Notes under the pieces: model-generated
The model's database searches: none
What the model saw: only the letters and a program-made list of their open reading frames with translations
What the model was told of the DNA's origin: nothing
NCBI GenBank assembly: GCA_905147135.1
Contig: LR990048.1
Span: 2,898,563-2,962,562 of the forward strand
DNA length: 64,000 nt
DNA from: Blastobasis lacticolella
Taxonomy: Eukaryota > Arthropoda > Insecta > Lepidoptera > Blastobasidae
Direction of reading: 5' to 3'
Made by a program: the position numbers and the translations under genes
Part shown: positions 1 to 64,000 of the stretch, piece after piece
Position numbering within the stretch: the stretch's first letter is position 1
Layout: the number at the start of each line of letters is the position of its first letter

Positions 1-772
1 AGACCTAGACTAGCCACTTACACGTCCATGGGAAGCGTAGTACCTGAAAAAAAAAATCTCAACCGTCCAAGTCCCAAAATCAGTTTGTTACCTGTTGACA
101 GTTTGACACTGTCATTTGTTTTGCAAAATGTCAATAGATGGTTCTGTATTAACAGAGACCACTTTATGGCTCTATAAGACATTTTTAATCTATGGTAATA
201 TTTGTTTTTCTCGAAAATGCGCGGCCGGGTAGGTAGCGTTACTATTTAGCGCGACTAGGTACGCTTGCGCCCCAGACGGAAATTAAAAAAAAAAATCTCT
301 TCACTTGGGGTACATCAAAAGGCATGTCTACATGTACCTCTAAGGCCGGCACCGCATCCGCTCCCCTTCGGTTGCAGATGTCCTGGACGATGGTAGCCAC
401 TTTCCATCAGGAGGACCACCGTCCGTACATGTGCCTCCCTAGGCATTAAAAAAGAGTAGCAGGTCAAATTATGTATAGTAAAACTTGTGTGAGAGACTGG
501 TGTCCGCGGTAGGTAATAAATACCTGTCTTACAGATCACCAGACCCTAGACCATAATGGCGCTTGGCAGATGGGCTGTCCGGTAGATTTCCCTTGTAATC
601 CATTTTCTCAGCGGCTGTGGGACAAGCCGCTCTGCAAATTGGCGCGAAACAATCTTTTAAGCGCGACAACCAATTCTGCAGAGCGTGCCCGCCTGTGTTT
701 GTTTTATACTTTATACTTTGTTTTATAATATGTAGTGACATAATTACATGGTTCACTCTGTTCTGTGCCCAG
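1..772. other. Intronic DNA upstream of first visible UBE2O exon
   Basis: No exon is recognised. About 390-440 holds a short piece resembling the dispersed repeat with the core ccactttccatcagg that recurs near 9020, 39060 and 42870. A GC-richer patch lies at 215-275. The short reading frames here have no recognisable product. Confidence 0.5.
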
Positions 773-877
773 TCCGGAGCCGTGCCGCGAAGAAGGCTCG
801 CTGGCGAACGGCGCGGCCGACGATGACGACGACGACAACTGGGAGAACACCAGCAGCGACGGCAGCGACACAGACAG
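773..877 (+). CDS. UBE2O: UBE2O exon (acidic linker)
   Basis: The exon lies between a cag acceptor and a gtgagc donor. It enters with one base of a split codon and leaves with two. The frame reads [15 protein letters not shown], a run of six Asp, then [13 protein letters not shown]. An acidic, Ser-rich linker precedes the conserved beta-rich region in animal UBE2O. The other two frames give low-complexity or stop-containing peptides. The phase matches the exon starting at 6290. Confidence 0.8.
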
Positions 878-3800
878 GTGAGCGACATTGCTGGGCGACA
901 AACATGGAGATATGTTTTATACCACTAAGGGTCGATTTTTCAATCCTCAGATAAAACATATCAGTTATTATGCGACTAAAACAAAATCGTATCATTAGTT
1001 CATATTTAAGTGAAGGACTATAATTTGTTTTAATTTGCCAGAATATTACTTTATCGGACAGATAAATTTTATCCGAGGATTGAAAAATCGGTCCTAAGGC
1101 AAACAGAAAATTTGTGATAATTATCACTAGGTATAAAACGTATCTCCAATTTTCTCAGTTTACCACCCTAGTAGGTGGCAAACTGGCTTACGGCCTGCCT
1201 GATGGTAAGCAGTTACCGCAGCCTATGGCCGTTGGCAAGATGATGCCACGAATTTTGCCGAATACCAGCCATACCAATAGTAGTCGAATATTCTTGGTTC
1301 CTCTAAAGAAAATTATTTTTAACAACCCGCTTAGAGTGTGATAACCTGCTTCGCATGCGGGTTGGAGATGACTAGCAGTGTTGAAAATACTAAAAGAGGT
1401 TCTAGCTGGTCAGCCCCTAAGACATTAGTTGCCTTGTACGACAGCCGTAATTCGAGAGTTGGTGAATATTGCCTAAAATCTACCCTACACCAGACGTTCA
1501 TTCAGGCTAGATTGCTTAACTGACGGTCAGCGCGTAAATGTGTAACGTAATTGTGGCTTAAAATTGTCCCTACTAAGAACTAGCTAGCCACGTAATGAAT
1601 TCTATCCAAATCTACTTACTAATATTTATTAGGCTTACATGACGCTACATCAGTTTTATTTCACTTAGCACCCCTCGCAAGTTCCACCCAACTGCCCCTT
1701 TAAACAAAGTGTTTTTGATTTAAATCTTTGTTTAATTGGCCTAGAAAGACCGTGTCATGAAAAAAAAAATTGGTTTTAAAAAGTTACTGTCGTAATAGTT
1801 TATTGCATGTCGTTATTTACTTACTTAGGTATACGAGTATGTCATACTAACATAAATGAGTCCTTTGTTACTTAATAAAATAAATGAAATTGAAGAATTG
1901 CTGTTTCTAGATATTTACTTTACTTTCCCTAAGGACGTTTACGTGTTGTAAATAGTGAATTTAACAGTCGAAATCTCAACTCGGAACTTGGAACTCTCCA
2001 AGCCGACAGTATCTTATCGCACTCGGAAACCCTCTGTTGACAAAATCTAGCTAAGAATTAGCAAAATAAAGCTGTTTATTGGCTGTAGAGGATGTGTGCT
2101 TTCACTATAGTTGTTTCTGTTCTGTCTGGAAATAGAGAAACAGAGTAGTTACTAATTTATTTATTTATTTAAAACGAACGAAAAATAATAATTTGAACTA
2201 CTAATAAAAGCACACGAAGTCGTCAGAATCAACTAAACGTGTTAATCGGATTACAACTAAAATCAATTAGGCGATGTTGGCCCAATTTAAGAGGTATATG
2301 CTATGACTAGAGCTGTTATCTATGCTCCCTTTTTGTATGTATCTATGGGCGTCCTAAAGCTACGTCCGTACTGACAGGTGGCTCGCCTAGGGCCTAGACT
2401 AGGCCTTTAATTAAATTAAATAAATTTGACTGACAATGTCAAGTGCAGCCACAGTACACAAAACAATCAGTAAGTAGGTCATTTTCATAGAAACGGTCGA
2501 AGCGCGCTTTCGCGCAATTTATTTCTTATTTATTCGCATGGCATTAGCAGCGGAATCCCAAATTTTAGCAATTGACTAATGAACACTACAACTACAAGTG
2601 AATATACTTTCACGCCATAAATTCCCAGCACATCGCGATTGTGGCGCTCTAAACATACCAAGTATGTTCAAGAAAAAACACATTAGGGCTATCCTTCTGC
2701 GTGTCATAATAGGGGATGCCCTATTTCCGTTGTGGTGTTTTGTTTTAGAACTAGCCTGTCATATTTTACGCGGTTTTTGGCTTTTTACGTGCGACGCACC
2801 ATCCGATTTGCCAAAGAAAAATGCCGATCTATCAGTACCATGAGCACAATGTGAGATTGACTTGGACTCCTGAGATGGTTCCAACCTTATGTAATATGAC
2901 GCAAATTAACCCTACCAAGATAAAGTATTAGTGATCCTTATTGAAACTTAGTTTGAGTAAGTCAATCGTCAATCCGTCGAGTAGTTGGCGAAGATGACTT
3001 ACTGATTGTTTCTGTATACTGTGGTTGACAACGAACAAAGACTAATAATAGGGACGCTTTTTGACATGACTGGCTCAAAATAACAAGAAAACTAGCCGTA
3101 AACGAAATGATTAAAAAACAAAACTCGACAAGCGTGCTGTAACTTCTCAGTTACCCTAATACCTATCTGTCTGTATAAATACACACATACGAGTATCTAC
3201 CTATAAAGAGTAGACATAACATATTAAATATCATTTTACATATTGTGATTTAGCCGTAAGCGAGTGATCGTCTAGTTATTGATTTAAATTTTCAGACCCA
3301 TTACGTTGTGTACACATTTTGAAAAACGTCACAAGGAATATGTAAGTTTATAGCAATACTCTGTAATTCAATCGCACGAATATTCGGAAGATATTCGCAA
3401 ATGAATAAAATTTAGTTCACATAAATAAAAGTAAAATCAAATATCAAAATCCTCAAAAATGAGACGAATGAAACATAAATCCGCGTAAATAAGATGATTT
3501 AAATGTAATCCACGCAAATCGAAATAGTCAAACAATTTATAAAATCCGTACAAGAAATCCAACTAAGTATAAAGTAAACATGCGACTTAGATTTGACAGC
3601 ACTCGAAACGGCAACAGATTCTTCTTTCTTCTGTGGCCACTCTAACCCTATGATTGCGAAACCCTAACGTTATCCTCACCTAAATAATATAGAATAGAGA
3701 CCTTGAGGTCTCGGAAAACCTACCTAATCGATAAGGAAACTGAGACTCCCATCACACCTCATATCTCAGCCAACCAGCAAAGCCTTTGACATCAAACGAA

Positions 3801-6800
3801 CCAGTGACCTATTGTCTACTTCGCTCAAACCGTCACACATATTCCGATCATCTCGTCAGGCATTATTATGGTCCTACCTAACGACTCTCGAGTCAAAGGA
3901 GAGACTATTATTTAATTTTTTTTTACTTCGCATGTGTAAGTTGTGTGCCTAGAATGAGGGACGCTAACGACTCGGACCAGGAAAACGGAACATGGGTCAA
4001 AATCGTACCAGAATTCGGCGGCAAACCTAGGCGTAGACTTAGTTAGAGCGCCTAGACCATCGAAGACCAAGTCGGGATTCGTGCCGGACTCATTATCTTA
4101 TTGTCTAGCTAGAGTGTATTCGATGTCACATCCGAAACTGTGTCCCAGGTTAGTTTTATAGTTTTTTATTCAGTGTGGGTGAGTACTGATGATATTTAAT
4201 TTGGTAATCTTTTCCTCGAAAATTTGTGTTTTTTATCACCTTTCACACTTGCATTGAAATCTCTAAGAGCCTAATCAATACTCTTAACTACCATAAAAGT
4301 AATGAGAATGTAACTTACGCTTTCGAAACTTAGAAACAAAGACAAATGTAAAACAAACCAAATCACTGACACTACGGAGATAAAGAAATAGATAGAGAAC
4401 GAAAGAAGCGAACAAAGCTGAAAAATAACACAAAATAATAAAGCCCAAATAAATTTAACAAACTACACGCGAGTTGTAAAGAATTTTTCGAGAAAATTCG
4501 GAAAAGCCTGGGGTTTCTTAGTTACTTAAATGGATACGATGATGTTCACGCGACGCGACCTAGGGGCTGACTGTCTCGTTCCTACTACCCTGGCCACATA
4601 TTTTAAATTAACAAAAATTAAATATTTCTAATTTTATGAGGTCTAAGCGACTGCTCTTATAACGTCCGCACATCCATAAATTTTACAAAATGTTACTGAT
4701 AAACCGAAAATAGTTAAATGTTACAACAGCTAGGGATGTATTACATACGTTTTATTTATTTACCGAGTCGATTAAATTTAAACAACGCAAACAAAAATAC
4801 TTAAGCAAATGGATTCTCTAATTTTCAATAGGGATCACTTGATATCTTATCTTAATAGGGTTGCTTTGGGTCATATTAACGAGGTTGGAATAATAGGGGT
4901 GATTGGGCCCACAACCATCTCAGGGGTCCAAGCCAATCTCACATTGTGCTCATGATCTCCCCGTGATACTGACAGACGGAGGCAATGGGCCTTATTTTTG
5001 AAACCGCTCGCACCGCTCGAGTAGTAAAGAGATAGGTAGCACACGCGAGCGCTCGCATGGATGCGAGCAGTTTCAAAAATAGGACCCTAGAGCCTCTTTG
5101 ATAAATCAGCGTTTTATCGGGTTGTGCATTTCCGGTGATAGTCGTCGTATGTAAAAAGCCAAAACACCGTATTAAATTTGACAAGCCAGTTCTAAAACAA
5201 AACCCGACACGGCTAGGGCATCCCGCCATCGGTGTCGCGTAGGAGGATCTCCAATGTGTTTCTTCTTAAACATACCTTGTATTTTTAAAGTGCCACAATC
5301 GCGATATGCTGAAAATGTATGGCGCTAAAGTATTTTCACTTGTAATTGTAGTGTTCATTAGTCAATTGTTAAAATTGACGACTCCGCCGTTAATGCCATG
5401 CGAATAAATAAAAAATAAGTAAATTGCGCATAAGTGAAAGGGGCGCTTCGACTTCTTCGACCGTTTCTTTTTAATAAGCGATTCGGACTTAGCGTTGTCT
5501 TATTCTATAACTAAACAAGAACAGTCCTTTAGTCATAAAGGAGAACATTACCAAACCATAACATGACTAAAACATAATATGACTTAAACAGACTATAATT
5601 AGGACAAAACAAGAACATGACCAAGTATAGAACAAGGCTAAAGCCGAACATGACAACCATCTAATAACCCGCGGAAACGTCGTGATATATATCGAACGGG
5701 TTTAGTATGCTCGCAGCCGGTAGCATTGTGCGCTTGGCGCTTACGCTACTCGGCAAGACTCTAAGTAGGCCTGAGGCGGGCCACATAAAAAGATGTAAAC
5801 CGTAGACACGTCGCAGAGATGACGTTGCAAAACGAAAGATGGAGCACGGGCGCGGGGAGCCGGGTCTCGCACGCAGCGCTTGCTCTCCTTATTCTGCCTG
5901 CGTCCTTTACTGGTTCTAATAGAGGAAGCGCGACGCTGCCGCGTCCGAGCCCCGTCTTTTCTATGTTTTATCAAGTCGCGTCGGCGCTCTTTTTTTGTCT
6001 TAAGTCTTATCTGTCTGGCTGTGGTTGACAGAGGCGTGTTGAGTATTAGCCGTGTGGTGTCCGGCAGAGTAGAATAGCACCAACCCCTTACAGTCGGGGG
6101 TGTCGTACAAGGCGACTAATGTTATCGATACAAAATATCTAGTCTCCGGAGGCTGGTAACACTGCGATCCACAACCCGCCAGCCAAGCGTGGAGATTATG
6201 GCAAAAACCTCCCCTTTCGTAAGAGAGGCCCTAAGTCCTGCAGTGGACTGTTATGGGCTGTGATGATGTTGTGTTGCGCGTGTCCCCAGCGGCGCGACGT
6301 GGTCCTCTCGCTGCTCGTCGGCGGCGTCGGTGCGCGGGAAGCGCTCGCCGCAGCTGGCCGTGCGGCTGCTGCGCGGGAAGCGGCTGAAGCGCGCCGCGCG
6401 CCGCGCGCCCCCCGCGCCGCCCCCGCGCCAGGGCGACCGCGTCGTCGTCGAGACGCTGCACACCGCCAGCCGCGCCAACGTCGTCTGGCAGGTACCGTAC
6501 CCCCGCCCCCGCCCCCGCCCCCCGCGCCGTCCCCGCGCCAGGGCGACCGCGTCGTCGTCGAGACGCTGCACACCGCCAGCCGCGCCAACGTCGTCTGGCA
6601 GGTACCGTACCCCCGCCCCCGCCCCCGCCCCCCGCGCCGTCCCCGCGCCAGGGCGACCGCGTCGTCGTCGAGACGCTGCACACCGCCAGCCGCGCCAACG
6701 TCGTCTGGCAGGTACCGTACCCCCGCCCCCGCCCCCGCCCCCCGCGCCGTCCCCGCGCCAGGGCGACCGCGTCGTCGTCGAGACGCTGCACACCGCCAGC

Positions 6801-9800
6801 CGCGCCAACGTCGTCTGGCAGGTACCGTACCCCCGCCCCCGCCCCCGCCCCCCGCGCCGCCCCCGCGCCAGGGCGACCGCGTCGTCGTCGAGACGCTGCA
6901 CACCGCCAGCCGCGCCAACGTCGTCTGGCAGGTACCGTACCCCCGCCCCCGCCCCCGCCCCCCGCGCCGCCCCCGCGCCAAGGCGACCGCGTCGTCGTCG
7001 AGACGCTGCACACCGCCAGCCGCGCCAACGTCGTCTGGCAGGTACCGTACAAGCACGAGCACATTATCGCGATGACGGAACTGGCTGCATTGCCGCTACG
7101 TTACGCACGAGGGCCCGGGGTCCGCCTTGACCATGATCCAGGATTTGGCAGATCAAATAATTACAGCGGAGCGACTGCCATCTGACCTCCATGATTTTGC
7201 TACCAGGGGAATTACACATTCAGTCGCCTGAAGGTTCATCACGATATTTTCGCTCATCGAAAGAGCATCCGTAGTATTCAACTTAATGTACATAACTCGG
7301 AAAAGAGTCAGTCGCACATGGTTGCAGCGTGATTCGAACCCAGCACCTTTGGTTAGTAGTCGGATACACTAACCGCTCGGCTGCCGACGCTCGATGTTCA
7401 TGTCTATTTATATGGATATAAGATTGCTTAAGTTGGTTGTTATAATGGTAATTAGACGTGAAGATCACTTACTTGTTTCCATGAACAACCTTTTACTGAC
7501 TAACTCGTAAAGCTTGCCAAACCCACACATTGTACTTAAAACCTGAGTCTTTTAAAAATAAAAATGGTAATTTGACCGTTCTGCGCAGGACGGCACGATC
7601 GAGATGGGCATCCCGTCCACGCAGCTGTACCCGATCCACCACCTGGACGGGCAGGAGTGCTTCCCGGGGGACTTCGTCGTCAGCGGCGCCGCCAACGTGG
7701 AGGAGAACCAGCAGGTTGGGCACCTTATTGTTTTAGGACTTCAATTTTAGGGTGGTAGACTACTGCTTTGACCGCCTGGACCTCCACAGCCCGGTACTGT
7801 GTCTGATGTCTTGAACACAGCGGCCGGCAATTTCTTTTGAAAATACATTGCTGTCGAGTTTTATTGATATTGTATTACTTTGTTTTGCATTTCGAATTAT
7901 TTAGAATTGAACTGTATTACTTGAAATTGAATTTGAATTGGGTTGTACTAATTGTATGTATTTACTTTTTTTTATTTACTTGAAAACAGGGCGGTCGAAA
8001 TTACTAGCACTTTTAAGTAAAGCATGATACAAACCTTGGTTCGCAATGAGTGCACTAGTGCTACCACGCTATAATGGGCTCGACTTTAGCATAGCTACGC
8101 TCTCGATTTTCATGTTTGATTAGCATTGCAGCCCTTGGTGTCTTGGCTGCGGCCTCGAGCAGGCTGCACCGCGGCCAGCAATGCCCCGCTACTAAGAAAG
8201 ATAGGACACAGTGTTGATTCTGTATAAGTACCTACCAGCACTAAACATTTCAATGTACTAGAATGTTATAGTCAAATTGTGAAATTTATCTGTGGTGTCA
8301 CGTAAATGGCTGATGGAAATTATGCTATTGTACTTATCTTATTGTTGTAAGCTGTGAGACATCCAAATACAATAAAATAAAATAAAATAAACAAATATCG
8401 AGGTATCCCGTTCGAATGAAGGCACCCTCTTTTGTGCTCACCAGTTGGCACCACAAACGAGTTGGGTCTTGTCACTGTCAAAATAACGCCGTTTTATTGG
8501 CTGTAATCCATTTGTCAACTTTGTGCGTTTGATTCTGGCCAATAGCGCAGCGTATTTTGACAACGGACCTTACTCGTCAGTAGCTCCATCTAGTGGAGTA
8601 AGATGAAATACCGCTGCCAAACAATACTATTTCAAATAGGTATTGTATTAACGTCTCCAGTGCTTCGTGCGGTGGGTATTTGGGGAACCGTGGCTTTCCT
8701 TATGGAGAGACTTTTGACTTGTTGATCATGCCATAGCTACATGTTATAGAGGTGGGCAACGCATTAGCAATACCTCTGGGGCCTAATTCTCGCGCTTCGA
8801 TCTCGAATTCGACATTTTTCTACCCACATATCTCTATTAATAATGTCTCTATTTCAATGTCAGAAATGTCTATTGCAACCAAAAATATTTTTTCAACTAT
8901 CTTCGACAGTCGTATATCGTCGAAGATAAATATCAGTGACGTTTTAATACAGTTTTTTGGCTAGAGAAACTGTCAAATTTGACATGTCACTGCGCGAGAA
9001 TCGCACTCCTCGTGTTGCTCAAGTCCATAGGCAGTGGTGGCCACTTTCCATCAGGTAGCCCGATTGCCTGTTTGTCGACCGTGCGACAAAAAAAAACGCA
9101 GTCATAACAGACCAAGGCATTACTATAATATAATATAATTGTCCCCCAGCTGAAGCACCGCGAGTACGGCGTAGTTCAGCGCGTGGACCACCACGGGCGC
9201 ACGGCCATCGTGCACTGGTATCGGACCTACACCAGCGCCGACGAGCCCGTGTGAGTACACACACATAGACACTCCATACACACACGAACAGATATCATCA
9301 CCACCAGGATTATTGGCTATCTCAGTGGACAACTGAATTTCATATATAATAATCTTACAGTACTCTAATTTAATAGACGCTAAAGCCAATGGCCAACGAT
9401 GAGAGTAGATGACGTAGTGTAGAATTATTTAATGTCAAATTCAATTATCTAACACTTTGTGTTGTCACTTCATGATGGAACTCCATTATTATGAATTAAA
9501 TCAGACCTACATATAGCTTGTAAACAAAATATAAAATAATTGTTTGAAGATGAGTAATTCGAAACCGGTTGCAATTTAATAAATTTGTATGATAAAGTGG
9601 AACTAGTGTACAAAAAGTGATTTAATGTCAAATTCATTTGCCTATAGAGTTAGACAATAGCCCCGCAGCAAAGCCAAGTTTGCCGCAACGTAGCTCGCGC
9701 CGCGAAAGAGCCTTTGTTTCCTTCTATCAATATTAAGATGGAAGAGATAACAGTATCTATGGCGCGCCTGTTCACGCTTGTTGTGTGCTAAAACACACTT

Positions 9801-12800
9801 GTGCTAGATGTACAGTGATCGGAATCAGGGGGCTAACTTTATCAAAACTATGGATATGCCCTTGAACTTATGTTACCGGTACCAGTTCGGTTTTCAATTT
9901 TCTTTTATGTTTCTTTTTCCAAAGTAAATGGGAATACAAGCACACAAAGATTGATTAAAAACTGGAACCGGTACCGGTAAGTAAAGATTTCAATTAAAAC
10001 TCAGTTGACGAATGAATCTCGTTTTAAGTTGGGTTCTAGGATAACACCACGACTCAAAACCAGTTTTAAAACTAGATTCATCACTGAGTGAGGTTGTGTA
10101 AACACGGGCTTTAGATTAAATACTGAGATAGGAATAGTAAACTTCATAATAGAACTGTACATCTCTACAACAAGGCTGTGTGGTGTCCGGCAGGGTAGAA
10201 TAGCACCAACCCCTTACACTCCTGGGTGTCGTACTAACATTCCCATGACGAATCGGTCTCTCAGTGCCTCTTCAACGTTCTTGAAATTGCACTGCGCCGT
10301 GAGACCACGAATCCTCGCGGCCCAATCTGCATAGGACTCCCCTGGATTTTGTATCGCGGAGTAAAAGGTATAACGCTCGCCGAATCCACAGGTAGACGGT
10401 GTGAAATGTTTATCTAAAATGATCAGTACATCTTCATAGGGTACTTCCTCTAGCCGTTTGGGCAGTGCTAAGTCTGAAGCTAGCCTGTATGTACTGTCAC
10501 TGAGTGCACTTAAGAGTATTGCTCTTCGTTTGATACCAACAGGGTCCTTCACTACGTCGATGTCATTAGCAATGAACCACTGATTTAGCCGATTTTTATA
10601 AGTCTGCCACGTTTGTACATTATGGTCAAAATTAGTTAAAATCCCGAAAAGAGACATTTTAAATATAAAAAAAATACAAAATGTGGGTATCGCGATTTAT
10701 CGTCGCCAATATTGTGTAGGCGAGTGAAACGACCACTGGTTAACAGCACACTGTTTATTTGCTAGGTAGGTAGGATACATCGTATGTAGATATTAGAAGT
10801 AGGTACGCATATACAACAGAAACTAATATTCTCGAGGCAAAACTTCCATACTCCATAGACTGTAAAATGGGCAGCAGCATTGTCCATTGTTATATTTACA
10901 ATATTGCGATCTCCAACCCGCCTCCCAAACATTGCGATTATAGCAATAACCTTCCCTTTCTTGGAAGTCGAAGAACACATACATATACACAAACACACAT
11001 ACAGAGTGAGACCTATGTAATTTAAAGCTTTTTCTTTCCTATTTTGTCATTAGGGTTATCATACTGTTAGATGTTTGATATTCAAAATTTTAAACCGCAG
11101 TTTTGTTATTGGCATTGCAATTTTGAATTGTACAATTATAACTGAATTTTATTGCTGTAAAACTGTATGGAAATAAATAAAAGTCACCTTTCATGAGGGA
11201 GCCCCTACATCATGCAGTGGGCTGTTATGGGTTGTGATGAGGATGATGATTACCCGCATCCCCAGCCCCGGGTTCCTGCACGAGAGCGAGATGAGCGTGT
11301 ACGACCTGAAGGACCACCCGGACTTCCAGTACCGGCCGGGCACCGTCGTCATCCGGGTCGCCAACTTCGCCGGCGAGGACGCCAACTGCACCGCTGGACA
11401 GGTAACTGAATGCCCAAGCCCGGGTGACCGGGTGAGTGGCTTTTTTCTTCGTACCGCTAAAGTGAAGCTTGCGGTCTGCCTGGTGGTAAGCAGTTACCGT
11501 AGCCAGACGGTTGCAATGCTCACATGTTGCCGATTCCTTTTTACCCCCCCTTTTTTTAGCATGCAGCAGTTGAGAATGAATCGGCACGTTTTTTGTCATG
11601 TTACTTGATTAAAAAATTTTAAATATTACGATTTCATTTATTTTCTTGTACTGAAAGCTAATTTAAGCTCCTTAATGATAACCTGGTTTTTGACATATGC
11701 TTGCATTGTTGTGTTCCGATTTGAAGGATAAGGTAGCCAACGCAATTACGGACATGAGGCATTTCATCTTAGTCCTTACAGTGACAACGCACCAACAGTT
11801 TTGCATTTTTGTTACCTGCAACCTAAATGCATTAATCGTAGATGCTATGGGCGACAGTTACCGCTTACCATCAGGTGGTCGGCTCGTTTGTCTCTGCATA
11901 GAATAAAAAGGAAGACAAATGGTTCATGTGTTGATTGATTGATTAAACGCAGGTGATCGACAACTTCCCGTCAGGCCGCGTGAAGGTCTGGTGGGTGGAC
12001 GGACACACCAGCATGTGCTGGCCGCAGGACCTGTACAAGGTTAGTGCGATATTAGGTCATAGGGCTTACCATCAACTCTTATAGCAGGACCTAAACAGAA
12101 CTGCCTTGCTTAGAGCGAGACAAGCTTATGTGACAGGTATAGCGCTGTCAGTTCTCTTTAGGTCCTGCTATAAGAGCTCATGGTAAGCCCCCAGGGGCCT
12201 TTTAGGCCTTGTCCCCATGGCGGCTGTGGTACTAATTTAGTATACAAACATTTACCAGTACCGCGTAAAAATATTATTGCGGCGCTGTTGCTGAAATAAC
12301 GTGACATTTTATAATGGCGACAATTAGTTCCAGTTTTCGCCACCGGGTCTGATAAGTTTGTAGTACTATAAAACAAATGGACTTCAAACGTCAAAAAGTA
12401 CCATGAAGTTTATGGTAATATTTTTACGCGGTACTGTCCGCTGGCCGTTGGTCGGTCAATTCCTGTGGTTATTCGTATAGACGTAGACATAGATTTTATT
12501 TGGCAATTACTACAATTATATCAAACAAGTTACATACTAAATTATTTCTTATACGAAATTAGTACCACAGCCGCCAATATTTTTGCATATCATTACAATA
12601 AAACCAATGAAATTGTTTGTTATGCCAAAATCTACCAGATGGCGCTACTGAGCTGTGAGGTTTGGGGGTCTAAAAGGCCACATTAACCTTTCATATTATG
12701 ATTCTCAAACTTATCTGCAGCGTCGCTGTTGTTGACATTGCCATGACAATTTAAAATGGCGTCACTTAGTTCCAGTTTTGGCCACCGGATCAGATAAGTT

Positions 12801-15800
12801 TGCGTCACTCTAATATGAATCATAATCTGAATGCTAATGTGGCCTTTTTGACCCCCTGTTGTCCAAATAAAGCTGCAACCGATTCCTAATTTTTCTGCAG
12901 TCATTAGTACCCAATATAATAAGACCACGATAAGACCGAATCGCATATTACAAAATAAAATTCTGTATGACAACTTATGTCAAGTTTTTATCCGTCAATG
13001 AACGTCATTCATAAAAGTCATAACAAACAAATTGATTTCTGATTGAGGACTGTTTATTTTCGTAAGTTATGAAAAATATTATTAAATAATGGGCAAAACT
13101 ATTATTAAGGAAGCGCGGAAGATAATTTTCACCATGATTAATAATTTAGACAAAAGTTCCAAGCTTATTGTGACCAAATAACTGAAAGTTTACAAGAAGG
13201 ACTGACGAGTACAGATTTCCAGGTTATTGTCATATCCACATTTTATAATTTGTACTACTGTCAGTTTATTCTGACTTACCGTGGTCCTATTATAGCACGC
13301 AATGTCTTGAGAACGGCATCGGTACCGCCGATCTTCGATAGTGTTCGATACAATGAGTGTGGACCAATCCCAGCAAACCAGAACCAGAGCTGTCTTGCTG
13401 CGATTGGTTTAAACTCAATTGCATCAAAATGGCGGCGTAGAATCGGAGATAGGCGGTACCACTGCGGGCCTTTCTTCTCTATAGTGCCATCTGTTGGATT
13501 TCAAAATCGCGATTATCCTCGTCGCACTTATCGCCAATAGGTCGAAACACCTGACGGTTCCCAGGTCGGCGAATACGACTCTGAGGATGGCGAGCTGTGG
13601 GGTTCCGAGGGGTCCGCGTCCACCGACTCCTGGGAGACGCAGAGCAGTGCCCACGACGCCGAGCCCCCGCCCGAGCCCCCCGGCGACGCCCCCCCGGCCC
13701 CCCCGGCCCCCGCCGCGCCCCCCACGGCCCTAGCGGTCTCCTCCCCCGGTGGGTATTACCTGCGAGTGCTGGGGTTGCTCAGGAGATTCTTGGAACTACT
13801 CTTGATGAGGATGAGCCACATCTGGGTCGCCTATGGTACGCTGCTTAGCTACGGCTTTTGGATGGTGTCGGTTGGGTGGTGGGGTTGAGGGTAGTTTTAC
13901 GGGGTACAATCGGCCAGGAACTTGCGTTATCGCCCTAAGGTTGATATTCGATTGCTCGTCTTAAAGCAATAAGGTCGATTCTACGTTGCAACAGTAATCT
14001 GACAGTTTTTTGGCTCGACCTCCGGGAAGTTTTGCAAAACTTATAAATTTAAGCACTTTCTTGGCTCCGCTGCGAGTTATAACATTTGTACTCTTTTTTT
14101 TACTCTATGGAATTCTGACCTTTCTTGATTTTAATAGTACCTTTAGGAAATGTAAGAATGTCAAGTGAAATAAATGATTGTTATTATGAAAATTCGAATT
14201 TTCATTATAGTTTCTTGATTAATGTGCAATCAATGCAATTGTAAATCGCACATTTCTATGACGTGACATCTGTAAAAGTCTACGTAATAAAAAAATTGAA
14301 TTTAAATTCTTTTATACATTTATTCAATTAAAACACGCCATTAAAAAAATATAGGAATCTCATTTTAATAGACAAGAAATTATGCGCAATAAAATAAAAA
14401 AAATATTACCTGTCTATTTATGGGAATTGTTACTTAAATAATTTTTCAAAGGAACCTAATCTGTAATTATCCTAATATTATTACTTAATGAACAACGAAA
14501 GCGACCAAGTCACGTTTTCGGAGGTGTTTTTAATTCGGTTGGTTTACATCATCGTATTAACATTTTGTTTCTTGTTTGTCCGAATAGGGTTTAAGGACGT
14601 TCGATTTTGTACAAATTTTATTTTTCCATTCTTGCAGTCGTTTAAGAGTTTAGTAATTGAATTATAGTACTCTCTTACTAAATGTATTTAGTGGTGAGAA
14701 AAGTTGGTTTCTATAGGTTATAATAAAGCAGTTAAATCGAAAAAAAAAAACACAAATCGCCGCTAGATGGCGTTGTTTTGTGATTTTTATTATTTTACTT
14801 TTTCATTCACGGTGCAATCCATTTCACGCTCATTTGGTAACGGCCAATTGCACAAACGTAAAACCACTGAAAGAATGGATAAATATGGTTACATAAAATT
14901 TGTAACGAAAACGCTGAGATGGTGCCTTCTATGCTATGCTTTGCTGTCGCATCCGCTTTCGAACAAGTGTAAAGAATGGGGTCTGCGGTTCAGTAGTTGC
15001 TTTGTTTTAGATACATTATTGTTGAAACAATACATTTGGAGTGAGGGTAATACGGTGGTGGTGAGGTTGAGGCATATTTTTAGGCGCAGAGTATATGTAA
15101 CATGAAAAGCAAATTAACTGTTAAATATTTGTGAAGTCTAGCTTTTCTATTCCTGTTGTTTATAAATCTTATATGGAATCTGCCAAGCTTTTCGCTAGGG
15201 CTGCTTTTGGCCTATGTTTTATAAATTTTACAATACCTATCCGGATCACGAAAAATGAGACTTGTCGCACCAAATACATATATATAGACTAGCTAGAGGA
15301 TCGTCTAGCAGATGGTGCTCAAACTGTCATTTACTAGGTTATAACTGTATAGTATAGTCTAAATTACCTGAACTCTGAGATGAAATTCAAGATCAAAAGT
15401 GTAAACAAATTGCCACTTAAACATGAACCCAACAGTTGAATTATTTAAAAGTGTTTTTTTTTAATATGCGTACGATTTTATTTCATTTTGAATGCGGTAA
15501 TTTTTTTTTTCAATATTTCTATTTTAAATAATCCACCCCTTGGGTTTATTTTTTATAGTGGCAATTTATTTACACTTTTAATCTGTACACTAAACAAAAA
15601 AATCTAAAACTTGAATCTTTTGATCTTGAATTTCATCTCCAAGTATACAATATCTTATATCTAATAATCATTTTCGTTTTTTTTTTCTATAGGAGCGCTG
15701 GCAATGGCGATAAGAGTGGGTAAGTTTCTTTCCCGCCGTGTAAGCATGCCTTTTTGTTGATACCGTCATTCTGTATTTGTCAAAAAAGCCGTAAAGTGCG

Positions 15801-18800
15801 AGTCAGACCGCATATTATGAAAGGTTTTGGTACGTAAAGTTCGTAGTTCGTAAAGCTGTATAGAATGTGAAACATTCACTTCGGACTTTACCGGTATTTC
15901 AATTTATTGTGGCTATATGTGCTTTGTATTATTGTACTATTTATATACAAAGTTTCATGCTTTTTGTATCACCGTTTCATGAAAACATAATGTTACCAAA
16001 AATCGCCGAAAAAAGCACGTTTCTTGTATAGGGACTTTCCTTAATTTTTAACTTACGTTTATTTAAATACTGTGTTTGCAACTGCTGCAAACAGTTTTCT
16101 TCTGTATCCTCTTGTTTTAATTGTTTCGATTTGTTTAGAAATGTATCTGCTGGATACGTTCCTAAACAAATTGCGACAAAATGTTGCAATAAGTTTCCAC
16201 TTGCGTAAATAAGTTTCGTTTTGTACTTGAAACATTTTTTAACTTTGCTTTTACTCCCACACCGAATGTATTTAAATGTTACAAATGTTTCCGAACACCG
16301 GTGTGGGAGCACCTTATACTGTGTATATATCAGTGGAACAATTATGTATCTATGCCTTTTTCGTTTGATGTTCTATTCGTTTTCGTTTCATTTGTAATTT
16401 ACGTTTCGATTTCGTTATCCATTCGCCGTGGAGTTGGTCAGTGGTATTGTCGATGGTTCCCATACTCAGAACAATTAACCAATAGAATCCCGGCTTAAAT
16501 AAGAACTTGGCACTAGCTATTTTACTCACATGACGTAAATTATTCCTGGTCTATGTGTGAATGAAACAATCGTTTCCCAATCCCATCAATTTCCCCCTTG
16601 TCAATAAATTGAACCTAACGGATGTAAATTAACTAACGGCCAGTTTCCCGTACGTTAATCTATTGTAACCATCATTTAAAATTCGCCATCCTTATCTATG
16701 GTGAGTTCTAGACAGAGACGGAAAGAGTTTTAATCGATGATTAACATGTACAAGCGTTTCAGAAACTGGAGGTAAGTGTCGCCAATTTGAAATGTCGTTT
16801 TGTTGTCAACAAAAGCTTGTGGCACACCCATACCCTCAATGTTTCGTTGTTAGTATATTTATGTCACAACTTGGTCGCGTCATAACAACCAGTGACAACC
16901 TACACAATAGGGATGATGACTGGGTAAACATTTTAAAATTCTAATTAGTCCGTCTCAGTTAGATTGTAAAAAAACATTAGATACGTATTTTTTCTTTATC
17001 AAATCAATAAAAAATTATGAAGACTTCTGAGTATATCAAGTTTCACCTTAGGCGTGACGTGACGCAACATTTCAGCTCACGGCGGCGTATCGACGTCATT
17101 TTTGTGATTATAGAAATTTATTTTCCAATAAAGAAATACAATTTCGCTTACATTGGTAAATATAGTTAACTTAATTTTTTGTATATGTAACGAAAGAAAA
17201 ATTACGTGTCCAATATTTTTTATAATCTATCTGACGGACTAAATAATATTTTTCAGACATTATCCCTATTAGTAGAGTAAGCTAATAATGCATCTCCTTC
17301 TAGCGCATTAGAAAGCCGTAAGGAAATGAAGGATAGACATATCTTCGCCTACTATTTTAGCCAGGTTCTATGGGTTAATTGTTCTGAGTTCCCATACGAA
17401 AGATAATAATACTACGGACTAACTCGTCAACTTATCAATGAGGGCTTTTGCGATGTCAAAAATCCATTGCAACGTACTGCTGTCAAAATAAATACGTTAT
17501 TGGCTCCATAAATGTCCATGAGATGTTTCTCGCTACTAGCACGGCATTGTTTTGATAGCGACTCTCGCGCAGTATTCTCCTCTGATCACGTGAAACAACA
17601 ATATTAGAAGTAAACCACCTATCTAATTGATAGATCAATATTTCTTTGTTACTTTTGACGACAAATTTCACCTTAGCTTAGCCGAGAACTTGATTATATG
17701 AAACAGCAATTAGTCCTCTAAAAATATCGCAGCAAAACCCCTCACCCCCACGAACGAGTAACGATATCGAAACGTCCGAACACACGTCAGAAGTCACAAC
17801 GAAAACAGAGGTACATAATTGCACCGCAGCCGTAGTTTGGGGCACGAGTTGCCTTGGAAGACTGATCGATGCCGTGCTCCCACCAGTGGCCCCCGCCACG
17901 GAGGACCCCGCGGCCGCGGCGGGCCCCGGCGAGGTCGTCGCGGCCCCGACGACCCCGGCGGCCCCGGCGACCCCGGCGACCCCGGTGACCCCGACGGCTG
18001 GGGCGGCGAGTGGCGTGCCGAGGCTGTTGGAGCCGCGCGTGGCGGCGCACATTGAACGAGGTCGCGTGGCGATGCGCCGCCTGGAGGAGATGTTCGCGAA
18101 GCATCCCACGCTGCAGAGTCAGGAGGTCGGCCTTTGTTTTAACTTGTAGTAATATAAGAGGCTTCGTAATGAGCGATTTTTTGTACTGCAATCTTTCAGG
18201 GTAGTGGGTGTTCATGGACTTAATGAACCGTCTGGACATTACGGTTAATGACCGACCGTGATCTAGGTCTCAGTCTCTGCTACTCTCGGCTAAAAGTCTA
18301 GCCGATACCTGTGTCTCAGTTCTCGGCTAAACCGCCCGAAATTACTGCCAAGGCCGAGATTGTCTGATGACGTAGGTCCAGACCACATAAACCCCGAAAT
18401 GTCGATATCGACCATACTTCGATGTGAAAATATACAAAAAATTACTTTTGATACTTGTGTTTAGGTCTCTATAAATGCTGCTGCTAAATATTCTTGATCA
18501 AGGTTTCAATACTTTTCCCATTTAAAAACGCAGTCTCGGTCGGTCCTTAATTCCAGTTATGTCTTATAATTAAAGTGCCGGAAGGATATGTGGCTGAAAT
18601 ATTGTCATTACCAAGGAGATTACCCCTATGTATATGTCAAAATTATATATGATCAAACGAACTTCGCGAAGTTCGATCGATATTATATGAGTCGCTTCAT
18701 TCGAAGATATAAGATAATTCACAACGTAGTCCCTTTAGCCTACAAGGTAGCTTCGCACGTTTATTTAAAGTAAAATCGATTTTTTCAATCGATCATTTTT

Positions 18801-21800
18801 TTTCGATCTTACGTATCGATACAGCCAGCCGCCATTTTTACGTCATTCTTTTTAGAGATACTAAGCGAAACTTCCCCACGCCTGGGAATATGGGCGGGCG
18901 GGTGTTATATCTTCGAATGAAGCGACTCATATAATATCGATCGAACTTCGCGAAGTTCGTTTGATCATATATTATATTTCGTCGCTTCATTCTTCAGATA
19001 TAAGATAATTCACAACGTAGATGTTTGGAGAGGGAAGTTTTGCAAATTTTAAACAATATATTAATTATTCATACATTTTAAACAATGTATTAATTATACG
19101 GTATCAACCGTAAATTAAACATATTACATAATGGACACTGGTTAATTCATTATTAAGAAAGCAAACGGGTTTAACAAATCGGCCGACATCAGCGATCGGC
19201 CTGATATAATATCTGGCGAAAACGCGATGTGCTGGTCCTTGCCGAGACGAGACGAGACGCCGCCGCCCCAGCGCCGGACACCGGACGCCGGCCACACCGA
19301 GCCACAGCACATGTACCCATGACACACTGTTATCTGTCATCGCCCTGACAATCCATTGGCTAATGGTTTGTCCGTGACTTGTTTATGGTGTGGTTTGCAC
19401 GACAGAAAGATATACTTAGTATGTGCCAGTACTGAGTTGCTCGATTCTAATCAGATACTCCTCGAGTGTGATGGAAGGGGTTATGCGTAAATTAGGTACG
19501 AAAGAGCCCTGGATACTAGCGACCTGACCCTAATGTTGTAACTAATTATGATTTTAATGCTATTTGAGGTGGTATTAATATTATCATCCTTAAAAGTGAT
19601 CGCGTTTGTACCCTGTGTGTGTGTGGTACACAAGGTCAGTAATATTCCTAATGTTCTGGTTAACTTTTTAGTATGTTTTATTTATTCGGACGGGACCGAA
19701 TTTGAAATGTTATCCAATACACTCTCGTGGATTCCAAGTGGCAGTATACCTAGGCAAGCTTGGATTGAATTTGAAAGCTCCTTTTAGTGATCGTTTAATT
19801 CGAACATCCTAACTGAGACCAAAATGGGATACGGAGCTGAACGATGATTGTTCAAAGTGTCATACGAAGCATTCGTATTAAAACAATTACTTAAAATGTT
19901 ATCACAAATTGGTTAGAATCTTCATATGGATCAGTATTATTCTGCAATCAAAATTGCAAATCGAGAGAAGTGCGGCAAGTGAGAATGCATGAGATTAATC
20001 GCATCTACTACGATAGCCTCCGAGTCCTGTTTGCAGGATAAATAGCGCTCACAGTCGGCATTGACGCGAGACATGAAATCGGTAATCTACCGATACCTCA
20101 ATCATAGTCTGTCTAACAGTGTGGACTATCTATCGGTAAACCGAGTCTGAGAGTTTCCACTCTATGTCCTTTACTCTCTTGAGTCCTCGTCAACCTTAAT
20201 ATCACATAACGAAATATGCCGCGCTAGATTCTTTGCATGAAGGTATTCAATACTTCCTTGACAATTTACATAGCTGATAGCTGTGGTGTTATCTACTCGT
20301 ACCAATATAGCACAATTATTATCGTATGATGCAACATTTTTAGGTTTAGTAAATCCAGTTAATGGGATACTTGAGTTTGCTTCCAACACCCGTTGACCCA
20401 ATCGTCGCCATAGACGGTTCCCCAGTCAGTACGAGAGCCATAAGTGAAGTTCTCGTTTACATAATGAAGTCCTGAGGGACAATAAAGGGCCAATGTTTTG
20501 CGCCCATCAATTAAGATCCTCAAAGAACGTAGAACGGGGATATTTATGCTAAAGTTTAAGTAGCTATTATATTTTTAAATACATTTTAACAAAAGATTAA
20601 AATTTTTGTGTGCAATCTCAGCTGTATTGTAGCGCTGGACAAGCTGCTACTGACAGCGCAATAAGTTGAGCGAACTTATATTGTGCATCGGGGAAAAGAC
20701 GAAAATATTTACACTGATTGTGCTATAATGTTGCTTTTCTCCAGTTAAAAAATATTAAGTGAAATTCTCAAAATTAAACATATTAACACTAGAATTTTAC
20801 ACATATTTTTAGGTTGCAAGTTGCTTTTGTTAACGTTGACTATGAATCCGAGACATTGAAGTAATCTGGGCCTCGTTAACATTGCTTAGACATTCCTCGA
20901 AGTCATTGCCAATGCAAATGATATCGTCTAAGTATAGCACGGATTTTGAGCCTTGAGACCTTAAGAAGGTGAAGACCTTAGTCGTCACTTTAGTAAACCC
21001 TCGCGGGGCAACCGAGGTACTAATACAGTAAGGCTGAAAATTTGTAAATTCTGCAACCGAATTAAAGCTTTTATGGTTTACAATTTTAAATCTATAATAT
21101 TTAAAAATGTGTTTCTTGGAATTTATTTTGAAATGGTACTGTGGTCCGATATACGTGGTCGGTATAAATTTATTTGTGATTTCAGATTTATGGTGAATCT
21201 TTTTTCCCATTCGGTTTAGGTGCCGGGAATATTTTAGATAAAAATTGATTAGGTATGTGGGGCTGCCGCCTGCCCAATGCAAGGTGTTCGGCTGAACACT
21301 CTAAAATCGCACCCAAATCTACTAACATTTTAATGGACTAGGGGACTCCTTCCTTTTGTCAGGAGCAAAAAGTTTGGTATTGGTCAGGAGACAGAATACT
21401 TGTCTATACCAGGGGCAACATAGATATTGTGCCACGGACTTACAGAATGGGACTTCTAAACCGTCCCGAATCAATGCCAACAATTAATTATAAAATAATT
21501 GTCCGCGACCAACGTGGCGCACCTGAGTCACTTAGGTGACTATGTAGGCGCGGCTGCGGCGGCCGGTGGCTTCCGCGGCGCGGGGAGGCTGCTTGGCCGA
21601 CGCTCGCTGCGGCCCGGTGACGGCCGGCGCGGGGGGAGCCGCCCATTATCCCGGGCTCGCGTGGCCGAGCAAGAAGTATGTCGATGGAGCCAATTCGCAC
21701 ACAGTACTTCCGAATAGCGTTTCGTTTCGGTGAGTGTTACGGGCGACATTCAAGGACACCTTATCGTTAGGCGTTATTATTATCAGTTTTATTCTCGATT

Positions 21801-24800
21801 TCGAGTCTATAAAATAAAGATCGCAAGAGTATGCGGCGGGCGTCACTCAGATATTTGACAGCGATGAATATGGTATTCTCCTCGTTGGAGTACGTGTTGC
21901 GGCGCGGATGACCGCAACGAAGACGCCGAGTTGCTGCCGCGCCGTCGCCGCTTTCTTGTCGCGGCCGCGGGCGCTCTCGGTTATCGAGCCTAAACTTTAT
22001 TATTACGAAATTTTATTTTTGAGCCTGGGGTAACTTTATGTTTTCCGGCACTAAATAACTCTTAAGGATCTTTTCCTTGTAAGGGAGTCACAATAGACTC
22101 ATATTGTTATGTATTTTGTTCCCGTGCTCGGGTTCGTTGTGGATATTGGCTTCGAGGACCCGCACCAGCTGTGGGCCTAACTGTGCGCGGGCGCATCGGA
22201 CGGCTCCGACGAAGGCTCTTTCGCTACTCTAGCGGCGACGGCGACCTGGGGCAGGTCTGTTGACGCCTCAGTAGCAAGTAATACCTCTCAGTAATTGCAT
22301 TCGGAGGTGTGCCGATGTCTAAAACCGCAGACAAATTCATATTATGTCCGTTTTAGAACAAACGAATTTACGAACGAGTGGTCGATTACACCCCTACTTT
22401 ACTAGTAGGTACTTAATGCCCCACTGTTTAAAGTGTTATTCTCATCGTTCATCGAGTGTTCATAATATATTAAGGTGTTTGTATTGATCCCCGATCAACT
22501 AAAAACCATTCCGAAGTTAAAACCACGGATATGTGAAGAATGTGGGTATATCCACAAAATAAATCCGCACTGCCGATTCTCGATCGACGGTGGCGGGTAG
22601 GTAGATGTCATAGACCTCTAAATGATTCTTGATCATCAGCAGGTTGAGACATTTGGGATTATTGCACATTGCCTTCGTGATGGTTCACGACCAACCTCCA
22701 GGCTCTGTGTCGATACCGTCGTGTTGGTTCTCGACCAACATCCAGGTGAATATGCACATTGCCTTCGTGATGGTTCACGACCAACCTCCGGGCTTTGTGT
22801 CGATACCGTCGTGTTGGTTCTCGACCAACATCCAGGTGTATAATTTTACCGTCGCGTTGATTCTCGACCAACGTCCAGGTTTTTACCATCGTGTTGACGA
22901 CTCACGGCCAACCCCCAGGTTTTACATTGAAACACTCGATGCATAAATTACACGTATCACATTAAGCGAAAATCGCGTAAAATAGAAACTTACTTAGTTT
23001 TAATCGGAATCTAAAGTATCTAAAAACCTCGATCATCACCAGGTTGAAAAACTAGATTATTGCATATTGCCTTTGTGATGATTCACGACCAACCCCCAGG
23101 CGGTGTATGCGTAGTTATTTGATATCGTCGTGTTGATTCTCGACCAACCTCCAGATGAAATTTTAATTATATTCTTCATTTTTATTGTATATACATTAAA
23201 GCTAAATCACCGTCGTGTTGACTCACGGCCAACCCCCCGGTTTTGTATTAATACACTCAATGCATAAATTATAAAAGTAACTACATTCGGCGAAAATATT
23301 GTAGGTACTTACATGAATTTTTATCGGAATCTGAAGTGGAATCCGAGAATATCGCCACTTTGTGACATCGTAGGGTTTTTGCTTTTTCTTTTAAAATACC
23401 GAATATTGTTTTCGGCGCTGCGTTTCTACTTTTGAAATAAAATTTTAACAATTTGTTGTGCACCACGTGTGCACGATGTGCTTGCTACCTCGCACGAAAA
23501 AGGAATGACGTAAAAATGGCGGCTGGCTGTATCGATACGTAAGATCGAAAAAAAATGATCGATTGAAAAAATCGATTTTACTTTAAATAAACGTGCGAAG
23601 CTACCTTGTAGGCTAAAGGGACTACGTTGTGAATTATCTTATATCTGAAGAATGAAGCGACGAAATATAATTGCTTACGGCAAACTTTAAGTCGAGTAGA
23701 AAAGGGCGTACTAAGCACAACACTACAGTGATAAGAAAAAATGGCTGACAATGGTTGCAGTAAAATATTGCTCGTTGTTACAGAGTTTAAGTCTTACGAC
23801 AATTTTTACAGTCATTTGGTGATTTTATTTATTTATTCGACTAATATTGTCGACAGATAATGCGCAAGCTACTAAACCTGTACAAAGATTGTCGGTTCTT
23901 GGATCGTTTGATGGGAACGTCGTTCTTCCACGAAGACCACTTTCTGGTAAGTCTTTGTTTTAATTTTTAACATGAACATTATAGACGCGACAGTTGGTCC
24001 GGTTTAAGGAATATGTAACTAGGAATTTTAATAAATTTGTACTAATCAACAGATTTTGGTTACCGTCACATAAACAAAGTCACAACAACAAATTCATGAC
24101 ATCTAGCCACAACTAACAAGAGTTTTACAAAACTAGGTACATCGTATTCATCGTATTCATTCGTACATACAGGTCGCCCTGATCCCTAAATTAAGTAAAC
24201 TTGTATCTAAGGGATCAGTGATCCACCGAACGCAGACAAAATGACAAAAAGACAAAATGACAGTGGACTGTTCCATACCCAGGGCCTATTGGAGCGCGTC
24301 CGCGAACGAGGCGCCAGCACGCCGCGGGCCGGCGAGAGGCGCGTACAGGAACAGCTGGCCCGACTGTTCGCGCCCCAGCCCGACGACGGGGGGCCCCCCA
24401 CGCCGGGGTCCCCGGGGGGCCTGGACGACCCCATGGCGGACATTCCGCTCGCCATCGGCGGCCAGGTGCCGATAGTGGCGGCCAATGTCACCGTCGAGCC
24501 TATGGAGGTTAGTAGGTTCTAGAGACTCTGGTCATCTTTCTACGATGTTTTGGTTATTTGAAAGACGCTTGCGGGAGATACTAGCCCGTCTGTAAACACC
24601 CCAACGACGACCCCATGGACATGCCGTTCGCCATCGGCGGCCAGGTGCCGATAGTGGCGGCTAATGTCACCGTCGAGCCTATGGAGGTGAGTATGTTCTA
24701 AGGGCCAACTAACTATGATGTTATGGTTATTTAAAAGGCGCTTGCGAGAGCAAGTGGCCTGTCTGTAAGCACCGAAACCCGATGTTAGGGCGTCGCTCAC

Positions 24801-27800
24801 GCCGGGGTCACCGAGGGGCATGGTTGACCCCAATGATAGATATGGCTGTAGCGATCGGCAGGCAAGTGTCGATAGTGGCTGCTAACGTCACCGTCGAGCC
24901 TATGGAGGTGAGTAGGTTCTAGACGTTTACTCTGGTTATCTAACTATGATGGTAGGGTTATTTGAAAGAGTCTTGCAAGAGGTATCTAATGATGAAGCGA
25001 TGCTCACGCTAGGTTCTCCGGGGGGCATGGACGACCCCATCGATATGCCGCTCGCGATACTTGTCTGTAAATGGAAAAATAAAATTGAATGTGACAACAA
25101 CAACAATAACGACCGTGAGCGAAATGTTAGTTCCTTTTTACGCCACATTCGTTTGCAATATGGCGCTTACGATGAAATAATAACGGCGAGGCATTCATTT
25201 TTATTTTTTCTGCCTTCAACTGGTCATTGTGAACTTAGCTTTCTAATTTGTTGCGATCCGATTGGTCAAGGGGCTAGGCTACAACGATACTATTTTCTTA
25301 TCACAAATGAAGTATAAATTATTTTATCTACACTCATAGCGTAATGTTCCAATTACATATTCAAAAACAGTCGTTTAAGGATACACTTTTTTTACGTGCG
25401 TCTATAAAATTTTAAAAAATTACTTTTCGATATAGCATTTTCTTAATACACTTTAATTTTTTAATTTTTTGTCGAGCAACGGGACACGGCGAAATATAGG
25501 CTGAATACCTAGATGTCTTTAACAAATTCAAAATTTAAATTTTTCTGTTTAAATTTCTGTGTAATTATTTTCCCGCCAAACAGATTTTTTTTTTGTAATT
25601 GTTGTAATTTGTGTTTGTGAATGTTTTTTCTTATTTTAAGCAAATAAATAGATAAATGTGAAAGTAGTAAAGTGAATTTCCCGCCGCTTGAACTGAATCG
25701 CAGCTTACTTCCAGCAAAGTTGAGAAAATTATAGGTACAATATTTTAACATAAAAATATGAGTGTAAATAAAGTAGTGTATGCAACTGCATATAATTAGG
25801 TATTAAAACACTAGTGTCAAACTATTATAAAACTGGGCTACGCCTCGTATGATAAACAGACACTCATGATTTAATACCCCCTTTTATATGACAGTTACAT
25901 AAACTACTATTATATTCTTCTATCGATACGTACATTATTTGATTTTTGGTTTATGTTTACATGACATTGCTGTGCTGGGACATCTAATCCAACCCCTTAC
26001 ACTCGTGGGTGTCGTGCAAGGTGACTAATGTTTTCGAGGAAAAAGATCTAGAGTCTCCGTAGTCTGGAAAATGGGCAGCAGCGTTTTCCATTGTATTATT
26101 TAAACACTGCGATCTCGAGCCGCATTTAAGAGAATCATAGTTGATATCGAACAAAAACGGATGTGCCTCCGGAAATCTTAAAGAATAATATAATTATTTA
26201 ACACCAAACTGTTATATCCACCAGGTTGAATGCTGTCCGTCGAAGAAGGATTTGCATCTCAACTTCGAGCCCGTGCAACCCTCGGGCTCGGACTTCACCG
26301 TCATAAAGGAAAGCGCTATTAGTGAACATCGTAAGTGGTTATTCGACATATAACTCACAGTGACAGCGCGCTTGCGGCTCTGCATTTTTAATACACGAAA
26401 CCTGGTCTCTGCTTACCCCTGCGGGAAAAGGCGTGACGTCATGTATGTGAACCTACCTAAGTCCATAAATAAATCGTTAATGTTATGCCAGATTTACATT
26501 GGTCAAGGACAGTTGAGAGTATAAGTACAGTGGCGAGGGCGAACTTGCAAACCAATTTAACTCACTACAGTCCGATCGGTTTACACTACTGACCTGGGGC
26601 CCTACTTTTGAAACCGCTCGCATCCTAGCGAGGGCTCGCGTGCGCTATCTTTTTCCTATCCAGGGTAAGTTGCTAGAGATAGAAAATACAAGCATTAGAA
26701 GTCGAGCGCTGGGGTGCGAGCGGTTTCAAAAATAGGGCCCCAGGTCATCGATCCACCTAGTGGGAGGCCTATCCATGCTATGTCTTGAAATGTCAAGATT
26801 AGTACAAAATTTTACCTACCCACTCTAAATTAGTATGCTATTGGCAGGTCACAGAGGACTCATTTACTAAAACTGTAACAACTGCATAACCTGTGTACTA
26901 CAAATAAATAAATGATTAATTGATTGAGTACCCTATCATTGCAGTATCGATGGACGGCGCGTGCTCCCTGGGCCTATCCGAGGGCGGCGCGAACGCGGGC
27001 GCACGCAACGTCTGCTACAAGCTCTGCTCGCTCATACACCAGCAACTCGTCAAGGCACACGCCGAAGTCAGCCGGTACGGGGACGGGGCCCGGGCGTGGC
27101 ACGGACGCGTATATACACGCAGATGTTAATGATGACACCCACCAACATATACGATAAATAAAATTACAGACGAATAAACATACACTCACAGAACAATCAA
27201 TAATACACACCCACTAACATGATAAATTTACTCACAGGTCAATAACACACACCCACAGACAGTACGGACGAGCCGACGGACGGATACGGGCACACAGAGA
27301 TTAATGATACACACCCACAAACACATATATTTCATTAATCACAGGCCAATATATAACACACACCTACAGACCAATAACGCACACCCACAGTGAGTACGGA
27401 CGAACCGACGGACGGATTCGTGCACGCCATAGACGCATACATACACACAGAGATTAATTATACACACCCACCAACATATTATTATTAGGTATTTATTTTA
27501 TACATACATACGATACATATGCTTACAATCGAATAAACACACACATACAGACCACTAACGCACACCCACAGACAGTACGGACGAACCGACGGACGGTTGC
27601 GTGCACGTCATGGACGCATTCATACACACAGAGATTAATGATACACACCCACCAACATATACGATACATATGCTTACAATCTAATAAACACACATATAGA
27701 CCACTAACGCACACCCACAGACAGTACGGACGAACCGACGGACGGTTGCGTGCATGTCATGGACGCATTCATACACACAGATTATTAATACACACCCACC

Positions 27801-30800
27801 GACCAGAATTAACACACCAATAACGCACATCCACAGACATATCAGTAAGCTTATTACGTAACGCTGTGGCCAACAATGATCTGATTTCTATTATTGAAAT
27901 TGTAACTTTTGCGTTTCAGTATCATCGATTTCATGGGTTCAATTGCTAACAAAGTTCCATTGCAATAAAATGAAACTATGAAATCGATCATACGTAATCA
28001 CAAAAGTAACGATTTCAATAATTGAAATCAGAGGGTAGTCGGTAACAGAATTGCGTAATTGACCTACAGGTACGTTTCAACCGAAAAAGACAAGACAATT
28101 GAGCGGTACAACGATAACACTGAATGTGGTGTAAAAAGGAACTTACATTCCGCCAATAGGAAAACTCCGCTGAACGAAACAACTGACGCACCCCTCACGG
28201 TCACTGTGTGCACCGTTATCCGTGTCGTGCACAATTGTTTTTTCTTTTTCTTTTAGAACACTTTAGTTTAAATTCACTCATAGACATGTCGCTGGAAGAT
28301 TGTGAACATCGTTAGTTTATAATCTATATACTAACGGTCCTAGTAGAGTTATAGAAGGTTTAAGCTTGCTAAACTACGGTTCTTGAAACACATTATTCAT
28401 AAACGCATATTAGTGTTAAAACGATCAATAACGGCTTCGTAACTTATAGAAGACTGATCCGTTCTATAAACCTCTGATAAGCCTGTGTTAGTCACAAACA
28501 TGGCCGCCGTCACACGAATTGCTAATTTTATTCTCTTCTGATTGGCTCGTGACTCCATTCTTGACTTTTATCCTGAAGAGGATAGACAAAGGGGATTCAT
28601 CCATACAGCCATGACTTCTATCATTTTCCTTGAAACTCCGTTTTAGTTGCACATTGAACTTTTTTGAGACTTGGCAACAAGCGGTTTTATGTTTTTGGCT
28701 ATAAATTCATCAGAGTGACAACATGATGACGCCAATATGTATTTTATCAGACATTTAGTTAATAATTGGTCAAAAATAGAGGTTTATGGAACGGTTATAA
28801 ATAATGAATTTTAATGTACGTTTTAAAGGCCTAATGAGTGTTTAGCTAATGAACGTTTTAAACCTATTTTATGGTACTTTTATGAATAAGACCGTAAGAT
28901 TATATACTATCGAAAGATTGAACTGCAATTAAAATTTCCGAAGCATTTACAATTACAAAGAGACACATAAGTAGTATTATGTTAGTTTAAGTTAGATTAG
29001 CTTAGTGTCGTGATATAGTCACTCAGCCCAGTGACGAATGGTAGATAGTATTTATAAACCGTTCATAAACTAACATTGATTATAAATAAGGTTTTTGCAA
29101 TCTTCCGGTGACAGTAACATTGCGTTGGCTGGTATGCGGTTGGCATGAGGTTGACAGGTAGTTTGACTCTGAAGGGAACACTAATCTACCACATAGACAA
29201 TGCTAAAATAGAGAATACGCGAAAATACATGGACATCTAGGGTAGGGTAGGAGTAAAGGTAGAGTAGGGTAGGGTAGGTGTGGTGTAGGCACAAAATAGA
29301 GAACTAACAGAAGGTCCGCTCACGTCGTCGAAAATTATGACGTAAACTGGCCGACTCGCTACGGTTGCTACTGTATTTGTCTGAATTTTAAAAAGAATAT
29401 TCTAAAGATCAAATAGAATTTTACAGATCGTTCACAACAACTTGTTCCTTGCAAATTCCCAATGCCTAACTCTTGCCGTAATGTGATCATAATCGCTTCC
29501 CAAGCTGTTGTTATCAGAATGTTTATCAAAGCTTCAGACATTATACCCCAGTAAGCGTAAAAGTAATTACTTATTTATTTACTTTTCTAAATTCATTGTC
29601 ATCTGATTACATCATCAGATCCTGAGAATAATTTTTCACTGACCTGGGAATAGAGTTTCAAGAGTACTCATTAATATATATACAACTAGTCCAAAACACG
29701 ATAGAGTTGCATAGTTGTATTGAATGGATTCTGTGGCCACATTTCATCTCCATCATCACATCAGCTCTCTGACAGCATAATATAATATCATCTGATTTAC
29801 CTACATGCGTACAATTCAATCGAATATCGTAGTAGAGTAAATAGAGTAGTGGGTCAAATACTGTGTACATGATGGGTAACTAAAGATTGCTATGATTCCA
29901 ACTGCCTTGTTAAAATATGACGTACACAGTATTTGAATCACTTCCCGGTAATAAAACGAATTGAAATTTTTCACACTCATGTGAATTAGATGGAAATGCA
30001 ATATTATGGTATCAGTCAGTTGATCTGAAGATGGAGCCGGAAGGTGGCCACAGAAACCATTCAGGTGGCCATTACGGTAATTTTTTGTCTTGTTAAAAAC
30101 GTCACGGTGAGCCAATCTGCTCTCGTGACTGTTCAACCAGCCTCAGGGTCCCTAGCGGAAGACTTTGGTCAACCTTGCTTTGCCATCGGTATTAGGAGGC
30201 ACAGCAGTGAGCTGCTGAAAGTCCGAAATGGTCACCAATCATGGTTCTTGGACGCGTGCATTGCTTGTACTTTATTAAGTAATATTAGTTACGTACAGGT
30301 AATTTTATTTATTCAATAATAATGTCCAATAAATATTCAATTTACGTCTACAACACGAACGGCCACGCTAGCGCTCGCTGTTCAGGCCTACTTTTTTAGG
30401 TCGTATACTTCAGGGTAAGCAGGTTAAAATGATGAAGAGTAGACTGTAGTTTTAAATGAATTTAATGCGTTGAGCAAAGAATTACAAAGGTAATGAGAGG
30501 CTGCTGAAACTCGTGAAAGGTAGGTGAATACGTTTAAATATTTGGATAAATTAACAATAGGGTTAAGCAACGTTAGTTACAATTTACAGCCATAGTTTGT
30601 ATACAGAAATTATTAATATAAATTAATAGTTTTACTAAATCTGAACACTCGCGACTTAGCTCTGCTTGAAACTACTTGAGAATGCCTGTAAACGTATCGT
30701 CAATGTGTGCGTGACGGAAATGGCGCTTTGTTTCCAGTGGACCTTCTTCTTGGGGAGAGCCGTTTTTTATTTTGTGATAACACAAGAACGAAGTTGCGGC

Positions 30801-33800
30801 GGGCAGCTAGACACGCAATAACGAATTGGATGGTTTTTTGCAAATGTATGACTTGAAACCACTTCCTGTAATGCTTGGTAGCTGCAGACCATTTCGAATA
30901 GTGCCCGGCATACTACTTCTGACAATTGCCAACCGCAACGTAGCTAACGCATAGCAGACCAAGGCCCAGTAAGATCAAAAACGACTGCTTTACAAAATGA
31001 AATAATGCTATAATGTTTTAAACTATCACCGTTATTATCACACATTTTAAAGGTATATTCAGAGTTAGGTTAACCCGGAACGTACCTTTAAAATGTGAAA
31101 TAATGCTTCTACCACTTCGCAAAGGACATGTCTTATTGATCAACTTAGTGTAAATTATATTTGAAGTACGCAATTTCACCGATACTTTATGAGAGGGCGT
31201 TGACTGAGACGTAAATAAATCAACTTGTTGTTTTCCACAGGAGAAGGCCTCAAGAACTGGCCGAATTCCTAAACAGCATAATGAAAAAACGTATCGAAAC
31301 TGAGGAGAAGTTACCCTACCACTTTACAGTGTGAGCCTATATTTTATTTTACCCTCATTTATTCTTGTTTCTTTGCATTTCTTTCCATGGAATTCTGTAC
31401 GGACATTTCAGTTACAGGCATCGAGATTGCACTTGCTTTTTGCCACTTTCTTCTATTCTACTATAATGTTATAGATGTTGATCTTATAATGTATGCCCTT
31501 TGTGTACACTACCATCAGCTTATAATGCAATTGTATTCCACCGTTTATGTCGTATGATACTACAGAATTCCATTGCACCGTTTATTTAGTATAATTTGCC
31601 ATCATTCCTATTACATACTGTTGGTGTATCATACTCCCAGTGCCTTGCATTATGATTGGGTTTGGATTTGTGCATATGATATGTAGCTAATGTATTGATG
31701 TACATGTTTGGTATGTTGTGGTGACATTGAATGGTTACTGTATATTTTTTTAGGTATATGTTGCCCCTTTTTAAAGTGCGTGACTTTAAAGGTGTAATAA
31801 GCAAATGAAAAGACTTGAATTACCTGCTAAAGATTTTGTTATAGGGGCGCCTGTCGTCATATCTGTTCTTTACATTGCATCAGATGGAGGAGTATAAGAA
31901 CGCAAAAAAATATATAGTCATTTTCAGTAGTTTATCTCGTCCTTAATAATAAATAATTAATATGTTTGGACACATTCCTTTAATTTGTGCACTTTATCAA
32001 AGGTCAGCTGTACAACAGAATGTGGGATTGTGTGTTTTTATGTTGTGTTTGTCTTTGACACAAAGCGGTCTGTGACTGCGTACATTAGTTACGTGAGAAG
32101 TATTTTGTTGTCACTTCTATTGCCACTTTGGTGAGATATTTATTGTACTAAATTTATTCATTTAGTTCTCCGGTTCACTGTTAAATGAGAATATTATAAA
32201 GCTTGTAAGTTCTTACTCCAGTTATCGTCATCAACCTAGCGGTCAATCCCGGCTTCTGCCTAGGTCCACTTCCCTGCTCTTTCTTCTCCACTTCGCCCGA
32301 AATGCTCACGCAGGCGTAGGTTGTTGGCTCTCACATCAGATTCCGCAGGACCTCTTTCCTGAAACCGGCTGGTTTAAGCAACTCATTCCCACGGCCCAAA
32401 TTAAGAAAGGGCTGTGGAAACATTCAAAGATTATGCAAATGTCGTTATTAATTATTAGAGAAATATTACCGTTATATTTTAACCTCTAGGTTTGTAACAA
32501 ACACGTGAGAATTTTGTTTGTATGCACTTTAATTTATACCGTGGCGAGCGTTGGTCGGCCACCTGCCGTCATTGTAATTTGTCGCTGTTATCCTGTCCTG
32601 CCCTGATAATTCTCTCTCACTTTTTCCACATTCATTCACCTTTTTATACACGAACGTCGGTTGAGGGTACTCCTGATCTGATCTTACTTTAAAATACTGG
32701 ATGGCGCAAAAGCACTAGCTCTATAGAAATTACTAATACTTTTTTAATGACATTATTAGTCATTCTGATATTGAAAATTATGTCGTAAACAAATGTAAAA
32801 TAAGCCAAAAATAAATATGGACTGTTGCACTCCCCATAAACTTGGAATACACTATGGATTTAGTGAGGGACACTTTTCCAGGCCGTGTTCATCACCCGTT
32901 TTGGTAATTTGCCTTGGCCTGCAAGATCACCCGAGCTGACCTGTCTAGACTTCTCTCTTTGGGGTTATTTAAAATCTCTGGTGTATGTGAACACCACACC
33001 ACAGACTCTCAGAAAACATATCGCCTGAAGCGTTGCGACAAGCTATGGAAAATTACATAAACAGGACTCAAATGTGCATCAACTCTGGAGGCCACTATTT
33101 ATGACACATCATCTTCAAATCCTTATGGGACGAAATTTCATGGTCCAGGTTTATTATTTATTTTAACAGTTTATTGTGCACAGGAAATACATAGCGAATA
33201 ACAGGCAAAGGTACCTATAGAAAAGAAGTTAAGTAGTGCCTTTACTTGAGCGCCATCCTGTATAATCGATTTGATCGTGATACGTACGTCTTCCACTTCC
33301 CACTGTTCCACCACTCCTGCCATAATAAATAATCCTTCACCTCCTTTCATTCATCCTCTACAATCCCAAACCAGCTAAATATTGTTGTCTCTATCCTAGG
33401 TAATACATATTCCTGTCCATGGGTAAAACAGCTTGTTTAACACCGTAACATTCAACGTTCGCCCCTGTATTGCAAATAAATACGTGTTTCCTTTAGGTGT
33501 AATAATGTTTCAGATCCTTACCATATGCAATCTGAATTTTAAATTCTTCCCTGCAAACGATAATCTAATGTAAATTCTCCCGTTCTATTCCAATAGTTCA
33601 AGCTGACATGAAAGAGTTTAGGGGCTATCCCTCATTCGCCCTTGATGATGACGATCTCTTGGAGTCTCCCTAACTTGACCTCACGTAATTAATGTATAAC
33701 CTCCTTATTGCAACACTTTTGAAACCGTAAAATATGGGTAAAATAACCGTAGTCTGATTACACTTTTTGGGGTCAGTCACTTTCATTCACATTTTCGTCG

Positions 33801-36800
33801 TATAATTTCCTTTCTTCATTATTTGGTTCGTGTTTGTCTCCGACACCAATTTTCGCAGTACCGAATCGGAACAACTATTTTAGGTTGTCCTTTTTAAATG
33901 ATTTTTTTATATATTTAAAATAGTGTCTGTCAATAGTCTTTGCCTACCCCACCTGTGGAAGAGATCGCTTGTAGCGAGAAGGCCGCCTTTGCTCATATGT
34001 GTTCCTTGTTACTGTCACTGATTGATACTGTTATTTTATTATGAGCAATAAAGTGTTTCACTATCTATCTGTGGGAAACAGGCGTGAGCTTTATGTTTGT
34101 GTTTATTTAAAATAGAATGTGGATAATTTTAATCATTCACATAAAGAAAATACAAGTTCGAATTTTATGACATATTATATTCGCAAATAGTACAATCAGT
34201 ATAAATATTGTCGTAGTTACTTGTTACAATATTATGCATATTTATTTAAAAGGGGGTTTTGAGGGATTAACTTATGTTCTCTATATGTTCAATTTGTGTG
34301 CGGATTCAGGATAAATTGTTAAACATGCATTTTATTTATATATATGCATGTTATATATTATAGTAGTTTATTTTTTTATTTTTTTCACCAAATCATTGTT
34401 TGTCCAAAATTTCATTATACCTACTATGTAGTTAACTACAAAATAATGCACGTACGAGTTATCATATTTTACATTTCTAATTTGCTTAATTTGTTTTATT
34501 TTCTGTTCTGTTCTATGTTTTTATTTATACATATTTTTTTGTAGACGACTGTAAAAAGTGGTATCTTAATTTCTCTACTTTTCTGAGATTTTTGACGTTG
34601 ATTGTTGAATGAAACCTCTTAGTCCATATTATAGTATATGAAATTATGTTTTTATTAAGTCTTGCCTTCGCCGTACTTATTATATAATACCTACAGAGAA
34701 CCTTCTCTAAGATTGGAGTATAACCTTGTATGTGTGCATGGCATTTTATTGTAATTGGTATTTTAATTATTCTACATTGTGGTGTATTTAGAACTGTCTA
34801 GATATAATCGTAAAGGATAGACCTTTTTCATGTACACATCGTCTCCTTATTTATTGTTCTGAACTGCTATACTTTTATGTCATACACGCGAGCCACTAAC
34901 AAACTAACTAAATGGACGAAAAGCTAACAGTAACGTTTATACTGTAACTATATGATATTCTTCTGATAACAACTAACGATGATCGTGTAAGCTTTGTACG
35001 TTCGCGCCGAGTTGTCGGCTCGTGATTAGAACCAAGTACTAACGCAACCCTAAGTCGCAGGACGCTGTAAAAGTGACGTAGCATAAAAATTATCTTGTAT
35101 AGCGAAGTAGCTACAAGCAATCTTCCAAACTTCTAAACTAATTACGCGTTAGGTAGTGTTAGTTCTGTCAAATTAAGGGGTAGGGGGGGGGGGGCTATCG
35201 CGTTAAATTGGAACTTATTTATTTATTTTTTACCATATTATGAGAGAGAGAGACAGAAAGAGATGATATGTGACAACGGTTGCGCTTACAGTTTTGGTAA
35301 ATATGTTCAAATTCAGCCCAATAGAGGCCCCTTGCTCTCACAGTACAGCGTTTAAACCTGTCACGTTCCGGCAACTCGGTAGCAGGTCGCGATAACAATA
35401 GCTAACAATAGATTCGCGGTCGCTTGGGATGTGAATAGACCTATAACGAATAGCAAGCAGTGGTGGTAAGCATGGTACCCTCCCGTTGCAGTCAGTACGG
35501 TGCGCTGGTGGTCTGCATGGCGGAGGACGGTGCGCGCGCGCAGCCGCCCGCAGACTCCGCGGAGGACGCCAAGGATACTGCCGGTAAGTGGTCACTGCCG
35601 GTGAGTGGTCATCTTGACGTTAATGTCCCTGTTGTGCTCGTGTGTGCCGGCCCGGGGTCCGCCTTGACTAACAACCAGGAGATGGCAGTTAAGGTAATTA
35701 CAGTGGAGCGACTGTCACCTGACCTTCGTAAACAGGGTCACGAAAACTAATCCTCCACTGATGAAGAGGTACAATTGTACCAGAGCACTTACCTGCCGTT
35801 TCGGGTCAGGGCAAATATTTTTTTATAAAGATTACTGTTTTTGAGCTAAAGCAAAAGTTTGGAAGTCACAAAAATTTGAGATATTTCGGCCATCAAAACT
35901 TGTTGTCACGCACTGTCCAGGTCGCAAACTTAGACTTTGGAACACACACACACAATACGATGATCTCCAATCTGCCTGCCAAGCGTGGAGATTACGGCAA
36001 TGACCTCCCCTGTCGTGGGAGAGGTCCTAAGTCCTGCATTTGACTGCTATAGGTTGTGATGATGACACACATTACCGTTCTCTCTCAAACGAACCCCTTT
36101 CCACCCTTAGTGGCGCCCCCGTTATCCGGCGAAGCGCCCCTCGCGACCGCCGAAGGGGAGCTCGAGCCCGAAGCCCCCGAGGGCGGCAGCGAAGCCCAAG
36201 ATGGCGGCGAGGGCTTCTGCGTACTCGACAGCGCTCCGGCCGCGCATCGGTTCCGGCTGTCCATACTGCAGCCCTCGGAGCCCAGGAGCTTCTACTCGGC
36301 GGTGAAGCGGGAGATCAAGTTGCTGAAGAGCGATCTGCCTTCGGGGGTGAGTGGAATCTGAGTCTTATCTTAAGGGGTTAGAGCTCGTTTTGGTGATAGC
36401 AAGGGGTGGTGAATGGTGCGTTATTTATTTCTTTCATTCGCCAACAGATTTACACATTTTGTTGCATTGAAATATTACATGAAATATCTTTAACACTTCA
36501 ATGTAAATTCAATAACAGGCAAAGTGATAGTGACATAGTGAGTCAAATTTTAAGTTAACGTTCCAAATTCCAAGTTCCGATCTACCGGCGCTGGCCGAAC
36601 ATAGCTGACAAGTTCCGAACGACAATCTCAAGAGAATCTTTAATAGAATTCGCTAGGCTAGGCTGGCCTATTAATTATCTTGATTTTTAATATAAGTGAT
36701 ATACAGGATCATACGTGGATCTCGTACCTATATTTTAAATGATCGTTTGATCACGCTTCCCAAAACATACTACTCATTGCAGATAATATGGCATAAATAA

Positions 36801-39270
36801 CAACAATTTCTATCGATATTTGAATTTTTTAAAACGAATCCTTATTTTTTTGAAATGCTGTATGTTTAGATCACATGTCCTGTCACATGGGCACACAGAA
36901 TTGGTCATCCAATGCTCTGTCTAAGTTAGGATGATTATTTTGACAGCTCACTAATTCTTGGTTCTTGGCTATGAAGTGTTGTATTTTGGTTAAATTGTTT
37001 TAGTGAAGTGCCACGCTTAATAAACAACACTAGACTATCGAAAAAAAATTTTTGTATAACATAGAGCATACCCATGCAACTATCGATTCCAAGTTCTATG
37101 AGAATGTTAATCGAATATATTCATTAACGATTTTACACCATATGCGAGCTTTCAAAATTATCATCCTAAATTTGAGCAAAGTATACCTATCGGCCACGTA
37201 CCGAGCTAAAACTAAACCGTCCATATGGTCCCCCCTTCCCCCCCCAGGTATGGGTCCGCGGCTACGAGGACCGCATCGACCTGCTGTCGGTGATGATCGC
37301 GGGCCCCACGCGGACCCCGTACGAGGGCGGGCTGTTCGTGTTCGACGTCCAGCTGGGCGGCGAGTACCCGCGGGCGCCGCCGCTCTGCCACTACCACTCG
37401 TACTGCTCCGACCGGCTCAACCCCAACCTGTACGAGGACGGGAAGGTCAGTACCCGCCGCGCCCCCGCTCTGCCACTACCACTCGTCCTGCTCCGACCGG
37501 CTCAACCCCAACCTGTACGAGGACGGGAAGGTCAGTACCCGCCGCGCCCCCGCTCTGCCACTACCACTCGTCCTGCTCCGACCGGCTCAACCCCAACCTG
37601 TACGAGGACGGGAAGGTCAGTACCCGCCGCGCCCCCGCTCTGCCACTACCACTCGTCCTGCTCCGACCGGCTCAACCCCAACCTGTACGAGGACGGGAAG
37701 GTCAGTACCCGCCGCGCCCCCGCTCTGCCACTACCACTCGTCCTGCTCCGACCGGCTCAACCCCAACCTGTACGAGGACGGGAAGGTCAGTACCCGCCGC
37801 GCCCCCGCTCTGCCACTACCACTCGTCCTGCTCCGACCGGCTCAACCCCAACCTGTACGAGGACGGGAAGGTCAGTACCCGCCGCGCCCCCGCTCTGCCA
37901 CTACCACTCGTCCTGCTCCGACCGGCTCAACCCCAACCTGTACGAGGACGGGAAGGTCAGTACCCGCCGCGCCCCCGCTCTGCCACTACCACTCGTCCTG
38001 CTCCGACCGGCTCAACCCCAACCTGTACGAGGACGGGAAGGTCAGTACCCGCCGCGCCCCCGCTCTGCCACTACCACTCGTCCTGCTCCGACCGGCTCAA
38101 CCCCAACCTGTACGAGGACGGGAAGGTCAGTACCCGCCGCGCCCCCGCTCTGCCACTACCACTCGTCCTGCTCCGACCGGCTCAACCCCAACCTGTACGA
38201 GGACGGGAAGGTCAGTACCCGCCGCGCCCCCGCTCTGCCACTACCACTCGTCCTGCTCCGACCGGCTCAACCCCAACCTGTACGAGGACGGGAAGGTCAG
38301 TGCGGTGTTTGTTTTCCAGGATTCAGTGCCTGGGACGTGAGAAAGCGAAAGGAGATCACAGATGTAAGAAGCTACGCGAGTAAGGTGTTCACCATCATTA
38401 TTGGCCTATATTAGTCCACTACTGTACATGAGCCTTCCCTACAGAAAAGCTATGTCCACGGCTCGCTGCATCCAGGCTGCAGCCTACACTACGCTTGTCA
38501 AATCGCATTCTCCACTCGACTAAAACTAAGTATATTAAACGTTGAAATCGTATTCGCGTGCCACATCTATTTTGACTCTTCTACAGAAAAAAATAATTTA
38601 CGTTCAGGCTAATAAGTGATTGGTTCGTATTTAAAATATGGAATGGTGGTCCTTTTACTCCCCTCACCCATGGCAGCAGCATTTTTTTCTTGGGGCCTGC
38701 GCTAGAAATACTTGCAATGTCCTAAGGAATAAATGTAGTGAAGTTTATTGCTCTATAAAAAATGTTAAGGTTCTGTGTGGGAACGATCGAATACATCCTC
38801 TACTATGTAGGTATTATCTCAGAGAGATCTGGTACTGTAACGTGTACTAAGAACGGGTTCAGAGCCAAAGAACCTGGCGCACGGTTTATCAATCTTATCG
38901 GTATTAGATATATTACATATTGCTAATAGAAGAGATAGATAAGTAGATATACTCTTTATTGAACATAAAATTACAAAAAAAATATATTTAACAGCTTTTC
39001 AAACATTATGGGCAAGAGTTTTTTTTTGTATGGCAGACAAACAGGCAAGCGGGCCACCTGCTGGAAAGTGGTCAGTGTCCATAGGCGGCGGTGACCACTG
39101 GTCACCGCCGCCTATGGACATCAGCAACACTAGGGAAGTCACCAATGCGTTGCCCGCTTCTGAAGAGACCTCTAATATACCTCTTGAACGATCCCATGTC
39201 ACAGTCCAAAGGAAACACTGTGGCTGGGAGCTCATTCCACATCCGAATCGTACGAGCGAGAAACTTATTT

Positions 39271-39306
<36 letters not shown>

Positions 39307-40646
39307 GTGATTGGGCAGGTGTGCGTGTCGCTGCTGGGCACGTGGTCGGGGCGCGGCGTGGAGGTGTGGGGCCGCGACTCGTCGCTGCTGCAGGTCATCG
39401 TGTCGCTGCAGGGACTCATCCTCAACGACGAGCCCTACTTCAACGAGGCCGGCTACGAGAAGCAGAAGGGTGAGTGCGCCCACCAAATGCAAAGTTAATA
39501 CAGAATCCTGTGAACAACCAGCTGATGCCCGCACAACACGCCGTGCCGTGTAACGTACACGGGCACACGCAACATTGAAAACTGTAGTAGGCTGTTGGCA
39601 ATTAAACTACGTCATGTCACATGTTTACGAAACCGGCCTCGTGTCACTGTTGACCGCGCGCCATCTTTGTTTCTTATTTGATCTGAGGGTGCGACCACTT
39701 CTTAAAACCTCCGCTGCACAGGTGCTACATAACGAACTATATCAACGCCTCCGTTTTTGCGAAAATGCGTACCTACTCCATACTGTATACCGCGTTATTG
39801 CCAAAACGGAACGCATTATCGCACCTGTTTAACGCCTACAGCTAAGAAACATTTTTTTTTGCCTGCTTGTGTGTACCCCGTTCAAAAGTACAAACTGGTT
39901 CAAAACCAGAGTGAATAGACTGTTTCTATAGAGTATAACTTATCACTTATCAATGGGTCACGAAGACTAATTACACTATTTTGACATTGTACAGTCGAGG
40001 AAACTGGATATTTAGCAGTTTATTCTTCTTCATCATTGGCTCGCTTGTAGCAATAACAAACCACACGACGAAAAATAGTAACACGGCCAATTTGACCAAT
40101 AATTTCAAACTTATATCAACTTGCTAAACATTCTCCTCTGGCCACCATACAGATCACCAGTTACCTCGACTGTACTAAGCCTACAATCCACAACAAGATC
40201 ATAATTTTAACATAAGTAGGTACTTTTAAATGTACTTATAGACTTAAGTTTCTTGAATAAATTATAAATAATTATTTTATTATTATTATAATTGTCATAC
40301 GTACCACTCCTCAGGCACGCAACAAGGCCGCGAGAACTCGCGGATGTACAACGAGATGGTTCTCCTCAAGCTCGTGCAGTCCATGACCAAGATGCTGATG
40401 AACCCGCCCGAGCCCTTCCGCACCGAGATACTACAGCATATGCGGGCCCATGCCGCGTCTCTCTGCCGCCGATTGGAAGGCCTAGTCGCCTTATCAAACG
40501 GGGAGGTACCCCCCGACGTGACCCCCCCTGAGTACCCCCTAGTACCAGCTTCTAGAGGCTTCTGCCTGACCCTCCGCTCGTGTCTTGAGTCCTTCCGTAA
40601 CGCCCTCCGTCGCAGCGACATCGAGATCCCCCCGGCGACCTTATAG
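773..40646 (+). CDS. UBE2O: UBE2O-like E2/E3 hybrid ubiquitin-conjugating enzyme, 5'-partial, 17 core exons
   Basis: Seventeen exons (listed separately) join in consistent phase to about 912 codons, the first in the window being mid-protein. Seen in order: an acidic linker; a beta-rich conserved region with GDRVVVE, ANVVWQDG and YPIHHLD; a segment with [18 protein letters not shown] and [11 protein letters not shown]; an acidic and Pro-rich linker; a helical stretch with [14 protein letters not shown]; then the UBC fold with [28 protein letters not shown] and VCVSLLGTW, where the Cys is the expected catalytic residue, followed by ENSRMYNEM. This order matches animal UBE2O, a large E2 that ubiquitinates substrates without a separate E3. 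The first third of the protein should lie left of the window. Exons are GC-rich and introns AT-rich and full of repeats. The next gene, TMEM104-like, converges on it. Splice sites were inferred by eye, without transcript data. Confidence 0.95.
925..1098. mobile_element. MITE-like element with about 30-bp terminal inverted repeats
   Basis: Left end contains gtcgatttttcaatcctc and the right end carries its inverted counterpart gaggattgaaaaatcg, followed by mirrored flanking bases. The interior is AT-rich and non-coding. A foldback or TIR DNA element is the simplest reading; the target-site duplication is not clear. Confidence 0.65.
1150..1275 (+). repeat. Dispersed repeat family A fragment
   Basis: Contains ggcaaactggcttacggcc, cctgatggtaagcagttacc and gcctatggccgttgg. 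Related copies lie at 11440-11515, 11700-11905, 43380-44095 (interrupted), 48168-48270 (inverted) and 50355-50440. The family identity is unknown; it behaves as a high-copy non-coding retroelement fragment. Confidence 0.65.
1405..1455 (-). repeat. Dispersed repeat family B, short inverted fragment
   Basis: Reads ctaagacattagttgcc ttgtacgacagcc, an inverted and decayed piece of the family B repeat (gtgtcgtacaaggcgactaatg) seen more fully at 6052-6266 and 57033-57425. Confidence 0.5.
2490..5472. mobile_element. Large inverted-repeat (foldback) structure, about 3 kb
   Basis: The left arm (about 2490-2955) and right arm (about 4815-5472) are diverged inverted copies. For example, gaacactacaactacaagtg at 2580 is mirrored by cacttgtaattgtagtgttc near 5338, and gagcacaatgtgagattg near 2841 by caatctcacattgtgctc near 4934. 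The right arm is longer because a smaller palindromic element (about 4988-5095) is nested in it. The roughly 1.9 kb between the arms has no recognised coding sequence. It is probably a decayed DNA transposon or two inverted copies of one repeat. Part of the arm (2520-2600) also resembles 47085-47200. Confidence 0.7.
4988..5095. mobile_element. Short palindromic MITE, family M2 copy 1
   Basis: The ends are ttatttttgaaaccgctcgc and its inverse gcgagcagtttcaaaaatag. A second, better preserved member is at 26591-26746. It is nested in the right arm of the large inverted repeat, so it inserted later than that arm. Confidence 0.7.
5473..6051. other. Intronic DNA, GC-rich patch
   Basis: 5800-6010 is unusually GC-rich for intronic sequence here and includes gtagacacgtcgcagag and gcgcggggagccggg. 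Short frames on both strands are open but unlike any family I recognise. It has weak resemblance in style to the GC-rich foldback element near 51100-51490. Confidence 0.4.
6052..6266 (+). repeat. Dispersed repeat family B, near-complete copy abutting an exon
   Basis: Runs from gtgtggtgtccggcag through tagaatagcaccaacccctt and ggagattatggcaaaaacct to gtggactgttatgggctgtg. It ends about 24 bp before the splice acceptor of the exon at 6290. Other copies: 10178-11245 (interrupted), 25985-26135, 35955-36065 and 57033-57425 (interrupted). Confidence 0.75.
6290..6491 (+). CDS. UBE2O: UBE2O exon (basic linker and start of conserved region)
   Basis: Bounded by cccag and cag/gtaccg. It enters with one base, completing a Ser codon, and ends in phase 0. 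It reads [19 protein letters not shown], a basic stretch ending [14 protein letters not shown], a Pro-rich turn, then [21 protein letters not shown], the hallmark start of the UBE2O conserved domain; the next exon continues DGTIEMGIP. The 3' end is the first unit of a six-copy 110-bp array, so five extra donor copies follow. Use of this proximal donor is inferred because it joins in frame to family-like sequence. Confidence 0.9.
6409..7050 (+). repeat. 110-bp tandem array, 6 copies of exon end plus donor
   Basis: The unit holds the exon-coding core (gcgaccgcgtcgtcgtcgag to gtcgtctggcag), the donor ggtaccgtac and a cccccgc-rich spacer. Donors begin at 6492, 6602, 6712, 6822, 6932 and 7042, exactly 110 bp apart. 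Copies differ by only a few bases: ccgt versus ccgc in the spacer, and aggcg instead of gggcg in the last copy. 110 is not a multiple of 3, but the + frames stay open through the array. Long frames on both strands here are products of the array, not genes. Confidence 0.97.
7100..7225 (+). repeat. Dispersed repeat family C fragment
   Basis: Shares ggcccggggtccgccttgac, attacagcggagcgactg and a following cacctgacct-like segment with 35645-35765, and in inverted form 53228-53330. Family identity unknown. Confidence 0.6.
7318..7392 (-). repeat. tRNA-like (SINE head) sequence
   Basis: On the - strand it has an A-box-like agccgagcggttagtg and a B box gggttcgaatc about 35 bp later. The acceptor and T stems do not pair well, so this is a tRNA-derived SINE head or tRNA pseudogene, not a working tRNA. 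Confidence 0.55.
7589..7714 (+). CDS. UBE2O: UBE2O exon (conserved region)
   Basis: Exactly 42 codons, phase 0 at both ends, acceptor gcgcag and donor gttggg. Reads [20 protein letters not shown], then [11 protein letters not shown] and a short linker ending in QQ. The YPIHHLD and PGDFVV pieces match the animal UBE2O domain. The donor is weaker than others in the gene. Confidence 0.93.
7715..9149. other. UBE2O intron
   Basis: AT-rich, no exon recognised. It contains an (AATAA)-type simple repeat at 8371-8392 that looks like a retroelement tail, and an inverted family D fragment at 9022-9090 ending about 45-60 bp before the next acceptor. Confidence 0.5.
9022..9090 (-). repeat. Dispersed repeat family D fragment (inverted)
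   Basis: gtccataggcagtggtggcc, ccactttccatcagg and gattgcctgtttgtc are the inverse of the pieces read at 39028-39250 and 42840-42975. Confidence 0.6.
9150..9250 (+). CDS. UBE2O: UBE2O exon (conserved region)
   Basis: Acceptor cccccag, donor gtgagt at 9251. Thirty-three codons plus two bases. Reads [20 protein letters not shown], then [24 protein letters not shown] is a conserved UBE2O stretch. The split Val codon is completed by the exon at 11266. Confidence 0.92.
9450..9645. repeat. Dispersed AT-rich repeat, also at 60105-60280
   Basis: Both places share gtcacttcatgatggaactc-like sequence, ccattattatgaattaaatc, and an inverted pairing of gtggaactagtgtacaaaaa with tttttgtacactagttccac. It appears to be a foldback element with internal rearrangement. 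Confidence 0.55.
10178..11245 (+). repeat. Family B repeat split by two insertions
   Basis: The 5' part is 10178-10234 (gtgtccggcagggtag to gggtgtcgtac), the middle part about 10825-10962 (ttctcgaggcaaaac to ggaag) and the 3' part about 11190-11245 (gcagtgggctgttatggg). The gaps hold an LTR retrotransposon piece (10235-10824) and an AT-rich segment with an aaataaataaaag tail. The 3' end lies about 20 bp before the acceptor of the next UBE2O exon. Confidence 0.65.
10214..10824 (-). mobile_element. Ty3/gypsy-type LTR retrotransposon fragment: LTR end, leader, truncated gag
   Basis: Read on the - strand from 10824: an LTR-like end with aataaa near 10758, a ttggcgacga primer-binding-type junction near 10708, an AT-rich leader, then a Gag-like frame starting at 10657 ([12 protein letters not shown], later [35 protein letters not shown]). 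Pattern and position fit the retrotransposon Gag domain of insect Ty3/gypsy elements. The frame stops after about 147 codons where family B repeat sequence begins, so the zinc knuckle and all of pol are missing. The fragment is dead. Confidence 0.8.
11266..11401 (+). CDS. UBE2O: UBE2O exon (conserved region)
   Basis: Enters with one base, then 45 codons, ending phase 0 at cag/gtaact. Reads [20 protein letters not shown], then [14 protein letters not shown] and an acidic turn ending [15 protein letters not shown] and VVIR are strong UBE2O family matches. The acceptor sequence gatgattacccgcatccccag has a weak pyrimidine tract. Confidence 0.94.
11402..11952. other. UBE2O intron with family A repeat copies
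   Basis: Family A sequence occupies about 11440-11515 and 11700-11905. The second copy contains the uninterrupted gacatgaggcatttcatctt and agtccttacagtgacaac that serve as the empty-site comparison for the MITE at 43451-43849. It ends about 47 bp before the next acceptor. Confidence 0.6.
11953..12039 (+). CDS. UBE2O: UBE2O exon (conserved region)
   Basis: Twenty-nine codons, phase 0 on both sides, acceptor acgcag, donor gttagt. Reads [20 protein letters not shown] then MCWPQDLYK. The V-V-W-D---PQ-LY pattern corresponds to the second beta module of animal UBE2O. Confidence 0.93.
12062..12190. mobile_element. Short MITE with about 42-bp terminal inverted repeats
   Basis: The left end gggcttaccatcaac and tcttatagcaggacctaaac are mirrored at the right end by tttaggtcctgctataagag and atggtaagccc. 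The arms make up most of the element. It begins only 22 bp after a UBE2O splice donor. Confidence 0.8.
12196..12640. repeat. Foldback-like repeat with motifs shared with adjacent MITE
   Basis: Contains ttccagttttcgccaccggg and tctgataagtttg near 12331-12366 and inverted or related pieces around 12430 and 12560 (gtaccacagccgccaatatt). The same ccaccggatcagataagttt core recurs at 12778 and, inverted, near 43515. These are probably related non-autonomous elements. Confidence 0.45.
12664..12856. mobile_element. MITE with ggggtc...gacccc terminal inverted repeats
   Basis: The left end ggggtctaaaaggccacatt is mirrored by aatgtggcctttttgacccc, with further inverted pairing of cttatctg and cagataag nearer the centre. 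Non-coding. Confidence 0.75.
13565..13748 (+). CDS. UBE2O: UBE2O exon (acidic then Pro-rich linker)
   Basis: Acceptor cccag, donor gtgggt; 61 codons plus one base. Reads [20 protein letters not shown], then DSWETQSS, then a Pro/Ala-rich tail ending in SSP. YDS-EG---S--DSWET matches the acidic linker after the second beta module in UBE2O; the Pro/Ala expansion is species-specific low complexity. It ends in phase 1, compatible with 17887 directly or with the two candidate microexons between. Confidence 0.88.
14767..15105 (+). other. Unrecognised 112-codon reading frame in UBE2O intron
   Basis: An ATG-initiated frame with several aromatic-rich stretches ([11 protein letters not shown]) and no recognisable domain. 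It lies in AT-rich intronic DNA on the sense strand, with no clear splice context. More likely a chance frame or a repeat remnant than a gene. Confidence 0.15.
15693..15719 (+). CDS. UBE2O: Candidate 27-nt cassette microexon of UBE2O
   Basis: A long pyrimidine tract ending tttttctatag precedes it and a perfect gtaagt follows. Entry with two bases and exit with one match both neighbouring exons, so inclusion adds nine residues (about GALAMAIRV) without a frameshift. Evidence is splice-site quality and phase only; the peptide has no family support. Confidence 0.4.
15977..16312 (-). other. Unrecognised 111-codon frame, probably transposon remnant
   Basis: The - strand frame is Lys-rich and ends with a hydrophobic tail. 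The string ctcccacaccg near its start is mirrored by cggtgtgggag about 50 bp inside. I do not recognise a family. Confidence 0.2.
16763..16771 (+). CDS. UBE2O: Candidate 9-nt microexon of UBE2O
   Basis: gtttcag precedes and gaggtaagt follows nine bases, aaactggag. Its phases (two in, one out) also fit the flanking exons and would insert about three residues. A chance AG...GTAAGT pair is quite possible. Confidence 0.2.
17887..18125 (+). CDS. UBE2O: UBE2O exon (Ala/Pro linker into helical region)
   Basis: Acceptor caccag, donor gtcggc; enters with two bases, then 79 codons, ending phase 0. A low-complexity segment rich in Ala, Pro and Thr is followed by [20 protein letters not shown] and [17 protein letters not shown]. 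The helical end continues smoothly into [11 protein letters not shown] in the next exon, supporting the splice. The donor is non-consensus after GT, but no better one keeps the frame. Confidence 0.88.
18645..18972. mobile_element. Foldback element with 68-bp perfect inverted arms
   Basis: 18645-18712 and 18905-18972 are exact inverted copies. Each contains the self-complementary 18-mer cgaacttcgcgaagttcg and ends in ttcgaagatataa or its inverse. The loop is about 190 bp. Just outside (18973-19021) comes another diverged copy of the end sequence. Confidence 0.85.
19930..21282 (-). pseudogene. DIRS/PAT-like retroelement pol fragment (RT and RNase H), decayed
   Basis: On the - strand, 21282-20830 reads a reverse-transcriptase piece with [19 protein letters not shown] and [16 protein letters not shown], the YLDD-type active-site box. 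After an interrupted stretch, 20401-20171 reads [11 protein letters not shown] and [19 protein letters not shown], the RNase H-like block typical of tyrosine-recombinase (DIRS) elements. Fragments as far as about 19930 (for example [15 protein letters not shown]) continue the same protein. Stops and gaps break it; no recombinase was seen. Confidence 0.75.
21510..21690. other. GC-rich, CpG-dense island inside the composite segment
   Basis: Strongly GC-rich (gcggctgcggcggccggtgg, ggccggcgcggggggagcc) compared with the AT-rich surroundings. Followed by TATA/AATAAA-like sequence near 21808. Open frames on both strands reflect composition. It may be an LTR or promoter-type region of an unidentified element. 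Confidence 0.35.
22621..23340. repeat. Duplicated hairpin array, nine copies of an 18-bp motif
   Basis: The motif cgaccaac-tccagg (or cggccaac) begins at 22688, 22732, 22778, 22822, 22865, 22905, 23086, 23141 and 23226. The first six are spaced 40-46 bp. Several are preceded by gttggttct, so gttggt and accaac form a 6-bp stem with a tctcg loop. The 22621-22990 block and the 23030-23340 block are diverged tandem copies of a larger unit (shared gatcatca-caggttga starts and acactc-atgcataaatta ends). Confidence 0.85.
23503..23671. repeat. Right boundary repeat, inverted copy of 18690-18847
   Basis: Includes aaaaatggcggctggctgta, cgatcgattgaaaaaatcga-like sequence and cgaagctaccttgtaggcta, all found inverted near 18725-18840. 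It ends about 185 bp before the next UBE2O exon. Confidence 0.8.
23857..23946 (+). CDS. UBE2O: UBE2O exon (helical region)
   Basis: Thirty codons, phase 0 at both ends, acceptor cgacag and consensus donor gtaagt. Reads [20 protein letters not shown], then [10 protein letters not shown]. Strongly helical and gene-like; continues the preceding [16 protein letters not shown] read it as an insect-specific version of the region between the acidic linker and the UBC domain. Confidence 0.9.
24283..24507 (+). CDS. UBE2O: UBE2O exon, first of a tandemly duplicated exon set
   Basis: Seventy-five codons, phase 0 both sides, acceptor acccag, donor gttagt. Reads [14 protein letters not shown], then [19 protein letters not shown], then [15 protein letters not shown] and [11 protein letters not shown]. 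The next exon continues [10 protein letters not shown]. Three decayed copies of the exon follow downstream (24540-25060). This copy is chosen because only it has a proper acceptor and an uninterrupted frame. Confidence 0.85.
24540..24686 (+). pseudogene. Decayed tandem copy 2 of UBE2O exon 24283-24507
   Basis: Retains ccatcggcggccaggtgccg, atagtggcggctaatgtcac and cgtcgagcctatggag followed by a donor gtgagt at 24687. The 5' half is eroded (ttatttgaaagacgcttgcg resembles the LLERVRE start) and the Arg/Gln-rich middle is deleted. No credible acceptor. Confidence 0.8.
24710..24907 (+). pseudogene. Decayed tandem copy 3 of UBE2O exon 24283-24507
   Basis: Keeps ctcacgccggggtcaccgag, gctgctaacgtcaccgtcga and cctatggag with donor gtgagt at 24908. 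A stop-creating change and indels (gaccccaatgatagatatgg) break the frame. Confidence 0.8.
24950..25062 (+). pseudogene. Decayed, truncated tandem copy 4 of UBE2O exon
   Basis: Starts ttatttgaaagagtcttgca, then ctaggttctccggggggcat, ggacgaccccatcgatatgc and cgctcgcgata, where homology stops before the [11 protein letters not shown] part. The frame is still partly open ([21 protein letters not shown]). Confidence 0.75.
25323..25772. mobile_element. 450-bp TIR element, family T1 copy A
   Basis: The left end tttatctacactcat is mirrored by atgagtgtaaataaa at the right. The interior is non-coding. Copy B is at 60540-61486. Similarity between the two loci continues past the right TIR for roughly 130 bp (gtagtgtatgcaactgcata, ggtattaaaacact), itself a foldback ending near 25910, so the inserted unit may be larger or a composite. 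Confidence 0.75.
25985..26135 (+). repeat. Dispersed repeat family B fragment
   Basis: Contains ccaaccccttacactcgtgg, aaggtgactaatgttttcg and ggaaaatgggcagcagcgt. Ends about 90 bp before the UBE2O exon at 26225. Confidence 0.7.
26225..26330 (+). CDS. UBE2O: UBE2O exon
   Basis: Acceptor caccag, donor gtaagt; 35 codons plus one base. Reads [17 protein letters not shown], then [18 protein letters not shown]. Good splice sites and phase agreement on both sides. The family match is weak in this linker region, but the peptide is gene-like. Confidence 0.85.
26591..26746. mobile_element. Palindromic MITE, family M2 copy 2
   Basis: The ends gacctggggccctacttttg and caaaaatagggccccaggtc are inverted copies, continuing inward through aaaccgctcgca and tgcgagcggttt. 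About 155 bp, non-coding. Relative of 4988-5095. Confidence 0.85.
26945..27074 (+). CDS. UBE2O: UBE2O exon (helical segment before UBC domain)
   Basis: Enters with two bases completing Leu; 42 codons; leaves with two bases at ccg/gtacgg. Reads [15 protein letters not shown], then [20 protein letters not shown] and AEVS. The split Arg codon is completed by 35492 (or by the candidate cassette at 31241). Its donor region is the first member of the downstream minisatellite. Confidence 0.87.
27060..27840. repeat. Minisatellite of about 130-190-bp units starting at a UBE2O donor
   Basis: Five related units begin near 27070, 27257, 27390, 27566 and 27714. Each has cagtacggacgaaccgacgg-like sequence, ggacgcattcatacacacag and acacacccaccaacata. 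The first unit includes the genuine exon end and donor (agccggtacgggg), from which later units differ by substitutions. AC-rich simple sequence surrounds them. Confidence 0.85.
27851..28060. mobile_element. Foldback MITE with 33-bp inner inverted repeats
   Basis: tctgatttctattattgaaa and ttgtaacttttgcg (from 27882) pair with cacaaaagtaacgatttcaa and taattgaaatcaga (to 28032). Weaker inverted pairing continues outside. Non-coding. Confidence 0.7.
28061..31240. other. UBE2O intron, mostly unassigned
   Basis: AT-rich. A degenerate agggtagggtagg-type simple repeat lies at 29238-29280. A small hairpin with 15-bp perfect arms (cacattttaaaggta at 31041, inverted at 31083) sits at 31041-31097. The 29658-30319 frames on both strands are short and unrecognised. 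Confidence 0.5.
31241..31330 (+). CDS. UBE2O: Candidate 90-nt cassette exon of UBE2O
   Basis: Acceptor tgttgttttccacag and donor gtgagc bracket exactly 90 nt, open in one frame only: one base in, 29 codons, two bases out. The peptide ([28 protein letters not shown]) is protein-like. Its phases match both the exon ending 27074 and the one starting 35492, so inclusion adds 30 residues in frame. Either optional or part of the main transcript; it could instead belong to an unrecognised gene. Confidence 0.5.
31331..32911. other. UBE2O intron, unassigned
   Basis: AT-rich with no exon recognised. 32230-32390 contains ccgcaggacctctttcctga and similar text suggestive of a retroelement fragment, but no family can be named. 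Confidence 0.45.
32912..33144 (+). pseudogene. Mariner/Tc1-superfamily transposase C-terminal remnant
   Basis: Reads [20 protein letters not shown], then [17 protein letters not shown], a stop and one frameshift, then [14 protein letters not shown] and [16 protein letters not shown]. The (W)P-RSP-L-PLDF-LWGYLKS block and a closing C---GGH are diagnostic of insect mariner-like DDE transposases. Only the last quarter survives. Confidence 0.85.
33945..34072 (+). mobile_element. Non-LTR retrotransposon 3' tail
   Basis: Contains cctgtggaagagatcgcttg, tagcgagaaggccgcctttg and a terminal gagcaataaagtgtttcact followed by a short tatct repeat. Similar tails: 43600-43781 and, inverted, 57056-57181. 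Typical of 5'-truncated CR1/RTE-like insertions in Lepidoptera. Confidence 0.75.
34073..35491. other. UBE2O intron, AT-rich
   Basis: No exon seen. A run of about 12 G lies near 35187 and a gagagaga tract near 35245. Long A/T stretches. Confidence 0.5.
35492..35583 (+). CDS. UBE2O: UBE2O exon (linker before UBC domain)
   Basis: Acceptor gttgcag, perfect donor gtaagt; one base in, 30 codons, one base out. Reads [20 protein letters not shown], then [10 protein letters not shown]. Phase agrees with 27074 upstream and 36111 downstream. Confidence 0.87.
35645..35765 (+). repeat. Dispersed repeat family C fragment
   Basis: Shares ggcccggggtccgccttgac and acagtggagcgactgtcacc with 7100-7225. It lies just 60 bp downstream of a UBE2O donor. 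Confidence 0.6.
35955..36065 (+). repeat. Family B repeat 3' end abutting an exon
   Basis: gatgatctccaatctgcctg, ccaagcgtggagattacgg and gacctcccctgtcgtgggag lead to the terminal gttgtgatgatgac, 45 bp before the acceptor at 36110. Confidence 0.75.
36111..36346 (+). CDS. UBE2O: UBE2O exon (start of UBC module)
   Basis: Acceptor cccttag, donor gtgagt; two bases in, then 78 codons, phase 0 out. Glu/Gly-rich linker, then [38 protein letters not shown] and KSDLPSG. F-VL---P--H-F-----QP--PR-F---V--E---L---LP-G is the characteristic UBE2O N-terminal part of the UBC fold. Confidence 0.96.
36347..37247. other. UBE2O intron
   Basis: AT-rich; cattcgccaacagatttaca at about 36436 resembles an inverted non-LTR tail, and 36580-36640 (ccggcgctggccgaacatag) resembles dispersed sequence also at 48340 and 42330. 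No exon. Confidence 0.45.
37248..37445 (+). CDS. UBE2O: UBE2O exon (UBC domain core)
   Basis: Sixty-six codons, phase 0 at both ends. Reads [20 protein letters not shown], then [20 protein letters not shown], then [20 protein letters not shown] and DGK. The next exon supplies VCVSLLGTW with the catalytic Cys. [12 protein letters not shown] and [10 protein letters not shown] are near-invariant in UBE2O. The 3' 84 bases are the parent of the 85-bp array. This first copy has Tyr (tac) in HSYCS, whereas all ten later copies have tcc, so it is the authentic one. Confidence 0.97.
37446..38300 (+). repeat. 85-bp tandem array, ten extra copies of exon end plus donor
   Basis: Donors begin at 37446 and then every 85 bp to 38296 (eleven in all). 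The unit runs from gtcagtacccgccgcgcccc through ctctgccactaccactcgtc to ctgtacgaggacgggaag, so it is almost wholly exon-derived, with the donor taking the place of the exon bases just before agtacccgc. Copies 2-11 look identical by eye. All frames remain open across the array, which creates artificial frames of 374 and 443 codons. Confidence 0.98.
38301..39027. other. UBE2O intron between array and repeat D
   Basis: 38430-38530 holds gctatgtccacggctcgctg and catccaggctgcagcctaca, which look like a dispersed repeat piece. The rest is AT-rich; no exon. Confidence 0.45.
39028..39306 (+). repeat. Family D repeat with 45-bp palindrome and (GAT)n tail abutting catalytic exon
   Basis: gcagacaaacaggcaagcgg and gccacctgctggaaagtgg are followed by a perfect palindrome 39076-39120 (22-bp arms, tgtccataggcggcggtgac and inverse, one central base). 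Then the family D body caccaatgcgttgcccgctt, and a (gat)n microsatellite 39271-39306. The repeat ends about 12 bp before the acceptor of the exon with the catalytic Cys. Confidence 0.85.
39319..39469 (+). CDS. UBE2O: UBE2O exon with catalytic cysteine
   Basis: Acceptor gggcag, donor gtgagt; 50 codons plus one base. Reads [18 protein letters not shown], then [20 protein letters not shown] and [12 protein letters not shown]. The second codon (tgc, 39322-39324) is the E2 active-site Cys by alignment to the family. The region upstream is purine-rich (GAT)n, with no pyrimidine tract, so the acceptor is unusually weak in context. Confidence 0.97.
39470..40314. other. UBE2O last intron
   Basis: No exon or clear mobile element recognised. 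The frame at 39575-39832 contains no family motif. Confidence 0.5.
40315..40646 (+). CDS. UBE2O: UBE2O terminal exon, stop at 40644-40646
   Basis: Acceptor ctcag; two bases in, 109 codons and a tag stop. Reads [20 protein letters not shown], then [20 protein letters not shown], a linker with a Pro-rich [10 protein letters not shown], and [26 protein letters not shown] and VQSMT are family hallmarks of the helices after the UBC core. The C-terminal tail is shorter than in vertebrates, lacking the long linker before the final helix. Confidence 0.96.
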
Positions 40647-41060
40647 CCTATCCCGGCGCGCTAGTCGGCTCGGCGGCTAGAATGATTGCGTTGTTTGTAC
40701 GTTGTTGTGTTGTTATACGCTCCGTTCGCGGCCGACAGACGCTGGCCTACCGCCGAGCGGTACCACGGTACTATGGTACCACCAGTGGTGTCGACTGGCT
40801 CTACTAGATGCTGTGTTGGTGTCACGGGGACACCAATGGTTTTGGTGGTATGGTGTCACCGGTGATGCTGATGCGTGGATGATTGGGTAGTAACAGCGAC
40901 GCCGTTGATGGTGTCCTACGGTGGTACTGCAGGAGTTGTCTATACTTACATACAGGGGATGGTCGGGTCTGCCGGCCGCGGCCTCGCCACCACTCACTGG
41001 CAGTCGAGCTAGTTTCGGTCCCACACCACGATAATGTCTCATAAATTAATAAAAAAAATA
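40647..41060 (+). other. UBE2O 3' untranslated region
   Basis: Non-coding, moderately GC-rich up to about 40990, then AT-rich. A canonical aataaa at 41048-41053 sits about 400 bp after the stop and is the likeliest polyadenylation signal. Confidence 0.6.
41048..41053 (+). terminator. Predicted polyadenylation signal of UBE2O
   Basis: aataaa hexamer within AT-rich sequence, the first canonical one after the stop codon. Cleavage site unproven. Confidence 0.55.
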
Positions 41061-42077
41061 TACATAAAATAATAATACTTGTAGTTATAGTATTTATTGT
41101 GATGTACTTGCAAACACTATAGGAATATTTTAGATGTTCGCGCCGGGCAGTAGGTCCAGTTACTGTTAATTTATATCTTTGTCACAATATATTGTTTTTC
41201 ATAATTGCAAATTTTGTCATCGAATAATATGTAATTTACTCAGATTTGTTGTTCATATTCCTAGATAATATGAAATTTACAAGCTCCCCCGTTAATCTAA
41301 ATTGTATAATGAATATAAAATTCTAAATGGGAATGTTCGAATCTTATATGATTATTAGTATAACTGCTAGTTAAATAATTCTAATTATTTATTTGTTATA
41401 TAAAAAAGTATGTATTATATATACTTTGTTTGAACTCTCAATACTGTAACTATTAGGTTACGAGTACCTATTGAAAATTTACTCTAAAATTTAAAAAAAA
41501 TCGGCCGCCTTTTTTAAAAGAATTTTTGTCAGCGCAATGGAAATGTCAGAAAAAAGAAGGTGCGAGGCGTTTATGAATGTGCATTATATTTACGTACAAT
41601 CTCATGTTTCGTGTATCGTCCACATGGTTTGTATAAATATTAAATTGGGTCATTTTAATGTATGTAATTATAGTTTCTTTTTGTTTTGTTGATGTGATGG
41701 TTGGTTTGTTCGGATTGGTGAGAATGTGTCTGTGGTTTGGGGGTCAGCGCTACGCCGGAGAGCCTATCTAGTACCTACGGCGTTGCGTTGGCTCCCAGGG
41801 GTCGCAAGAAGCGGCCATACATTGTCCGTCGAATTTGTAGGTAGCAAACTATTTATATAAACGTACGATTCCGATTTCGGCCTTCCCACGCCCTCGCTAG
41901 CATGCCGAATGGGATAAAGCTTGTCACGCTTTCTTGTCTCAAATTGTTTCAAACTTCGCACGGGTCGCGCAGTTACCCTCGAAGTATTGTATTCGAGTAG
42001 ACTCAGGACGAGACGCTATTTCTTTATCGCATTTGCTTTTTAATACGCAAATTTTCGGCACCAATACCTAAGTGGAA
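41061..42077. other. Intergenic spacer
   Basis: AT-rich to about 41700, then more mixed. No gene recognised. Confidence 0.5.
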
Positions 42078-42276
42078 GCAGACGGCAGTTTAGTTTGACT
42101 GTCAAATGATTTTAAGCTTTATTTCCATTAAGTAACGCATAGCATCGCTTGAAAGGTTAAAGTCAGGCACAGTCGCTGACGGTCGGTTCCGAGCCGAGTA
42201 TTTCAAGCGATACTATACGTTTCGTAATGGAAATAAAGCTTAAAATACTGTGAAAGTAAAACTGTGCTGCCGACCG
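42078..42276. mobile_element. Foldback MITE with about 70-bp arms
   Basis: gcagacggcagtttagtttg and attttaagctttatttccat on the left are mirrored by atggaaataaagcttaaaat and gtaaaactgtgctgccgac on the right, with further pairing of gcatcgcttgaaa and tttcaagcgata. Confidence 0.8.
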
Positions 42277-42839
42277 CTAACATTTCAGTTTAGCCAAGAT
42301 GCTCGCTCCGTAGCAACTCCACTGAGACTGACGATCGGAACCCGTCGCCTTCGTTCGGCCGGCTTCGCAGCGTTCGCAGTACTGCAATGGATTTGGACAC
42401 AGATATTTTTTTAATGTCGTCTTTAAAATCTCAGAATCCCTACGGAGATTTGCATCTTGGCTAGGCCCGCTGTACTGAGGTTCAAAGAGAGTCGGTCGGC
42501 GAATCGCAATCGTGCATCACTATAATACGTCGCATAGGCAACCGCGTCACAAGTATTATCCGTCTAAATTGGAACCGCTGTGAAGTTTGTAAGTTTTCAA
42601 AATTCCGTTAAATTCGGTTAGTCTCAGCCAGTGCTTGGTAGACCGCCGGTGGCACTCACTTCATGCCAAAGTCAATTGAGCTATGGAAGGCTTTTGTCGC
42701 TTGTGTACACAGTAAGTGACAACTATGTATAATGATGATGATAATAAATAATTCTTCAACCTTACTTCGGTGTTTGCTTTGTTTGTGACCTAGTAGGCAG
42801 TTACAAAATGGTAGTTTACTTTCTTTTTATATATTATAC

Positions 42840-42975
42840 GCCTGACAAACAGGCAAGCGGGCCACCTGATGGAAAGTCGTCTCCGCCGCCTATGGACATC
42901 AGCACCGCCAGGGGCGCTACCAATGCGTTGCCCGCCTCTAAAGAGACCTCTAATATACCTCTTGAATGATCCCAT
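42840..42975 (+). repeat. Dispersed repeat family D copy
   Basis: Shares cctgacaaacaggcaagcgg, gccacctgatggaaagtc, gccgcctatggacatcagca and taccaatgcgttgcccgcct with 39028-39250. Confidence 0.75.
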
Positions 42976-43314
42976 GTCATAGTCAAAGAAAAGTGACTTT
43001 TTATTCACTGTCAGCAGATAATCACACTTGTTTGCGAAATTTATTTATTTATTTATCGTATGGCTTTTAAGTTCCTACTGCTACTTAAATTTTCAATTTA
43101 CATTTCGTCAAGTAGGCGAGAGCTTCGGCCGAAAGGGACTGAAAATCTTCCTCTTGCCCGCTGTACTTGCGAAATAAGAAAAGGAATTTCACTCTCGTGC
43201 AGCTGTAAAACGTCTTAGAAATTATTAAATTAACTTGGCAATTATGAATAAATATTCCTCCGCCCGATATAGCCCAAAGAAGTCGCAGGGGGTCCATAGC
43301 TCGCGGAACAGAAG

Positions 43315-43378
43315 ATGTAGCGTGGGTAGGCCACCCACAAGGTGGACCGACGACCTGGTAAATGTCGCAGGAGATGGT
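43315..43378 (+). pseudogene. RTE-type non-LTR retrotransposon C-terminal scrap
   Basis: agcgtgggtaggccacccac encodes SVGRPPTRWTDDLV, the common closing motif of lepidopteran RTE/BovB-like reverse-transcriptase ORFs. Only about 20 codons remain recognisable. Confidence 0.6.
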
Positions 43379-43450
43379 GAAGGCACAGTTGTGTTTCGGT
43401 TTGAAAGATAAGTTAGCCAGTGAATTACAGGCATGAGGTATTTCATCTTA

Positions 43451-43849
43451 AGGCGGGGTCCCACGGTGCGTGATTCTGCGGATTATCACGGACGGCCACG
43501 AGTAGAGTGCCACAAACTTATCTGATCCGGTGGTTAAAACTGGAACTAAACTGGTTCAGATAAGTTTGTGAAAATTCTGCGCTACGAACGACACCCTTTC
43601 CTAGTATAAGTCCATGTTGTTGACTTGCCCGTGTATTAAGCGGTTCTTTTGGTATAGGTTGCCTGGTAGAAAAAGCTTGCAGCGATAAGACCGCCTTTGC
43701 CCACAACTAGTTATGGTTTATGTCGGAACCTTTTTAAGTAGTTATTCTTGTGTGAGCAATAAATAATTTATCTATCTATCTTTCCACGATGCGTCGGTGC
43801 AGGCTGGTCCGCGTCCATTCGCAAAATCACGCACCGTGGAACCCCGCCT
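43451..43849. mobile_element. TIR element (PIF/Harbinger-like MITE) with nested non-LTR tail
   Basis: The left end aggcggggtcccacggtgcg is mirrored by cgcaccgtggaaccccgcct. It is flanked by tta (43448-43450) and tca (43850-43852) where the empty site near 11775 has a single tta, fitting a 3-bp TWA duplication with one later change. Interior is non-coding and carries the 43600-43781 insertion. Confidence 0.75.
43600..43781 (+). mobile_element. Non-LTR 3' tail nested in the TIR element
   Basis: ggttgcctggtagaaaaagc, cagcgataagaccgcctttg and gagcaataaataatttatct with a tatc tail are the same class of 3' end as 33945-34072. Confidence 0.75.
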
Positions 43850-44095
43850 TCAGTCCTCACAGTGACAACATACATGCGGTTCTGTACTTTTGTTGCATGC
43901 AAACTAATTATTTTTTATACCACTAATGTGGCAAACAAGCTTCCAGCCTGCCTGATGGAAAGCAGTCACCACAGCCTATGGACGTTTGCAATACCAGGGA
44001 CATCACCCACCTAAATGCCCAAATCGTAGATGATACGGGTGACAGTTACCCACTTACTATCAGGTGTTTGTCACTGCATAGCATAATAAGAACTT

Positions 44096-46088
44096 TAAGC
44101 TCTGGTGAGGTCAGTCGGTAATTTGCAACGGCAGGATTACAATTAATTTTGCCATACGTGATGTAATGCCACAAAAATGCTGGGGTTTATTACACAAATG
44201 ATACTACTAAAAACACTGAAAATAAAATTGTATTATTGTTTTCACTTATTACATAATTTTACAAAAATAGCTTCCATTATTATTTATCAAAAAAATATAA
44301 TCAGTCATTAGTTTTAAACCTTAAGTATATAAAAAAATTGTTTTAATACATATTTAGGATTACATACATACTCTTCTTCGAAAATTGTTGTTCTATCACA
44401 GCAACTAAGTTTCGCTTCGATTTTTATGAGTAAGGGCCTAAATGTAGATATGAATTCCATTTACAAACAGCAACTGATCAAATAAATAGTTCTTACTAAA
44501 CACTTCATATTCCATCTAGAGTCGAAATGGTAAGCTACTTTTGTTACGGGGCCCTAAACTGGAATATGGAAACGTAAAATCCTGTACCTAAATTCGAGGC
44601 CCAGCCTTCCAAACATAATATATGTGCCAACTCCTAAAAATATGATCACGGCACAAAAGCTACAATAAAAAAATACTTCCCGTGAGCAATTCGACGCTCC
44701 CTCAATTTGAAAGCCCCGCTATACGGGAACACTGCGCTGACACTCGTATGGGTGACAAGCGCCGGTGGCGTAAGCACTTTCTTAAAGTAATCTGACTCTG
44801 ATTAAACCCTGAACATGTAATTGTAACAAAAGATAGGTAGTGTACTTCCCGTGGTTACCCTTTGCCCACATCGGTGGACCATAAGTAAAAGGAAATGCCT
44901 CTGGTCCACTAGGTGGACACTATGGACAACGGGATAGAAAGGATTTATGTGGAGCGCGATTTCATAAGAAAGTATCCCTGTAACTAAACTCTGAATGACT
45001 TTTAATTGTTGTAAAAATAATAAATTATTAGAAAACGATAGAGGATACGCTTCGATCATTGAGTCCTTTTGTGCTTAGGTCTCAATTTATTTACCGAAAT
45101 TAAATTAACATTAGAATGCTATATCTTGTTCATTGACAAAAATTTTCGTGATATCTATTCCATACCCTCAACTAAATAAAACATATGACATGAGATTAAC
45201 TCCAGTCAATAAATCTTTGAAGTGAAATATCTCTGGACATGGGACTTTAAGCACAAAAGATTTTCATGTTTTGTGATCGTCCGAGTGTCCTCTACATATT
45301 TATAAAGGTTTCAAGGTCCATCTTTTAAATGGCGACCGGCCCATAGATAGGGCACTAATATTCATACCCCTTTCATATAATCGAATTATACTGTTGTACT
45401 GTTGCAGTACCTACTTATAGAACTTAGTTCTGTATATTTAATACTGCCAAGGTTTTTGGTATTTCATGTTAAATACATTTGTTTCTACATTTGTAGCATT
45501 CAAGTACATACAATATTCATCGTATACTCACTCTAATATTTAAACATTTTGTGCGTAAAACCATAAGTAGTATATTATAAATACATATAAGAGTAGACGA
45601 AATATTATTATTATTAGGAGGTACTTAAATATGTAACAATTTAATACCATAATTATTTAATTAAATGTACGTAAATGACAGATATAATTTGGCAATTGTT
45701 TTTGGTTACATTTTAGTATGTACACCAACTAACTACATTATTACAAAAATATAGGAAAAAAATGCTTTTTAAAGTCTACAATTCCTTTGTATTTACATAT
45801 TAGAAAAATTATCACATTAAGCTATTGTACATGAAAGCAACTTCAGCATATTACGAATTCACTGGCTTAATTATAAAGTTAAAATAATAGCTTCTACCAC
45901 ACATTTTTAATGCAAGTGGTAATATCAATTCACTAGGTACTTCTAGTAATTGGCAGTAAAGTTTAAACACAGCAGGCCTTCAGAGCAGACTCGAGGCAAA
46001 CGCGTGGTCGTTTCTCCTCGAAAAAAAAGACCATGACCATAGATAGCAATATGGAACAAGTTGTTTATATGTTTTATAAAATCTACTG
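44096..46088. other. Intergenic spacer and TMEM104 3' UTR
   Basis: AT-rich with no gene recognised. Attaaa on the - strand at 45906-45911 is a possible polyadenylation signal for the gene ending at 46089. Other hexamers occur further left. Confidence 0.45.
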
Positions 46089-46849
46089 TCATGATTTCTT
46101 TTCGACTATATTGACTGAGACTAGCACAATGCACATCACCGACCACAGCAGTATGAAGACCGACCACGCTGTATGCGCGAAAGGACTTCTGTATTTATTC
46201 ACTACGCCTAAACCTAGAAGGTTAGTGCAATGACGCCTCGCCGACATAACCAGAAACGTCGGTATCAAATACTGGATACCAGTACCGGCGTACGAACCGG
46301 TAAACTCTATGAGTACACTGATGTCCTTTAGGTAGTAGGTCAGAAGCAACGGCGGCACGACTGTCACTACTGGGAACAGGAGTTTCCTCACCAAAAAGTT
46401 GTAGGACTCCATTCGGGTAGTGTCCAGGAACAGGCTTTGGAGGTTGTTTCTGAGCGTGATAGCTATGATTGGGAAGCTAGTTGAGAGTGTGAAGACGGGG
46501 AATAGTGCGAGGAAGTACTCGACGATTTCGAGGGCAAGATTTTCGTTGTTTGTCGGTACGAAGTTTAGGGTGTACAAGTCGTTGAGATGTGCGAAGGCGA
46601 ACGCTCCAGTGAACGCTAAGAGCAGGTAGAAGGCTGTTATGATCGCGTAGTCTAGCGCCAGGTGCAATCCTAGGCGGTTCTTCCCTCGTATAGGGGCTAT
46701 GAGGCCTGGTAGCGAATGGTGGCACATGAAGGAATAGACGCAAGCCCCGAAGAGGGTGGGGAGTCCGGTGAAGTCGGCCACGGGCGGGCGGCCCTCCGCG
46801 CCTCGCGACATGAGCAGGTATATCGCCATCGATATCATGATCATGAACG
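46089..46849 (-). CDS. TMEM104: TMEM104 exon 5 (terminal)
   Basis: Acceptor ttgttgcag; two bases complete Ala, then 252 codons and tga. Carries the last six or so membrane helices. Reads FMIMISMAIYLLMSRG, RPPVADFTGLPTLFGACVYS, LHLALDYAIITAFYLLLAF, LLFPVVTVVPPLLLTYYL, then GLGVVNKYRSPFAHTAW and the last helix before EKKS. More than half of the protein is in this single exon. Confidence 0.97.
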
Positions 46850-49800
46850 CTGCAACAAAAAGACATATCTCACTTGTAGTTAACGCATTTATAAAGAGAT
46901 ATATGTATAATAAGTATGTATTTAAAACTATTTAAGTAGTATATCAGTTATCTAGCACCCATAGTACAAGCTTTGCTTAGTTTGGGGCTAGATGGCGCTG
47001 TGTGAATTTGTCCACGATTATTTATTAAAGAAAACACAGCGTGCTCGAAAGTGTCTGGTCATCGTGGGTATTACATATTTATTTATTTATTCGTATAGCA
47101 TTAATAGCCGAGTCGCTTATTATAACCTAGGTATCATTAATGAATACTAAAACTACAAGTAAATATCTAAATTCTTCACCCATTGGGCTGCGTTTTCATC
47201 AGGAGAGAACAAGTCCAAAGAGTCTCCAGTGTATTTTCGCTTTGGACATTCGTGGATGATATGATGAATAGTGCACAGGGGCACTGCAATCTATATACTC
47301 GCCGCAAAGTAGTGCCCAGTTCTAAGCCTATTTAACTGGCACCATTGTCGTCTCGAGTATTATGGCTAAGCTATTCAGAATTTGGGGAGGCCAGGAGTTT
47401 CGCCTCGAAAACATAGTCGCCTTGTACGACACCCACGACTGTTAAACGTTGCTGCTAATCTACTCTGCCGGACACCTGCCCAACCCTGCCGCAGCCTATA
47501 CACGTTGACAAATTAGATTAGATTAGATTTCTTTATTTATCATTGAAGCCTACATTATACTATAATAAATACGAGAAACATACCAAGCCATCGCATCCCG
47601 GTAGTGAACAGCTGCAGGTACTTGGTCTTCTGCACGTTGAAGAACACGAACGGGCCCACCGCGGCCACGAACGTCAGCAACGCTATGCGGTAGCACTGGA
47701 TCCGGGTGGTCGTCACCTCGGCCGACGTGGCGTTGAAGCACGGTAGGGAGTCCCACTCGAGAGTACTGTTGCCAGCCACTGGTGAACTGTAACGTGACTT
47801 TTATTAGCAACTAGTGGACCCGGCGCGACTTGGTTTTCGTACAGCTACTTTAGCCCTACCCTTTTTTTGTTGTTGTTATAAACCTCCCTCTTGAATCACT
47901 CTTCGCCTACGGACGCGGACAGCATTGGTCCCCAGAACTACCGTACCGAATATAATAATATACAGACATAGAGACAGCTCGAACTGTATATTTTAGCAAC
48001 TTTCATAGCATGGCCTATGGCCTAATGTTATGGGGTACGGCAGCGGATGTTGAAGATATATCTATTGTTGAAAACCGCATTAAAATCACAGATACATAGG
48101 GACAGACTTTATTTTATACTATGTATCGTAGACTTATTTAGGCTGTAAGCAAATGCAGAACCGCAGGTGCGTTCGTCATTGTGAGAACTAGGATGAAATG
48201 CCTCATGCCTGTATTTGCGCTAGCTATCTTATCCTTTAAACCGGAACACGACAATGCAAGCATTGTTGCTTGGCGGAAGAAATAGATAAGGCTGCGGACT
48301 TCTCAGGCTTGACAAAGTCCTACCACCTGATAGATCTACGACCGCTGGCCGAACGTAGCCGACAGGCTCCGATCGTCAGTCGTAGTAGAGCCGCTAAGCG
48401 ACTCCACTGTGCGTCTGTCATTAATTTGCATCTTGACTAGACTCGCTGAGACATTTTAAATAGGATTGTGTTCCTGCCGGTGAGTAAGGTCTCTAGTGGT
48501 CCTTCGACCTCTTTCAGTTCCTTCCTCAGTCGCCCAACCCATACCTCCTCCCAATCCGCTCAGCTCTGTTACTGTAACAGCAAGTACTATATAAAATAAT
48601 CGATGTACTAATAGACGCCTCTAAGGCAATTAGAATTTTATTTCAGACAGTCCAAAAAATAAAAATATTTACAACGCGGTTATAAACTATTTATCAGTTA
48701 TGTGATACAACTACCAATTAATTAATGTCGAGCGGAATTCAAACAGGAAAATTGTCGGTGTATTTCATGTAACTATCACTACACTGCACTTTATTTACAA
48801 TATATTATTAGCAAGGAATTTCCTTGCAAAACAGGCAATTGTTTATGTCTGGTCTAAGCTTTGGGTACCTTTTATTTGAACTATACAAGGAAATATTCAA
48901 TCTTGCTCAATATTTAATTATGTATCCCAAGAGCTATGGCTGGCTCTAGTAGACTCATTACTTGTGTAACCCAGGTATTGCTGTTAAAAACATACATATT
49001 AAGTTAAAAAATAAACACGAATAAAATCATTAAAAAGTCCACACCACTGCCCCCCGGAATGGTGCCCAGAAATCTGGGTCCGTTGCCTCGTTGGATGCGA
49101 TGCTAATCCGTTGCCCGAGAAACGAGCCAGCTCACTGGTCAGCAGTAGTATCGGTTTTTTTTAATAAGTTTTATTTATTTATTTATTTAATTTGCCAACA
49201 GTTTTTTTATTTTTTTTTACATGATTTTAAACTAAAGTGACAATAACAATTTACATAAATGTAAAGCCAACAGGCAAACCTTACGTGCACTAAATAAATC
49301 GCGCTTATAACGTAAGTACTAATGTACTACATTAAAATATAAAATGAGATTTAAGCATTATTTAGAAAAAACATCTAAGTTTATAGACTTATATAATCAT
49401 ATAAACATTTTTTGTATTTCGGCAGAGAATAGGTAAATATATCGACTGATTTAACCGCATTAAACGACTTGTTATGTTCATTGGATAACCTAGTAATTAT
49501 CTCGTTCCTACCCACATTGGTTCTACTATTTCTAAGTGTAAAGTGTAAGTTCTTTGAAGATCTTTCTTGCACCAGGGCCCCACGGTCCCAAAGATGCCAC
49601 CCAAATGGCTAAAATACTAAAGTGTTGATTGGTGGAAGTATAAAAGTAATGTATCAGTTATCTAATACCCATAACCCATAACACAAGTTTTTCTAACTTT
49701 AGGGCTAGCTGGCGCTGTGTGAATTTGTCCTAGCATTTTTATTGAATTTAAATCGTACGTTCTGGCGAATACTTAATAGATCCCTATTAACCATATGACG

Positions 49801-52800
49801 AATATACAAGTTACCTATACGTAAAATTAAAATGGAAGCAATGTTTGTTAAGAATTAACGACAAAATCATGTGAAGCTAGTTAGGCTTTTATCGATGTTT
49901 CGGTGCGTTAAGCTTATCATAATTTCGATATGCATTATTGACTTTACAACACCTAAAGGCAAGCCTGTAGGCATTGTAAGGGTATTCTTGTTCCGTCCCG
50001 AATCACGTCGAAAATGCTCGTGAAGATTAAATACATATAGTTATTACAGATCCAGTTTTTAATACAAAACTCGAGACGTTCAACAAACAAGAATTGTGTT
50101 CGGATGAGAGCAAATCGACCTATCAAAAGTATAAAAGGAGCCAACGTTGCTAAGCGCGTCCATAGAGACGCTAGCTCATCTTATACTGGTTTAGGGTATT
50201 CATGTTAAGACGTCATTCGCCGCTCGCACTTGATTAAATATTCAGGAGTAAACAAAAGATATTAAAATAAACATAAACACGGAGAAACGTAACTACCGAC
50301 TACCGTCAGGGGCCAGACTGGACCTCTGGATTCTTAGGCAAGGTTATTTACACTAAGGTGGCAAACTGGCTTACGACCTGCCTGATGGTAGCAGTTATCG
50401 CAGCCTATGGACGTTTGCAATCACCCACGTGTTACTGACCTTGTAAGTAAGAACATTTTCACCCCATGCTGGAAGAACTCGTGTTCTTGGAACCGCAGGA
50501 ACCGCATAGTACGCGACAAAATTCCTAGGGTTCAGGATGAACGACGGCAAACGATTCGATAAAACAATGTGGCTGGTAGGTAGTTTGTATCGGCCAAATA
50601 AATAGCTTAATCTAATATGGGAGCGATATGTAGGTAGAGCTCGTCTAGTCTAAAATGACGCGCCCCACTACTTAGTTAGTTGATTTCGATGTGTGGGTGC
50701 AAATATTGATAACGACACTTCATCTGTGTGGGAGCCAATGGACGACGCGTTCTCCTACGTTTGAATCTCACCGGCAACTGAATGACCAATTATAACGGCA
50801 TTTGTATATGTATTGCGTCCATATTTTAAACTTGCTTGTGTGCGTTAATGCGATAGTGGGGCGCGTCATTTTAGATTAGACGAGCTCTACAAGCAGACTA
50901 ACAGCTAGAGTCAAACCAATGGTTCTGATTCACCAATGGTGTGTGAATGCCTATTGTTCATCTGCGCCTTCTGTGACAAAGTAGAATGGCGAAACTGCCA
51001 AGAGGATGTACCTCTTGGCAGTTTCGTTTTTCGGCCACATTAAAATCACCAAACGAAAATGTGGAACTTTCTTGTCCTCGATGACAGAGTAACCCCTTAG
51101 CGAGCGGCAACACAGAAAAGACGCAGACACGTCGCGGACAGGGCACAGACGGGACGCGGACGCGACTTAAAACATACATAAAAGACAGGGCACGGACGCG
51201 GCGCCTTCACGGAATAGTCAAGAGCGTAAGCAAGACAAGGACAGCAAGCGCTGCGGGCGAGGCCCGGCTCCCGCGCCCCGCCGCACCCCCTGTCTCGCCC
51301 GCGGCGCGCCCGTGCCCCGTCCGCCCTGTATGTTTTAAGTCGTGTCTGCGACGCGTCCGCGCCCTGCCCGCGCCCTGTCTTTGCTGTATGTTTTGTGTCG
51401 CGGCGTTTCTATACATTTTATATGAAAGTAAATTAAAGCCGCGTCTGCGACGTGTCTGCGTCTTACGTCTTTTCTGTGTGGCCGCTCGCTTACAGTCTAA
51501 AATGGCAGCAGCATTTTTCGTTGTTCTTTTAACACTGCGAGCTTCAACCTTGCCTATCTTGGCGCAGCGGCTGTAAAGCGGTAATTGTCGCCCATAATAT
51601 CTTTGATCCATTTAGGTGTCAAATGGTTACACACCGTTTACTTTAGACAGCATTCCTAACTCGAGAGACGTGACGGAGTAACAGCGGGTTCAGTCACGAC
51701 GACCGAACGAATGACGAAGCTGCTGTGCCGTGGTGTCTTGCAAATGGTAGCCCAAACTCTTCTACTCTAGCCGGCGGGAAATATAGTTCGTGAAAAATAG
51801 AACAGTTTTCATATACTTTTCATGACATACTGACAGTAGTTGACCGAGAGATCAGGGCACGCTATTGCCCATCCAATTGGCACGAACTATAGTTTCGTAT
51901 AAACTCACACGCGTGCGACAGAGACGGCGCTCTACGAAACCGTGTAGCCGTTGCGCACTATTTGCCGCCGACATCGACTTAGTCTTGTCGTAGAAAGCGA
52001 CTAATATCTTAGAGTCAAATCAGCTAGGTACACGAGAACTCAGTAGACCAGAAAATGTATGTACAAGTACAGAACAGTAGACCAAAACATTTAGCCTTTG
52101 CTACTGTGTATTAACTCATTAGTTGTGGCCACCTCAACAATTGAGTCGAAAACGGCGTTACGCGGGTGCGCACGACTCGTCTGGCCGGTCCATCCAAACT
52201 CAATCGGCGTAGGCCCGCGCGCTCGCGTCCCGCCAGCACGGACTCAGCTGGCCGGGCGTCCGCACACGCGTATGGTATATTTCGGCGGCCATGCCACTGT
52301 GCGCACGACTCATCTGGCCACGTTGGTTAGAATCGCACCTGACACTTTGATACCTTGGCTCCCAATGAAAGTAGAAGAACACGACGATCTCAAATTGTAC
52401 AAAAAATCTTTTTTACCTCTAAGAACTCCTACAGATTTTTTACAAGCTTACGCATTCTTATCGTGCACCATTCAAAACAGAAATAACAAGAGAAAATATA
52501 ATTGGAATGATAATGAGGGCGATATCCATGAGTTAATTATGGAGCACAAGTAGGTATAGGTTTTATTGCTTATGTGCTGCTCTGAATTGGAAATCATTCC
52601 GAAAGATTTAAATGCTATAGATCCCACACCACGTCTATCGTCTGTTCACGTTAAACTCAAAAATTACTGAACGGATTTTTATGCAGTTTTTACTAAAAGA
52701 AAAAGTGTTTCATGAGGATGATTTAGGGGTATAATTTGTTAAGGTTACTAGCCGACCACCTATATAATGTTGGTATGTAGACGTGAATAAAAAAGTTATT

Positions 52801-55800
52801 GATATTTCACTACACGTACCACACGACATCCGTGATCGACTTGGCCACAGCCGCAGCGTAGATCGAGAGATCACCGTACAGGTACACGCAGAGAGTTATG
52901 TAGAACATGATCCTGCCAGTTTTGTTCAGGAACAAGTTGGCCATCTCTCCAAGCTCCACTCGGCGGTCGAGGCTGTAGTACCGCGAGGGTATGGAGTCTC
53001 CACAGACGAGGGGCTCCTCCAGGTCTTCGTGCTTGTCCTGGTTGGATGTGGACGGCTCCTCGTCCGAATCGTGGCTTTGTATCTGTTGATGAATATTTGA
53101 TTGCTCATCATCAGCCCATACAAGTCCATTAGTTGAACAATATCGATGCACTTACGGTGAGGGAAAACCTCGTGATGGAACCTGGATAACGTAAACGTAA
53201 CCATCATCCAATCTGGTCAGGTTTCCCTGTTAAAAGGGTCAGGGGGGTCAGATGGCAGTCGCGTCTCTGCATTTACCTGATCTGCTAAACCTGGATCATG
53301 GTCAAGGGGGGCCCCGGATTCTAGCGCGCGAGACCATAACCGGGATATTGATGTCAAGATAATTTTATCATCAGGCCGTATTAGTTCTACAATTAGGCGC
53401 TTACGGGATGTATTCAATGAAACGATCTGACTCGCGTTTAGACATATATTGGATCTTATTACTTAAACTAACCTACTTATATAACATGATGTCTCGTCCT
53501 CCAATCAGCGCAAATGCAACCTGTCCTCGGTATGCCGTATCTTCAACCTATTCAAAGGGCGTCCTGCAATAACTACTTTAGCCGAGCCGCGGCATTGATG
53601 TCTTTAGCAAATTATTCTCCTCATACTAGCGGTTAATCCGAATAGCGGTAGATCTGCTACTCAGGATCCTACTAGGAAACCACTTTACGATTTACTAAAA
53701 GCAGTTTCCTACTACTGCTTTTTTTTGGAATTTTGCTTTCTGACGTGAGGCGACTCCCATCTGACCTGCACAATCCATAAAGGCTTGAGATTCGTCCTTC
53801 TGTCAGCAGGGGTACCACGAGCAGGTGAGCTTGGGTTGGGCCCCTGAGAATGCGGACTCTTCTTGACTCTGGCAAGAGTGGTGTCTGTCAAGCCTGAGGA
53901 GTCTGCCAGCTGCTTGCACGGCTAGAATAAGCGTGCTCGCGACATATAGCGTGCCGCGAAAGCCATTACTTTCTTCCCGTAGTAGCCGTGCAGGCTCTTC
54001 AAGGCAAGGCTTGACAGAAACCGTACTCCCCACTAAAGAAGCGGGTTGAAAGTACACAACATAATGGATGGGTATCTATTTCTCTATCCTTACAAACTTA
54101 TACAACAATAAATATTAGTAGGATTAGAAGGATTTCTGCACTCACACTATCCCTCTTGATGGACCGCAGCCGCTTCCACTTGTAGACCGCGTTGGCACAC
54201 GCCATGGTCTCTATCACATATGTGGCATTCGTGAAGCTCATAGCGGCAAGGAACACCAGCGAGGCGGTGCTGAGCGCCCAGCCGCCGCGGGCGAACGCCG
54301 CGGGCAGCGTCAAGGCGCCAGTGCCCACAATTAGGTTGAACACGTATATTAGCCCCACCTGGAAAAGAGTGGAGTGGTAAAGAAATGGCAGTTTTCGTTA
54401 TTTTGTAAGGGAACTTTATACATATACTACGTGACCCGTTCAAGGCTTGTGTCTCTAACATACCATGCTTGGTCACAGGGATGGAGGGAGGGACTTATGT
54501 CTTTATCACATAGTCAATATTCCATAGGAAATTTTTGAGCAATATTCAAATTTTCTAACTTGTAGCTGTAGGTATGTACGCAGTCTTGGCATCACGCAGC
54601 AAGCGACTTATTTATAAAGACAAATATGAGCCAAACTTTCTGCTTGCAAAAGTTTATTTGTAACCATATTCATGAATTACGTGAAAGCGGGAGGTCTTGG
54701 CGGGTGCTCACCATAGGAGGTGTGATAGTAAATTGTTTCACTTAGTATGGGTAAGTTCGCTGTAGTAATCATCCATATTGAGTAAGACATTAAATATATC
54801 TTTTAAATTGTCAAATGGTTATTAAAGGGTAACCCTTTGATATCAATAGATGTGGTTTAGAGAAGCTTTTATTAGCCTACGAAGCACCTGGACAGATTCT
54901 CAGATAGAGTGTGTGTTAGTGTGTGTATATCATCTATTACCATGTTGTCTAATTATTTTCCTTAAGATGCAGGTGCTAATCATTCTAATGCTTCTCTTTG
55001 AGCAACTGATAATGATGACCTGCTTAGTTTTAGATACTAGAGGGTGTCACTTAGAGATCAACAAACGAGCAAGGGGCCCGGTTGCTTGTATGAAATCGAA
55101 ACTGGCCCCAGTATTTTTAAATTAATCTAATTATAGTGGAACTGTTTTTTTTTATATATCTAGTTAATTATTCTCACCATTTCACACACATTCATCTCAC
55201 ATTTGTTATAAAAAATGAATTGATAATAATAATAATTGTGGACAAATTCACACAGCGCCATCTAGCCACAAACTAAGTAAAGCTTGTACTATGGGTGCTA
55301 ACTGATATACTTTTAAATACATACTTAGTATACATAGAACACCCAGACCCGTAACAGAAATTTAAATGCATCATTTTTTAAATTTCTGCCCAGCCGTGAA
55401 TCGAACCCGGGACCTTTTGCGTGTCTGACTGGCATGTTGACCACTGAACCACTCAAGTCCTCGAATCAATTCAGAATTTAAAGAGAATCAATCCAACAAT
55501 AACTTTTAACACCTTTCGATCCATTAATTCAACCCAAATAAATAAATTCAACTGCCTTCTAATTAGAATACAAAGTGGATCAAGTAACAGATGGTCAATT
55601 AACTTAATAGTAAACAAGTGTAAACATTTGTCTATCAACACTGAGCACAATGTGTGTCCTTTGGAAACAAACAAAAGTTTTTACATAGTTATAAATTGGC
55701 TGGTGCTCAAGTGATTAACTCCTTCTTGCCCATATCTGTACAGCTGCATGAAAATTAGAACCAATACACTATATGGTAATCGGGTATTTTTATTAAAAAC

Positions 55801-56033
55801 AAGAAACTTTAACTTAGGCTAAACTTATGTGTGATGTCATTCTTTGTTTTAAGTACACAATAAGCTCTCCTAATGCTTGCCTTTCACTTCTATGGCCAGA
55901 TCAAACGCTAGACAAAGAATTGCTGTAACATATGCTTGAAGATATAATGTGACGGAGGTACCAGTTCCTTACAATAAACTATGATTGTGCTTACCCATAT
56001 TGAATATTGATCACCTGTCTCAGCAAGAGGCAT
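46089..56033 (-). CDS. TMEM104: TMEM104-like multi-pass membrane protein, complete, 5 exons
   Basis: Five exons on the - strand join in phase to 493 codons (492 aa plus tga); vertebrate TMEM104 is about the same length (near 496). The protein starts MPLAETGDQYSIW, then VGLIYVFNLIVGTGALTLP, the glycine-containing first membrane segment of Aa_trans (SLC36/38-like) carriers. Later hallmarks: LYGDLSIYAAAV, FVFFNVQKTKYLQL, GACVYSFMCHHSLPGLI, LALFPVFTLSTSFPIIAITL and AYAGTGIQYLIP near the end of exon 5. A soluble acidic loop follows the second helix. Family membership implies a proton- or amino-acid-linked transporter in a membrane, but the substrate of TMEM104 is not established. It converges on UBE2O. 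A roughly 5 kb intron between exons 3 and 4 is repeat-rich. Confidence 0.96.
46850..47583. other. TMEM104 intron 4
   Basis: Contains a SINE body fragment (46938-47030), a repeat related to 2520-2600 (47085-47340, aaaactacaagtaaatatct) and an inverted family B piece (47390-47480, gtcgccttgtacgacaccca). Confidence 0.6.
46938..47030 (+). repeat. SINE body fragment
   Basis: atatcagttatctagcaccc, ggggctagatggcgctgtg and tgaatttgtccacgatta match 49650-49745 and, inverted, 55235-55325, where a tRNA-like head is attached. Confidence 0.75.
47584..47786 (-). CDS. TMEM104: TMEM104 exon 4
   Basis: Acceptor gttacag, donor gtatgt; one base completes Cys, then 67 codons plus one base. Reads SPVAGNSTLEWDSLPCF, NATSAEVTTTRIQCYRIAL, LTFVAAVGPFVFFNVQKTKY and LQLFTTGMRWL. 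Two Asn-X-Ser/Thr sites (NST, NAT) sit in the extramembrane loop, matching the position of the glycosylatable loop in the family. Confidence 0.95.
49650..49745 (+). repeat. SINE body fragment
   Basis: gtatcagttatctaatacc, gggctagctggcgctgtgtg and aatttgtcc match 46938-47030. Confidence 0.7.
50637..50887. mobile_element. 251-bp MITE, TA-flanked, copy 1
   Basis: Begins gagctcgtctagtctaaaat, ends attttagattagacgagctc, flanked by TA on both sides (50635-50636, 50888-50889). The TIR extends about 35 bp (gacgcgccccacta). Copy 2 (60758-61008) has the same length and the opposite orientation. The TA duplication suggests Tc1/mariner-type mobilisation. Confidence 0.92.
50990..51026. repeat. Perfect 16-bp hairpin
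   Basis: cgaaactgccaagagg and cctcttggcagtttcg are exact inverse arms around a 5-base loop, atgta. Isolated in AT-richer DNA; function unknown. Confidence 0.8.
51095..51495. mobile_element. GC-rich foldback element, about 400 bp
   Basis: gcgagcggcaacacagaaaa and gacgcagacacgtcgc at the left are mirrored by tgcgacgtgtctgcgtctta and tctgtgtggccgctcgctta at the right, with inner pairs such as cgacttaaaacatacat and tgtatgttttaagtcg. Long frames on both strands are composition effects. Confidence 0.8.
52820..53082 (-). CDS. TMEM104: TMEM104 exon 3
   Basis: Acceptor atcaacag, donor gtacgt; phase 0 in, 87 codons, two bases out. Acidic loop HDSDEEPSTSNQDKHEDLEE, then RVELGEMANLFLNKTGRIMF and YITLCVYLYGDLSIYAAAV. 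VE-G-MA--F-NK-G and YLYGDL-IYAAAV are strong family matches. An upstream AG at 53150 would extend the frame but is out of phase with exon 2, so this start is preferred. Confidence 0.92.
53083..54145. other. TMEM104 intron 2
   Basis: 53228-53330 is an inverted family C repeat (ggcagtcgcgtctctgc). 53672-54060 contains two open - strand frames (VKPCLEEPARLLREESNGF, RLLRLDRHHSCQSQEES) of retroelement-like style that I cannot place. Confidence 0.4.
54146..54358 (-). CDS. TMEM104: TMEM104 exon 2
   Basis: Acceptor cttttccag, donor gtgagt; exactly 71 codons, phase 0 both sides. Begins with gtg read as Val (not a start): VGLIYVFNLIVGTGALTLP, AAFARGGWALSTASLVFL, AAMSFTNATYVIETMACAN, AVYKWKRLRSIKRDS. 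Two membrane helices separated by a short turn. Confidence 0.96.
54359..55994. other. TMEM104 intron 1
   Basis: AT-rich. Carries a tRNA-derived SINE (55205-55455, - strand). The + strand frame at 54850-55125 has no recognised domain. Confidence 0.5.
55205..55455 (-). mobile_element. tRNA-derived SINE with (ATT)n tail
   Basis: Read on the - strand: a tRNA-like head (gagtggttcagtggtcaaca, then B box gggttcgattc), a body (gtatatcagttagcaccc, ctagatggcgctgtgtgaat) and an aattattattattatc tail. The body alone recurs at 46938 and 49650. The head is not a functional tRNA: stems are imperfect. Confidence 0.75.
55995..56033 (-). CDS. TMEM104: TMEM104 exon 1 (start codon)
   Basis: ATG at 56033-56031 with a purine at -3, 13 codons reading MPLAETGDQYSIW, then donor gtaagc. 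In vertebrate TMEM104 a similarly short leader with a Gly-(acid/any)-(X)-Tyr-Ser pattern precedes VGLVYMFN, and phase 0 matches exon 2. Too short to be found by frame length; it was found by looking for that pattern. Confidence 0.88.
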
Positions 56034-56470
56034 CCTCAAAAGCCTTCGAACGCCCCAAAAAAGACGCGGCATATTATGAATTCACAACCACAATACATCG
56101 CTGCCTGGAATCAAATCCAGCAATGACTGAAAAATTTCACGTTACCTTTAACTGTAATCTATAATAACCTACTTCATTTACATAGTGCTATTAATCGATA
56201 AAAGATACAAACACATCACACATTTTGAAATAGGTAGAATTTCGGATGTATTTTTATGTATTTGCTCCTAATCAAAACATAATTTAAAGCAACTACAATA
56301 CAATTCCCTCAATACCAACTGTAAATTTAACTTTGTTTTGTTTGTAAATTCAAGTAAATTGCCCCTCCCCCACATCCCCTTGCCACAGTTGTCAATGTGA
56401 CATTTTTGACTTTAATGTTGTCGTTTACGAATATAGATAGAAAAACCGTATTCTTCAGTGCATTTATATT
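56034..56470 (-). promoter_or_regulatory. Probable TMEM104 5' UTR and promoter region
   Basis: Immediately upstream of the start codon; AT-rich to 56400, then a retroelement begins near 56580. No TATA box or initiator can be assigned with confidence. Confidence 0.3.
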
Positions 56471-56586
56471 TTAACTACGGTGACCGAGTCGAGTAGCGAG
56501 CGATAAAAAATAGGCGACTACCAATGTAGAAAGAGCAAGAAAACTGGGAATGCGTGGTAAATGCACTCTGATAACTTTCTGTAAAT

Positions 56587-56895
56587 ATGTCAGTATATGT
56601 CAGTGTAATATGCCTGCTGCTGTACAAGGCACAAGTGCGGCCACATATGGAGTATTGTTCCCATCTTTGGGCCGGCGAAACTGCCGACCTGCTTAATCCT
56701 CTAGACTCCGTACAGAGACGCGCTGTACGAATTGTCGATGATCCCATACTAACACGCAAGTTGGAACCACTGGCAAACCGAAGGGACTTTGGTTTAGTAA
56801 AAGTTTCATGCGCGCTCCGATTGCTAATTCAATCAGTCGAAAATGTCGAGCTCGCTCCTCTCGCTCATTCATTTATTGCTCACCCCAGCTTTTAA
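56587..56895 (+). pseudogene. Non-LTR retrotransposon reverse transcriptase C-terminal fragment
   Basis: Open for about 100 codons: LLYKAQVRPHMEYCSHLWAG, LNPLDSVQRRAVRIVDDPIL, LEPLANRRDFGLVKV. The YK-QVRP-MEYCSHLW and LD--QRRA-R-V blocks are typical of jockey/CR1-type lepidopteran elements. No start or catalytic YADD region. Confidence 0.9.
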
Positions 56896-57030
56896 GAACC
56901 AAAATATCAAGCTCGCTTCGCTCGCTCATTCATAGATTTCAGTTACTTTTCTTGCCTTTCACCAAGCTCGTTGCGGTCGCTCATTCATTAATTTCCCTAG
57001 GTTACATTTGTAATCTAGCCGAATCTGGGA
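56895..57030 (+). repeat. Repeat with tcgcttcgctcgctcattca motif
   Basis: aaaatatcaagctcgcttcg and ctcgttgcggtcgctcattc recur almost identically at 61874-61985, with related units at 57470-57545, 57610-57790 and 62080-62310. A dispersed family with irregular tandem units of about 100 bp. Confidence 0.75.
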
Positions 57031-57032
57031 TA

Positions 57033-57425
57033 ATGGCCGTATGGTGTCCGGCAGCGAATGAATGAATGAATAACGCTTTATTGCACAATCAAAAGTAAAC
57101 AATGGGTAACTTAAATTAACAGCAGGAGAAGCAACAGGCGGCCTTATCGCTTAAAGCGATTTCTTCCAGGCAACCTTTAGGCAGAGTAGAATAGCACCAA
57201 CCCCTTACACTCATGGGTGTTGTACAAGGCGACTAATGTTTTCGAGGCAAAAAATCAAGAGTCTCCGTAGTTTGGAAAATAGGCAGCAGCATTTTCCATT
57301 ATCATATTTAAACACTGCGACCTCCAACCCGCCTGCCAAACGTGGAGATTATGGCAATAACCTCCCCTTTCGTGGGAGAGGCCCTTAGTCCTGCAGTGGA
57401 CTGTTATAGGCTGCGATGATGACTT
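57033..57425 (+). repeat. Family B repeat interrupted by a non-LTR tail
   Basis: Left part 57033-57055 (gtatggtgtccggcag), right part about 57178-57425 (gcagagtagaatagcacc to ggctgcgatgatga). The uninterrupted order is visible at 6052 and 10178. Confidence 0.85.
57056..57181 (-). mobile_element. Non-LTR 3' tail inserted in family B repeat
   Basis: On the - strand: aggttgcctggaagaaatcg, ctttaagcgataaggccgcc and tgcaataaagcgttattcat with a (cattcatt) tail. Flanked by ggcag on each side, consistent with a short target-site duplication of the family B sequence. Confidence 0.85.
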
Positions 57426-57469
57426 TTGTAAAGATCACGAATTGCTGTTAAAACCCAAAATATCTAAAA

Positions 57470-57790
57470 TTTCGAGGTCGCTTCGCTCGCTCATTCATGG
57501 GTTTCAAATACTTTTCTTGTCATTCACCTAGCTCGTTGCGGTTATTTATTGTTATTTTTATATAATTCATTGATTTAATTAAATTACTTTTGTGAGGATC
57601 ACCCGTTGCAGTTAAGACCAGAAATGTCTAAAAAAGCGATCTCGCTCCCCTCGCTCTTTAATTTAATGATCACCGCAGCTTTTTTGACCCAAAATGTCAG
57701 AAAAAAATTTGCTCACACATTCCTTGTTCTACCCCAGGTTGTAAAACCTTAAATTTCCGAGCTCGCTCCTCTCGCTCATTGATTTATTGT
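57470..57790 (+). repeat. Further units of the ctcgctcattca repeat
   Basis: Three degenerate units (ggtcgcttcgctcgctcatt, cgatctcgctcccctcgctc, gagctcgctcctctcgctca), each preceded by aaaat-tc-aaa text. Same order as in 61990-62310. Confidence 0.7.
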
Positions 57791-58904
57791 TCACCCCACC
57801 CAATAGGGCAATTTTTTTTATTCAACACGTTTCTCATTTAGTAGAGAATACCTATAATTTTGACTTTTGCCCTTCTCAACCAAATCCTAAATCCGCGCCT
57901 AATCACGGTAGGTGTTCCTACCGAAACGTCGGGAAAACAAAGCGAAAAGGTACGACGCGCGTAATAATAATATGTGTAAATAAAGCGAGGTTAGTTACAA
58001 ACAAATATTTTGCGTTATATTTTTTTCGGCTGTGTTTTAAAAAAGCTTAGCTTTTTCGTTACAACGTAACTTATTGAAATCGTGCAACTTTGGCAATAGC
58101 ATTTTTCGTTTCCACTGTATATATTACATCCATCCATACTAATATTATAAAGAAGAAAGATGTGATTGTTTGTCGGTTTGTTTGTGCGTTTGTAATGGAT
58201 AAACTCAAAAACTAATTAAACGATTTTAAAAATGCTGTCACTTATAGAAAGGTACATTATCAGCGAGTAACATGGGTACCTATAGTAATATTTTATCTCT
58301 AAAAAAATTAGAAAAGATCTCTAGAAAAATTGTGATAACTGGTATCAAAATGTTGCACGTTCGCGCATAATTTCAGAACGACTGCAGCTATCTATGTTAT
58401 TCTTTTTGTTAGCTTTGTGATTTTCACGACAAGGTATTGCATGAAAATATAGGGTAGGTTTAGGTACGCCAAGCGAAGGAAGTCGCACCGGGCCTAATAT
58501 AACATACAAAGACCTCCGATTGTCAAGTCGTCAACCCTAAGACTGCTACATGAACTTGTCAGCAATACGCTGACGACTGGGTCGTCTATCTACGCGGATT
58601 ATGATTACAGCCAGTTTAAGAGAAGACTATACCATAGTTTTCTTTGAAAATGTTGTACGCAATTATAAGTCTAAAAATATACTTGTGTTCCTTTTTGATT
58701 TGGGACTCGTATTAATTATTATTTTTATATGCTACCTGACATAATTTGTCCGTCTCAAACAAACTATTACACCAGATACTGGTACCTACTTAATTTAACT
58801 TTGTTTCTATTGATATTGACAAATAAATATTATAAAATTCTACTTGATAATATTATGGTCTTCTACAGATCTATATCTCTATATCTTTATTTCTTCATCA
58901 TCAT
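57791..58904. other. Non-genic DNA
   Basis: AT-rich; no gene recognised. 58125-58250 (catccatactaatattataa, then aactcaaaaactaattaaac) resembles the widely dispersed lepidopteran non-autonomous elements, unassigned. Confidence 0.4.
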
Positions 58905-59150
58905 CATATCAGCGAGAAGACTCACACTACTGGGGATAGGCTCTCCCCAGAGATCTCCACAAGGGCCGGTACTGTGCCTTCCGCATACAGCTGGTACCTG
59001 CAATCTTTACGGTCGTCGGACCACCTTGCGCCTACCTACCCACTATGTGTCTTCCGGTACGTGGTTGCCACTCCAGAACTTTACTGCCCCATTGGCCATC
59101 TGTTCTTGAGCTATGTGCCCTGCCCACTGCCACTTTAGCCTGGCATATAA
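58905..59150 (-). pseudogene. RTE-like non-LTR retrotransposon fragment
   Basis: On the - strand KWQWAGHIAQEQMANGAVKF followed by WSGNHVPED, a stop and WVGRRKVVRRP: the WAGHIAR...W--RRS-GRPP pattern of lepidopteran RTE C-termini, broken by stops. Confidence 0.75.
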
Positions 59151-60104
59151 CTTACTTAATGTTTTTTTAAATAATTTTTGCAACGTTTTTCGCAGTGATT
59201 AATTTGTTTTTAAATATTTAATTTTCTATTTCATTTATATATTTTGGTTTTTCTACCTACGTATTGGGTGCATTACGCAACTTCCCCTGTCGATTCTTTT
59301 TAAAATTCAAATATCCACCATAACCAGAACTCACTTACCAGTTACCAGCTACTTATCTAGAGGATCAGAACAGGTGTTTCTAAGCCTCTCTCCACCGTTG
59401 AAATTGCAATTCCTTCAGTATTCAATTCATTTTTTAACTAGGTAAGTTCAATCTGCTATTAATAATTTCTGTCAACCTGCTTACCCCGAGTTCTACAATC
59501 AAAGAAAGTAGGCCCTTTATATTCCTAAGAAAAAAAACTAATCCAAAAATAAAGTAGGTACCTAACCTTAAATATCCCGGGGGACACGTCTTAATTTTTA
59601 AAATTTTTTTGTATCATTTACTATGACTTTCAAACTCGTCACAATTTATGTAGGTACCTTCTACCACGCCTGTGAAAGATATAGGTAGGTAGCTAATACG
59701 AATTAAATACGAACGGTTTAAAAATAATTTCAACTGTTGAACCGTTCGATGTTCGAATGGTTCAAGAACACCTAAAGCGCCTGAGCGAAAAACCGTCCCC
59801 GACGCGAGCACGCGCGGTACGAGGCGAGGCGCACTTTTAGCGACCAGGGCTTCCATACGACACATTCAGTTTGCCAATTGAATTGGTTACAATCTGATTC
59901 TCCGCCTTTGGTGCGTCCACATGAGACAATTTAATTGCCAATCTAGTCAGATTACACATGAAATTGTTTTCTTCCAGAACCTAGGGCCCTCGCGTTACGC
60001 GTGGTGTCGCAACCGGGACAAGATGCCCGCCAAAATGATAATGATGATGAGGGATGTTTGAATGGCAGTCGGACTTTAGAAACGATAAAATATATATTTA
60101 ACAG
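59151..60104. other. Non-genic DNA
   Basis: AT-rich; 59740-59850 is more GC-rich (cgtccccgacgcgagcacgc). The - strand 83-codon frame there (59614-59865) is unrecognised. Confidence 0.4.
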
Positions 60105-60280
60105 TTTGTGTTGTGACTTCATGACGGAACTCCATTATTATGAATTAAATCACTTTTTGTACACTAGTTCCACTTTATTATACAAATTTTATTAAATTGC
60201 AAACGGTTTTGAATTACTTATCATTAGGCCCTGATGATGAGTAGTGTACAAAAAGCTATTTAATTCATGATAAAATATAT
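60105..60280. repeat. Dispersed AT-rich repeat, relative of 9450-9645
   Basis: cttcatgacggaactccatt and attatgaattaaatcacttt match the first locus; tgtacaaaaagctatttaat closes it in inverse order. Confidence 0.55.
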
Positions 60281-60539
60281 CCCCCGCCGTGCTCGAGCGC
60301 AGTAACTTAACCCAGACGAGAGATGTCGCTGCCGGTATTTAACATCGCGCTATAGACAACTGCCGTTATAGTAAACATAGTCCGAACGATAATTATTTTC
60401 AGTGAAGAATAATGTATGCAGTAACCATACTAATCATATTTTTGAAATCGTATTGCTTTAACGGTCAGTATTTTTGCTATGAATATTGACCGGTGATGCG
60501 ATAAAAACAGAGTATATGGTATGGATGGCGTTATTTTTT

Positions 60540-61486
60540 TTTATCTACACTCATAGCGTAATATTCCAATTATATATTCGAAAACAGTCGTTTAAGGATA
60601 CACTTTTTTCACGCCAGTCTATAAAATTAAAAAAAAAATACTTTTCGATTCAGCATTTCCCATACTAATTTCATTACAGCTGTATCGTAAAATAACTTTA
60701 TCTACACTCATAACGTAATGTTCCAATTACATATTCGAAAACAGTCGTTTAAGGGTAGAGCTCGTCTAATTTAAAATGATGCGCCCCACTATCGCATTAA
60801 CGCACACAAGCAAGTTTAAAATATGGACGCAATACATATACAAATGCCGTTGTAATTGGTCATTCAGTTGCCGGTAAGATTCAAACGTCGGAGCACGCGC
60901 CGTTCATTGGCTTCCACACAGATGAAGTGTCGTTATTAATATTTACACTCACACATCGAAATCAACTAACTAAGCAGTGGGGCGCGTCATCTTAGACTAG
61001 ACGAGCTCTACACTTTTTTCACGCCAAACTATAAAATTTTAAAAAATTGCTTTTCGATACAGCATTTCCCATACTATTTTTATGACAGCTGTATCGTAAA
61101 ATAACTTTTTAATCATTATGCAACACTTATATTTTTTAAATTCTCGTCGGGCGCCCGGACACGGTCAAATGTATTCTGAATACATCTTTTCATCATTTGT
61201 CTTTAACAAATTCAAATACAAAATTTAAATTTTCCTGTTTATATTCTGTGTAATTATTTTCCCGCTAAACAAAATATTTTTTGTAATTGTTGTAATTTGT
61301 GTTTGTGAATGTTTTTTCTTATTTAAAGCAAATAAATAGATAAATGTGAAAGTAGTAAAGTGAATTTCTCGCCGCTTGATATCCTCGACGCGTAGATACA
61401 ACAGAACTGACTCGCAGCTTACTTCCAGCAAAGTTGAGAAAATTATAGGTACGATATTTTAACATAAAAATAAGAGTGTAGATAAA
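60540..61486. mobile_element. TIR element family T1, copy B, with head duplication and nested MITE
   Basis: The left TIR tttatctacactcat occurs at 60540 and again near 60699 before the body. The right TIR gagtgtagataaa ends at 61486. Body shared with 25323-25772 (gtaattattttcccgc, aaatagataaatgtgaaagt). The second head is split by the 251-bp MITE; the first head shows the empty site. Confidence 0.8.
60758..61008. mobile_element. 251-bp MITE, TA-flanked, copy 2
   Basis: gagctcgtctaatttaaaat to cttagactagacgagctc, flanked by TA at 60756-60757 and 61009-61010. Empty site: aaggatacactttttt near 60594 versus aagggTA...TAcactttttt here. Inverted relative to 50637-50887. Confidence 0.95.
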
Positions 61487-61869
61487 GTAGTGTATGCAAC
61501 TGCATATAATTAGGTATTAAAACACTCGTGTCAAACTATTATCATACTCGGCTAATGTTTTAATACCCCCTTGTATATGACGGTTGCATAAACTACTAAG
61601 TATTTAAATCTTTTTATTCTCGAAATATTTCCATACCAGTCTCCATTATTTCCATTTTGTCGGAATCGATTTTAACGTGATCCGTTGATGCTGGCAGATT
61701 TTACCAATATTTTAAAAGCTAAATTTTTATTAGATAATTTGCTATAATTTGATAAATGCTTTATTTATACTAGTGTTTTCTTTGTCGTACATTTGAAAGC
61801 TATTGCTGAACGTAGATACTACTTTCTGAAGCAGCCAAATATTTTGTCATAAATAATGGCCGCAGCGGA

Positions 61870-62320
61870 GCGTCGGCCTCAAAATATCAAGATCGCTTCG
61901 CTCGCTCATTCATAGGTTTCAGTTACTTTTCTTGCCTTTCACCAAGCTCGTTGCGGTCGCTCATTCATTAATTTCCCTAAGTTACTTTTGTAAAGATCAC
62001 CCATTGCTGTTGAAACCCAAAATATCTAAAATTTCGAACCAAAATGTAAAAAATTTAGAGGTCCCTCAAGCCATTGCAGTTAAGACCAAAAATGTCTAAA
62101 ATTGCGATTTCGCTCCGCTCGCTCATCAATTTCATTATTACCGCAGTTTGTAAGACCCAAGATGTCAATAATTTCGAGTTCGCTTCACTCACACATTCCT
62201 TGTTCTCCCCCAGGTTTTAAAACCTAAAATTTCCGAGCTCACTCCGCTTCCTAATTTATTTATTTCACACCCCACCCAATACGGCAATTTTTTTCACTCA
62301 AGGCGCTCGCTCATTGAGTA
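61870..62320 (+). repeat. Second cluster of the ctcgctcattca repeat
   Basis: Reads aaaatatcaagatcgcttcg through ctcgttgcggtcgctcattc as at 56905, then further units at 62100 and 62170. A run of about 14 C lies at 62365-62379 just beyond. Confidence 0.7.
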
Positions 62321-62379
62321 GAGAATACCTATAAATAAAAGATACCTATAAATTTTACTTTTGCCCCCCCCCCCCCCCT

Positions 62380-63049
62380 CAATCAAATTTTGGATCAAAT
62401 CAAATTTTGAATCCAAAGAGCCCATACTGGATAGAGTTGCATTGTTTTATTACAGAGTTCCTGGACCCCCTTCAGCTCATGGCCTTAATATTGTGTTGTC
62501 ATCCAGTTCTGAGCTATGTTCAAAGTTTCAAGTGTTTAGCTTAACGGGAAGTTAGTATAGAATCGATTGAAAAATTTCTACCGAACACACATCCAAACAA
62601 ACAAACAGACAAGAAAGCAACCTAATAAAAACATGGTAATAAAATTGCGCATTTTTGAAATAAAATTAATTAGCAAATCAACAGCTTCAAAATTGTATAT
62701 CATGTGAATCATAATTTTTTTTATTTATACCACTAAGATGGCAAACAAGCTGCTCTATTATTAGTACTACTGTAGATATTACTTACATAATTTATTACGA
62801 CATAAATTTTAAGGCTTAACAATATTACAATACTGTACTTGCTGTCCAATTTAGTTATTTTTGCCGAACACCAGTAGCAGCTCAATTCATTTTGTTTGAT
62901 GACAAAACACATTTTGCAGCTGAGCACAACCTCTTTAAGCACCTGACCGATTAAATGATATCCTTACTATATAATATAATAGATTCCCCGCCTTCCCGGA
63001 AAAACTATCAAATAAAATGCGAAATGTAGGGGTCAACATTGTTTCCTCT
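62380..63049. other. Non-genic DNA
   Basis: AT-rich. 62725-62760 (ccactaagatggcaaacaag) is a small family A-like scrap. No gene recognised. Confidence 0.4.
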
Positions 63050-63340
63050 TGTATATTCCCGTCATGTGGCAGATAACTTCCCGTTCTTCATACGGTCAGA
63101 GTGACTCGAATCTTTTGGACAAGGCCATTGGCGTATCTAGGGTTATTTTCCAGGGGGGCCTGGCCCCTGAGGTGGCCGATGACGCCGAGTCAATTGCCAA
63201 TGTACAGCCAGTGAGCACTCCACCCTGGGATGGGCACCAGACCATTCTGGGGTGGGCACGGCCCACCCGGCCCTCCCTATTTCTACGCCTATGGACAAGG
63301 CAGACTCAGCACGGGATACGGAGTCACATCTAATAACTTA
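63050..63340 (+). repeat. Dispersed lepidopteran-type repeat fragment
   Basis: aaggccattggcgtatctag, ggggggcctggcccctgagg and cctatttctacgcctatgg are of the kind seen at the ends of abundant moth retroelements. The 94-codon frame is unrecognised and is probably not a gene. Confidence 0.4.
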
Positions 63341-63559
63341 ACCCATTACGTTTGTACAATACGGTGTTTCAATTATTATCCAAGCTACGCACGCTGTACC
63401 TGTACTAGACAAAAAGGTAAAAGAGCAGCCTATTAGCATTATGACAGTAAGTAGAGCAATATTCATGAATGGCCCTTGAAAACGACACCACTTCGGGGCT
63501 CAACCTCGATGGTCACAAATGTTTAAACGAGGTACTTAGGTACCTATGTACAGCAAATC

Positions 63560-64000
63560 CTACAACCCTACAATGGATAAAAGGACAGCGGATCGAGGGG
63601 TCGCGATGCAGCTGACGAGCTTGCCAGACACGGGTATACTACAAAGCCTATTGGCTCTTGCAGACACCTGATGGATAATAAAAATCAAGGCAAAACATAA
63701 CCAACTCTAGTCATTGCTGGAGGATTGCAGACAAGCCAGAGAGGCTCTACCGAGCATTAACCCCTCCCAATCCGAAAGGCTCATAAGCTCACTAAAACAA
63801 CTTCGAATGGTAACCGGAGCAATGAACGGATATGGTCGTTTTATAATTTTTTCGCCATAGCTCTCACTAGGCCCAGGCATGCTTCCTCCAGAGGAAGAGG
63901 AGGCCGCTACCCATATCCTTCAAACCTGTGACGGAGTGGCACATACAAGCTTAGACATTTCGGACAACCACTAACCCTTCCGGAGATGTTTGTAAGGCTG
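63560..64000 (+). pseudogene. Non-LTR retrotransposon RNase H and C-terminal region, cut by window end
   Basis: DAADELARHG near 63615 (the ADELA box closing RNase H), then SERLISSLKQLRMVTGAM near 63775 and LPPEEEEAATHILQTCDG near 63890, where C--E-E---HIL--C is the usual zinc-knuckle-like end of R1/jockey-type ORF2. Frames shift between pieces and stops intervene, so it is dead or badly broken. Continues past 64000. Confidence 0.75.

Follow-up and report, generated by a model that had tools for sequence, protein, structure and literature searches.

Three exons of the UBE2O gene of Blastobasis lacticolella are each followed by a tandem array whose units copy the end of the exon together with its splice donor, and the same anatomy recurs in other genes of this genome and in the predicted proteins of other species. 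We consider it probable that these arrays represent an exon-edge 'stuttering', i.e. a duplication at mostly GC-rich exon borders that expands into an array and is tolerated through use of the outermost splice site.

Anatomy of the arrays in UBE2O

The window, meaning the whole analysed stretch of 64,000 nucleotides, lies on a 21-Mb contig of a 577-Mb genome comprising 45 contigs. UBE2O exons were placed by searching the window with six lepidopteran UBE2O proteins in tblastn and by checking the phase of the reading frame. This resulted in 18 exons and 17 donors in a single open frame of 942 amino acids that carries the SH3-B, SH3-C and UQ_con domains of UBE2O. The C-terminal part matches structures of the E3-independent E2, with a best E-value of 1.5e-82, and lepidopteran homologs, aligned over 99-100% of an 872-aa UBE2O draft, share 60-70% identity with it. 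A FastTree phylogeny of 40 homologs placed the UBE2O of the window among butterflies, apart from Helicoverpa and Tuta; the grouping is tentative. The relevant features, in positions of the window, are:

6290..6491, + strand: UBE2O exon, second in the window, from which array 1 derives; its end reads ...VVWQ|gtaccg
6406..7050, + strand: array 1, 5.9 units of 110 bp, each combining 86 nt of exon end, the donor and 24 nt of intron
24283..24507, + strand: UBE2O exon, tenth in the window, donor GAG|GTTAGT; source of array 2
24337..25058, + strand: array 2, decayed units of about 182-217 bp; exon, two donor-bearing copies and one truncated copy
26945..27074, + strand: UBE2O exon, twelfth in the window, donor CCG|GTACGG, phase-supported with exon 31241-31330
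27091..27803, + strand: array 3, about five intronic units, each some 130-190 bp long, the array beginning some 16-25 nt downstream of the donor
37248..37445, + strand: UBE2O exon, sixteenth in the window, UBC domain, ends GK|, directly before the VCVSLLGTW exon
37363..38301, + strand: array 4, 85-bp unit x11; exon plus ten copies of exon end and donor AAG|GTCAGT
39319-39469 and 40315-40646, + strand: last two UBE2O exons, containing VCVSLLGTW and the stop

In arrays 1, 2 and 4 the unit spans from the exon interior over the donor into the intron. The original prediction that four UBE2O exon ends seed tandem arrays therefore holds for the ends at 6491, 24507 and 37445, and several separate arrays in one gene (introns 2, 10 and 16) do copy an exon end with its donor. 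It is not borne out at 27074, where significant similarity in array 3 begins at 27091-27100 and an exon copy could not be detected. The arrays also differ in unit size and age as described before, the 110-bp and 85-bp units being near-perfect and array 2 decayed. That the genuine exon lies upstream is correct as anatomy; it is no evidence of mechanism, because any tandem duplication holding the donor leaves the intact exon there, and one holding the acceptor leaves it downstream. In TMEM104, encoded on the minus strand and earlier described as free of such arrays, both tandem loci located past 56 kb lie outside its four recognised exons.

The last 86 exon nucleotides of array 1 are present in each of the five intronic copies with 98.8-100% identity, and a few variants tell the copies apart. 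The intron part of the unit has a (CCCCCG)n stretch; a non-exhaustive search of the whole genome with array 1 returned just three other matches, all of them short (38-62 bp) and with 92-100% GC. The copies of array 2 lie at offsets of 182, 399 and 606, and its three donors, the exon's own included, read GAG|GTTAGT and then twice GAG|GTGAGT, the fourth copy being truncated. Array 4 has ten intronic copies without a single difference among them, and the exon itself departs from their sequence: the copies read HYHSSC, with serine where the exon has tyrosine. This site is tyrosine or histidine in 53 of the 54 best homologs (HYHSYC/HYHSHC type; the segment is absent from the remaining one). Judged by translation, the conserved residue is thus kept by the exon copy alone, which agrees with selection on the exon and with amplification, at a later time, of a second copy that had diverged.

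Array 3 is a genuine tandem array (27100-27803) with the earliest significant similarity at 27091 and 27100. GTACGG occurs five times with spacings of 187, 132, 181 and 149. An alignment with MAFFT left the exon's own GTACGG unaligned with the other copies, for which reason inclusion of the donor in the unit is possible at best. G4 motifs were found in array 1 alone among six arrays tested and were dropped as a common cause.

Screens within the window

In a screen of exons against introns patterned on that of Hron et al., matches of at least 20 nt were counted. It yielded 26 matches, 19 of them donor-side and confined to three of the 17 introns (intron 2, five; intron 10, four; intron 16, ten), in each case the source exon's own downstream intron. 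The exon border is the exact end of 17 of these 19 matches (exon 2, 5/5; exon 16, 10/10; exon 10, 2/4). An exon copy of at least 20 nt was not found for array 3 by this screen. The remaining seven matches, of exon 7 to the array in intron 2, are weak (24.3 bits or less). With fifty shuffles per run, two runs gave maxima of 24.3 and 34.2 bits. The donor-side matches score 30-170 bits; 18 exceed both shuffle maxima, one (30.2 bits) is below 34.2, and 17 exceed the 42.1 bits of Hron et al. 2026.

Three of the nine tandem loci of the window begin within an exon and cross its donor, compared with a mean of 0.30 for random placement (P=0.002, in a window chosen for showing these arrays). Simple exon overlap does not stand out from random placement (P=0.30).

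Other genes of the same genome

A sample of 40 loci, half of them 10 kb and half 2.4 kb long, covered 48 of 137 protein-kinase matches; within its 248 kb it contained 25 local repeat loci. At least five of these are donor-side cases (L017, L021, L025, L027, L029) and at least one is acceptor-side (L020). The six cases are a minimum because for 10 of the 25 repeat loci the examination covered the longest open frame and the initial 90 bases. These findings rule out that the arrays are peculiar to UBE2O, and L020 rules out that they are exclusive to donors.

L025, L027 and L029 match Pkinase and L020 matches PK_Tyr_Ser-Thr in Pfam; from their motifs they would be Akt, DAPK/STK17, GSK3 and an RTK, respectively, and L017 an RSK. 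L025 has a 113-bp unit in four copies, three of them identical and the last with a different intron tail, and L029 has two donor-side copies of 94 bp. The 42-bp units of L017 repeat ...TTCAG|GTAAGAG after a coding-like exon, with donors CAG|GTAAGA/GTAAGG. At the acceptor side, L020 features six copies of ...tag|GTACAGCAACCAGG, and the exon runs on from the last copy only. Two cases are weaker: L027 has a partial exon copy in the following intron that lacks the donor, so that no splice site is copied, and L021 has three donors and a GC-rich open frame whose coding status is unproven because the frame has no Pfam match. The array cases sit on contigs of 18-24 Mb. Repeats of L010, L011 (at 7086), L012, L014 (two), L015 (two) and L019 looked like long coding low-complexity sequence, simple repeats or dispersed elements and were rejected, as was that of L022, a 23-bp chance match.

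Among the 48 family-matched exons, two donor-overlapping arrays were counted versus a random mean of 1.06 (P=0.29), and no acceptor-side array versus 1.05 by random placement. The ratio of donor-side to acceptor-side cases is 5:1 in the 40 sampled loci (two-sided binomial 0.22) and 8:1 if the three UBE2O arrays, which are the discovery set, are added (two-sided binomial 0.039). The excess of donor-side arrays is suggestive only. The original prediction of a donor-anchored duplication is weakened by the acceptor-side array of L020 and by the matched exons, in which donor overlap does not exceed random placement.

UBE2O proteins of other Lepidoptera

The exon-2/3 junction was readable in 51 of the 54 best UBE2O matches, 52 of which are named as Lepidoptera, and a search for repeated 8-mers in the 120 proteins listed flagged eight. 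All repeats described here are those of gene predictions, in which arrays that are fully removed by splicing are invisible. In Helicoverpa armigera isoforms X2 and X3 (P0002, P0001) the exon-2 end is repeated in frame (43 aa, ...RANVVWQ), so that a repeat of the same exon end as in the window is predicted for this species; its entries P0012 and P0041 have the exon-2 end unrepeated. Tuta absoluta (P0052) instead has a fourfold repeat of 44 aa each at the exon-8 end. Its linkers VSRALAA read like a translated GTGAGC donor, with codons deduced from the protein. Another Helicoverpa armigera prediction, P0042, has a 25-aa triple repeat elsewhere in the protein, and the other flagged proteins (P0028, P0039, P0065, P0098) contain low-complexity, widely separated or short repeats.

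The Helicoverpa unit begins farther upstream in exon 2 and includes about 15 nt of intron (five linker codons) versus 24 nt in array 1. Because these borders differ, as far as they can be judged from protein for Helicoverpa, the two exon-2 duplications look independent.

Comparison with known systems

Hron et al. 2026 (PMC12954441) named exon (sequence) stuttering on chicken dot chromosomes. It affects 236 chicken introns in 115 genes. Dot chromosomes carry 190 of these introns, which amounts to 3.4% of the introns they contain, and 46 lie elsewhere. The copied exon parts measure 20-187 bp, the blocks are tens to hundreds of bp long, and the source is at most one base from the exon border in over 90% of cases. 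The authors link the phenomenon to GC-rich coding sequence; they report on birds and, with data not shown, mention gerbil genes rich in GC. Other literature using the term 'exon stuttering' was not found in open-licence PMC text, nor was an insect report of it among titles and abstract starts of that literature.

As in chicken, the exon-part copies of our arrays are located in the intron, reach the exon border and carry the splice site, which array 3 and L027 fail to do. Stuttering on either side is found as well, at the donor in UBE2O, L017, L021, L025 and L029 and at the acceptor in L020. In these features the arrays fit exon stuttering. They differ in the chromosome location typical of chicken: the 21-Mb contig of the window and the 18-24 Mb contigs of the other cases are unlike dot chromosomes, a site which is typical but not defining. 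Arrays 1 and 4 and L025 are near-perfect, unlike the imperfect chicken example; further differences are the insect host and the presence of in-frame copies in proteins predicted for related species. The phenomenon is known from birds, and new here are its occurrence in an insect and its recurrence across species.

The VNTR in intron 18 of human ABCA7 (PMC5954066) is an analogue in which the splice donor marks the start of the array; its 25-bp unit starts at GT and holds no exon sequence. Its first donor is the canonical one, retention of one unit gives a minor isoform, the second donor leads to an out-of-frame isoform, and expansion raises skipping of the next exon. Array 3, with significant similarity beginning at 27091-27100 and a donor at 27075, comes closest to this type of start.

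Proposed mechanism and alternatives

Stuttering at the exon edge would be initiated by tandem duplication of a short segment across an exon/intron border, mostly in GC-rich exons, presumably through slippage or unequal exchange. The extra copies could then expand, contract and decay within the intron in the manner of a minisatellite. Use of the original outermost site, i.e. the upstream donor in donor-side and the downstream acceptor in acceptor-side arrays, would remove the copies with the intron. The arrays would be tolerated because this outermost site still yields a normal mRNA, and selection would act as a filter. Since the downstream copies keep functional-looking donors, inner donors are expected to be used at a low level. 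This should cause a frameshift at most unit counts, because units of 110, 85 and 113 bp cannot be divided by three, and an in-frame insertion where the inserted length allows it.

Several observations count against this explanation. Donor enrichment in the matched exons is not significant, array 3 is without exon sequence, and the L029 exon has a GC content of 56% (0.56). G4 motifs occur in array 1 alone, and the strand composition of array 2 is unlike that of the C-rich arrays 1 and 4. Among near-identical donors, moreover, the downstream-most copy would be favoured by the proximity rule, contrary to use of the upstream donor.

Alternatively, 5' splice sites or GC-rich exon ends could themselves steer tandem duplication, for instance by replication stalling or transcription-linked breaks, and thus act as a donor-anchored mutational hotspot. 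The donor crossings of the window loci, the 8:1 ratio overall and the Helicoverpa duplication at the same exon-2 end with other unit borders (judged from protein) point in this direction. The window, however, was chosen for the feature, the matched exons of the independent sample gave no significant enrichment, an acceptor-side array exists, and a selection filter by itself predicts survival of arrays at exon edges. We therefore regard a hotspot of this kind as rather unlikely.

A function of the arrays in donor choice or isoform production, through in-frame extensions, intron retention or tuning of expression, appears improbable. The downstream donors are intact, Helicoverpa armigera has entries both with and without the in-frame copy, and expansion changes splicing in ABCA7. 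However, neither the 110-bp unit of array 1 nor the 85-bp unit of array 4 preserves the frame, array 2 is decayed, and an extension from array 4 would insert sequence into the UBC domain right before the VCVSLLGTW exon. We give even less credence to an assembly artefact, in which a single-copy exon end was falsely expanded. The ten identical copies of array 4 in this single assembly might suggest this, but arrays 2 and 3 as well as L017, L020, L021 and L029 are diverged, the copies of array 1 are distinguishable by variants, and the pattern is also present in protein predictions from other species. Intron gain through tandem duplication of exonic sequence has reportedly been the subject of a potato study (PMC4974935). 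For some Drosophila introns, PMC2891723 proposes that exonic sequence becomes intron by tandem exon duplication, the new intron arising inside the exon. That the UBE2O arrays, whose intronic sequence is likewise exon-derived, reflect such an intron birth from an AGGT exon segment is barely conceivable, given that the introns hold copies that each include non-exonic sequence from the intron start, that every array is shorter than its host intron, and that the gene model requires no unit-sized intron.

Implications

If the arrays are exon stuttering, their common anatomy in several lepidopteran genes, located on large contigs, speaks against the idea that the cause is confined to the dot chromosomes of birds. 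A further-reaching reading, which we consider doubtful though worth stating, is that GC-rich exon edges of Lepidoptera are recurrent duplication hotspots, with UBE2O exon 2 having stuttered independently here and in Helicoverpa, and that in-frame copies may be spliced in as protein repeats. If this were true, splice-site arrays would seed new isoforms by exon stuttering in animals generally. Tandem near-identical donors, or the similar acceptors of L020, could serve as natural experiments in how the spliceosome chooses between equal sites. The general link of stuttering to GC-rich coding sequence becomes testable in other lepidopteran assemblies. In UBE2O, the array-source exons have GC contents of 0.80, 0.74 and 0.69, yet 15 of its 18 exons exceed 0.6.

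Splice-site arrays at protein-kinase-match loci

Tandem arrays at exon edges were also observed at three sampled protein-kinase-match loci of the same genome outside the window (coordinates locus-internal). At L025, a unit of 113 bp comprising a kinase exon end and its donor is present in four near-identical copies (5708-6146); the array lies close to one end of contig C5, at a distance of about 0.13 Mb. Judging by its motif, the exon is probably Akt-like. At L017 (1702-2542), 42-bp units, each with a CAG|GTAAG-type donor, lie behind a coding-like exon that is presumably RSK-like, again by its motif, and additional diverged copies of the unit (~2430-2530) adjoin another repeat. L020 (6662-7072) carries the mirror image of such donor-side arrays: the acceptor and start of a tyrosine-kinase-like exon are present six times. 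The exon proper continues from the last copy only, and five similar acceptors upstream must therefore be bypassed.

UBE2O protein repeat in Helicoverpa armigera

The predicted UBE2O protein P0042 contains a triple in-frame 25-aa repeat in its N-terminal half (residues ~335-410); this repeat was not seen in the H. armigera proteins P0001, P0002 and P0012.

Other intronic sequence of UBE2O

Further features were noted in UBE2O introns:

10214-10696, minus strand: open frame(s)
20171-21300, minus strand: open frame(s)
21486-22296: GC-rich open blocks, intron between exons 17887-18125 and 23857-23946

By eye, the motifs of the minus-strand frames resemble those of a retrotransposon, with pieces of gag and of reverse transcriptase/RNase H. 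The GC-rich blocks gave no match from the six UBE2O homologs used. A 44/90-bp tandem repeat (22663-22880) lies in an intron away from exon edges. An (ATG)13.7 repeat (39271-39318) ends 7 nt 5' of the exon starting VCVSLLGTW, where a polypyrimidine tract is expected.
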